Shown in pieces: positions 1 through 64,000 of a DNA stretch of 64,000 nt. How positions within the stretch are numbered: the first letter of the stretch is position 1; each line of letters starts with the position of its first letter. The DNA is taken from NCBI RefSeq assembly GCF_000189635.1, contig NW_002476243.1:15625-79624 (forward strand). The letters are read 5' to 3'. A program made the translations under genes and the position numbers. The notes below the pieces were generated by a model. It was given only the letters and a program-made list of their open reading frames with translations. It did no database searches and had not been told where the DNA came from. This stretch comes from Tetrahymena thermophila SB210 (lineage: Eukaryota; Ciliophora; Oligohymenophorea; Hymenostomatida; Tetrahymenidae).

Positions 1-1541
1 TAATTAACTAAATATATTTTCTTCAATATTTAAAAAGGTGGAATAAAATAATTGGTGATTAAGGTGCATCAGATTCTGGTCATGGTTTAGGAAACTGCAC
101 TAAATTGTTTGATTTGACACTTTAACTAAGGTAAAAACTGTTTATTTGTTTTGAATTGAGGTATTTTTGAATATAAAAATTAATTCAAAACAATAAACTA
201 GATTTTTCAATTTATTTATTAACTTTTTATTTTATTTAATTTTCTTTTTTTTTTTTCTTTCTTTATCTATTTGATAATTTCACTCATATTTTAATTTTAA
301 TTTGATCTTTTATAAATTAATTTATTTGTTATAATTTTATATTTTTTATTCATTCTTTCGTTCTAAATAGTTAAATAAATATTTTTTCTTCTTCAATATT
401 TAAAAAGGGGTAATTAAATTGGTGATTAAGGTCTATTTGGTTTATGTTCTGGTTTAGGAAAGAGCTCTAATCTCTTAAATTTGACACTTCAAATTCAGTA
501 AAAGCTGTTTATTTTTTTATGATAATAATATTTTTTTAATAAAAAAAATAAATTTAAAACAATGTAACTAACTAACTCTTTCAATTTATTTATTAACTTT
601 TTATTTAATTTAAATATCTTTTTTTTTCTTTTATTTATTTGTCAATTTATTTAACTCATTTTTTCAGTTTTAACTTTTGCTTTTATTTTTATTATATATT
701 TTTCATTCAGTCTTTCCTATTAACTAGCTAATTACGAATATATTTTTCTTGTATATTAAAAAAGGGAGAATAAAATTAGTGATGATGGTGTATCAAATTT
801 ATGTAATAGTTTAGCAGAAATCACTAATCTTATAAGCTTGACACTTAATCTTAGGTAAAAACCGTTTATTTATTTTAGATTATGATATTTTTTAATATAA
901 AAATGAATTTAAAACAATAAAACTAACTAACTAAAATACTAACTCTTTCAATTTATTTATTAACTTTTTATTTTATTTAGTTTTCTTTTTTTATTCTGTT
1001 TGTATATTTTTTTTTCAATTGCTGATTTAACTCATTTATAATTTTTAACTTTTATTTTTATTAATAATTAATTTCTTATTATTCATATTTTTCTTACTAA
1101 CTAATAAATTAATTAACTATTTATTATATTCGATATTTAAAAAGTTCTAATAATACGAGTTTCATAGGTGCATAAAACTTACTTTTAGGTTTAAGAAAGA
1201 CTAATATCTCAACTTTGAGACTTTATTAAGGGTAAAAACTCTTTATTTGTTTTGGATTGTAATATTTTTAAAATAAAAATGAATTTAAAGAAATATTAGT
1301 AACTTTTTACATATTTATTTATTAGCTTTTTATTTGATTTATTTTTCTTTTAAAATTTTATTCAACTAACATTTTTTATCGATTTAAAATATAATATTTT
1401 ATTTACAATTTCATTCCATTTAATTTATATTTGTTATTTACACTAATTTATATTTAAAGAGTCAATGAAAAAGAAAAAGAAATATTGATAGAATTAGGCA
1501 AGAGGAGCAAATCAAAATTAGTTTTATTCCAATTGAATTGA
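1..1541 (+). CDS. LRR-array gene A, 3' part (5' end outside window)
   Basis: Four consecutive LRR exons and a terminal exon, code 6. Exons: 38-130, 408-497, 765-854, 1145-1231 and 1460-1541 (TGA 1539-1541). The LRR exons are 93, 90, 90 and 87 nt. Each begins with one base and ends with two bases of a split codon (phase 2), so each carries one repeat of about 30 residues of the type N-x-I-G-D-x-G-x-x-x-L-x-x-x-L-x-x-C-x-x-L-x-x-L-x-L. Donors read GTAAAA and acceptors TTTAAAAAG. The last exon has no LRR and ends in a basic tail, K-S-K-L-V-L-F-Q-L-N. The start and earlier exons lie left of the window. RI-like LRRs usually bind protein; no partner can be deduced. Exon 1145-1231 is the most degenerate. 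Confidence 0.8.
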
Positions 1542-1897
1542 TCATAAAAAAGCTATTAAAAAAGTGCTAATAAATATAAAAATATTTGAATAATATATTA
1601 TAATATTATATGTTTTTTTATACAATATTTTGTAATCTGATAAATAAACCTAAAAAGTAGATAGAAAGATATATAGCACACCAGGTATTAAATTCTTATT
1701 TAGGCATGTGGAGAATTAAGAATTTAATTTATGGATGGATTTACTATAAATATAGTAGATTAATTAATTAATAAATAAATAAATTAAATAATTTTATTTT
1801 ATTTTTTATTATAAAATATTTTTTTGATTTATAATTTTTTAATATAATTAATTAAATTCCATAAATTGCTAATCAATATTTTTGAAAAAAAAAATAA
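1542..1897. other. Spacer between LRR genes A and B
   Basis: No coding exon seen. It contains the conserved hairpin at 1681-1734. The region around 1560-1660 resembles the 3' flanks of the next two genes (about 6200-6290 and 10130-10210), so it is probably the 3' flank of gene A followed by the promoter of gene B. Confidence 0.6.
1681..1734 (+). repeat. Conserved hairpin element, copy 1
   Basis: Inverted repeat: left arm CCAGGTATTAAATTCTTA, right arm TAAGAATTTAATTTATGG, 15 of 18 positions complementary, with a loop ending in GTGGAGAAT. A second copy with the same arms and loop end lies in reverse orientation at 43796-43845. Both copies sit about 130-140 bp past the stop codon of one LRR gene and before the start of the next on the same strand. 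Function unknown: a 3'-end RNA structure, a small mobile element, or shared ancestry of the spacer. Confidence 0.7.
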
Positions 1898-4800
1898 ATG
1901 ATACAATAGATTAAAGAATATTAAAAATTAGAAGAAGTAATTATTTATTTTTTTATTAATATCCTTTATATTTATTTTTATTAATAAAAAAAGTTTTTAA
2001 ACTCTTCACTTTAATCTCATTAGGTTCTACATATTGATCTCAAGTACATTTAATTAAGAAATATTATTAATATTTTTTATAAATTTAACTTTCAATTTAT
2101 TTAAAAAAATAATTTTTATAATAAAAATTATCATCAATTACTCACTATTCATTAATTTTTACTTATTCAAAAAATTTAAATCTATTTCAACTTAATTTAC
2201 ATATCAATTTTTAATTATTATTATTCATTTTTATTATTTGATATTTTTTCTTCATTTTTGCTATTAACTTAATAAAAAAATTTTTATTAGTTTGGATGAT
2301 TGTAATATTTTTAATGATAAAAATAATTTAAAACATTAAAGCTATTTTAATTTATTTGGTTTATTTTTCTTTTAATTGTGTTTGCTTTCTTTTTATAACT
2401 TTCTTTGTTAATTTAACTAATTATTTATTAATTTATCTTATTATTTCATATTTTTTCTTCATTTTTTCTTTATAATCAACTAATTAATTATATATTTTTT
2501 CTTCAATATTTAAAAAGTGATAATTAAATTGATGATGAAGATGCATCAGACTTAGGTTCTGCTTTAGCAAATTGCATTAATCTCTCAAATTTGACACTTA
2601 ATCTTGAGTAAAAACAGTTTATTTGTTTTGGATTGTGATATTTTTAATTATAAAAACTAATTTAAAACAATAAAATCTTTTTTTCTTTTTCTTTTTATTG
2701 TGCTTGATAGCTTTTTTTCTTCTTTCTTTGTTAATTTAACTCATTTTTTTATTTCAACTTTTGCTTTTATAAATAACTAATTAATCTTATTATTTCATAT
2801 TTTTTCTTCATTTTTTCCTTCTAATTAACTAATTAATTATATATATTTTTTTAATATTTAAAAAGTAGAGATAAAATTGGCGATGAATGAATGAAATACT
2901 CGCACATAGAAATGCACTCAGAATACATCTTAAATGAAATATTTAATAGTAGTTAATACATTTATTTATTTTTATATTTTATTTTATTTTTATTAAATTA
3001 AAAACTTGAAACAATTGATGCATTAGATGCAACACTTGATGCACTAGATGCATTAGATGCACTAGAAGCATTAGAAGCACTAGAAGCATATGAAACAAAA
3101 CACATTATATCCTAAATTTTTGGAAAGTTTAAAATTGGCGATGAAGGTGCATCAGGCTTAGGTTCAGGTTTAGCAAATTGCATTAATCTCTTAAATTTGA
3201 CACTTAATCTTCAGTAAAAACAGTTTATTTATTTTGCATTATGATATTTTTAATTATAAAAAACTAATTTAAAACAATAAAGCCTTTTTTTCTTTTTCTT
3301 TTTTATTATGCTTAATTGATTTTTTTCTTCTTTCTTTGTTACTTTAACTCATCATTTTATTTTCAAATTTTGCTATTATTATTAATTAATCTTATTATTT
3401 CATATTTTTTCTTCATTTTTTCCTTCTAATTAACTAATTAATTATGTTTTTTTCTTCAATGTTTAAAAAGTTAGAATGAAATTGGTACAGTGGGTGCATC
3501 AGATTTAGGTTCTGCTTTAGCAAAGTGCATTAAGCTCTCAAATTTAACACTTAATCTTGAGTAAAAACAGTTTATTTATTTTGGATTGTGATATTGTTAA
3601 TTATAAAAATTAATTTAAAACAATAAAGCCTTTTTTTCTTTTTCTTTTTATTTTGCTTGCTTACTTATTTATTTTCTTCTTTTTTGTTAATTTAACTAAT
3701 CTTTTTATTTTCAACTTTTGCTTCTATTTTTCATTAATCTTATTATTTGATATTTTTTCCTTCAAATTAACAATTTAATGATATATTTTTTCTTCAATAT
3801 TTAAAAAGTTAGAATGAAATTGGTGCAGTGGGTGCATCAGATTTAGGTTCTGCTTTAACAAAGTGCATTAAGCTCTCAAATTTAACACTTAATCTTAAGT
3901 AAAAACAGTTTATTTGTTTTGGATTGTGATATTTTTAATTATAAAAATTAACTTATTTTCTTCTTTTTTGTTAATTTAACTTATCTTTTTATTTTCAAAT
4001 TTTGCTTTTATTTTTCATTAATCTTATTATTTGATATTTTTTCTTCATTTTTTCCTAGGAATTAACAATTTAATGATATATTTTTTCTTCAATATTTAAA
4101 AAGTTAGAATGAAATTGGTGCAGTGGGTGCATCAGATTTAGGTTCTGCTTTAGCAAAGTGCATTAAGCTCTCAAATTTAACACTTAATCTTCAGTAAAAA
4201 CAGTTTATTTGTTTTGGATTGTGATATTTTTAATTATAAAAATTGACTTATTTTCTTATTTTTTGTAAATTTAACTTATTTTTTTATTTTCAAATTTTGC
4301 TTCTATTTTTCATTAATCTTATTATTTGATATTTTTTCTTTCCTAGGAATTAACAATTTAATAATATATTTTTTCTTCAATATTTAAAAAGTTATAATAA
4401 AATTGGTACAATAGGTGCATCAGGCTTAGGTTCTGCTTTAGAAAATTGCATTAATCTCTCAAATTTGACACTTAACCTTTGGTAAAAACAGTTTATTTAT
4501 TTTGGATTGTGATATTTTTAATAATAAAAAGTAATTTAAAACAATAAAGCTATTTTTTTTTCTTTTTATTGTGCTTTTTTGCTTTTTTTTCTACTTTTTT
4601 TGTTAATTTAACTCATTATTTTGATTTCAACTTTTGCTTTTATTAATAACTATTTAATCTTATTATTTCATATTTTTTCTTCATTTTTTCCCTTTTAATT
4701 AACTAATTAAATATATATTTTTTCTTCAATATTTAAAAAGTTAGAATTAAATTGGTGCAATGGGTGCATCAGACTTAGGTTCTGCATTAACAAAATGTAT

Positions 4801-6195
4801 TAATCTCTCAAATTTGAAACTTAATCTTTAGTAAAACAGTTAATTCATTTTGGATTGTGATATTTTTAATTATAAAAACTAATTTAATAAACAATAAAGC
4901 TCTTTTTTCTTTTTATTGTATTTGCTTGCTTTTTTTCTTCTTTCTTTGTTAATTTAAGAATTCATCATTTTATTTTCAACTTTTTCTTTTATTATTAATT
5001 AATTAATCTTATCATTTCATATTTTTTCTTCATTTTTTCCAAATTATTAAATAATTAAATATTTAATTTTTCTTCAATAATTAAAAAGTAACAATTTAAT
5101 TGGTTCAATGGGCGCATCAGATTTAGGTTATGCTTTAGCAAAGTGCATTAATCTCTCAAATTTGACACTTAATCTTTGGTAAAAAGAGTTTATTTATGTT
5201 GGATTGTGATATTTTAAATTATAAAAACTAATTAAAAACAATAAAGCTCTTTTTTTTCTTCTTTATTGTGCTTGCTGCTTTTTTTTCTTCTTTCTTTGTT
5301 AATTTAGCTCATCATTTTATTTTCAACTTTTGCTTTTATTTTTCATTAATCTTATTAATATTTATTTTTTTCTTCATTTTTTCCTTCTAATTAACTATTT
5401 AATTATATTTTTTCTTCAATATTTAAAAAGTTGTAATGAAATTGGCGATGAAGGTGCATTAGGCTTAAGTTCTGCTTTAGCAAAGTGTATTAATCTCTCA
5501 TGTTTGGCACTTGATCTTAGGTAAAAACAGTTTATTTATTTTGGTTTGTGATACTTTTAATTATAAAAATTAATTTAAAACAATAAAGTTCTTTTTTCTT
5601 TTACTATTTATTGTGCTTGATATCTTTTTTTCTTTTTTTTTGTTAATTTAACTCATAACGTTATTTTAAACTTTTGCTTTCTTTTATTAATAATTAATTA
5701 ATCTTATAAGGTTATATTTTTTCTTTATTTTTTCCTTCTAATTAACTAATTAATGATATATTTTTTCTTCAATATTTAAAAAGTAAAAATTAAATTGGCT
5801 ATAAAGGTATATCAGGTTTAGGTTCTGGTTTAGTAAAGTGCAAAAATCTCTCATATTTGACACTTAATCTTTAGTAAAACAGTTTATTTATTTTGGATTG
5901 TGATATTTTTAATTATAAAAACTAATTTAAACAATAAAACTCTTTAAATTTATATGATAGCTTTAATATGATTTATTCTTTGATCTTATTAATACCACTA
6001 ATTTATTTTATTTATTAATTTAAGAAAAAGTTTTTAATTTAAAATTTTATTTTATTTAATGTTTATTTAAAATTTACACAAATTTTTAATAAAAGTGTTA
6101 CCATTATGACTTTCATGACAAAATAAGAAATATTAAAAGTAAATAGCAAATATCTTAAATCAAAAAGATTAGTGGTCTTTGATATATAATTCTGA
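1898..6195 (+). CDS. LRR-array gene B, interrupted by a 258-bp insertion
   Basis: Exons: 1898-1936 (ATG), 1994-2043, then LRR exons 2518-2607, 2866-3213, 3471-3560, 3809-3898, 4104-4193, 4392-4481, 4741-4830, 5089-5178, 5431-5520 and 5784-5873, then 6096-6195 with TGA. Exon 1 encodes M-I-Q-Q-I-K-E-Y-Q-K-L-E-E; the intron after it is phase 0 and all later ones are phase 2. Nine LRR exons are exactly 90 nt. The second is 348 nt because of an insertion that creates an in-frame TGA at 2888-2890. Without the insertion the protein would be 362 aa; as it stands, 67 aa to the stop. A frame starting at ATG 2891 stays open through the remaining exons (380 aa). The C-terminus ends K-S-K-R-L-V-V-F-D-I-Q-F. 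Exons 3809 and 4104 with their introns are nearly identical, a very recent one-exon duplication absent from gene C. Skipping exon 2 would restore the frame. Confidence 0.85.
2873..3145 (+). repeat. 258-bp in-exon insertion bounded by 15-bp direct repeats
   Basis: The 15-mer AAAATTGGCGATGAA occurs at 2873-2887 and again at 3131-3145. The matching exon of gene C (7277-7366) has it once and continues straight into the LRR. The inserted length (258) is a multiple of three. It brings TGA (2888-2890), immediately followed by ATG (2891-2893), then an AT-rich part that would encode a hydrophobic stretch, then a 9-nt minisatellite. The direct repeat could be a target-site duplication or a trace of strand slippage. 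Confidence 0.85.
3014..3089 (+). repeat. 9-bp minisatellite encoding (L-D-A)n / (L-E-A)n
   Basis: About eight copies of a 9-base unit close to CTAGATGCA, drifting to CTAGAAGCA in the second half. In the frame of the surrounding LRR exon it reads as repeated Leu-Asp-Ala then Leu-Glu-Ala, an amphipathic, probably helical stretch. It lies inside the insertion in gene B and is absent from gene C. Confidence 0.85.
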
Positions 6196-6359
6196 TTATA
6201 AACAATCAAGCGGTGAAAAAATATGAATAAATCTAAAATGTTTGAATAATTGAATATTATATGTTTTATTATATAATATTTTGAAAAAATTTGTTTAACT
6301 TAAAATATGGATAGATAAATAGATTTTATTAAAAAATACCATATTTTTTTAAATTAATA

Positions 6360-6410
6360 AATACGGTAATACCGCGTTGCGATTCGCATGCAAGTTATTG
6401 AAAATTTTGT
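6360..6410 (+). repeat. GC-richer element with GCGTTGCGATTCGC, copy 1
   Basis: A conspicuous GC-richer patch in the AT-rich spacer between genes B and C. The same core recurs after gene C at about 10317-10335. In this copy the left side of the hairpin is altered, so it is less foldable. It is part of the duplicated block. Confidence 0.55.
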
Positions 6411-6436
6411 AGTTTTTAAAAAATTTTTAGAAAAAG

Positions 6437-9400
6437 TTTTTAAACTCTTCACTTTAATCTCATTAGGTTCTACATATTGATCTCAAGTACATTATATTTT
6501 TTATAAATTTAACTTTCAATTTATATAAAAAAATAATTTTTATAATAAAAACTATCATCAATCACTCACCATTCATTAATTTTTATTTATTCAAAAAATT
6601 TAAAGCTATTTCAACTTAATTTACATATCAATTTTTAATTATTTATTATTCATTTTTATTATTTGATATTTTTTCTTCATTTTTGCTATTAACTTAATAA
6701 AAAAAATTTTATTATTTTGGATTGTAATATTTTTAATAATAAAATTAATATAAAACATTAAAGCTATTTTAATTTATTTTATTTATTTTTTTTTTAATTG
6801 TGTTTGTTTTCTTTTTTTAAATTTCTTTGTTAGTTTAACTAATTATTTATTAATTTATCTTATTATTTCATATTTTTTCTTTATTATCAACTAATTAATT
6901 ATATATTTTTTCTTCAATATTTAAAAAGTGATAATTTAATTGATGATAAATATGCATCAGACTTAGGTTCTGCTTTAGCAAATTGCATTAATCTCTCAAA
7001 TTTGACACTTGATCTTTAGTAAAAACAGTTTATTTGTTTTGAATTGTGATATTTTTAATTATAAAAGCTAATTTAAAACAATAAAGCCTTTTTTCTTTTT
7101 CTTTTTATTGTGCTTGATAGCTTTTTTTCTTCTTTCTTTGTTAATTTAACTCATTCTTTTAATTTCAACTTTTGCTTTTATTAATAACTAATTAATCTTA
7201 TTATTTCATATTTTTTCTTCATTTTTTCCTTCTAATTAACTAATTAATTATATATATATTTTTAATATTTAAAAAGAAGAGATAAAATTGGCGATGAAGG
7301 CGCATCAGGCTTAGGTTTTGGTTTAGCAAATTGCATGAATCTCTTAAATTTGACACTTAATCTTCAGTAAAAACAGTTTATTTATTTTGATTTGTGATAT
7401 TTTTAATTATAAAAACTAATTTAAAATAAGAAAGCCTTTTTTTCTTTTTCTTTTTATTATTCTTGATTGCTTTTTTTCTTCTTTCTTTGTTACTTTAACT
7501 CATCATTTTATTTTCAAATTTTGCTATTATTATTAATTAATCTTATTATTTCATATTTTTTCTTCATTTTTTCCTTCTAATTAACTAATTAATTATGTTT
7601 TTTTCTTCAATATTTAAAAAGTTAGAATAAAATTGGTGCAGTGGGTGCATCGAATTTGGGTTCTGCTTTAACAAAGTGCATTAAGCTCTCAAATTTAACA
7701 CTTAATCTTCAGTAAAAACAGTTTATTTATTTTGGATTGTGATATTTTTAATTATAAAAATTAATTTAAAACAATAAAGCCTTTTTTTCTTTTTCTTTTG
7801 CTTGCTTACTTACTTACTTACTTATTTTCTTCTTTTTTTTTAATTTAACTAATCTTTTTATTTTCAACTTTTGCTTCTAATTTTCATTAATCTTATTATT
7901 TTATATTTTTTCTTCATTTTTTCCTTCGAATTAACAATTTAATGATATATTTTTTCTTCAATATTTAAAAAGTTAGAATAAAATTGATTCAGTGGGTGCA
8001 TCAGATTTAGGTTCTGCTTTAGCAAAGTGCATTAAGCTCTCAAATTTAAAACTTAATCTTAAGTAAAAACAGTTTATTTATTTTGGATTGCGATATTTTT
8101 AATTATAAAAATTAATTTAAAACAATAAAGCCTTTTTTTCTTTTTCTTTTGCTTGCTTACTTACTTATTTTCTTCTTTTTTGTTAATTTAACTTATCTTT
8201 TTATTTTCAAATTTTGCTTCTATTTTTCATTAATCTTATTATTTGATATATTTTCTTCATTATTTATTTCTAATTAACTATTTAATGATTTATTTTTTCT
8301 TCGATATTTAAAAAGTTAGAATTAAATTGGTGATGAAGGAGCATCAGGCTTAGGTTCTGCTTTAGCAAATTGCATTAATCTCTCAAATTTGACACTTGAC
8401 CTTCGGTAAAAACAGTTTATTTATTTTGGATTGTGATATTTTTAATTATAAAAACTAATTTAAAACAATAAAGCTATTTTTTTTCTTTTTATTGTGGTTT
8501 TTTGCTTATTTTTCTACTTTTTTTGTTAATTTAACTCATTATTTTAATTTCAACATTTGCTTTTATTAATAATAAATCTTCCTATTTCATATTTTTTCTT
8601 TTTTTCCTTCTAATTAACTAATTAAATATATATTTTTTCTTCAATATTTAAAAAGTTAGAATTAAATTGGTGCAATGGGTGCATCAGAATTAGGTTCTGC
8701 TTTACAAAAGTGCATTAATCTCTCAAATTTGACACTTTATCTTAGGTAAAAACAGTTTATTTATGTTGGATTGTGATATTTTTAATTATAAAAACTAATT
8801 TAAAACAATAAAGCTCTTTTTTCTTTTCTTTTTATTTTGTTTGCTTGCTTTTTTTCTTCTTTCTTTGTTAATTTAAGAATTCATCATTTTATTTTCAACT
8901 TTTGCTTTTATTAACAATTAATCTTATCATTTCATATTTTTTCTTCATTTTTTCCAAATTATTAACTAATTAAATATATAATTTTTCTTCAATATTTAAA
9001 AAGTTACAATTTAATTGGTTCAACGAGCGCATCAGATTTAGGTTCTGCTTTAGCAAAGTGCATTAATCTCTCAAATTTGACACTTAATCTTCGGTAAAAA
9101 CAGTTTATTTATGTTGGATTGTGATATTTTAAATTATAAAAACTAATTAAAAACATTAAAGCTCATTTTTTTTTCTTTTTATTGTAATTGCATTTTTTTC
9201 TTCTTTCTTTGTTAATTTATCTCATCATTTTATTTTTAACTTTTGCTCTTATTTTTCATTAATCTTATTAATATTTATTTTTTGTTCATTTTTTCCTTCT
9301 AATTAACTATTTAATGATATATTTTTTCTTCAATATATAAAAAGTTGTAGTGAAATTGGCGATGAAGGTGCATTAGGCTTAAGTTCTGCTTTAGCAAAGT

Positions 9401-10114
9401 GTATTAATCTCTCATGTTTGTCACTTGATCTTAGGTAAAAACAGTTTATTTATTTTGGTTTGTGATACTTTTAATTATAAAAATTAATTTAAAACAATAA
9501 AGTTCTTTTTCTTTTACTATTTATTGTGCTTGATATCTTTTTTTCTTTTTTTTTAGTTAATTTAACTCATAACGTTATTTTAAACTTTTACTTTCTTTTA
9601 TTAATAATTAATTAATCTTATAAGGTTATATTTTTTCTTTATTTTTTCCTTCTAATTAACTAATTAATGATATATTTTTTCTTCAATATTTAAAAAGTAA
9701 AAATAAAATTGGCTATAAAGGTATATCAGGTTTAGGTTCTGTTTTGGTAAAGTGCAAAAATCTCTCAAATTTGACACTTAATCTTTTGTAAAAACAGTTT
9801 ATTTATTTTGGATTGTGATATTTTTAATTATAAAAACTAATTTAAACAATAAAACTCTTTAAATTTATATGATAGCTTTAATATGATTTATTATTTGATC
9901 TTATTAATACCACTAATTTATTTTATTTATTAATTTAAGAAAAAGTTTTTAATTTAAAATTTTATTTTATTTAATGTTTATTTAAAATTTACACAAATTA
10001 ATTTTTAATAAAAGTGCTACCATTATGACTTTCATGAAAAAATAAGATATATTAAAAGTAAAAAGCAAATATCTTAAATCAAAAAGATTAGTGGTCTTTT
10101 ATATAAAATTCTGA
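6437..10114 (+). pseudogene. LRR-array gene C, intact array lacking the start exon
   Basis: Exons: 6437-6486 (homolog of exon 2), LRR exons 6929-7018, 7277-7366, 7622-7711, 7973-8062, 8316-8405, 8656-8745, 9004-9093, 9345-9434 and 9698-9787, and terminal 10015-10114 with TGA. All nine LRR exons are 90 nt, phase 2 and free of TGA. The tail is K-S-K-R-L-V-V-F-Y-I-K-F. No counterpart of the first exon of gene B is present between the stop of gene B (6195) and 6437. The frame leading into exon 2 is open back to a TGA at 6251 without an ATG, and the one nearby ATG (6307) has no donor of fitting phase. It is either a start-less duplicate or is read through splicing from gene B, whose phase-2 donors fit these acceptors. 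The lack of decay suggests youth or continued use. Confidence 0.75.
7798..7823 (+). repeat. Short CTTA/CTTG microsatellite in an LRR intron
   Basis: About five CTTA units next to a CTTG unit in the intron between exons 7622-7711 and 7973-8062. The sister intron of gene B and the next intron have fewer units, so its length varies between copies. Confidence 0.7.
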
Positions 10115-10527
10115 TTATAAACAAACAAGCGGTGAAAAAAGATGAATAAATCTTAAATGTTTGAAAAATTGAATATTATATGTTTTATTATATATTATTT
10201 TAAAAAAAATTGTTTAACCTAAAATATAGATAGATAAATAGATTTTATTATTGTTTTTATTTATAAATACCATATTTTTATAAGTTAATAAATATGTTAA
10301 TCCCTCAATAAGCTTCGCGTTGCGATTCGCGTTCAAGTTATTGAAAATTTTGTAATAATTAAAAATAAAGTTTAATCAGGAGATTATTTTTTTTTTTACT
10401 GATATACATACATACAGTACATATACTTACTAGTAATTTAAAATAAATTTAACACTCATTCAATATCTTACATATTTTTAATTAAAAACATATAAAATAT
10501 TGCTAAAAGAAGCTCTTAATTTTATGA
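10115..10527. other. Spacer between convergent genes C and D
   Basis: No exon found. It holds the 3' flank of gene C, similar to those of genes A and B, the GC-richer hairpin at 10300-10343 and AT-rich filler up to the stop codon of gene D. Confidence 0.6.
10300..10343 (+). repeat. GC-richer hairpin after gene C, copy 2
   Basis: TCAATAA and TTATTGA bracket a core with CGCG on both sides and GCGATTCGC in between. The arms TCAATAAgcTTCGCG and CGCGTTCAAgTTATTGA pair imperfectly. It is one of the few GC-rich spots outside genes. It could form an RNA stem near the 3' end of gene C or be a remnant of a small repeat element. Confidence 0.55.
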
Positions 10528-13500
10528 TCATTTTAGAAATTTCATTACCAATCTCTTCACTTTTGAAATTAACTACAAAAATTTAATTTGCAACTATTTG
10601 TCAGTATTTTTTCTATTTTATTTGATTTCAAAGCAATTAATTAACATAAATTGGTAAAAGTAATTTTTACCTAAAAACTATTTCTAAAATTGATAGTTTA
10701 GCACACTTAGATAGAGATAAACCTAGGTCTATTATGTCCATATTTTCAAATATAATTTTACTTTTAAATTATTTTGCATTAGTTTGTATTGATTGAAATA
10801 ATAAAAATAAATTTGCAATAAAAAGCTAAGTAAAAATAAAAAGCATTTCTTAATAAAAAAATAAATTAATTTCAAGTTAAATTAATATATGATATATTTA
10901 ATAATGTATAAAATAAATTACTTAATTGATAGTTTCAAATAAAAAAGGCTTTCACATTTCATTAAAGAAGAACCTAAATTTTAAAACCCGACTCTATCGA
11001 TTTCATTATTGCTTTTAATATTTTATTAATTTATTTGATTTAAATCAGTAAGAAAAAAATTAATGCATACTAATTAATTAATGAAGAAGTTATATTAAAT
11101 TATTGTTTATAATTCATTAAATAACTAAGTTAAATAAAAAATTGTTTAAATAATTATTTTTACTTGAGTTTTATTTTCAAGTATGAGAGATTAGTGTATT
11201 TCGCTATAGCAAAAACTAATTTTTATGCTATCTAACAACCAATATAATTCTATCTTTTGAGGTATATTATACAAATTTATTAGTTTTTGTTCAATTATTC
11301 AAATAATAATTAAATTGTAAGTTTAAATTACAAACTAATTAAATGTAAGTAAGTAAATAAATAAATATTTTAATTTGCTATTTAATTTTCGATTACATTC
11401 AAAATAAATTAAATTAAAAATAAAACAATTTTTACGAAAGGTCAATTGCAAATTTTGAGAGATTAGGAAATTTTTCAAACTAAAATTCACTCTCTGCATC
11501 AATTTAATCATTTCTAATAATATATTTAACATAATTTATTTATTTAATGATTGACTAAAATAATTCAGAATATATTTTATATTTATAAACATAAAGATAA
11601 AATTAAAAAAGGATAGTTATTTCTGTGAGTAATAATTTATAAGGAATTATAGTGTTTTACTTTAATTTTACATTTAAATCTGTAAGACTACTACACTTTT
11701 CTAATTCAGAAACTAATTTAAAAAGTCCTAATTCACCTATCTTATTATTCCTTATAAATAAATTTATTAATTTTTGTATATAGAAATAAAATAATTTGAT
11801 ATTTAACTTTTATTTCAAAATTAATCAAAAAGTATTAAAAATAATAGGTAATTTTGCAAACAACAAAACAAAGAAGTTTACTATTAAAATAAATTTTTAT
11901 TTTATGTGTGTTTATAATAATTTATTAAAAATCAAACTAATAATTATTTTTACGAAAGATCAAGTTTCAATGTTGTGAGACTAGAGAAATGTGTAAGTAA
12001 AGAAACAAGCTCAAATGCACAATTGGCATCAATTTAATTTTCTCTATTAAATATTTATGTTAAAATTTAAGAAAGTTGATCAAAGAAAATTAATAATTAA
12101 TCAATTAAATAAATAAATAATATATTAAAATAATTGATTGGATATAAAAAATTAATAAATGTTTATTAAATTTCTGAGTAAATATCTAATAGCTCAAAAA
12201 CAGGTTTTACTATAAATCGAGAGTAAAATCTATGAGATTATGCCACTTTTATAGAACCAAACATAACTTAGAGGCAATTTCTACACCAATTTAATTTTAA
12301 CTTTTAATTTATTTAGTAAAAACGTATTTGCTTAAGAAAAATCATATTTTTTTTATTAGTTTTAGACAAATAAAACCAAAATAAATAAATTAAAAATAAA
12401 AATTATATATACTTGAGGCGGAGGGTAAATTTTGTGAGATTAGTGTACTTTTGTAAAATAGATTTTAATTCTTCTACTTCCAATTCTCTTATGATACTTA
12501 GACTTTTAAATTTATACCAATTAATTAAATGTTAAAACAAACAAATTATGTTAATCTGAATAGAAAATTATTCAAAAAGTAGTTGAAATTCAGAAAAATA
12601 AACTAGTCAATCAATAAAATAAACAAATAAAATCTAAAATAAATTATTATATCTAAACAAGATAATTTTTTGTTCAATTTCTGAATAAATATCTAAAAAT
12701 TCAAACAAAAAAAACAGTTCTTACTCCAGTGATAGATTCAAATTTGCAAAGTCATTACGCTTATATACATATAAGGATAAATAAGAGGCATTTTTTCACA
12801 TTTTTCATCTTACCTATTAATATATTGGCAAAATCATTTTCTTATGTAAGAATAATCTTTTTTTATTAGTTTTTAAAGTAAAATAAAATAAACTAGTTTT
12901 ACTCAAAAGTAATTTCATTATTTGAGAAATAAGTGCTGCTTGCTAGAGTAAAAATTAAATCAGAGACACCCTACAAACTACTTTAATTAGTTCTAATTTT
13001 TTTTTTAATTTACCATGAATTAATAAAAAATTAATAACAAAATAAGAGATTGAATCTTTATTTAATAAAGATTATTAAATTTATTTAATATCTAAATGTT
13101 TAAATAATGAATATCAAAGTATATTAAATATTTTTACTAAAAGAATATATCTAAGTTTTTAATAGAAGTACATTTTACTAAAGCCAAACCTAATTCAGAT
13201 GTACTTTTCGTATTAATTTCATTTTCTCTTCTAAATTTAAAAATAAATAGTTAAATAAAAATTTAAAAATAAACATTAAATAAAAATTTAAAAATTATGG
13301 TTGATAAAAATCTGAATTGTATGTCTGTATTAAAAATTAATAAATAAACTCTAAAATAAGTTATCCAATTTAAAGAACAAAATTTTATATGCTTAATTTC
13401 TCAATAGATATCTTAGAAAAATAAAAAAAAATTTTACGATAAAAAGAGTGTCAAATATGTGAGACTATTACACTTTTATAGAGCCAAACATAAATTAGTG

Positions 13501-14927
13501 GCACCTTCTATGCAAATGTTATTTTTACTTTAAAGTTTATTCATTATAAATTTGTTTTTTTAATAAGAATAATAATACTTTTTATTTGTTTTTAAATAAA
13601 ATAAAATATAAAATAACTAATTAATTTTACTATAGATTAAGTTAAATATTTGTGAGAGAAGTGTTCTTTGCTAAAGCCAAACCTAGTTTCTATGCACCTT
13701 ATGAACAAATTTAATTATTCCTAAATTTATTTTAAATTTATCAATTAAAATAAATTGAATATATAAGTCAAAAAATTTTAAAAAGAATCTAAATTATAAG
13801 AATAAAATTTTATATTTTATCAATTTACTATTTTTTTAATTTTTAAATGATTAAATAACCATTAAAAAGTAAATCAAAATCTTTTTACTGGAGATTAAGT
13901 TCCAAAGTTGAAAGAGAAGCACACTTTGCCAAAGCCAAACCCAGTTTAGATGCACTCGTTGAGCCTAATGAATTATTCCTTTTGATATATTTGGTAAATA
14001 TTAGCTTTGTTAACTCAATAAAAAGTAATAAAAGAATAAAAATATTTTTTAATAATTATTTTTATTTATGTTATTAATCAGCCAAAAAGTAAATAAAAAA
14101 ACTAAAATTAGATAGAAGAAACCTTAAAAATTCAGAAAAATTTATTTCATTTTTTTTACATAAAAATTATCTTATTTAAGTCACATTTAAATTTTTGGAA
14201 ATTCTTAAGTTTATATGAATTTCTTAGAGAAATTAAGGTATTGCAGTAAAGAAATAAATGTAAATTTATACTCAAATCTTAGATTTAGATCCTCGAGTTT
14301 AGTTAGTTTTTTCAAAGCAGAACATATTTCCTATATTCCATAATCACCAATTTACGAGTTACTTGTAATTGATTTAAAATTATTATGATAAAAAAAATAC
14401 TTATTGAGTAATAAATAAATTCAAGCACATATATGTATTAGAATAAAACATAATTAAGAAAAGTAAGTTAATATTTGTTAATTTGCTATCTTTTTAAGTT
14501 AATATAAAGTTAAATTTTTTATTTTTACTTTATTGTGAGATACAAAGTTTAGAGATTAGTCCATTTTTTTAAATGTTTAGCTAAATTTGATGCATCTTAT
14601 TTGTCATAGTCTTTCCATATTGCATGTGATCTTATAAATTTTAACCTAATATATATTAATGATAACATAAAATAGATTAAAAAAAAGTATAGTAAAAAAG
14701 TATGTATATAAAATCATATGTAATCATTCTATTACAAAAATCAAACTAATTGATAAAAATTTAATCATTTATTTTTACTTTTTAAATAAAACTAAAGTAA
14801 GTTAAGAATCAGTTGTCAGATTAGCATCTAGAAACTTTTTTTTTAATAAAACTGAGCTCATATGATAGATGATAATATAATTAAATACCCTTGATAGATG
14901 TGAAAAGTATGTTCTATTTTAAATCAT
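10528..14927 (-). CDS. LRR-array gene D (older, divergent array)
   Basis: Read right to left: exon 1 14889-14927 (13 codons, phase 0), exon 2 14779-14834, LRR exons 14529-14630, 14272-14361, 13889-13978, 13631-13720, 13438-13527, 13138-13227, 12903-12992, 12413-12502, 12211-12300, 11954-12043, 11661-11750, 11436-11513, 11164-11253, 10922-11011 and 10671-10760, terminal 10528-10612. Thirteen LRR exons are 90 nt, one is 102 and one is 78. A further repeat near 12725-12833 is broken. Without it the exons sum to 1530 nt (509 aa). The protein starts M-I-Q-N-R and ends K-V-K-R-L-V-M-K-F-L-K. Introns and exons differ much more from one another than in genes B, C, L and M, so this array is probably older. 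It faces gene C tail to tail and the 15.6 kb gene head to head. Confidence 0.82.
12725..12833 (-). pseudogene. Broken LRR exon inside gene D
   Basis: The downstream part reads as a normal LRR end (N-L-N-L-S-L-E then GTAAGAAC donor). The upstream part is in another frame: an A-run (GAAAAAAT) appears to carry a +/-1 change, giving either TGA early in the exon or TGA near its end. The spacing between good acceptor and donor is 109 nt rather than 90. Exon skipping would keep the frame of gene D. Confidence 0.6.
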
Positions 14928-15593
14928 TTTATTTTATTTTTTTCTCTTCCAGCTATTTTATTAATCTATGTATTGAAAATTAATTAATTATAAATATTAC
15001 CTTACCGTAAATTTTATAAATCTGTACCTTAATTAGTTAATACTTCAAAAATGTAAAATAAATTTTAAAAAAAGTATTAAAAAGTAAAATTTGATTTCTC
15101 CCTGAATCATTGTATCTAAGTAATTATGATAAATAAAAAATGATAGAAATATGATTGATGGATAGATAATATTTAAGATTAAAAATTTTTAATTTTTTAT
15201 TTTTAATACATAATTTATTTGCTTACAAAAATAAAAATGATATTTATAATATATATAAAAACAATAATACAATTTATTTATTGCAAAAAAATTAAAAAAT
15301 ATGCAGAAATATTTGTGTTAAAATAAATATGTCTAGTTAATTTCAATTAAAAATTAGGAATTAAAAAATAAAATTGATTGCGTCTAGAAAATATTAATTT
15401 CTAATAGACGCTTATTTTATTTGAAACAAATCAAAGTGTCAATTATATTTTTTCAAATTAATGTTTCAACCAATTTTATCATCCTCTTAATTAATTAAGT
15501 GATTTTCAATAGAATTCTTTGATCTAAATGCTATACAAATTTGAGCGAAACTTTATAAAAATTAATTAAAAAACAAATTAAAAGCAAATAAAA
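14928..15593. promoter_or_regulatory. Divergent promoter region (gene D and the 15.6 kb gene)
   Basis: About 670 bp of AT-rich DNA between two head-to-head start codons. No exon, and no motif I can name. Both starts have the A-rich context (AAATAAAATG, AAAAATGA) usual for ciliate start codons. Confidence 0.45.
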
Positions 15594-18047
15594 ATGAAAA
15601 GTAATATATTAAAACAAGTAATTGAATAAAAAATTGCTTGTAGAGCTGAAATAATTTTAACTTTTGATGCTTTTGAAAAACGCAAACCTTAGTTTGAAAT
15701 TATCGACTAAAGAATTTAAGTAAGATAATTAAAATAAAGCCAGAAGGTTTTGTAATTTAAAATATTTGATAAGTAATCCTAAAACCGAAAGGTCATTGAA
15801 GTATTTTCAATAGACCAATTTTAGGATAAAATTTTTAATGTCATAGAGTACTCTTAAAAAAGCAAGAACTTAGTGAGATCTGATCTAACTTGGAAAGTTT
15901 TTGATAGTTACTATCTGGATGAAGACATGTTATTCTATGCAGTAGAATATGAAGACTTTGATTTTTCTTGTTATGAAATAGAGCATAATTTTAATGATCT
16001 ACCTTCAAATTTATCTAAATTTAAAAAGCCTTCTGAGTTAGAGAAATATTTATAAGAAATCTATTTATATTCTTAACAATCGCTCAATCCAAATATGAAG
16101 AAAAAAGTACCTTAAAATCTTTGCTTGCAAGCTTATTATGTTTTTTAGAAGTAAAGTAATAACTAAACTGCTGTAAAGTTATGTACGGTTGATCCTTTTT
16201 TATTTTAAGAAGAAAGATGCTTCTGCTAATATAATTTATAAGCTCCAACAGCTTTAAAAATAAATACTCATTAAGTTTTCGATCTACTTAAATGCAAAAT
16301 AGACAATTAGGATTAATAAACTATATTTTAGTAAATATAAAATTTATCTCCTAAATTCTTTGAATAAAATCGTAAAATTATTGAACACATTATTAATACT
16401 GAAAGTGATTTAGAATAATTTTAACTGACTTCATTTAACGTAGAAGAAGACTGCTTTACTTTAAATGGTAAATCAGCTAATTGTTTAACAACTTTTAAAA
16501 TTAAAAAATATAATTCTGATGAATTAGCTTAGCAAAAACTTGAAGATTTTTAAAAAGTATCTCAGAAACTAAATTAACTCATTAACTGGGGGCTATAATT
16601 TACATATATTTTATAGAAATAGGCTATATAAGCTTATTTACCTCCACAGTAAATGCTACATCCTCCACCTCCACCGTATATGCTACCTCCATCATCTATA
16701 TATCAATTACCATTATTACTATCGTATCTAAAATAAATTTCAAAATTTTCAGATTTTTTCGATGATTTTTAGAGTTGCCCTTTAAAGTAAGAAATTTTAA
16801 TGATGAAGTACTTTGAGTTAGCTTAACATTTAATTAAATCTTACGATGAGCTATTGAAACTTAAGATAACCCCATATGATATTCAAGTTTCCAAAGATTT
16901 CAAATTGATAATAAGTGATAATTTATTTGAATTTTGTAATAAAACAAAAAATAATCAACATAAAAGCTATTATTGCAATTATTACAAGTAAATAATCATG
17001 AATCTTCTATAATTGTTATAAAAATTATTCATTAAAGATTATGAATGTTTAGCTTATAGTAATGTTTTTATAATAAAATATACTGAAAATGAGCCTTTTT
17101 AAATACTAAATTAAAGTATTACAGACTATTTCTATTCTTATTAAATTGATAATGAGAAAGAAAGAAAATAATTATTTGATCAACTTGAATCTCGTTTGAA
17201 ACATCTAGAAATTGTAATTAATATGAATTAATAAGTAGAAGCGAATCTATTTGGTATTTCACCATTTAATTTTAACAATTTATCTTTTATAGTTGAAAAT
17301 AAAGGAAATAAAAGTTTAAAAATTATTTCCAAACTGCTTTTAGATAATTCCAACTTTGATATTATACAATTATATTCTGGTTTCTTATTTATAGAAAATT
17401 TTTAAAAACTAAAAAAATAAATCAACGAATAAATTCAAGACGACTATTTAATAGAGAGTTTACAATCCTTTAATGACATATTATGCCTAAAATGTTTTGA
17501 AGACTTTAGTGCATAATAGAAAATAAGAATAAATAGTATAGTTTTAGAGCTTAGATAAATAAAAATTATTGGATTTAACTAAAACAGACTATTTTGTGAA
17601 TGTGTTTTGCAAACTATAAAAAGTAGTCTCTCTTATTTATATTTACTTTCAAATTACGTTGAAATTTAAAGTATTTTAGGTGATGATAAAGATGAAAAAT
17701 TTGTTTGTAACTGTAATATGCTTAATTAAGTTACAAAGCATGTCACATAAAATTAAAAAAATCTTAAGATTTTTAAATTCCAAGTTTACATGTGTAAAAA
17801 TGTAGAATAGCAACTGTAAGAATCTGAAGATTATTTTGGATTAAGTGATAAACTAAATCTATTTTTACTAGAAATATCATACGTAAGTAAAAAAAACACA
17901 AATTTTAGAAAATTAATTTATGGATAATTAAAAAGAAATGCTAGAAATGTGAGTACTTTAAATTTATAGGATGATCTTAAAATTGATATTTTTAAATTGA
18001 ATTTGTTTAAGAAATTAAAAAGAATAGTATGTATTAATATTATATGA
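15594..18047 (+). CDS. Intronless 817-aa protein, possible pseudokinase-like LRR-family relative
   Basis: One uninterrupted frame from ATG 15594 to TGA 18045-18047 with many in-frame TAA/TAG (Gln). The start is the first in-frame ATG, in A-rich context. Visible parts: a charged N-terminal region; a Pro-rich stretch at about residues 350-375; at about 405-445 a segment reading L-I-K-S-Y-D-E-L-L-K then D-I-Q-V-S-K-D-F-K-L-I-I-S-D. This resembles protein-kinase subdomains VIb-VII, but the HRD and DFG signatures are missing, so any kinase fold would be catalytically dead. The C-terminal half is leucine-rich without the clear 30-residue repeats of the neighbouring arrays. It ends K-K-L-K-R-I-V-C-I-N-I-I, similar to the K-x-K-R-L-V tail of the LRR genes. 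The kinase and family links are my inference; the frame itself is secure. No signal peptide or membrane segment is evident. Confidence 0.72.
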
Positions 18048-18371
18048 AAAATACATAAATATTATTTTATATATATCCATAATAATACAGCTAAATACAT
18101 TTTTATCATTCATTTTGTAATCATTCAAAATTAAAAATCTTTTTTAAATTAAATAAAAATCAGTGTTATTTCATCTTGCTGTTTACTTACTTTTAATAAA
18201 TACATACTACATTTAAAATCAACTGAGCATTCTCACTCATTCAATCCTTGCAAAAAGTTGCAAAATTTTCAAATTATTTTACATTTTGAGATTGAAAATT
18301 ATGAATAAAATTTTGTTACTAAAAAATATAATAAAGTAAATTACAGTAAATAAAATAATTTATGCAATATT
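18048..18371. other. Spacer between convergent genes
   Basis: AT-rich 3' flanks of the intronless gene (+) and the first ABC transporter (-). Nothing coding or structured seen. Confidence 0.6.
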
Positions 18372-21300
18372 TCAATTATTTTTAATTAATTTATTGAAAA
18401 AACCACCTTATATTTATCTCAACTCTTAAACATGGCCACATTCTACTATCCTTCCTTTTTCTAGAACTACTACTCTATCAAATAACTCAATGTTTTCTAA
18501 TCTATGAGTGATTACTAATAATGTTTTTTTCTCTGCATACTTAAATATCTATTTATGTAGCTCTAAATCTGTTTCAGGATCCATATTAGAAGTTGCTTCA
18601 TCCAAACAAATAATTTCAGTATCTCTCATTATAACTCTCAAAAAATTTATAACTTATTTTTCTCCATTAGATAAATTTTAGCCTCCATCTTCAATTTCAA
18701 AATCTAAATTCTCATCTTCAATTAATAAATCTTATTATTTTTCATCTTATTGAGATATTAAATGCTCATTTTCATTATTAAATTTATCTTTATTATCTTT
18801 TAATTAGCTTTCTTAGTTATAACGATTTTTCGTTATTCTTAGATTTGTCTCATTTACCTTTTTCTAGATTTCTTCTCTTGCTATTTTACGCTCAGGGTCA
18901 ATATTGTCAATCAAAGAAGCATTATAAACAAAACCAAACTGAGGAATTATCGACATTTAAGTTCTGATTTATCTCAGAGATTAGCTTTGTATATCCTTTC
19001 CATTCAAATAAATTCTTCCTTATTTAATTGGATACATTCTAAATATTGCATTTAAAATAGAGGTTTTACCAGACCCAGTTCTACCACAGAATGCTATTTT
19101 TTCACCTTTTTTAATTTTAAGACAAATATTTTCAAGAGCATACTTTATTTAATTTTATTCTTTAGATTAATTAGCTTTTTCATCAATTTCATCGTATGTT
19201 AAATAAACATTTTCAAATGAAATGGCTATATTTTCCTAATTTAACTTGCTCAAATTAGGTAAATCAACATCTGATTCAAGATTTATTTGATTAGAATCTA
19301 GATCCTCTTATTAGTTGTTAAAATATTACTAAATGCGCTCAATAGATACTATGTTCATTTCAAAGTAATTCAAGAAACGTACAACCTCTGAAAATCTGGA
19401 TGAAAAAATCATAGAATAAGTAATACACATAGCAATGGTAGTATACTCAAAGTCAAAATTGCCAAATATTAGCACAATAGTTGTAACAGAAACGCAAATA
19501 AAAATTAAATTGCTAATAAAAATCAACCTTAAAGAAAGCCAAATTTAAACTGCTTGGGTGATTAAGTCAGTGTTAACAAAGTCACTTAATTTACTCAGAT
19601 ATTCACTTACTATGTGTTTTTATTTCTTAAAGCTCCTTATTATAACCAACCCCTTGGATGATTCGTCTAAAATAGTGAGGACTCTACCAGAATTTACTGA
19701 ATTTAATCTTTTAACTTCTCTACTTAAAAGTCTGAAGTCTTTCTAAACAAAAGAAATCAAAATAAATTAAATCAGAATGAACATCGCTAACCAAGGAAAT
19801 TCAGCTAAAATGGCTAAGGTATATCTATTAATTTTTTAATTGAAAAATAAAATTATTAATAAAATATTAAAGCATTTTATAAATTTCTTAATTATTAATT
19901 TTTTGAATAATAATCTTCTTTTTACAATATTTTTATTCTAATAAAAATTTGGGAAAAATAGTAAATTAGAAAATATTTATATTAATAAATAAAAAAGCTT
20001 TTTTTAAATAAAAAATTCATTTTATTTTTAAAATTTTGTTAACAAAAATAAATTTGGATTAATTTATCGAATTAAATATTTAATAAAGAAACGAAAATTG
20101 TTTAAATAAAATTACAAGAAGGCTGGAGCTGCTTAACCAAGAAGTAAATCTAAACTCCAAGGTAAATAATTATCAACAGTCTAAACATCATCAGAAAGTC
20201 TGTTAACAATACCTCCAATAGGGTTTTTATCAAAGAAGCTCATGCGACTAAATATGATGCTTTAGTTAAGCTATTTGAAAATTGTAGTACTACTAATCAA
20301 ATAAGTTTTATATATTAGTATTCCTCTAACTATACTTATTACTGTTTGTAAAACAATAAGGAATATGAAACTAAGAGTAAAAGTCTAAAAGATCTCATTA
20401 AACTAAACAAAAAACCATTATTATGAGGGAGATATATAGTCTTTTAGCCAATAATCTATCAGCATTTATGAAGCAGGAGCAAGCAAATTACAAATTAGTA
20501 ATGAAACTAATAGAACTATGCCTATAGACATAAAGTAAACCTTAAAAGTAGATAATTTTATATTACCTTTTTCTCTTTCCTCTTCACCATCTTCTTCTTC
20601 TAGTTCTCCTTCCTCTTCTTTCTCGCTTTTATCAGAATTTTCTTCTTTCTACTCTTCTTGTATTTGCTAGTTATTTAAATTCTCTTCTGAATAAACATTT
20701 TCTGTTTCATTCAACTTTTAAATTAATTAAATTACTATTTAAAATAAAAGAGATGATAAAGAACTTACGTATTAATTTATGGTCTTTAATTCTTTTTAAA
20801 TTTTCATTTTTTCTGGTATTTATTCGTCGTAAATATTTGCTTACAAAGTTTTCTTTGATTCAATAAAAGAATTATGCTGTTTTTGTTTTTAATTATGATT
20901 ATGAGATTTTTCATCACTTTGTTCTTATGTGATTCCATTCTATATGAATTACTCGATCTCATTATAATCACTAATGAGCTAGCCTTCTCTTAGGTAGTAG
21001 ATTTTGCTAATATTTTATCTTTGAGAGAAAATGCTAAAATGACTGGTAACAAGTATCACAGTTTTTTATAACTTTTTGATAAGCATGCCAAGAATAACAG
21101 ATTGATATATATGATCTGCAACATGAGCATCTAGACTACTGAAAATATCATCAAATAAATAAATATCGCAATTTTAATAAATTGCTCTACAAATAGCTAC
21201 TCTTTGCCTTTATCCTCCACTTAAATTACCTCCTCCAGATCCAACCAGCTTATCATCTTTCTTTGAAAATTAACTGAAATCTACTTATAAATCACATGAT

Positions 21301-23542
21301 TCAATGCACTATTAATACCACGAAGCATCAAACTCTCTTCCAAACAAGATATTTTCTTTAATCGATTTATTTTAGAGCCAATGATTTTGAGAAACATATC
21401 CAACTTTCCCATTTACTAAAATTTTGTTTTCAAAATGACTAAATTAGTTTTGTTATTACATAGAGTTTTATTCGAATTGACTTTAGCCAAACTTTCCTTC
21501 TAATTCATTTAAGATCGCCTGCAATAAAGCAGATTTTCCTGAACCTAATTTATGAAAAAATAATCTTTAAATGCAAACTTTTAAAATATTTTGATTAAAG
21601 ATCAAAATTAAATTATGTATAAAATAGAATTCATTTTAATAATAAAAAATTTAAAATATTTTAAATTAAAATTTTACCGATTTTGCCAATGATTATTGCT
21701 AAATCTCCTTTTTAGATAGTAAAATCTTAGATTTTTAATTAGAATGCATTTTTATTCTCATTACTATTTATTTCAGATTAAGACTATATTTCAATCAAAT
21801 TAGTATTCTCGCTATTCATTTTAGCAATTTAATTCTGTTAAATTTCCTATTAATTACATTATTTCCTTTGTGGCCAAGAAAAATATGCATTTTTAATTTG
21901 TAAAGCTAGCGAATCCAATTAAGATTAATTTTATTCAAAATTTGCGTTGATTTAATAGGAATTTTTTCTTTTACTTCCAGCTGTGTTCAACTCTTCTAAA
22001 TTGACAACTAAAATTAATAAATTTTATAAATAAATCTTCTATTTTAGATCAAAAATATGTTACCATTATCAAAATCAATTTCTTATTGGTTAAGGAAATT
22101 TATAATTCTTTTGTATTGCACATAAATTTCCGTCAATGATGAAACGTTCCAAGGTAGGAATATCAAAGGAAGGTAAATTACATTATAGAGAGCAATCAGT
22201 GTGAAAATGTTAGAGTCTACAAGTTGATTTCCATCATTTACAAAACTCACTAGTAATGTAAAAATCATAAAGTAGCTCAACATATTAAAAACAGTGTTTT
22301 AAAATATATCAAAAACCTTTACCAATTTTGTGAATTTAACTTCGTTACCACGAATTTTTTCAATCTTCTATTTGAATATGTTTTCCCAACCCAAGTATTT
22401 AATGTTTTTTATTCCTTCAATTATGTCTTTGCTTAATGAAACTCTAGAATCCTTTGCAGAATTAACCTTTATATCAAATATCTAATAATTTTTTATAAAT
22501 AAATATATAAATATTTAAAAATAATAAAATTTCCTATTTGTAATTAAACAAGATTAAATGTTAGAAAAATAATATTTATATAATGTATCGTTTAATGAGT
22601 GATTATAATTACGAATAGGAAATGAACTGAAGCAACACAAAGCATGAGAAAAACGAGAAGCACATATAAACCATTAATTAAATGACTGCCAATTTTAAGA
22701 TAGATCATAATCAGAACTATAATTACTGTGATAATATTTACAATTAATCCAATGATTTCTCTATAGGCTTCTTATACTCCCTCAATATCTGTAGTCATGA
22801 CATTGTTAATATCAGGAATTTCATCTGAGTTTTCGCTTTTATTTTCATCTAAATCGATACTTGTTCCTTCGGAGGTGTTTTTAATTCTTAGAGATTTATT
22901 GAACACTATATATTGTAAAGTTGTTAATGACTTTGCCTTCCATTCTGCTTCATACCAGAAATAGCGAGTGTAACAAATATTTTTGGCTAAATAAAAGAGT
23001 GTAATTGCGATTAATAGTAGGAATAGATCTTTTTTATCTTCATAATTACCTGAGTATGTCTTTAATGTTTCGGTAATTAAATCTAAAAAGTAAGTGCAGC
23101 AGCATTCCAGTATACTTTGTAAAGTAAAGAAAAATAATCCAAGCAAAAATTACTTGCGAGTTATATAAAAATGAATGCGAAATAAATTTAATTTATTTGG
23201 ATTGCTAAATTGTTAAGGATTTAATCTTTTGTATTGCTCAATTTTTTCTATAGTCTTTACCATTTGACAGGAATCAGACACAAAGCTTTTAATGTCATTA
23301 TTCTATATTTATTTCCCTTGGTTTTATAGGTTCTTAACAAGGGTAAATAAACCATTAAGATTTGTAAAAAAAATGTTATTTCTTTTTTTTTAAGCATCCA
23401 AGATAAATGAATTTCCGTTAATAAGCTCTTTTTTTTACTAAAAATTTATTTGATTAGTAGAAGAATCAAAATTTTGTGCTAGCTAGATTTCTTTGTTTAA
23501 AGAAATTAACTTTTCAGGAACTTCTTTTTTTAAATCTAGCAT
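18372..23542 (-). CDS. ABCC-type ABC transporter, paralog 1 (1501 aa)
   Basis: Exons, right to left: 22613-23542, 22064-22481, 21678-22007, 20769-21544, 20116-20714, 18372-19824; total 4506 nt. Layout TMD1-NBD1-TMD2-NBD2 without the extra N-terminal membrane domain of long MRPs. NBD1 (Walker A at about residues 555-563) has I-G-K-I-G-S-G-K-S, L-S-G-G-Q-R-Q-R and Walker B L-F-D-D, Asp replacing the catalytic Glu, then S-S-L-D and T-S-H. NBD2 (Walker A at about 1263) has G-R-T-G-S-G-K-T, the odd signature L-S-N-G-E-K-Q, canonical [10 protein letters not shown] and I-T-H-R. One catalytically complete ATP site is expected, as in other ABCC proteins. An acidic linker of Glu and Lys lies at about 825-860. 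The intron between exons 3 and 4 splits the third Gly codon of Walker A. It exports an unknown organic anion or conjugate across a membrane. Start: first ATG of a long open exon. Confidence 0.93.
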
Positions 23543-25121
23543 ATCTATCTATCTTATCTTCTCTATAAAGATTTTTAATTTTATTATTTTATTATTAATT
23601 TTTGTAAATGAGGATATAAATAGAATCTTGTTAGATAGATTTGGATGTTAATAAATAGCTCATTAAAAATAAATACTAAATTTTTATCTTTTAATATTTT
23701 TGTAAGTTTTAAAGTGTCGATGTAAAATAAGAATTTTTATTAAGAATTCAAAAGAAAAATATAAATTTACTTACTTACTAGTATATGAGGTTTTTTTTAC
23801 AATATAAAATAGAAATAATATCAAAAGTTTCAAATATTTAATATGCTATTAGATCACCTCTTTGTCAAAGTTGAATATCTTGATTATTTAATCTTTAAAA
23901 ATTAATATTTTTAATAAAATATTTTACCAAATAAAAATACAATTTTATAACATAAGATTTATATATTTAATTCCATAATACTTCATTCCCTTATCCCTCG
24001 TTTTTGGTATGCGTGCAAACAAACGAGAGAGAAATTTTTTAAAAATATTTAAAAACTCACTGATCCGTTCACACACCTATTATGAGGTATTAGGGTATCA
24101 AAAATGTGTAAACAAAAAATAATCAAATAGAAAAAAATATAAATTAATTATTGCTTTTTAGAAGTGTCTTGTTAAATTCTTCTAGAAGCTTAAAATATCC
24201 TTTAATAAATTAAGTAATTAATAATTTTTGATGGAATTATTACGAAATTAAATCTGATTAATTTTGAGAACTTGTTACTAAAATTAATACATTGCTTATC
24301 ATATTCATTTTTTTGTAAAATTAAGTAAAATGTAAGTAGCAAATCAGCTAATTAAAAATTATTACATTTATTATTATATTTGCATTGTTTACTTATTAAA
24401 AACTAAACAAAAATAATAATCAAATAGGAAAAAGATATAATTTAAATTATTACTTTTTAAAAGTGTCTTATTGAAATCTTCTAGAGTTTTTACTTATTTT
24501 CTGATGGAATTAAACTTAATTTATTTTATTCATTTGGAGAACATGTTACTAAAATTAATATATTGAATATCCTATTCATTTTTTTATAAAATTAAATAAT
24601 ATTTCAATAGCAAACAAGATAAAATAGCAAATTAATTATTGATTGATTGATTATTTATTATTTTTACAATTTACTTACATTTTTTATGTTTTTCTTTTTT
24701 ACACATAAATAATTTAGCTCAATGTAAAAATGTAAATATTTAAGAAGTGTCATTAATTAAATGGCCAATATTTAATTGAGTACGTAGAAAATATATTGCT
24801 AAAAGTAAAAGGTTATTTTTAATTACTTACTGTAATTCTTATTGATTTAAATTTATTTGGTTTAAAGTAGTGTTACTTAATTTATTTGAATCAAATAACT
24901 ATTAATAATTTAGAAAAATATCTTACAACTAGATTCATAATTGAAAAAATACAGTGATTAACATATTTAAATTAGTTTATTTTGTGAGTTTTATAATTAA
25001 GACATTTTTTATAATTTTAATATATAAATTAATTTATAATAGACTTTTATTTATAAGGATTAATTAATATAATAAATAAATTAATTAGTTATTGTTTATA
25101 TAAATAAATATGTTTTATTTT
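23543..25121. other. Intergenic region with diverged tandem repeat and a GC-richer patch
   Basis: No exon recognised. A GC-richer patch at about 23990-24090 holds the short inverted repeat CTCGTTT ... AAACGAG. From about 24108 and again from about 24400 the sequence repeats with a period near 290 bp (shared: AATCAAATAG, AAGTGTCTT, GATGGAATTA, GTTACTAAAATTAATA). The region includes the promoter of ABC paralog 1. Confidence 0.55.
24108..24640. repeat. Diverged direct repeat, two copies about 290 bp apart
   Basis: Copy 1 spans about 24108-24360 and copy 2 about 24400-24640. Blocks match in the same order with scattered indels. A weaker AAGTGTC match near 24740 may be a third start. Non-coding as far as can be seen. 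Confidence 0.6.
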
Positions 25122-27400
25122 TCAGTTTCTATTAATGTCATATCCTCTAATTTATAAGTGTTAGGGAGCATTTTCATCAATTTCAATAAAAGATCTATAT
25201 TTAGATTTAGATTAATATTATAAAGGTATATTGAATTGCCCATCTATTTCATAGCTTCCATTTTCTTCTTTGAAAGTTTCACCATCAAAAACCACGGAGC
25301 TATTTTTACTTATAGTTATTTTGTTGTTTTTAATGTTTTGTTTTATTTCTGCTAATGTAACTCCAAGAGAAGGTTTAAGAATAATTTGAGGAGATAGATT
25401 AAGCTTAATACCTTAAAATTCATATTCTGGGACATTTGAACTTTCAACTTCTACTCCAACTAATTTGAGAATTACTCTGTTCATAGAATAGAGATCTTAT
25501 TCACATGTTGACGCAGATTCAGGACCAAGATTTTGTTGATATTTTTAGCTTGCAGTTTTAATGTCATTTTTAACTGTACTGAAACAAAAAGCTCTACTAA
25601 CTTAAGTTATTCCAACTCTGCTATCATTTTCAAGTAGTTTTGGATATTCTTCATACATACATTCTAAACGACAAGAACTTTTAAATTTGGTTTTAGTAGA
25701 ATCTGTATATTTAGGGTTAACAAATTCTTTTATTAAGCCTTATGTTTTTTAAAGAGTTGAATTGTATTCTTCAATGCTAAAAACAATGCAATTAACATTT
25801 CCAGGAAATATAGAATATCCATACTTATCAACAGGCTCCTTAGGAACAAGAGAACCAATTTAGTTATATTCAACATTAATGGTGAGTTTTTGATCGCCTT
25901 TAGTCAATTTACAAATAGCGCCAATAGCCTCACCAGGTTTACGAGGGATAGTTAATGAATTTACTTCTAGGTTTTTTGTCTTAGAAACAGCCAAAGCTGA
26001 TGGTAGAGCGCGAAATACAAGAGGATTAGTATCTTAGAATACAACAATCCACTTTTTACCTTATCTCATCCATCTTTAAGGAAGTTAACGCTGAAAAAGT
26101 AAAGTATGAACATCTCCATTTCCATGAGGCTTAGTCTCAATAAGTAAAGAACCAGGCATTTAAGCTAAGCGTGCTTCATTATCTATCATAGCAGGAACTT
26201 TTTCTTACTTCAAGATTATAATCTAATCCTTAGGAAAATCATAATAATTATTATCTTCAAGAAGTTTCATTGTTAAATTATAGGTATCATCAGAAGTCAT
26301 AATGGCTAATTCTGCTTTTTCATTGAAAGCTTTGATGAAATCTAAATAATAATTCAAGAACGTCTAGCCTGTAGTTAACTCAAACTCGATTCCAATTTTA
26401 ATTCCATTGTATTAAAGTCTTTCACCCAAACCTCCTGCAACTAATATAAAGCATTATAAAATTAAATTAACAAAATATTTTAACATGAAATTTCAAATAA
26501 ATTTTTTAATTAAAGTTATCCTTTTATTTATTATTTAAATATGGCAATTTGTATTTGGAAATCAATCATTAAGTATTTTAATAAAAATAATCTATGTTTG
26601 ATAAGAAAATTTTTTTAGAGATTCTGTTCGAAAAATATGTAAGATACTAATTAAATATACTAGAAAAGTATACTTTAAATTAATCATTTGATTAAATTTT
26701 TTGTACAAATTTAATTAATTTTTAGAATCGTAAAGATATTTTAAATGATAGTTTTTGAATGTTACAATTTTATTTTATCTTTTTCTTATCAAATATAATA
26801 ACTGATAATTTAATCATTAAAAATTAGCAAGTTTAAAATGGTTTTAAAAATGATATTTAAACTTTAATTCTTTAAAATGATATTGATCTATTTAATAATT
26901 TGTTTAAATATTTAATTAATTCATTTACCTAAGACAAAAGCAGTTTAATTTAACTCTTCACGTCCAATAGACTCTAAATATTCTACTTCTTCATATGATG
27001 AGAAGTTTATTTTTTCACCGATTGGCACAGAAGGAGTGAAACGTTCATAAGGATTGATATTTTCAGTTGAATTTTTTAGAAAAACTCTAGCACTCTTTGT
27101 GTATTATTCAAGTCCTCCAGGATAGGATTTATTTAACCTATTAACCTATAATTAAATAAAGGGAATATAATTTTTAAGTTTTTTTTAGTGGATTATTAAA
27201 ATATTAAATAATTATTTTATGAATTATTTTTTTTAAAAAACTTAAAATTCCTATTTAAAAAAATAAAATAATTTAAATACCTATTATAAAAATTCATTCT
27301 ATTCTTCCTCAGTGAAATTGTAAATATTTTCAACTAAATGCCCTTGTCCTATTCTATTTAAGAATTAGATTAAGTCTGTGATATTATTGATGGTGTGCAT
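25122..27400 (-). CDS. USP: UDP-sugar pyrophosphorylase (551 aa)
   Basis: Exons: 27281-27400, 26929-27145, 25122-26440 (TGA 25122-25124); sum 1656 nt. Transfers UMP from UTP to a range of sugar-1-phosphates, giving UDP-sugars and pyrophosphate for glycoconjugate synthesis; cytosolic. The nucleotide-binding signature A-G-G-L-G-E-R lies at about residues 114-120, its Val codon split by intron 2 (phase 1). Further family blocks are [28 protein letters not shown] and F-Q-D-T-N-P-L. The H-G-N-G-D-V-H block and broad architecture fit the plant/protist USP group better than UDP-GlcNAc pyrophosphorylase. Slightly shorter than the plant enzyme (about 600 aa). It sits alone between two ABC transporters, with no functional link obvious. 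Single conserved housekeeping-type gene in a duplication-rich area. Confidence 0.92.
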
Positions 27401-29206
27401 ATATTTATTTTTTTTAGTGTAAAAATAATTATTATTTATTTTATTATTTTTCTATTTAGAGACTATATGGATTCTAAAAAAGCTTTTATTTTTGTATTAA
27501 ATTATTATTTATTTATATGATTAAAACTGCCTAGATTTAAAACCCAAAAAACTTTTATTATGTAGCCTGCTATTCCATCAAATAATAATTCTTTGATAAA
27601 AATAAGGAAGATTTTATGATGTAATGAAATGATAATTTTATTAATATAAATAATTTAATTAGTTTTATCAAAGCTAGTTTTTTAAATAAAAGTCTTTGTA
27701 AAATAGCTTAGATTAATAATACTTAGATATTTTTACTAAATGCCTATATTATACTGATAATTCTTTCATATACTTTTAAATTAATTTGTCTTGATTTAAT
27801 TAATATCAACTCATTTTCATTTCAGAATTTATCAAAAATTAATCGTATTATTTTTGAAACTTTTGGCACTTACATAACAAAATCTCTAAAATATTTTAAT
27901 TCTACTTTGAAACTAGAATAGTAGCAATCACGAATTCTTAATAATAATCAATGTACATAGTATTTGAGCAAACTTAAGTGAATTATGGAACTAAAATTTT
28001 TTAATGCATAGAAATAATTAAATAATATGACGTAGATATCAATATGAAATAGTAAAAGTAATTAATTAGTTTTGAAAATTAAATATCTACTTTTAAAGTA
28101 GTAAAAATGTATATAGAATAGTTTTAAAAATATTCAGAAACAAAAAAAAATTTTTTTTATGTTTAAAAATTATTTCAATAAATTTAATCATAATGGCTGA
28201 AAGATGAGTTAACTTTTTGAATATTTTTGAATTTTCTAAATAGTTAAAAATAAATACTATTTAGAAGAATAATAAAAGAGTTTCTTTGTAAGTTGTTTGT
28301 TTTAATTAATTGATTATAAAAGTTGCTCCTATTATTCTGATAATTCTTTCATATTTATTTTTAAATTAATAATTCAGATTAATACGTTAAAGATATCATC
28401 TTTTATCAAATATATGCTTTACTATTTTATAATAATCATTACATTATCTATTAGTCAAAAGCAAAAATTTATCTAATAATAAATGAATGAATAGATTCTT
28501 AAAATTTATTATCTATTTCCAAAGATTTTTATTTCTTACTAAACTAAAAACCTTATAAAATAATTGCCAAGTATCATTATTTACCACATTTTACTATTAG
28601 TAAAGAAACACAAACAGTCTCTTGCTATTAAAATAACTATACAACTAAAAAGAAAATTCTTTAATTTAAAAAAAATTTAACAGACATTTAAATTAGATTG
28701 AATTTTAATTAATAGAAACATAATATTTGTAATAGATACTAATATATCTAAGGATTATTTATTTCGCCAAAAAATATCTATTTTATGATTAAATTTACTC
28801 ATTGTTAATAATTTAAAAACAAAAAGAAAGCATCAATTTGTTATAAAGAAAAATGAATGGTTATTTTTTCATATCTAAAGCAATTTATTTATTTTAAAAT
28901 ACTATCAATCCTCATTAATTAACACCCGAACATATTAACACCCAAGAAAACAATTTTTTAGATTATAAGGAATAAATTTTATCTTTTAAATCTTGAAAAA
29001 GTTTCTGATTTTTGAGCTTTTACTGTATGTATATTTTTTTAATTATTTCATTAACAAATGATTTACTTTTATTGTATTTTGTTAATATAAAACAATCATG
29101 AACAATTGGAAATATACAAAATACAAATTAATTAGATTATATATTTTATTGATAATTTGGATTTTATTTATTTATAATATTATTATAATTGCTCATTTAT
29201 CTATTT
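27401..29206. other. 1.8-kb intergenic region
   Basis: No exon or LRR fragment recognised. A diverged direct repeat of about 580-bp spacing is visible: CTGATAATTCTTTCATAT occurs near 27755 and 28338, followed in both by TTTTAAATTAAT. The right end is the 3' flank of ABC paralog 2, the left end the USP promoter. Confidence 0.5.
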
Positions 29207-32200
29207 TCAGTTAGGATGGTTTTTTAAAAGTCTATTAAAGAAACCACCTTCAATCTTTCTTAGCTCATTTACATGACCACATTCAACTATTTTACCTTTT
29301 TCAAGGACAGCTACTCTATCAAATAACTCAATATTTTCTAATCTGTGTGTTATAACTATTAAAGTTCTATTTTCTACAAATTTAAATATTTGTTTATGCA
29401 ATTCAGCATCTGTTTTAGGATCCATATTAGATGTGGCTTCATCTAAACATACTATATCTGTTTCTCTCAAGATTATTCTTAGGAAATTTACTACTTACTT
29501 TTCTCCGTTGGATAGATTCTATCCGCCATCTTCTATTTCAAAATCTAAATTCTCTTCATTTTTTTTCTCTTCTTATTAAGGAACATTAATATCTACCTTA
29601 TGATTAATGCCTTATTCACTATTTAATTTATTTTGTGTTTTATTTTTATCTTCTTCTTAATTATTTCCATCACGAATTCTTAGATTTGTTTCATTTATCT
29701 TTTATTGCATTTGCTCACGAGGTATTTTACCTTCAGGATCTAAATTGTCTTTTAAACTTGCATTATAAAGGAAACCAAACTAAGGAATAATAGACATCTT
29801 AGATCTAAGATCTCTAAGACAATAAGACTTTATATTTTTTCCATTAACATAAATATTTCCATGCTATATTGGATACATGTTAAATAATGTATTAAGGATA
29901 GATGTTTTTCCTGAACCAGTTCTTCCGCAGAAAGCTATTTTTTCTCCTTTTTTAATTTTAAGACAAATATCCTTCAATGCAAATTAAACATCTGTAGATT
30001 CTTTAGAAATATCTGTGCTTTCTTTAATTTCGTCATAAGTAATATAAACGTTCTCAAATTCTATTGCAATGTCTTTATCTCTTTTCTTGTGAGATTCCTC
30101 ATCTTATTCGATACTTTCTTCTGGTAGTTCTATTTGATCAGGGACTTCTTAGTCATTTACAAAGTATTGTCTTAGACGTTCTACAGACACCATGTTTTAT
30201 TCAACATTGCAGAAGAATTAAATAAGATCAGTGAATTAAGAAGAAAGTAACATAGAGTATGTTAAACACATTGAAATAGTGATATAATCAAAATCTAAAT
30301 TAAATCCTACTAATATCATACTAGTAACAGCAACGCAAATAAATAAGAAGTTACTGACAAAAAGCAATCTGATAGACATCCAAATTTAAATAGCTTCAGT
30401 GATAAGGAAGGTATTTACACTATCATTAGATCTTTCCATATATTCTTTTAAAATGAATCTCTCTCTATCAAATGATCTGATCAAGATCAATCCTTTGCAT
30501 GCTTCTCCTAATGTGGTTAATAATTTTCCAGAATTTACTGAATTTAATCTCTTAATTTCTCTATTAGAAACTCTAAAAAGTTTCTAAATAAAGTAGACAA
30601 AAATAATTGAAATAATGACAAAAACTACTAGCCAAGGTAATTATATCAGTATACCAACAGGATAACTTTTAACAAAAAAAAAATTAAAAAATGAATAAAG
30701 ATAATAATAAAATACCCAATAGTATATACTATATATTCTAAAAGAAGTTAACAGTTCCAGGGTAAATAGTCATCAATACTAAGTATATCATCTGAAAGTC
30801 TGTTGACAATTCTACCAGCAGGATTCTTATCAAAGAAGGACATTTTACTAAAAATAATACTTTTATTCAACTTTTAAAATATTTGCTTTCCACTACGTAG
30901 AGCGCAAAGACCGTAAAAAACAGATTTAATGGCAGTCATTCCTAAATTCAAAAGAATAAAAAATAGAAAAGTGTTTGTAAAAGAGTCAAAAAGCTCATTT
31001 ATGCGCTCAAAGAAAGAGCTTGAAGTTGAAACTTTATCTCTCAGCCAGAAGTCCATAATCATAGAAGAAGCTTGCATCAAGAAGTTTGAAATAATAAAGA
31101 TAATAAGTAAGAAATAACTCATTGCTTTAATGTAAGTAGTGAATGTCTCTAATTTAATGCTTCCTTTTTCTCTTTCTTCTTCTTCTTATTTCTTTGCTTC
31201 TTCTTCTTCATCAACAATTTTCTATTTTAAATAAATAATCAAATTTTAAATAATGTAATATTTTAAACTTCAAATATGAGTTTTTAGGAGATTAAATAAT
31301 CAGGAATGCAATTGAAAAATATTTTTTTTAATTTTATGAAATTTTGAGGTGAAAATACTTTAAGAAAGAATACAGTATTATTTAAATTTAATTAATTACT
31401 TAATTCTTGCTGCTCTATTTTTTTCTGATTACAACTTCATCTTCAATTTAGCTTGATCTTGATTTTTAAAGGGACTTTTTTTAAATTGCTAATTGCTAAA
31501 TTTCTTGATCTTCAAGTTCATTTAATTCTTCGATTTGATCATATTCTTAATCTTCTTCTTCTTTATCAAGCTAATCATCTGAAGTTACATGAATTTCAAG
31601 TTTTTATTTTTACTTTTTAGCTTCTTCTTCCTCTTGTTCTTTGCTTAAACCACTTTTAATAAAATCTTCTATTTCCTATTATTCATACACTATAGAACCT
31701 TTTTAGAGATAGAAAATCTTATTGATATATTCTCTCTTAGAAAATATGCTGAAGTGACTTGTAACTAATAGAACGGTTTTTTTATATTTCTTTACAAGAA
31801 CATCAACAATAACTTATTGGTAAACTTTCTCTGCAACATGAGCATCCAAGCTGCTAAAAATATCATCAAATAAATATATGTCGCAATTTTGATAAAGAGC
31901 TCTACAGATAGCTATTCTTTATCTCTACCCACCGCTTAAGTTACCTCCGCCAGGTCCTATTACTTTTTCATCTTTTTTTGAGAAGGTACTAAAATCTACT
32001 TTTAGATCACAAGACTCAATACATTCATTATACCAAAAAGGATCATATTCCTTACCAAACAATATATTTTCTTTGATTGTCTTATTTTGCAACCAGTGAT
32101 TCTATGAGACATATCCAGTTTTTCCATTCACAATAATCTTTTTTTCATAATTTGTTAACTTTTCTTGAAGCACTGAGCTTTCTATTTTAGATGCAATTAA

Positions 32201-34210
32201 CGATTCTTATAGATCCATGGATGTCATTTCTAATTCATTAAGAATAGCTTATAATAGTGCAGATTTTCCAGAGCCTTTATTTTACAAATATAATAATAAA
32301 TATATTTTTAAAATAAATATTTGATAGAAATTCTACCTATCTTTCCTATGATGATTGCTAGGTCTCCTTTTTATACAGTCAAATCTAAGACTTTTAACTA
32401 GAATTTATTATTTTCTTTGATTTCTGAGCTATTTTCGAACTAATTACCTAATAAAGATTCTTGAGCAGTGTCTCCTTTTTTATTTTAGGACTTTTATTGC
32501 TTTTTCTTTTCTTTCTCTTCCATCTTGATTTACTTACTACTTTTTTTAGTTGGCCAATCAAACTTCATTTTTCTAATACATATCGCTACATTATTTACGC
32601 TATTCTATGATTAGTTATCCTAAAAGCTTTCTATTAAACTGTTTGGATCAGTAGAGTTATTAGTTGTTTTTTGCTTAAATTCGAGATCCAAATTGATAAC
32701 TTTATTTTAATTAAATAAAAACCAGTTAAATTTATTAAATTATTTATCAAATAATGATTTATTTATTACCATTGTTGTGATTGATCTCTTTTTCATTCAA
32801 AAACTTTTTGATTCTCCTGTATGAAACTCTTGCTTTGACTAAATAACCAAATGACCACGGAAGTAAACCAATTGGTCCTGTTAACAAACCAAACAAAGCA
32901 ATAATTGTAAAGACATTTGAGTCTTTTAAATCGTGCCCATCATTAACATAGCTGACTAAAAAGAAGAATAGCAAAAAATAGCTTACGCAATTCCAGAAAA
33001 TGCTTAAAACTCCATCTAAAATTCTAGTAATAATAATATAACGGAACTCTTTTGAACGAATTTTTTCTATTTTTTACTTAAATATTTCTTCCCAACCTAA
33101 ATACTTAATGCTCTTCATTCCATCAATGACATCTTTGCTTAAAGAAACTCTTGCATCTTTTTACTTGTACAACTTAGTGTAGAAGAACTAATAAAATAAA
33201 TTATTTTAAAATGACTTCTCAGCTAAAATAAAATAAGTGAATCAATTTACACGCATCAATTAAGTGACTATGATGTTGAAACAGAAAGAAGCTAGTAAAA
33301 TATAGAGCCCATTATAAATAGATGATCCAATCCTGTAGTAAATCAGATATAATACTACTGCTATAGTGACTATGCTCTAAACAGTCTAAACAAAAGCCCA
33401 AAATATATACTGCTGTTGATCAACATCAACTGTCATAATATTATTTGCATCAGGGTTTTCATCACTTCCATCTCCAGACCCTTTGCCATCCTCGTTACTT
33501 GAACTTGCAGACATTACTTAAGTTCTTAAAGACTTGCTAAAAACTAAATATTGTAGAGTTGCATAGGTATTAGCTTAGAATTTTGCTTAATACCACGCAT
33601 ACCTTGAGTAAAAAACATTCTTAATAATGTATCCTATTGAGATGGCTAACAGGAGAAGACAAACATCTCTTTTCTGACTACTTTCTCCATTATAGTCCTT
33701 GAGCATGTCAGTAATCTTGTCCATAATAAAAACGCATCCACAACTTAAAAGAGATTATGCTATTGAATAAAAGAGACCTATCATAAGATTCTTACCAGTC
33801 ATGTTGAAGTAAATAGATCTTAAATTGAAGTTTGTTGGTCCAAAATCATTAGGGTTGCGGCTTTTGAAATCCTCCAGCTTTTCTATCAAAAGCTTAACTT
33901 AAGTTGACTTTGTTATGTAGTCTTTGATGTCTTCATTCTATATCTATTTTTCTTACTTTTATAGCTCTATTGTACGCTTAAATAGCTTTGTAAGACCAGT
34001 AAAGAGAATATTGTGTTCTCTTGCTTTGATCTCAGTGTTTGGAAGAACCTCTTTGCAAAATATGTCTCTCTGCTTTTTAGTTGGCTCAAGAGAAATGATC
34101 TTGTTCTTAGCCTCTTCTACTTTAGCTTTATCTATCTCTTGCTAATTTGATTGACTAGTTTAATTATTAAAACTATCTTCTGCTATTGCTACTTTTTTCT
34201 ATGAACTCAT
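29207..34210 (-). CDS. ABCC-type ABC transporter, paralog 2 (1526 aa)
   Basis: Exons, right to left: 33251-34210, 32770-33187, 32337-32699, 31400-32274, 30716-31221, 29207-30665; total 4581 nt. Same TMD1-NBD1-TMD2-NBD2 layout and intron positions as paralog 1, including the intron inside Walker A of NBD1 (about residues 576-583). NBD1: I-G-K-I-G-S-G-K-S, L-S-G-G-Q-R-Q-R, degenerate Walker B L-F-D-D. NBD2 (Walker A at about 1287): [15 protein letters not shown], canonical L-D-E-A-T. A long acidic/Lys linker between NBD1 and TMD2 (about residues 780-890) may be regulatory. Exon 1 donor was set by phase: GT in CGT|GTAAAT keeps phase 0 as in the paralogs. Closest to paralog 3 in exon lengths (418, 363 and 506 nt shared exactly) and sequence. 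Substrate unknown. Confidence 0.93.
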
Positions 34211-35234
34211 TCTCCCCAAATTTTAATTTTAATTGAGTTTATGTTTTCAATTTAATTTGAAAAAAATAGATTATTTAAAAAGGAGACATACAAATAAATT
34301 ATTTAAACCTATTATGAACTGATTTCAATAATGGCCTACTTATTCTAAAAATTTATTTCTAATAAATAATTTATATTATGTATTATAGACTCAATCATCA
34401 TTATTTTGCAAAAGCTTAACTATCTTGAAGTATTATCAAAATTCTATGATTGTTTTTGAAAGAATTTATGTTTACATAATGGCAAACAAAGTAGAACATT
34501 TCATTTATTTAAAATCAGATTACACCAGATTATTCAATTTTACATTTATTTGTTCATTTAAAAATAATTCAATATAACAATTTTCTGTAAAATCTAAATC
34601 AAAGCGCTAATTCTGATTATATTTAATAATTATTGTAAAAGAATTTAATCCATTAACTTATTTATATGTTTTTGATTTTTGATATTCTTCAACTAATGAA
34701 TAAAGAATCTGGGAAAATTTTATTTCTACTTGACCTAAAGTGGATTTAAACGTTAGTAAATAGCTGAATACATAATCAATTTTAATGAAAATAGTCTTTT
34801 TGAAGAAAATTAAGTAGGGATCATGAGTATTTATATTTTTTTACATACATTCCTTTATATTTAAAGAGCAATTTATTTACATTTTGCCAGAAAAAAGTTT
34901 ACAATTCAAAAAAATTTCTAGAAATTAGCTATAATTATTTCTGGAATTATTCTTAAAGTAAATATTAATTAATACTAAATATTCTTTCAAAAACGAAAAC
35001 TAATTTTTTGTTATATTCAATTTATTAATTTGACTTTTATGTTTGTTTGATCTTATCTACTTGCCATTAATAAATTTTCTTGAACATTTTAAATTTATAT
35101 TGAATAATTTAAAAAAAGAGGTATCAATTTTTAGAAAGGCCTTTATTTTTTAATAATTTTTTCTAGGATAAAAATATATAAAAGATTTTTATTTTTAATA
35201 TTATTAATTTTAAATCATTATAGATTATCTAAAT
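34211..35234. other. Upstream region of ABC paralog 2
   Basis: Probably promoter and old flank. Parts match the region upstream of paralog 3 (for example TTTCTGGAATTATTCTT near 34940 and 56517), so the two genes were duplicated together with several hundred bases of 5' flank. A TGA-free minus-strand frame runs from the neighbouring LRR remnant to 34436, but it is not conserved in the sister region. Confidence 0.5.
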
Positions 35235-35983
35235 AAAGAAGACAGTGTCAAATTTGAGAGATTAATGTAATTTGCTAAAGCAAAACCTAAGCCTGATGAA
35301 CCTTCATCACTAATGTAATTTCTACTTTTTAAATTTTGAAGAAAAAATATATCATTAAATTGTTAATTAGAAGGAAAAAATGAAGAAAAAATATGAAATA
35401 ATAAGATTTATCAATTAAAAATAAAATGATGAGTTAAATTAACAAAGAAACAACAACAAAAAAAGCAAGCACAATAAAAAGATAAAGAAAAAAAAAACTT
35501 TATTGTTTTTAATTTGTTTTGATTATTTAAAATATCAAATTACAAAATAAATCAACTGTTTTTACCAAAGGCCCAGTGTATAATTTGAGAGATTAATGCA
35601 TTTTGCTAAAGCAGAGCCTAAGCCTGATGCACCTTCATCACCAATTTAAAGAAGGGTTATAAAAACCCCTTTTTTCTAAATTTAGGAGAATGGGGGTCTT
35701 TTTTATAGAGAGTTTACAGTAATTAATTAATAGTAAAAGCAAAAGTTGAAAATAAAATAATAAGTTAAATTAACAAAGAAACAACAACAAAAAGCAAGCA
35801 CAATAAAAAGACAAAGAAAAAAGAGCTTTATTGTTTATAATTAGTTTTTATATTTAAAAATATCACAATAAAAAACAAATAAACTGTTTTTACTTAAGGT
35901 CAAGTGTCAAATTTGAGAGATTAATGCAACTTGCTAAAGCAAAACCTAAGCCTGATGCACCTATTATACCAATTTAATTGTCA
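35235..35983 (-). pseudogene. LRR-array remnant J (three repeats, no ends)
   Basis: Three recognisable repeats on the minus strand. 35894-35983 is a perfect 90-nt phase-2 exon with good splice sites. 35576 to about 35655 keeps its donor but has lost its acceptor to a foreign C/G-rich insertion. 35235-35324 keeps its acceptor, but the usual GTAAAA donor is missing. No start exon, second exon or K-R-L-V terminal exon is nearby; gene K starts at 36369 on the other strand. Repeats are close in sequence to gene B (G-D-E-G-A-S-G-L-G), so this is a young fragment, not an old one. Confidence 0.7.
35645..35725. mobile_element. Small C/G-tract foldback insertion in LRR remnant
   Basis: TTATAAAAACCCC on the left and GGGGGTCTTTTTTATA on the right form an imperfect inverted repeat of about 15 bp separated by about 25 bp. 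It replaces the polypyrimidine/TTTAAAAAG acceptor that every sister exon has. C and G runs are otherwise absent from these introns. A single AACCCC is not enough to call telomere-derived. Confidence 0.4.
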
Positions 35984-36368
35984 CTTTTAAATATTGAAGA
36001 AAAAATATATCGTTAAATTGTTAATTAGAAGGAAAAATGAAGAAAAATATGAAATATTTAAAAAGATTTCTATAAATTTGAGAAGTATTAGGGTGAAATT
36101 GTTATAATAAAATTTCAATCATTTTTTATGAATTTTATTATTAAAGACTAATAGTATTTATTTTAAATATTTAGTTATAATATTTTAAATTAATTGTAAA
36201 TCCTTTTCATTTATTTATTTATTTTAAATAATTTTTTCTTTAAAAAGTTATTTTGCTAATCTTTTAATTTATTTTACTTAATAAGTTTTTCAAATTATAT
36301 TTGATATTAAAAATAAGATTTCGTTCAAAAAAATATGTCATAAAAAGTGGTTTGTTATGATTAACTTG
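35984..36368. other. Spacer upstream of gene K
   Basis: The left 90 bp still resembles an LRR intron of the remnant array. The rest is AT-rich DNA without exons and should hold the promoter of gene K. Confidence 0.5.
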
Positions 36369-39248
36369 ATGATGTAAAAATTATTTTGGCAAGATTTGAC
36401 ATCTAAATATCTTTTTTCTTAAATTAAGATTTTATCTTAAAGCTAATTGAATCATGTTAATTTAAAAATAGATGTTAGGTAAATTGCAATATATAAAATT
36501 AATATGATTGTGAGATCAAAAAATAAACAAATATACTAATTACTAATAATGATTTATCAATGATTTAAATTATCAAATAAATTTTTTTAAACTTTTTGAT
36601 TTTTATTAACTTTAATTCCTTTTAATTAATTTTTCAATAAAAAATAAAAAATGAACAATTTTTTATTAAAAATAACTAGTAACAATGCTATTGGTGATGA
36701 AGGAACTGAAAAGTTGAGTTTTGTTTTAAAAAATTCTACCAACCTTGAAACTTTGAGCTTGAATCTAGGGTTGATTAAATTATTTTATAAAAATTACTTT
36801 TTTAAAACAAAATACTAATAGTATTTGCTTTTCTTTCATTTAAAATTAATTTTAAATAAAATAGAGTAAATAATATTGGAAATGATGGTCTAAAATTTTT
36901 AAGTAATGCTATTGAAAACTGTATTAATCTTAAATCCTTAAACCTCTAACTTTAGTATAAAATTTCATACATAATTTTATTTTCTCATTTAAAATAAATG
37001 AAAAACAATAATTAAAATATTTTTTTTCTAAAATTAAATTTTAAAATATTAATAATTTTTTAAATATTAATTTTAATAGCTCTAATTTAATCAGTGCCTA
37101 AGGAATTCTAAATTTAGCTAATGCTTTAGATAGGTGCAAAGATCTTTCAATTTTGAATTTAAATTTAGAGTAATTAATTTAAAAATATATTTTGCTATTA
37201 AATTGATAGCATTTTAAAACAAATTCTAATTTAAAAAAAAAAAATTATTTTATATTTTTTAAGTAAAAATTAGATAGGAGATAACGGTCTTCTATATTTA
37301 GCTTCTACTATTCAAAATCGTTTCGAACTTGCTAGTCTTACTATCTAAGTTTTGTAAACTTACATAATTAAAGAAAAATATTAAATTAGGCTTTAAATTA
37401 TAAAATTTGCTAAAAACCTTAAATTAATTTTTAATAAAAAATAAGAATTCATTTGTATTTAATATCATTATTTTTTATTCATATTAAATTTTATTTAAAA
37501 CAGAAAAAACTCAATTACAGAAAAAGGATCATAAGGATTTTTTACAGCAATCAGCACCTGTTTAAATCTTAAAAATTTAGAAATAAATTTTAAGTAAAAA
37601 ATTAACTTTATTATTATAATTTTATTAATATAAACTGTTGAAAAAATTTCATATTAATTATGAATTTTTTAATTATTTATTCTAATAAGCAAACAAAATA
37701 AATCCCTCTAAAAATATACCAAATCTATATTTTATAACAAGAAATCGACTTTAACAAGTCTTTTTAATAATATCAACAGAAAATTTTTCAACTAATACTT
37801 TGAAAATATGAGTTTCGAAATAAAATTAAAAGAATTTTGATATAATTTTAATGATCAATAAATTAAAAGCTTTTATTGCAACTAAAAGAACAAATTAGAA
37901 AAAATAAATTTATATATTTATTATGAATTAATCTTTCAATAAAAAAAAATATTTTATTTTATTTTGTAAAATAGCAAAAATTAAATAGAAGCTATAGGAG
38001 CATACAACTTAGGAATTGGCTTATCTAAATGCCTAAACCTTATAAATTTGAATATAAAACTTTAGTAATTCATTAATTTTATTTTTTTAAATTTAATAAG
38101 TAATTTAACAGCAGATTGAGGTAATGGGAAATCAATCATCTTTAATAATCTCATATAAATATTTGATAATTCATAATATTTTTTAACCAAATAAGAATTC
38201 TCTTGATTAAAAAATTGATTTTAAGCTTTGGAATATTATTTTAAGATATGGCCAAATTATACAATAGATCCTAAATTTTAAAGATTTTATTAGAAATAAT
38301 ATTATAAAAATAGCATTGAACATTTATCAAAACTAATTTAATTGTTTTAAATTTAAAACGACTTTAAAATAATAATATTAATAATAATTATTTAATTAAT
38401 AAATTTACCTAAGTTCTAACAATATCGGAGTGAAAGGAGCTTCAGATCTAGGATCTGGTCTGTCTTAGTGTATCAATCTGAGAGATTTAACTCTCTACTT
38501 ATTGTAAAATATCTAATTAAACATCCTTCTTTATTAAATTCAAAATATATTTAAATAATCAAATTAAATAATAATTTTTATTTTCTTTAAGAATTTATTA
38601 ACATTTAAAATAAAAAATTTTTTAAGCTAAAATAACATTAAGGACTAAGGCACATCAAATATAGCTTCTTCTTTAGCAAATTTGAATTAATTATAAAATT
38701 TAGTGTTAAATTTAGAGTAAATTTTATTTTTGTCTGAATGTAATTTTTTTTGGTTTATTTAATAATTCTAATAAAAGTGTCAATAAAATTCATAAAAACG
38801 GTGTATCTAATCTTGGTTCTTTCTTAAAAAATTATAAAAGTCTTCAAAATTTAGAACTCCAAATAAAGTAATAAAAATTGTTTGTATAAAATATTAATAT
38901 TTAATTTTTACTTGCTTATTTTCAGATAATCAAAAATAAGTAAATGCTTTTACTAATTAATCATTTTATTGATATATTAAAGCGTTAACAACATTAGCAA
39001 TAGAGGTATACTTAATCTGATAAACCAATTGTCTAAATGCTAAAAACTAATTATATTTGATCTAAGTTTTGAGTACTTTAAAAAACAAAAAAATATAAAT
39101 TTATATTTTGAATACAAACTATTATTTTTTTATTTAAACTTTATTATCTAATAGAGAAAACGAAATTGAAGATGATAATATTTACAATTAGGTTTTAAGT
39201 AATGCTTTCAAAATTAAAAGACTAGTCTCATTAAATTATGGTTTTTGA
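36369..39248 (+). CDS. LRR-array gene K (complete, divergent, 367 aa)
   Basis: Exons: 36369-36478 (two tandem in-frame ATGs), LRR exons 36680-36769, 36865-36954, 37080-37169, 37264-37353, 37504-37593, 37975-38064, 38414-38503, 38627-38716, 38778-38867 and 38983-39072, terminal 39155-39248 (TGA 39246-39248). All ten LRR exons are exactly 90 nt and phase 2; the total of 1104 nt is in frame. The first exon ends H-V-N-L-K-I-D-V, equivalent to H-Q-V-L-H-I-D-L at the end of exon 2 in genes B and C, so exons 1 and 2 appear fused here. The tail is F-K-I-K-R-L-V-S-L-N-Y-G-F. Introns are short (about 60-350 nt) and do not share the conserved intron blocks of genes B, C, L and M, so this looks like an older, stable single gene. 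No signal peptide. Confidence 0.85.
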
Positions 39249-39439
39249 ATAATTATTTGTAAAAAAAATAATTTTGTTAATTAGTTTATTTCTATTAGTA
39301 CTAAAATCAACTGTTATTTTATAAAATAATTAAAAAAACATATTTAAAATTTCTTAAAATAAAAATATTTTTCATTTCATGTTATTTTTAAAATAATATT
39401 CCTTTTTTACTAAATAATTTAAATATACAAAAAAATAAA

Positions 39440-39489
39440 TTGGGCACCTCTATATATTGGGCAAATTTAATTGGTCCCGAGGTGCCCAA
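39440..39489. terminator. Nested inverted repeats between convergent genes K and L
   Basis: TTGGGCACCTC (39440-39450) pairs perfectly with GAGGTGCCCAA (39479-39489). A second, mutually exclusive pairing is TATATTGGGC with GCCCAATATA. It lies in the roughly 270-bp gap between two convergent stop codons (39248 and 39521), so 3'-end formation is one possible role. A foldback element is the alternative. The terminator label is tentative. Confidence 0.4.
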
Positions 39490-39520
39490 TATAGACAAGT
39501 TGCACTGTATATTATAATAT

Positions 39521-42500
39521 TCAAATTTATTAATAGATATTAGTCCTTTTTTCTATTTTTAAGTCAACTAATCTTTTTGATTTAAGACACTTTACTTTCA
39601 TTTATTCTAACTAAGAATAATAGAATTGGTTGCACCTTTTAATATAAATTATTGTAAATAACTAAAAAATAAATAGAAAAAATGTTAAAATAAAATTTTA
39701 TATATTAAATCGATAAATAAAAAAAAGCTTATCATAATAAAATATAACAAGTAACATAAATCAAATCAACAATTAATAAATAAAAAAATTTCACAATCTA
39801 AAACAAGTAAATTATTTTTACTAAAGATTAAGTGTTAAATTTGAAAGATTAGTGCACTTTCCTAAACCTGAACCTAAATCTGATGCACCTATAAGGTCAA
39901 TTTAATTGTATCTTTTTAAATATTAAGGAAAAAATATATTGTTAATTAATTAATTAATTAAAAGGAAAAAATGAAAAGAAAAAGTTGAAAATGAAAAATG
40001 AGTTAAATTAACAAAAAAATATAGAAAGAAAGAAAAAAACAAACAAAATAAAAACAAAAATAAATCATATAAAAAGCTAATTAATAAATAAATTAAAAGA
40101 GTTTGTAAAATAGTTTTAAATTAATTTTTATTTTAAAAAATATCACAATCCAAAATAAATAAATAAACTGTTTTTACGCAAGTTAAAGTTCGAAATTAGA
40201 GAGATTAGTGCACTTTTCTAAATCAGAACCTAATTTTGATGCCCCAATTGCACCAATTTAATTGCAACTTATCAAATTTTGTAGAAAAATATAGAGTTAA
40301 TTAATTAGTTAGAATTAAAAAATGAAGAAAAAATATGAGACAATAACAAATTAATTAATAACTTAAAAGCAAAAGTTTAAAATGAAAAATTGAGTTAAAT
40401 TGACAAACAAATAAAGAAAGAAAAAAGAAAAAAAATCAGAAGAAAAATAAAAATAAATTAAAAGCTAATCATTTTTTTCGTTTTTAAATTAAAAAATATC
40501 ACAATCTAAAATAAATTAACTGTTTTACGAAAGGTTCAGTTTCAAATATTAGAGATTAATGCACTTTCCTAAACTAGAACTTAATCCAGATGCACCTTCA
40601 TTACCTATAGAATTTTCCCTTTTTAGATATTGAAGAAAAAATATACAGTTAGTAAATTAGTAAGAAGGAAAAAATGAAGAAAAAATATGAAACAATAAGA
40701 AATTAACTAATCAATTACTTAAAAGCAAAAGCTAAAAAGTTAAAAATGAGTTAAATAAATTTCAAGAAAATAAAAAAAGAAAGAAAAAAACAATAGAATA
40801 AAAAACAAGAAGAAAAATAAATCAAATTAAAATCTAATAAGTAAATTAAAAGAGTTAATTTTTTATTTTAATTCAAAAAATATCACAATCAAATACAAGT
40901 AAACTTTCTTACTAAAGCTAAAGTTTTAAATTTGAGAGATTATTGCAGTTTGCTAAATTAAAACATAAGCCTGATGCACCTTCATCACCAATTTAATTAA
41001 ACCTTTTTAAATATTAAAAATAATATGAAACTATAAGAAATTAATTAATAATCAAAAGCTGAAAATGAAATAATGAGTATAATTAACAAAGAAACAAAAA
41101 AAATAAATAATATAAAAAAGAAAATCATATAAAAAGCTATTAAATAAATTAAAATTGTTATTTTGTTTTAAATCCTTTTTTATATTAAAAAATATCCTCA
41201 TCCATTACAAATAAATTGTTTTTACTAAAAACTAAGTGTCAAATTTGAGAGATTAGTGCACTTTCCTAAACTTTTACCAAAGCCTAATGCTCCCATTTTA
41301 CCAATTATATTTTAACTTTATAAATATTGAAGAAAAATATTTAGTTAATTAATTAGATAGAGGGAAAAAATGAAAAAAAAATAAATATGAAACAATAAGA
41401 AATTAATTAAAAATAAAAGCAAAAGTTGAATATTAAAAAACGAGTTAAATTAACAATCAATAATAGAGAAAAAAGAAAAAAAACAAGCATAAGAAAAAGA
41501 AATATAAATCAAATAAAAAGCTAATAAATAAATTAAAAAAGTTAGTTTATTCATTTTAAATTTTGTATTCAAAAGTATCACAATAAAAATTAAATAAACT
41601 GCTTTTACTCAAGAAAAAGTGTGATATTTGAGAGATTAGTGCACTGTTCTAAACCAGAACCTAAGTTTGATGTACCTTAATCATTTATCTAATTCCACCT
41701 TTTTAATTATTGAAGAAAAAATATATAATTAATTAGTTAATTAATTAAAAACGAAGAAAAAGTATGAAATAATAAGAAATAAAGGAATTAATTAAATAAA
41801 AGCAAAAGTCGAATATGAAAAAATGAATAAAATACACAAATAGAAAGAAAGAAAAAAAAACAATAGAGTAAAAAATCAAATAAAAATCTTATAAATAAAT
41901 TAATAGAGTTAGTTATTTTATTTTAAATTCCTTTTTATATTAAAAAATATCACAATCCAAAACAAGTAAACTGCATTTACGAAAGATCAAGTGTCAAATT
42001 TGAGAGATTACTGCACTTACCTAAACTAGTACCTAAAACTGATGCACCTAAATCGCCAATTTAATTTTTACTTTTTAAATGTTGAAGAAAAAAATTATTA
42101 TTAATTAGTTATTTAGAAGTAGAAGGAAAAAATGAAGAAATTTATGAAATAATAAGAAATTAATTAGTCATTAAAGTAAAAGTAGAAAACTAAAAAATTA
42201 ATAAAATTAACAAAAAAACAAATAAAAAAACAAGCTGAATAAAAAAAGATAAAGAAATCAAATAAAAATCTAATAAATAAATTAAAATAGTTAGTTATAT
42301 TGTTTTAAATTCATTTTTATATTAAAAAATATCCTAATCCTAAACAAATAAACTATTTTTACTCAAGAAAAAGTGTTAAAGATGAGAGATTAGTACACAT
42401 TTTTAAACCATAACCTAAGCCTGATAGACCTTTATTACTAATTTTATTTTAACTTTTTAAATATTGAAAAAAGATATTTAGTTAATTAGTTAGTTAGTTA

Positions 42501-43479
42501 GTTACAAGGAAAAAATAAAGAAAAAATATGAAATAATAAAAATTGAACTAATCGAGAAAAGAAGCAAAAGTTGAAAATAAAAAATGAGTATAATTAATAA
42601 TAAAGAAAGAAAGAAAAAATAAGTATAAACTGTTTTTACTTAAGATCAATTCTCAATTTTAAGAGATTAGTGCACTTTGCTAAACCAGAACCTAAGCTTG
42701 ATGCATCTTTATCACTAATTTTACTTTTTAAATATTGAAGAAAGATATTTAATTAATTAGTTATCTTGAAGGAAAAAATGAAGAAAAAATATGAAATGAT
42801 AAAAATTGTATGAATTAATTAATAAGAAAACTAAAATTAGAAATTGAAATTGAAAAAATAAGTTAAATTAATAATAAAGAAAGAAAGAAAAAACAACAAA
42901 TTAAAATAAATAAAAAGCTAATAAATAAATTAAAAGAGTTAGCTATATTGTTTGAAGGCTTTATATGAAATAATATCACAATACAAAACAAATAAATTGA
43001 TTTTACCTAGGACTAAGTTTCAAATTAAAGAAATTAAGGAACTTTCTTAAGAGAGAACCTTCATTACCATTTTAATTTCCACTTTTTAAATATTAAAGAA
43101 AAAATATATAGTTAGTTTCTTAGTTAGTTAGAAGGAAAAAAAGAAGAAAGAATATCAAATATAAAAAATGAGTAATTAATGATCAATATAAAAATTTAGT
43201 GAAAGTTAAGTTAAAATAATAAAAAATATTTTTATAAATAAAAATTAATGAATTTTGATAATTTATATTTGAAACATAATATTGTAAATAACTTGAAAGT
43301 TAAATATAAAAAATATTAATAAATTAAAAAAACCTCAGAAAAATATCAAGAACCTGATGCAATTAAAATGAAGAGTTTAAAAACTATTTTTATTTAAAAA
43401 AATAGATTTAAACAATAGTATTAAAAAAATAAATATTTACTTCTTTTAGGTTTTTAAAATAATTTTTCTCTAATATCAT
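39521..43479 (-). CDS. LRR-array gene L (360 aa)
   Basis: Exons, right to left: 43441-43479 (ATG, 13 codons), 43334-43383, LRR exons 43007-43081, 42640-42723, 42363-42452, 41981-42070, 41609-41698, 41226-41315, 40913-41002, 40529-40618, 40178-40267 and 39822-39911, terminal 39521-39635. Eight LRR exons are 90 nt; the first two are 75 and 84, still phase 2 and in frame (total 1083 nt). No TGA inside any exon. The first repeat has lost five residues of its consensus. The tail contains C-L-K-S-K-R-L-V-D-L-K. Introns carry the same conserved ends as genes B and C on the other strand. It lies downstream of gene M in the same direction, separated by a spacer with the conserved hairpin. Confidence 0.87.
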
Positions 43480-43580
43480 TTTCTTTTTCAATAATATTGA
43501 ATTGCAATTTGTAGAAATTTAATTAATAATTATATTAATAAATTAAAAGAACAAACAAATTATATTAATTATCAAATATA

Positions 43581-43612
43581 AATTTATAAATTTCCTTTTA
43601 CGAAGAGATATC
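43581..43612 (-). promoter_or_regulatory. Conserved upstream block of gene L
   Basis: On the minus strand GATATCTCTT, two variable bases, then TAAAAG, then AAATTTATAAATT. The same block lies at 50588-50620 upstream of gene M. It is 100-135 bp ahead of the start codon here and 80-110 bp in gene M. Conservation in otherwise drifting spacer suggests a promoter or 5' leader element, or simply recent shared origin. Confidence 0.45.
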
Positions 43613-43795
43613 AAAAAAAACTTAGCATAACCTTATTATAGCTCTTCTTGGATAATTATTTCTTGTATTAAGAAATATATATTTAATAAAATAATAAATA
43701 TTATTTAATAAAAAATATTAAAAGAAATAAAAAAAGGTTTGAAGCAGGTTTAGAACCTTATAGAAGAAAAAAATAAAAAATGTTTAATCAAAGAT

Positions 43796-43845
43796 CCAGG
43801 AATTAAATTCTTAATTCTCCACTTCCATAAGAATTTAATACCTGG
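43796..43845 (-). repeat. Conserved hairpin element, copy 2
   Basis: On the minus strand the arms CCAGGTATTAAATTCTTA and TAAGAATTTAATTCCTGG match at 17 of 18 positions, with a 14-nt loop ending in GTGGAGAAT. It matches copy 1 (1681-1734) in arms, loop end, orientation relative to the genes and distance (about 145 bp) from the preceding stop codon. Confidence 0.75.
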
Positions 43846-43989
43846 AATTGCTATATAAAAATAATAATAAATATATCAAATTGTATTTAATTTAATTATG
43901 CTATCACAAAATAATAAATAATAAACATTTTATTTATATTATTCAAATACTAAATATTTATTCATCCTTATTTCAAAACTTGTTTATTG

Positions 43990-46900
43990 TCAAATAAAGT
44001 CTATTTAAAAGAGAACTAATCTTTTTGATTTAAGACACTTTTTTAATATTTTCTATAATTTTAATTTATTGATTTAGATTTCCCTATTATTTTTAATTCA
44101 AATAAAACATTAAATAAAATAAAATAAATAGAACAAAACTTTTAAATTAAAAATCATATTTAAAATTAATAAATAAAAAAATTAGCATAAATGAAAGAAA
44201 AAGAAAAATAAATCAATTAAAAAGCTAATTAATAAGTAAAAAGTGTTATATTATTTTAAATTCATTTTTATAATTCAACATAGCATAATCTAAAACAAAT
44301 AAATATTTTTACTTAAGAGAAAGTGTCAAATTAGAGAGATTAGGGCAATTTGCTAAAGTAGAACATAAGCCTGATGCACCAATTGCACCAATTTTATTGA
44401 AACTTTTTATATCGAAGAAAAAATTTATTATTAATAAGTAAGAAGGAAAAAATGAAGCAAAAATAATAAGAAATGAATTAATTTTTTATAATAAAAGCAA
44501 AATTTGAAAATAAAAAATGAGTTGAATTAAGAAATATAGAAAAGAGAAAAAAAAATAATCCCAATAAAAAAGAAAAATAAATCAAATATAATCCAAATAA
44601 GAAAACAAAATTAGTAATATTGTTTTAAATTCATTTTTATAAATAGAAATATCACAATCCAAAACAAATAAACTGTTTTTACGAAAGATCAAGTGTCAAA
44701 TTAGAGAGGTTAGTGCAATTTTCTAAAGCAGAACCTAAGTATGATGCACCAATTTCACCAATTTCATTTACCCTTTTTAAATATTGAAGAAAAAATAAAA
44801 AATTAATTAGTTGATAAAGGAAGAAGAAAAAAAAATAATAATAAATGAATTAATTAATTAAACATAAAACAAAATTTGAAAATTAAATGAGTTAAATTAA
44901 GAAAGATAGAAAAAGAAATATATACACAAGTACAAAAAAAAGGAAAAGAAAAATAAATCAAATAAAATGCTAATAAACAAATTAAAAAAGTTATAAATTC
45001 ATTTATTAAACTAAAAATATCACAATCCAAAATAAATAAATTGTTTTTACTAAAGTTTAAGTGTCAAATTAGAGAGATTAGTGTAATTTACTAAAGCACA
45101 ACCTAAGCTTGATGCACCTTCATCACCAATTTAACTCCTACTTTTTAAATATTGAAGAAAAAATATATCATTAATTAATTAATTAGTTATAACAAAAATA
45201 AAATAATAATATGAACTAATTAATAATAATAAAAGCAAAATTAAAAAATAAAATCAGTTAAATTAAGAAAGATAGAAAAAAATAAATAAAAAAGTGCAAT
45301 AAAAAAGAAAAAGAAAAATAAATCAAATAAAATGTTAATAAATAATTTAAAAAAGTTTTTTTATTTTAAATTCATTTTTATAACTAAAAATATCACAATT
45401 AAAAACAAACAAATAAACTTTTTTTACTAAAGATCTAGTGTCAAATTGGAGAGATTAGTGCAATTTGCTAAAGCAGAACCTAAACCTGATGCACCAATTG
45501 CACTAATTTAATTGCAACTTTATAAATATTGAAGAAAAATAAGAATTATTAGTTAGAAGGAAAAAATGAAGAAAAAATAATAGTAATAAGTGAAATAATT
45601 AACAAAAATAAAAGTAAAATTTGAAAATAAAAATAATTTAAATTAAGAAAGATAAAAAAAATAAATATACAAATGCAATAAAAAAGAAATAGAAAAATAA
45701 ATAAAATAAAAAAGTTATATTTATTTTTATTCATTTTAAAAACTAAAAATATCACAATCCAAAACAAATAAACTGTTTTTACTTAAGTTCAAGTGTCAAA
45801 TTAGAGAGATTAGTGCAATTTGCTAAACCAAAACCTAAGCCTGATGCACCTTCATCACCAATTTTATTGCAACTTTTTAAATATTGAAGAAAAAATTAAT
45901 AATTAATCAGTTGAAAATATTAAAATAAAAAAAATAGATAAAAAGTAATTAATGAGCTAACTCAAAATTTCGGAAATTACAAAGGTAAAAACTTTAACCC
46001 AAACTACAAAAGCCATAAAAAATATATAATTAAATTATTAAATAAAATAAAAGGTGAGGAAATAAATTAAATTGTGATTATATATTATTTGTAGACCAGT
46101 CTTGGCACTTATTGAATTGAATTGAATTAATCAGTTGATAAAAAAAAATGAAAAAAAATAATAAGAATTGAATTAATTGAAAATAATAAAGCAAAATTTG
46201 AAAATAAAAAATGAGTTAAATTAAGAAAGATAGAAATCATAAAAAAAACAAGTATAATAAAAAAGAAAATAATAAAATGCTAATAAACAAATGAAAAGAG
46301 TTATTTTGTTTTAAATTAATTATTATAACTATAATAAATAAACTGTTTTTACTGAAGACTAAGTGTCAAATTAGAGAGATTAATGCAATTTGCTAAAGCA
46401 GAACCTAAGCCTGATGCACCATTTGCACCAATTTAATTGCAACTTTTTAAATATTGAAGAAAAATATAAATTTTTAGTTATTTAGAAGGAAAAAATGAAA
46501 AAAAAAAAAATTAATTAATTAATAATAATAAAAGCAAAATTAAAAAAAATGAGTTAAAATAAGTAAGATAGAAAAATAAATACACAAATACAATAAAAAA
46601 GAAAAATAAATCAAATAAATAAATAATTAATAAATAAATAAATTAAAAAAGTTTTATTATTTTAAATTCATTATTTTAACTAGAAATATCCCAATCCAAA
46701 ATAAATAAACTATTTTTACCGAAGACTAAGTTTCAAATTAGAGAGATTAATGCAATTTGCTAAAGCATAACCTAAGCTTAATACACCATCCACACCAATT
46801 TAATTCTAACTTTTAAATATTGAAGAAAAAATATACATCTTAGTATAAAGAAAAAATGAAGAAAAAAAAATAAATTAATTAACAATAATAAAAGCAAAAT

Positions 46901-49900
46901 TAAAATCAAATAAAATGCTAATAAGCAAATTAAAAAAGTTTTAAATTCATTTTTATAACTAGAAATATCACAATCCAAGGCAAATAAACTGTTTTTACTT
47001 AAGATTAAGTGCCAAATTAGAGAGATTAGTGCAATTTGCTAAAGCAGAACCTAAACCTGATGCACCATTTGCACCAATTTAATTGCAACTTTTTAAATAT
47101 TGATGAAAAAATATAAAATATTTAATATAAGTTAAGAAATGAATTAATTCTTAAAATAAAAGCAAAATTTTGAAATAAAAAATAAGTTAAATTAAGAAAG
47201 ATAAATTAATAAAAAAAAAAAGCAAGTACAATAAAAAAGAAAAAGAAAAATAAATCAAATAAAATTCTAATAAATAAAAAGAGTTTTATTATTTTAAACT
47301 CCTATTTAAAAATAAAAATATCCAAATCCAAAACAAATAAACTATTTTTACTCAAGCTAAAGTGTCAAATTTGAGAGATTAGCGCAATTTGTTAAAGCAA
47401 AACCTAAGTCTGATGCGCCTTCATCACGAATTTAATTGGAACTTTTTAAATAATAAGTACTATTAAAAAAAGAAAAATAAATCAAATAAATGCTAATAAA
47501 AAGTTATAAATTTATTGTTATAACTAGAAATATCAATATCCAAAGCAAATAAACTGTTTTTACTTAAGATTAAGAGTCAAATTAGAGAGATTAGTGCAAA
47601 TTGCTAAAGCAGAGCCTAAGTATTATGCACCATTTGCACCAATTTAATTGTAACTTTTTAAATATTAAAGAAAAAATATATAATATTTTATTTTAATTAG
47701 AAGGGAAAAATGAAGAAAAAATAATAAGAAATGAATTAATTTATAATCACAAAAGCAAAATTTGAAAATAAAAATGAGTTAAATTAAGAAAGATAGATAA
47801 CAAAAAAAAAACAAAACAAATAAACAATTTTTACTCAAGACTAAGTGTCAAATTAGAGAGATTAGTCCAATTTACTAAAGGAAAATATAAGTCTGATGCA
47901 CTAATTGAACCAATTTTATTATTACTTATTAAATATTGAAACAAAAATAATTAGCTAGTAAGAAAGAAAAAAATAATAATTGAATTAATTAATAACAATA
48001 ATGATAAAAGCAAAATTTTAAAATAAAAAAATGAATTAAATTAATAAATAAAGATAGGGAAAAAAAAAGCACACAATTAAAAGAAAAAAGAAAAATAAAT
48101 AAAATAAAATGCGAATCAATATATAAAAAGAGTTTAATTAAATTGATTTTTAAAACTAAAAATATAACAATCTAAAACAAATAGACTGTTTTTACCAAAG
48201 ATAAAGAGCCAAATTAGAGAGTGTAGTGCAATTTGATAAAGCAGGACCTTAGTTTGATGCATAAATTGCATCAATTTTATTATGACTTTTAAATATTGAA
48301 GAAAAAATATATAATTAATTAGTCTGTTTGAAGGAAAAATTAAAGAAAAAATAAGAAGAAATGAATTTATTAATAATAATTAAGCAAAGTTAAAAAATAA
48401 AAAATGAGTTAAATTAAAAAACATAGAGAAAAAAAACATAAGATATAATAGATATTGGTAACACGAACTCAGTAGAATAGTTTCCCATTTTGACGAATTT
48501 TCATGTATTTATAAATACGTGAAAATTCATCAAAATGGGAAACTATTATACTGAGTTGTGTTGCCAATATCTATTAAATCATAAGTAATAAAATACAAAA
48601 ATAAAAAATATATCAAATAAATTGCAATTAAAAGAGTTGTTTTATTTTAAATTCATTTTTTAACTCTAAATATCACAATCAGAAACAAATAAACTGTTCT
48701 TACGTAAGATTGAGTCTCAGATTAGAGAGATTAGTGCAATTTGTTAAAGCAGAACATAAGCCTTATGCACCAATTGCACCAATTTAATTCATACTATTAA
48801 AATATTGTAGAAAAACAAAACATTAATTAGTTAGTTAGAAGGAAAAAATAATAAGAAATTAATTAATTAATAATAATAAAAGCAAAATATGAAAATAAAA
48901 AATGAATTAAATTAAAAAAAACACACAGGTACAATAAAAAAATAAAAGTAAAATGCTAGTAAACAAATAAAAAGAGTTTCTTGCTTTATTTTAAATTAAT
49001 TTTATAACTATAAATATCACAATCAAAAACAAATAAACTATTTTTACTTAAGATTAAGTGTCAGATTACAGAGATTAGTGCATTTTGCTAAAGCAGAACC
49101 TAAGTCTGATGCGCCTTCATCACCAATTTAATTGGAACTTTTTAAATATTGTAGAAAAAAATAAATTAATAATTAGTTAGAAGGAAAAATGAAGAAAAAA
49201 TAATAAGAAATGAATTAATTAATAATAATAGCAAATTTTGAAAATAAACAATGAGATAAATAAAGAAAGATAGAAGAAAAAAAAAACACACACACACAAG
49301 TAAAAGAAAAAGAAAAAGAAAAATAAATTGCTTATAAACAAATACAAAGAGTTATTTTATTTTAAATAAATTTTAAAAACTAAAAATATCACAATCTAAA
49401 ACAAATAAACTGTTTTTACGAAAGATAAAGTTTCAAATTAGAGAGATTAGTGCAATTTGCTAAGCCATAACCTAAGCATGTAGCACCTTCATTACCAATT
49501 TAATTGGAACTTTTTAAATATCAAAAAAAAAGAGTATTTAATAAATTAGTTAGAAAGAAAAAATTAAGAAAAAATAAATTAATTTATTAAAATAAAAGTA
49601 AAATTTGAAAATAAAAAAATTAAGAAAGATACAAATCAAATAAAAATATGCAAGTTCAAAAAAAAAAGAAAAATAAATAAAATTAAATGAGTTATATTTT
49701 TTTAAAATTATTTTTATCATTAAAAATAGCACAATCCAAACAAATAAACTATTTTTACTCAAGATTAAGTATCAAATTAGAGAGATTAGTGCAACTTCCT
49801 AAAGCATAACCTAATCCTGATGCACTTTGATTAGCAATTTAATTCTTACTTTTTAAATATTGTAGGAAAAAGTATAAATTTAGTTAGTTTGATGAAAAAA

Positions 49901-50509
49901 ATTAAATTAATATTTTATAATAAAAGCAAAATTTGATAATAAAAAAATGATTAAAATTAAGAAAGATAGTAATAATAAATAAAAAACCCAATTACAAAAA
50001 TAAAGAAAAATAAATCAAATCAAATAAAATGCAAATAAACAAATAAAAAGTGTTATATTTTTTTGAAAATTCATTTTTATAACCAAAAATATTTCATAAT
50101 CCAAAATAAATAAACTATTTTTACTTAAGATTAAGAGTCAAATTTGAGAGATTAGTGCAATTTGCTAAAGCAGGACCTAAAAATATTGCACCAATTGCAT
50201 TAATTTAACTTTTAAATATTGTACAAAAAATAAAAAACGTTAGTTAGAAGGAAAAAATAAAGAAAAAATAATAATAAATGAGAATTGCTAGTAATTAATA
50301 AATCGTAAGTTAAGTATTTAGAAAGTATTAATAATAATAATAATATTTTTTAATTAAATATACTAAAGATCAATATGGAGAGCATTATGAGACTAAAGTG
50401 AAGAGTTTAAAAACTTTTTATATTATTAAAAATAAATTTATAGATTATTGATAAAAAAATAAATAATTACTTTATCTAAATTATTGTAAATTTTAATCTA
50501 TTATATCAT
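43990..50509 (-). CDS. LRR-array gene M (17 repeats, 568 aa)
   Basis: Exons, right to left: 50471-50509 (ATG), 50364-50413, LRR exons 50125-50208 (84 nt), 49759-49848, 49420-49509, 49048-49137, 48704-48793, 48196-48285, 47835-47924, 47564-47653, 47352-47441, 46999-47088, 46720-46809, 46353-46442, 45783-45872, 45428-45517, 45051-45140, 44683-44772 and 44313-44402, terminal 43990-44083. I read every exon: none contains TGA, all are phase 2, and the total of 1707 nt is in frame. Start M-I-Q-Q-I-K; tail C-L-K-S-K-R-L-V-L-F-Q-I-D-F-I. In part of the array, repeats with G-D-E-G-A alternate with repeats carrying G-A-(I/N)-G-A, suggesting growth by two-exon units. The intron before 48285 contains a 131-bp palindrome, and that between 46353 and 45872 a 224-bp insertion; neither touches an exon. 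Confidence 0.88.
45902..46138. mobile_element. 224-bp intron insertion with 13-bp direct repeats
   Basis: ATTAATCAGTTGA occurs at 45902-45914 and 46126-46138. Sister introns continue from the first copy directly into the sequence after the second. The inserted DNA is richer in G and C than the intron and shows no clear coding sequence or terminal inverted repeats. The direct repeats suggest a target-site duplication or an earlier duplication of flanking sequence. Confidence 0.5.
48446..48576. mobile_element. 131-bp near-perfect palindrome in an intron
   Basis: The arms start TAATAGATATTGG and end CCAATATCTATTA and run to a loop-less centre GTATTTATAAATAC. Over about 65 bp per arm I count only about five differences, most of them transitions that leave G-U pairs in one RNA strand. 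No coding. It has the form of a MITE or foldback element, and its transcript would make a long hairpin. No other copy in this window. Confidence 0.75.
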
Positions 50510-50886
50510 TTATTTTTTTTTTTCAAAAATATTTAATTGAAATTTAATTAATTATAAATGGATAAAAACAATACATAAATTATGTGAATTTATAAATTTG
50601 CTTTTAGTAAGAGATATCACAAAAAAGTAAGTTTAAAATTCATTATTTAATATATAATACCACATTTCAAAATTTGTACTTAAAATTAAAAAAGGAAATA
50701 CAGATATGTATGTATTATTAAAAATTAAAAATTTTAAAACAAAAACTTATTAATTTTTGAATCGACTATATTTATATATATTTAGATATAAAATATACTT
50801 AATAAAATTATAAATCATATTTTATTTTTAATTTTAGTTTAAAAAAATATTTGTTTGTTTAATCCAAAGTTCCTTCCTTCATTTAT
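50510..50886. other. Spacer between ABC paralog 3 and gene M
   Basis: 3' flank of the transporter and promoter of gene M, including the conserved block at 50588-50620. No exon. Confidence 0.55.
50588..50620 (-). promoter_or_regulatory. Conserved upstream block of gene M
   Basis: Minus-strand GATATCTCTT, two bases, TAAAAG, then AAATTTATAAATT, matching the block upstream of gene L (43581-43612) at most positions. About 80-110 bp before the ATG. Confidence 0.45.
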
Positions 50887-53800
50887 TCATTTTGGGTGAT
50901 TTTTTAAAAGCCTATTGAAGAAACCGCCTTCTATCTTTCTTAGCTCATTAACATGACCACATTCAACTATTTTTCCTTTCTCAAGAACAGCTACTCTATC
51001 AAATAATTCAATGTTTTCTAATCTGTGTGTAATGACTATTAAAGTTCTGTTTTCTGCAAATTTAAATATTTATTAGTGCAACTCAGCATCAGTTTTAGGA
51101 TCCATGTTTGAAGTAGCTTCGTCTAGACATACGATTTCTGTTTCTCTTAATATAATTCTTAAGAAATTAACTACTTACTTTTCTCCATTAGATAAATTCT
51201 ATCCTCCATCTTCTATTTCAAAATCTAAATTGTCTTCATCCTTCTTTTCTTCTTCTTGATTTTATTTAGGAATATTTATTACAGCCTACTATTCATTACT
51301 TTGCTCATTGTTTTCCTGTTTATTTTCATTCTTTTTATTACTTTCTCTAATTTTCAAGTTTGTTTCATTTATTTTTTGTTGCATTATCTGACGAGGAATT
51401 TTACCTTCAGGATCTAAGTTGTCTTTCAAACTTGCATTGTAAAGGAAACCAAACTAGGGAATAATAGACATTTTTGATCTGAGATCTCTAAGACTATAAG
51501 ATTTTATATTCTTTCCATAGACATAGATACTGCCATGCTGAATTGGATACATGCCAAAGAGAGTATTTAATATAGAAGTTTTACCAGAGCCAGTTCTTCC
51601 ACAGAATGCTATTTTTTCTCCTTTTCTAATTTTAAGGCAAACATCCTTCAATGCAAACTAAACTTCAGTAGATTCTTTAGAAATATCTGTGTTTTCTTTA
51701 ATTTCATCATAAGTGATAAAAACATTCTCAAACTCAATTGCAATCTCTTTATCTCTTTTCTTGTGAGATTCCTCATCTTACTAGATACTTTCTTCAGGTA
51801 GTTCTATTTTATCGAGATCCTCTTAGTCGTTATTGAAATATTATCTGAGACGTTCGACTGAAACCATGTTTTGCTCAACATTACAGAAAAATTGAATAAG
51901 ATCAGTGAATTAGGAAGATAGTAGCATAGAATAAGTAAGGCACATTGATATTGAGATGTAATCAAAATCAAAATTGAATCCTACCAATACCATACTGGTA
52001 ACTGCAACACATACGAATAAGAAATTGCTGACAAAAAGCAATCTGATAGACATCCAAATTTGAATAGCTTCAGTAATAAGGAAGGTATTTACACTGTCAT
52101 TTAATTTTTCCATATATTCTTTCAAAACAAGTCTTTCTCTATCAAAAGATCTTATCAATATCACTCCTTTGCATGCTTCTCCTAAATTTGTTAACAGTCT
52201 GCCAGAATTGACTGAATTTAGTCTTTTAATTTCTCTGTTTGAAAGTCTAAAAAGCTTCTAAATAAAGTAAACGATGAAAATTGAGATTATGATAAAAACA
52301 ATCAGCCATGGAAGCTAAATCAGAATACCAATAGGATAACTTTTATAATTAAAAATAAATTAATTAAATTGGAAATCTCAATTAAAATTTAGCTTAAATT
52401 TGATAATTTTTTTAAAAATATTTCATTCTTAAAATATTTAAAGAAAAAAATAAATATTATTTACCCTATTGTATTAGTAAAGTACTTTAAAAATATTTGA
52501 CAACTCCAGGGCAGATTATCTTCGATGTTAAGAATATCATCTGAAAGTCTATTAACTATTCTACCAGGTGGGTTTTTATCAAAGAATAGCATTTTGCTGT
52601 AAATAAGGCTTTTATTAAGTCTACTGAACATCTATTAGGCGCTGCGTAAAGCACAAACATTATAGAAAAAGGCTCTAGCAACAGCCATTCCCAAATTCAA
52701 AAGGATAAAAAATAAATAAGTTTTAGTAAAAGTATGGAACATACTATTTATTTTTTCAAAGAAAGGACTTGAAGTTGAAACTTAATCTCTCAGCCAGAAA
52801 TCTGTAAGCATGGAAGCAGCCTACATCATAAGACTTGATAAAATAAAGATAATAAGAAAAGCTACACTCATCGATTTAATGTAAGTTGAGAACGTCTCTG
52901 CTTTAATACTTCCTTTTTCTCTTTCTTCTTCTTACTATTTCTTAGTGTCTTCTTCTTCATCAACTATTTTCTAATAAAATAATAAAAAAATATCTTAAAA
53001 TTTGTTTAAATTTTTGCTATTTTTGTTTTTTTGTTTGTTTTAAATTTTATCATTTTATTTAAAAGCAAATAAATAAATGAATTACTTAATTCTTGCTGCT
53101 CTATTTTTTTCTGATAATTGTGTCTTCTTCAATTTGGCTTGATTTAGATTTTTAGAGAGATCTTTTTTATATTCCAACAGCCTGTATTTCTTCAATTTCA
53201 TTATTTTTATCATCATCATCTTCTTTATCTAATTACTCATCTGACCCAAGATTCATTTCGAGTTTTTATTTTTATCTTTTAGCTTCTTCTTCCTCTTGTT
53301 CTTTGCTTAAACCACTTTTAATAAAATCTTCTATTTCCTATTAGTCATACACTAGAGAACCTTTTTAGAGATAGAAAATTTTATTGATATAGTCTCTCTT
53401 AGAAAATATGCTGAAGTGACTCGTTACAAGCAGAACTGTTTTCTTGTATTTTTTTACTAATACATCTACAATAACTGATTAGTAAACTTTTTCTGCGACA
53501 TGAGCATCCAAGCTACTAAAGATATCATCAAATAAATATATCTCGCAGTTTTAATAAAGAGCTCTGCAAATCGCAATTCTTTGTCTTTAACCTCCACTTA
53601 AGTTACCACCACCAGGTCCTACAACTTTTTCATCCTTCTTCTAAAAGGTGCTGAAGTCTACTTTTAAATCGCAAGACTCAATGCATTCATTATACCAAAA
53701 AGGATCATATTCCTTACCAAACAAAATATTTTCCTTGATTGTCTTATTTTGCAACCAATGGTTCTGAGAAACGTATCCTATTCTACCATTGACAATAATC

Positions 53801-55815
53801 TTTTTCTCATAATTTGTCAATCTTTCTTATAAATGAGAATTGTCTATATTTGAAGCAATCAGCGATTCTTATGAATCCATTGAACTTATATCAAGCTCAT
53901 TCAAAATAGCATGCAAAAGAGCTGATTTTCCAGATCCTATTTCAATTTTTAATATTAATTAATCAATTTTTTCTAATTTTAAAAAATTATTTTACCTATT
54001 TTTCCAATGATAATAGCTAGATCACCTTTTTTGACAGTTAAATCTAAAACTTTTAATTAGAATTTATTGTTGTTGGCAGTTTCTGAGCTACTTTCTCCTT
54101 CTTGATTAGCAAGTAGAGGATCTTAAATCGTATTTCCCTTTTTTTTTTGTGACTTCTCCTTTTTCTTCTTTTGCTCCTCTTCTTTCTTTTATTTGCTGCT
54201 TTTTTTAGTAGGCCAGTCAAACTTCATTTTCCTAATTGATATTGCTAATTAATTAACATTGTTTTGTGCTTCGCTATTTTCTTAAAAGCTTTCTAATAAG
54301 CTGTTTGGGCTAGTAGTATTTGTCGCTCTTTAATTTAATTCCAGATCCAAGTTAACAACTTTATTTTAACCAAAAATAAAATTTTATTTATTTATATTTT
54401 ATATTTGAATTATCTACCATTATTATGATCGATCTCCTTCTCATTCAAAAAGTTCTTAATTCTCCTGTAAGAAACTCTGGCCTTCACCAAATAACCTAGA
54501 GTCCAAGGGAGTATTCCTATAGGTACCGTTAATAAGTTAAACAAAGCTATCATGGTAAATACATTAGAATCTTTTAAATCATGACCATCATCAACGAAGC
54601 TTACTAAAAAGAAGAACAATAATAAAGAACTCACACAACTCCAAAAAATACTGAGAACTCCATCTAGTATTCTGGTTTTTATCATAATACCCATTTCTTG
54701 AGAACGAATTTTTTCTATTTTCTCCTTAAATATCTCCTCCCAACATAAGTACTTAATGCTTTTCATTCCATCGATGACATCTTTGCTCAAGGAGACTCTC
54801 TCATCTTTCTTCTTATACAGTTTTGAGTAGAAAATCTAATAAAATAATAAGATAAAAATCATTCCTTTTATTCAAATAAGAAGAGTAATAAAATTATTAC
54901 ACGCATTAATTGAGTGATGATAATGTTGAAGAAAAAAGAACCTAGTAAAATATACAAACCATTGTATATAGATGATCCAATTCTGTAATAAATCAAGAGT
55001 AAAACAATGCTCATAGTAATTATGCTTTAGATTGTCTGAACAAAAGCCCAAAATATGTATTATTGCTAGTCAACATCCACTGTCATAATATTATTTGCAT
55101 CAGGGTTAGAGTCGCTGCTACTTCCTCCTGAACCACCATCGTTGCTGGAACTGGCTGACATTACTTATGTCCTTAATGACTTGCTAAAAACTAAATATTG
55201 TAGTGTTGCATAAGCATTCGCTTACCATTTAGTTTAATACCATGAATATCTTGAGTAAAATATATTTTTTAGAATATATCCAACTGAGATGGCTAGCAGC
55301 AGAAGACATACTTCAGTCTTTTGTTCACTTTCTCCATTGTAATCCTTAAGAATGTCTGTAATCTTGTCCATAATAAAAACACAACCACAACTTAAAAGAG
55401 ATTATGAAATGGAATAAAAGAGACCAATTAGAAGATTCTTGCAAGTCATGTTAAAGTAAATCGATCTCAAATTAAAGTTGTTTGGACCAAATTCCTTGGG
55501 ATTTCTGCTCTTGAATTCTTCGAGCTTCTCTATCAACAGTCTTACTTAAGTAGACTTTGTAATGAATTCTTTGATGTCTTCATTCTAAATTTATTTCTCC
55601 TGATCCTGCAGTTCCTTGGTGCGCTTAAATAGTTTAGTGAGAGCAGTGAACATAAAGTTATGCTCTCTGGCTTTGACTTCTGCGTTAGGAAGAACCTCCT
55701 TGCAGAAGATATCTCTTTACTTTTTTGTAGGCTCAAGAGAAATAATGTTATGATTAAGAACCTATTTGTCTATATCTACTCCCTCTTTTTTAACTTCTCT
55801 ATTCAAATAATTCAT
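50887..55815 (-). CDS. ABCC-type ABC transporter, paralog 3 (1501 aa)
   Basis: Exons, right to left: 54901-55815, 54418-54835, 53996-54358, 53086-53936, 52465-52970, 50887-52339; total 4506 nt. Motifs as in paralog 2: NBD1 with the intron-split Walker A (about residues 561-568), L-S-G-G-Q-R-Q-R and L-F-D-D; NBD2 with G-R-T-G-S-G-K-T (about 1263), L-S-N-G-E-K-Q and canonical L-D-E-A-T. Membrane helices lie in exons 1-2 and 5-6. Sequence, exon lengths and several hundred bases of upstream flank match paralog 2, so the two arose by a block duplication now separated by the LRR genes K, L and M. A Ser/Gly-rich insertion at about residues 235-245 (S-S-S-N-D-G-G-S-G-G-S) differs from paralog 2. Substrate unknown. 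Confidence 0.93.
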
Positions 55816-57356
55816 TCTACTAAGACTTTAATTGATTGAATATGTTTAAAGTTTTTCTATATATTTTTAATATAATTAAATTAATAAAAAGAAGACAGCT
55901 AGCTATTTAAATGATATATTTAAACTCATTCAACTCTACAAACAATTCAGTAATAGTTAATCATTTTTTTGAATTTATTTCTATCAAATAATTTACATTT
56001 TCAATTATTATGTAATCGATATATTTTTTAAAAAAACTTAAAAAATGTTTTTGAGTCTCTATAAATTCCTTTAAAAACTGAAAAAGTTAAAAAATAGAAG
56101 AAAAAGAAAATTCTTAGTTTGACTAAAGAAAGGTATAGATGAGCCTTAGCTTACTAGCCTGTTTACAAACGGATCATAATATCAATTATTAATTTATTTA
56201 CATTATAATAAAATTTTTTGAGCGTTTATTAACTCTAATTTTATTTGCAATAACTTTTAAATTAATTTATTTCTAGATAGATCTTAAATACACATTCGAG
56301 CATAATTTTTTGTATAAATGTCATAAAAATAAACAATAAAAAAAATATTTAAAGCAGTAATAAATATGCCAAAATTGTGACCAAACTTTGCTTTTATCTA
56401 AATATTGCATTATCAGATATGTTAAAGATATGATTATGTGCTTTGGAATTTATTAGTAGTTAAATTGTTGCTATCAAATAATTACTTCTAAATGTTCCAG
56501 ATTTTTGCTTAGATTAATTTCTGGAATTATTCTTTTTGAGAGATGCACATAAAATTGAGAAAAAAATAGTAATCAAATTTATTTATCAAAAACTCCTTTA
56601 ATTATTTGCTACTATGAAAATTTAAATAGACACCTAAAAATTTTTGGGTTTCTTTTGATAAATTAATTAATTTATTTATTGGATTTTTTATTTTCTTTTA
56701 ATTTACAATCATAATTCATCAAGTTTGTTTTGTCTTAATTTTAAAAACTTTCATGGACTAATTTTGTTTGCTTAAAATTAAAGAAATATTAATTTTTTTA
56801 TTTAAATTAATAAAGGATTTTTATATTTTATGTTGTTTGTTTTCTTATTATTATTTAAATTAATATTTTTTTATTATTAATCAAAAATAACAATTTAATC
56901 TTTTAATTAAAATAAATTATTTTCTTTGAATTTTTATATTTAATTAATTATTTTTTTCATAAATTTATTTTTCTTCTCTAAAAAAATGAAATAATAAAGA
57001 ATATAATATGATATATTAAAAGAAGTAATTCGTTTTTTTAATTTACTAAATGTTTATTTGTTTATTCATTTAAAAAGTTTACAATCTCTTCTTTTGTAAA
57101 TCATATTGATCTGAAAAGTAAATTAACAAAATATTTTTATTTATATTTATTGTTTTTCTTTTTAATTTTATAAAAATTAATTATATTTTTGAATAAAAAA
57201 CAAAATTAATTGATATATTTTACATTTTAAATTATATTTATTGTTTTTAAATGCACTTTTCAAAATCAGACTTAGCTTTAAAGCTTGTTATACTCTTTTT
57301 GATGCTTTTTTCTAATAATTAAAGTCTATTATTAGCTATTAATTAATTTTTAATAG
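55816..57356. other. 1.5-kb intergenic region upstream of ABC paralog 3
   Basis: The first 0.8 kb is diverged but alignable in patches with the region upstream of paralog 2. No exon recognised. A long TGA-free minus-strand frame exists at about 55990-56560, but its translation does not match the sister region and I do not call it. From about 56800 on it is nearly pure A/T. Confidence 0.5.
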
Positions 57357-57446
57357 ATATAATTTAATTGAGGATTATATCATAAATGGCTTAGGTTCAT
57401 CAATAGCAAAACTTTAAAATCTTTCAAATTTGATTATCGATCTTTG
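57357..57446 (+). pseudogene. Orphan LRR exon
   Basis: A single 90-nt phase-2 LRR exon with a good acceptor (TTTTTAATAG) and donor (GTAAAAAT), no TGA, encoding N-L-I-E-D-Y ... L-G-S-S-I-A-K-L-Q-N-L-S-N-L. No second LRR exon, start exon or K-R-L-V terminal exon lies within about 1 kb either side. Probably the last trace of a lost array. Confidence 0.65.
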
Positions 57447-57702
57447 GTAAAAATTCAATATTTGCTATTTATTTTGATATAGATAGCTCTTTATAAATTA
57501 AAAATACAATTTTCTTAGATTAATATTTCTAATGATTAATTTTGCAATAATAATTCCTTGTTATAAAGACATTAAAATATTATCATTAAAACTATTTAAT
57601 TTAGTGTATCACCTAAATATTAATAGTATTTAAGTGAATTAATTAAATAAGATATTTTTTTTTAATTTAATTTTTCATATTCATTTGCTTTAGTTTTAAA
57701 TT

Positions 57703-58168
57703 ATGAATACATTTTTAAATGCATATAAACATACTATTTTTTCCTATAAAATAAGAAAAGAATATAATCTTAAAAAACCAATCAGATTTATCAGAAAATA
57801 TTTGAACCCAAAACAAATTAATTCATTGGTATGTATAATTAATTTTTTTGTTTGCAAATTAGCCTAATTTTTCTTACTGAATTTAATTAACTTAATTCTT
57901 TTATATAACTTTTATTTCTGATCAGATTGTCAATTTTTGATTAGAATCTTTTTAAAGAAGGAAAAAAAATAAGTCCAAATGTAATATTTATAGTAGGGAG
58001 GAGACTGAGAAAAATGCTAATAATAAAATATGGAACTTCTCTTAAGAATTGAATAGTAATTTTGATAAACTAACCAAACAAGTCAAAACAAACTCCCTTT
58101 TAAACTCTGATTATAAATAAATTAAATAGTGCTTCATATTTAACAATATCAACTGCTTTTATGAATGA
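57703..58168 (+). CDS. Small basic two-exon protein, unknown (117 aa)
   Basis: Exons 57703-57832 and 57945-58168 (TGA 58166-58168); 354 nt in frame. The donor GTATAATT after T57832 and acceptor TGATTAG before 57945 are the only pair whose phases join both open frames. The N-terminal half is Lys/Arg/Tyr-rich (R-K-E-Y-N-L-K-K-P-I-R-F-I-R-K-Y-L), the C-terminal half Asn/Lys-rich. No signal peptide or membrane segment; no family recognised. It lies between the orphan LRR exon and the cysteine-rich gene. The intron is inferred. Confidence 0.5.
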
Positions 58169-58383
58169 ATAGACTAATCACTCAAATAGTTTTTATTTTA
58201 GATAGCCATTCTCTATCTAAACATTCATTTTAAAAACTCAAAAATTTATCATTTAATTAAATAATATAAAATTAATTGCATCCTTTTAAAAGTATCTTTC
58301 TCCTTTTTAAATTGAGGTTTTTTGCCTACAAATTAAATAAAGATTAATTAAAATAAAACAATAATAAAAAAATCTTCTCTAAA

Positions 58384-58851
58384 ATGAATAAATAATTCTG
58401 TAGTCTATCCATATTGGTTTTATTCACCCTAGTACTATCTGGTTTCTGCTTAAATGATAAAGTATATTAAACTGCAACTAAAGGTTTTTTCGAATGGTAG
58501 GCATGTATCATGTTAAAATTCCCGAATATGCCTTAATGTGATGAGATTAAAGATGACAATTCTGCTTTAATTACTTGCTACAATACATATTTTGCATTCT
58601 TGTATTATTATGGTTTTCCATCATTTTAATAAATCACTCCTGAATGTAAGGCTTTCTAAAATGATTTAGAAGGTACTATTCTATATAATAATTTTGCTAC
58701 AACTTATCCTGATTGCTTGAACAGTATCATGGACAAAATTAAATCCTTGTTCCCTTACTCTCCTTTCTTTTATGATAACATCTTACCCATTTTTTTAGAA
58801 TGTGGTGGCGTATCTGCTGAAGAAACAAAATAGATCAATAATTAAATATGA
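58384..58851 (+). CDS. Small secreted cysteine-rich protein (155 aa)
   Basis: Intronless frame from ATG 58384 to TGA 58849-58851. Residues 1-22 form a clear signal peptide (N-K-Q then a Leu/Val-rich core, ending S-G-F-C), so the protein should enter the secretory pathway. The mature part has six cysteines (about residues 41, 52, 65, 88, 111, 140), enough for three disulphides, many aromatic residues and C-G-G-V near the end. Codon use has noticeably more C-ending codons (TCC, ATC, TTC, GAC) than the neighbouring genes, which in AT-rich ciliates often marks higher expression. No family recognised; a lumenal, granule or secreted role is inference. Confidence 0.8.
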
Positions 58852-59463
58852 AAAAGAATTAAAATAATAATATTATTTATTATCTATTTTTTATTACTCA
58901 TTCATTATTATATATAATTTAAGTATTAAAATATTTTTTTTATAACAAGTTTTATAGCTTAAGCTCTTTATTATTTAAGTAAATTTATGAAAATTTGTTT
59001 GTTTAATTAAAAAAAACAATAGATTTGAATATAGAAATAAATTAAATATTTAGCTCTTAATTAAAATAATTCATTAGCAGATTTCATTCTAAAATCTTTA
59101 ATAAATATTGATATTTTTTAAATAAAGCTGTAATGTAATGTAATTTATAATTATTACTAATCCTGTAATTAAAATATCACGAACTGTGTAGGTACATATT
59201 TTTTAAATATCAAATAAGTGTTTTATATATTGGTGTCTTAATGTAAGAATTTTAACAGTATTATTTATTTAATTATCTGCAACATTATTTTTTATATAGA
59301 TATTAATAAAAATTAACAAATTAATAATTATTTTATTTTCTAAATTTCAAATTTATATTAATCAGAAAGAATGAAAAATAAATTAATAAAATTAATTTTT
59401 AAACTTAACTTTAATTTAAATAAAATGTTTTTATTAATCTGAATTAATTTTATAAAAATTGAT
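58852..59463. other. Spacer between convergent genes
   Basis: AT-rich 3' flanks of the cysteine-rich gene (+) and ABC paralog 4 (-). Nothing else seen. Confidence 0.6.
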
Positions 59464-63857
<4,394 letters not shown>

Positions 63858-64000
63858 CTTTTTTAAATTTAAAATATTAGTAAATTTTCCATTCAACTTA
63901 ATTATAAAAAATGGTTTTATTTATTTTGGATTAATCTTATAGAAATTAGCAATTTATTTATATTAATTTAGAATTATGGAAATATATTTTAAAAATTTAA

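Follow-up and report, generated by a model that had tools for sequence, protein, structure and literature searches.

One leucine-rich repeat (LRR) exon in the window, which is the whole 64,000-nt stretch of Tetrahymena thermophila DNA analysed here, is broken by a 242-nt insert, and the related copies found elsewhere in the genome point to an element family that seems to be specific for one site inside the LRR exon. We regard it as quite probable that the region as a whole is explained by the published LRR exon arrays, a retroelement family that uses one exon site, frame-neutral skipping of the broken exons and diversification of the repeat surface. For the stronger claim, namely a non-LTR family strictly specific for one codon-level exon motif, affordable through the symmetric repeats and acting as a motor of repeat-number change, we would give even chances. 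The arrays, their phase bias, their expansion and the link to the REP retrotransposon are already known, while the single exon site, the independent insertions, the frame-neutral loss in gene B and the site-level selection pattern were not found in print.

Xiong et al. 2019 (PMC6564038) described thousands of LRR genes with exons of exactly 90 bp; their survey spans ten Tetrahymena species, T. thermophila among them, and more than 98% of the introns before 90-bp exons are in phase 2. The growth of these genes was ascribed to ectopic recombination, together with a link to REP and a cycle of intron length. The genes of the window are such published T. thermophila genes, in which each exon encodes one LRR of 30 residues and has phase-2 introns on both sides. 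They have in common with the group III LRR genes of PMC6564038 the 90-bp exons, the phase-2 introns, six conserved leucines and introns near 257 nt, and also the variable unit number, the ectopic recombination and the probable REP tails retained in the macronucleus. The first-pass annotation of this DNA had pointed to reports of this kind in Tetrahymena; such a report exists and covers T. thermophila (PMC6564038), and the title and reasoning of that annotation match its content.

To locate the exons we took all 90-nt segments that lie between AG and GT on either strand (238 sites, of which 163 have an open phase-2 frame with table 6) and gave each a position-specific score from an LRR exon profile trained on the window itself, with a cut-off of 12 bits. 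Earlier scans by regular expression had found no exons at first and only some of them at the second attempt, and the position-specific score was used instead. It turned out that 66 segments in the whole window scored above 12 bits as 90-nt phase-2 exons with one LRR (30 on the forward and 36 on the reverse strand), while 20 dinucleotide shuffles gave no exon above this value, the best shuffle score being -17. In the consensus LRR (252 units) leucine stands at positions 12, 16, 22, 25, 27 and 29, and each of these six positions has 0-2 replacements among 41 pairs. Genome-wide counts below refer to the 101-Mb, 445-contig assembly. The TERT exon ORFs of this genome equal T. thermophila TERT (PDB 6d6v) letter for letter over well-aligned stretches, and C4A2 telomere repeats are present in it. 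Table 6 applies, since the window is T. thermophila macronuclear DNA.

The exons fall into seven genes (A 2, B 9, C 9, D 11, K 9, L 8 and M 16 exons of 90 nt) and two single 90-nt LRR exons, at 35983 on the reverse and 57357 on the forward strand, the latter beyond the range of the first-pass annotation. By profile score, gene A (408..854, forward) has two exons at 408 and 765 and a further LRR stretch at 48, and its start lies beyond the window. Gene B, on the forward strand, starts with exon 1 (1898..1936; ATG, 39 nt, phase-0 donor) and exon 2 (1994..2043; 50 nt, phase-2 donor, within a conserved 69-nt stretch) in the gene model. Its first intact 90-nt LRR exon (2518..2607), supported by both profile score and gene model, is followed beyond the broken exon by eight more (3471, 3809, 4104, 4392, 4741, 5089, 5431 and 5784, together 3471..5873) and by a modelled last exon of 100 nt ending in TGA (6096..6195). 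Gene C (6437..10114, forward), a tandem relative of B, has the 50-nt exon 2, nine 90-nt exons and a last exon; it is open from exon 2 to its stop, and a search for its exon 1 gave no recognisable one. For gene D (10671..14361, reverse, eleven 90-nt exons) and gene K (36680..38867, forward, nine, with a tenth at 38983 just below the threshold) only the array was traced, by profile score. Gene L (39521..43479, reverse) was modelled with 13 exons and 360 aa, including LRR exons of 75 and 84 nt besides eight of 90 nt, and gene M (43990..50509, reverse, starting at 50509, where the range of the first-pass annotation ends) with 20 exons and 568 aa, its LRR exons comprising sixteen of 90 nt and a single 84-nt one.

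Complete ATG-to-TGA models were obtained for B (999 nt; 12 exons and 332 aa with the broken exon left out), L (1083 nt) and M (1707 nt), each with its sole stop at the end. These three genes share one anatomy: a 39-nt exon 1 ending in phase 0, a 50-nt exon 2 ending in phase 2, the LRR exons (90 nt, except for three cases of 75 or 84 nt) and a last exon ending in TGA. By eye, a similar 5' anatomy is present in L016-L020. All modelled junctions of B, C, L and M are in phase 2 except that between exons 1 and 2 of B, L and M, which is in phase 0. Only LRR families of Pfam matched B, L and M (LRR_6), and the 11 PDB hits of gene L include LRR chains of RanGAP and of the dynein regulatory complex; the RI type is a candidate class for these LRR proteins. 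B and C had been considered as 5'-truncated pseudogenes; this was dropped, as B is complete with exons 1 and 2 and only C is without exon 1. Likewise, the dispersed 69-nt stretch upstream of B and C was rejected as a REP tail. It belongs to the 5' end that the genes have in common (exon 2): in L014, L015 and L017-L020, LRR exons come after it at a comparable spacing, and copies on the other strand lie upstream of M and L.

Most of what the first-pass annotation had proposed about the arrays is supported by these results, including its general interpretation of exon arrays that change by whole units. Its estimate of about 65 exons of exactly 90 nt on both strands agrees with the 66 found against none in 20 shuffles. 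One LRR per symmetric phase-2 exon was borne out by the profile scan and the models of B, L and M. Exons of other lengths keep the frame as predicted (in L one of 75 nt and one of 84 nt, in M another of 84 nt), and the expected multiples of three are seen in the complete ORFs of B, L and M. An exon duplication at 3809/4104, said to be present in B and absent from C, is real as well: B has three near-identical units (3471, 3809 and 4104; 97-98% identical) and C has two (7622 and 7973), while the B introns after 3809 and 4104 are alike and about 45-50 nt shorter than the intron after 3471. The comparison of B and C and the gene models back unit-wise duplication of exons. Introns inside the B array measure 248-263 nt, except for two of 205 and 198 nt (intron row 3119 left out), and the exon spacing in D and K is mostly shorter. 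The alternation of repeat types claimed for M holds roughly and not strictly, judged by eye from the translation.

The annotation had also reconstructed gene B in two halves. The split is real, yet there are not two genes: an insertion lies within one exon (2866-3213), which the annotation had overlooked, and this accounts for the two halves. The unit is cut after its base 22 (5' part 2866..2887, nt 1-22) and resumes at its base 7 (3130..3213, nt 7-90). Between them lies the 242-nt insert (2888..3129), which consists of a short tandem repeat, a conserved 3' module (core 2910-2935) and the rest of a 236-bp repeat; the two exon parts and the insert are all given on the forward strand. A 16-nt target-site duplication, TAAAATTGGCGATGAA, flanks the insert on both sides, with its left copy at 2872-2887 and its right copy at the start of the exon remainder. 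Over the 184 nt compared, the insert is 99.5% and 98.9% identical to those at two other loci, L042 and L043. Without the broken exon gene B is a single ORF, while reading from the broken exon into the insert meets a TGA after 7 codons. From these reading frames we infer that the broken exon is omitted from the gene B mRNA and the frame is kept, which is consistent with the frame-neutral exon loss put forward in the first-pass annotation. The exon would be left out together with both its introns, so that one repeat is lost; the frame is kept on skipping because the exon is symmetric. In other copies the frame read on into the insert stays open for 6 to 381 codons (59 copies), which in most of them is much more than the 7 codons of B, so that some inserts may serve as terminal exons.

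To count related inserts, we searched the genome with the whole insert, which gave 139 candidates (40 of them scored), and with its 3' module. The 26-nt core of the module has 110 copies at up to 2 mismatches, and an overlapping 26-letter pattern of the module has 109 matches; the reversed control gave 0 in both cases. We examined 62 copies, contained in the window and in 60 regions that were chosen by how closely they matched the module, whatever their flanks (100 of the 110 were listed). In 59 of the 62 the junction lies at nt 15-26 of a 90-nt LRR exon, with modes at nt 20 (34 copies) and nt 22 (11 copies), that is, just after the codons for N-x-I-G-(D/A). One of the 59 positioned copies, L083, has a weak left score of 11.1. 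The three exceptions are L050, which by eye has the same spot and whose score stops early, L061, which is degenerate, and L092, which is without an LRR flank. In the 59 copies the module is on the LRR coding strand in one orientation; as the exon scan covered the module's own strand, the opposite orientation could sit just among the three exceptions. The short tandem repeat and the conserved 3' module of about 44 nt stand at the junction. The 3' module forms a weak and unconvincing hairpin on folding (z -0.9 to -2.05).

Genome-wide, the hexamer AATTGG occurs 3-29 nt upstream of the module on the same strand in 74 of 109 matches and in 0 of the controls, where exact hexamers were counted and variant ones were not; outside the 62 copies the junctions were seen as matched letters. 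Calculated by hand from base composition, the chance of AATTGG in a 27-nt range is below 1%.

LRR gene introns have been stated to be favoured REP targets, and remnants were placed within introns of genes with RNA-Seq evidence (PMC6564038). If this were the whole account, the exon position would be an effect of how the copies were picked. We consider this very unlikely, since the copies were found by the module alone and not by their flank, and nearly all of them lie in the exon. Moreover, once a gene model drops a broken exon, a single long intron takes it in, and the published assignment would be explained in this way. We propose that the broken exon is dropped by gene models and probably by the spliceosome too, so that two introns merge. 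Insertion of REP into introns has also been proposed to lengthen them (PMC6564038). This idea does not follow from the copies here, because they begin in an exon.

The far side of the insertions is less uniform. Among the 62 copies the exon resumes at nt 7-11 in 10, at nt 19-29 in 6 and at nt 39-64 in 8; the next match starts at nt 1-4 in 13, mostly as the next whole exon, and no match lies within 1.4 kb in 25. Both flanks of one exon are therefore seen in 24 copies at most. A target-site duplication of 12-16 nt was recognised by eye in 6 of the 10 copies that resume at nt 7-11 (the window, L033, L052, L055, L067 and L077), while the other four (L041, L057, L068 and L089) have, also by eye, no duplication of the local exon. 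Five of the six duplications carry variants absent from the consensus, and that of L077 has a mismatch. One orientation, a tandem repeat beside the 3' module and duplications or deletions on the far side fit the target-primed insertion of a non-LTR element. In such a mechanism the element's endonuclease would place its nick in the coding strand around exon nt 20, that strand would serve as the primer, and ATTGGTGAT in the LRR exon would be needed for this cut.

A common position could also be inherited. Ectopic recombination has been reported to spread the repeats (PMC6564038), and the insertion position is nearly constant; one ancient insertion, multiplied with the LRR repeats by unequal crossing over, would then reflect descent and not target choice. 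We compared the flanks of 59 of the 62 copies (left score above 14; L061, L083 and L092 were left out) with intact units scoring above 55. Tail flanks were no more alike among themselves than intact units (AUC 0.442 versus 0.440). Their best match was another tail flank in 4 of 59 cases, although tail flanks make up 21.6% of the pool; it lay at the same locus in 26 and was an intact unit elsewhere in 29. Tail similarity and flank similarity were uncorrelated (Mantel rho 0.03, p 0.36). By pairwise local alignment, used because BLAST grouping lumped 45 copies, the inserts beyond the module form 15 groups, each with two to six members, and 19 singles, which have little in common beyond the 3' module.

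Within these groups the inserts were more identical than the flanks in 44 of 44 pairs (mean 0.990 versus 0.850, with 0.825 for random flanks; L069 and L058, loosely joined to two groups, were left out). Since the groups are defined by insert similarity, only the flanks are informative here: on average their identity is close to background, and in single pairs it reaches 0.94. This slight closeness of within-group flanks is what descent would predict. Against it, flanks taken from different copies resemble each other no more than unrelated units do, and the local variants in the target-site duplications of five copies do not suit a single origin, so that we judge common descent of the insertions to be highly improbable. 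With inserts 99% identical and flanks 85% identical, the insertions look independent, as far as their sequences tell.

The element is probably the published REP, whose description fits: a 3' tail of 54 bp is conserved, 169 copies of this tail occur in the macronucleus, and there is an association with LRR units. REP was described by Fillingham et al. 2004, as cited in PMC6564038, and it is by this description that we liken the conserved 3' tail, the LRR association and the many macronuclear tail copies. Our count is 110 (26-nt core, up to 2 mismatches) against 169 published REP tail copies. The one RVT_1 hit seen (C134) lies in a 3.7-kb locus in which none of three tail motifs occurs. According to PMC6564038 the macronucleus loses most of REP by excision, and SINEs with the 3' end of a LINE are common (PMC3747384). 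The inserts here, which have the 3' module in common with each other, might accordingly be complete short non-autonomous SINE-like elements with the REP 3' module and not excision remnants of REP. In several insert groups the resemblance ends at one shared point. For example, L045 and L057 are identical over 174 of 174 nt and L036 and L038 over 129 of 129 nt up to their common end, and the window, L026 and L027 have one end in common before the sequence departs. A fixed boundary of germline excision would also give common ends, however, and some groups have no end inside the 260 nt compared. Short SINE-like elements are a serious candidate in our view, at somewhat less than even odds. The element would be REP itself, or short elements mobilised by REP.

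With REP as the likely source, the LRR array would offer a target that is renewed and costs little, and repeats would in turn be removed by the element, while the arrays grow and shrink by whole units of exon plus intron. The main difference from the published group III genes lies in the site, as PMC6564038 puts REP insertions in introns and the copies seen here lie at exon nt 15-26. The main text of PMC6564038, supplements aside, makes no mention of a site-specific REP target or of exon disruption. Among the matches listed there was no other paper on REP target choice, and Fillingham et al. 2004 may contain part of it.

For selection on the repeats, we used 285 units, among which 52 pairs match each other best in both directions when introns alone are compared; those introns also supplied the neutral spectrum. 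Relative to neutral expectation, pairs whose introns diverge by up to 12% have a replacement/silent ratio of 1.05-1.11, and for all 52 pairs together it is 0.77. In the former pairs, changes at positions 26, 28, 1 and 3 reach 3.8-4.5 times the neutral expectation, or about 3.1-3.6 times the silent rate, and those at the nine hydrophobic scaffold positions 0.17-0.26 times the neutral expectation; over all 52 pairs the values are 5.2 and 0.99, respectively. At the 12% cut the four positions are among the six highest of 29 by observed/expected, the others being 6 and 7; they were named after the uniform-rate pattern had been seen, and the test was not blind. We take these four positions to be the outward x of the LxLxLxxNxI beta strand, whose junction residue was unscored. 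Gene-wide positive selection was rejected: the uniform-rate pN/pS is 1.7, and with the intron-derived spectrum the overall excess is gone and the site pattern is left.

The pattern suggests diversifying selection at the surface positions of the beta strand, which is expected for recognition proteins. Relaxed constraint combined with exon exchange between genes would be a different source of the excess. The overall ratio near or below one agrees with this, and silent exon change is 1.07-1.45 times the intron expectation, which makes it likely that exons were exchanged to some extent. Relaxed constraint cannot push the rate above neutral, however, and the four surface positions change several times faster than the neutral rate with the scaffold far below it, which makes relaxation doubtful as the explanation. 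Gene-wide Ka/Ks gave purifying selection in PMC6564038, whose main text, supplements aside, makes no mention of positive or diversifying selection or of a concave surface, and here the pattern is diversifying at the level of sites. Both can hold, with a conserved scaffold and a diversifying surface.

Frame-preserving, skippable LRR exons are also found in human NLR genes such as NLRP3 (PMC6642158), where an exon is 171 bp and holds two LRRs and where alternative splicing was shown, while here it is deduced from reading frames. As for the target, the family resembles R2 in rDNA (PMC5035012, PMC10499050) and Utopia in U2 snRNA genes (PMC4640811) in its multicopy target, its sequence-specific site and, here by deduction, target-primed insertion. 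The targets named for elements of the R2/Utopia type are RNA genes, microsatellites or non-essential sequence, whereas here the target is a protein-coding exon. We know of no other non-LTR element with a protein-coding exon as its specific target, nor of a retroelement that targets human NLR LRR exons.

If REP is specific for the exon, its puzzling association with LRR genes has a simple and testable cause. The published 'intron' insertions and the REP-driven cycle of intron length would then need re-reading, and many of the long introns would each consist of a dead exon flanked by two introns. Besides, the site-level pattern, new as far as we know, is a hint that the LRR proteins bind variable partners. 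The finding bears on repeat-number change in a large and fast-evolving LRR family; if it is true, Tetrahymena has a mobile element with frame-neutral coding exons as its refuge, and the element and the receptor-like repeats would expand together, with the binding surface under diversifying selection.

When the two LRR genes B and C were compared, the divergence of exons (2-8% in eight matched exons) was higher than that of introns (0.4-4% in six matched introns), with pS of 0.046 and pN of 0.067. In gene M, a long imperfect palindrome (about 48450-48570 of the window, minus strand), which has the form of a hairpin-like insert, lies in the intron that separates exon 48793 from exon 48285.

The segment 35240-35983 (minus strand), flanked by gene K on one side and a transporter-like reading frame on the other, contains one intact 90-nt exon and two LRR remnants, each of which, by eye, lacks one splice site. 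By profile score, a lone 90-nt LRR exon is located at 57357-57446 (plus strand), beyond the range covered by the first-pass annotation of the exon arrays (1..50509), and the profile scan of the window gave no further scored exon in its neighbourhood.

Interleaved with the LRR arrays, four clusters of reading frames on the minus strand (18372-23659, 29207-34246, 50887-55929 and 59464-63808) resemble paralogous ABCC-type ABC transporters. Pfam matches to ABC_tran and ABC_membrane were obtained for the two pieces tested, and the remaining pieces were assigned by eye from their reading frames. Another reading frame (25122-26492, minus strand) belongs to the UTP-glucose-1-phosphate uridylyltransferase family.

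The macronuclear assembly has a single RVT_1 match, at locus L093 (G000:C134:182753-183433). The open frame there is LINE-like: it carries a reverse transcriptase domain, and its N-terminal part appears endonuclease-like by eye. Among the listed genomic junctions between LRR exons and the inserted element, the short repeat differs between copies, with GAATA, GAATG, GAATT, GAT and AAGAT units, as though these units either arose during insertion or were passed on within lineages of the element.
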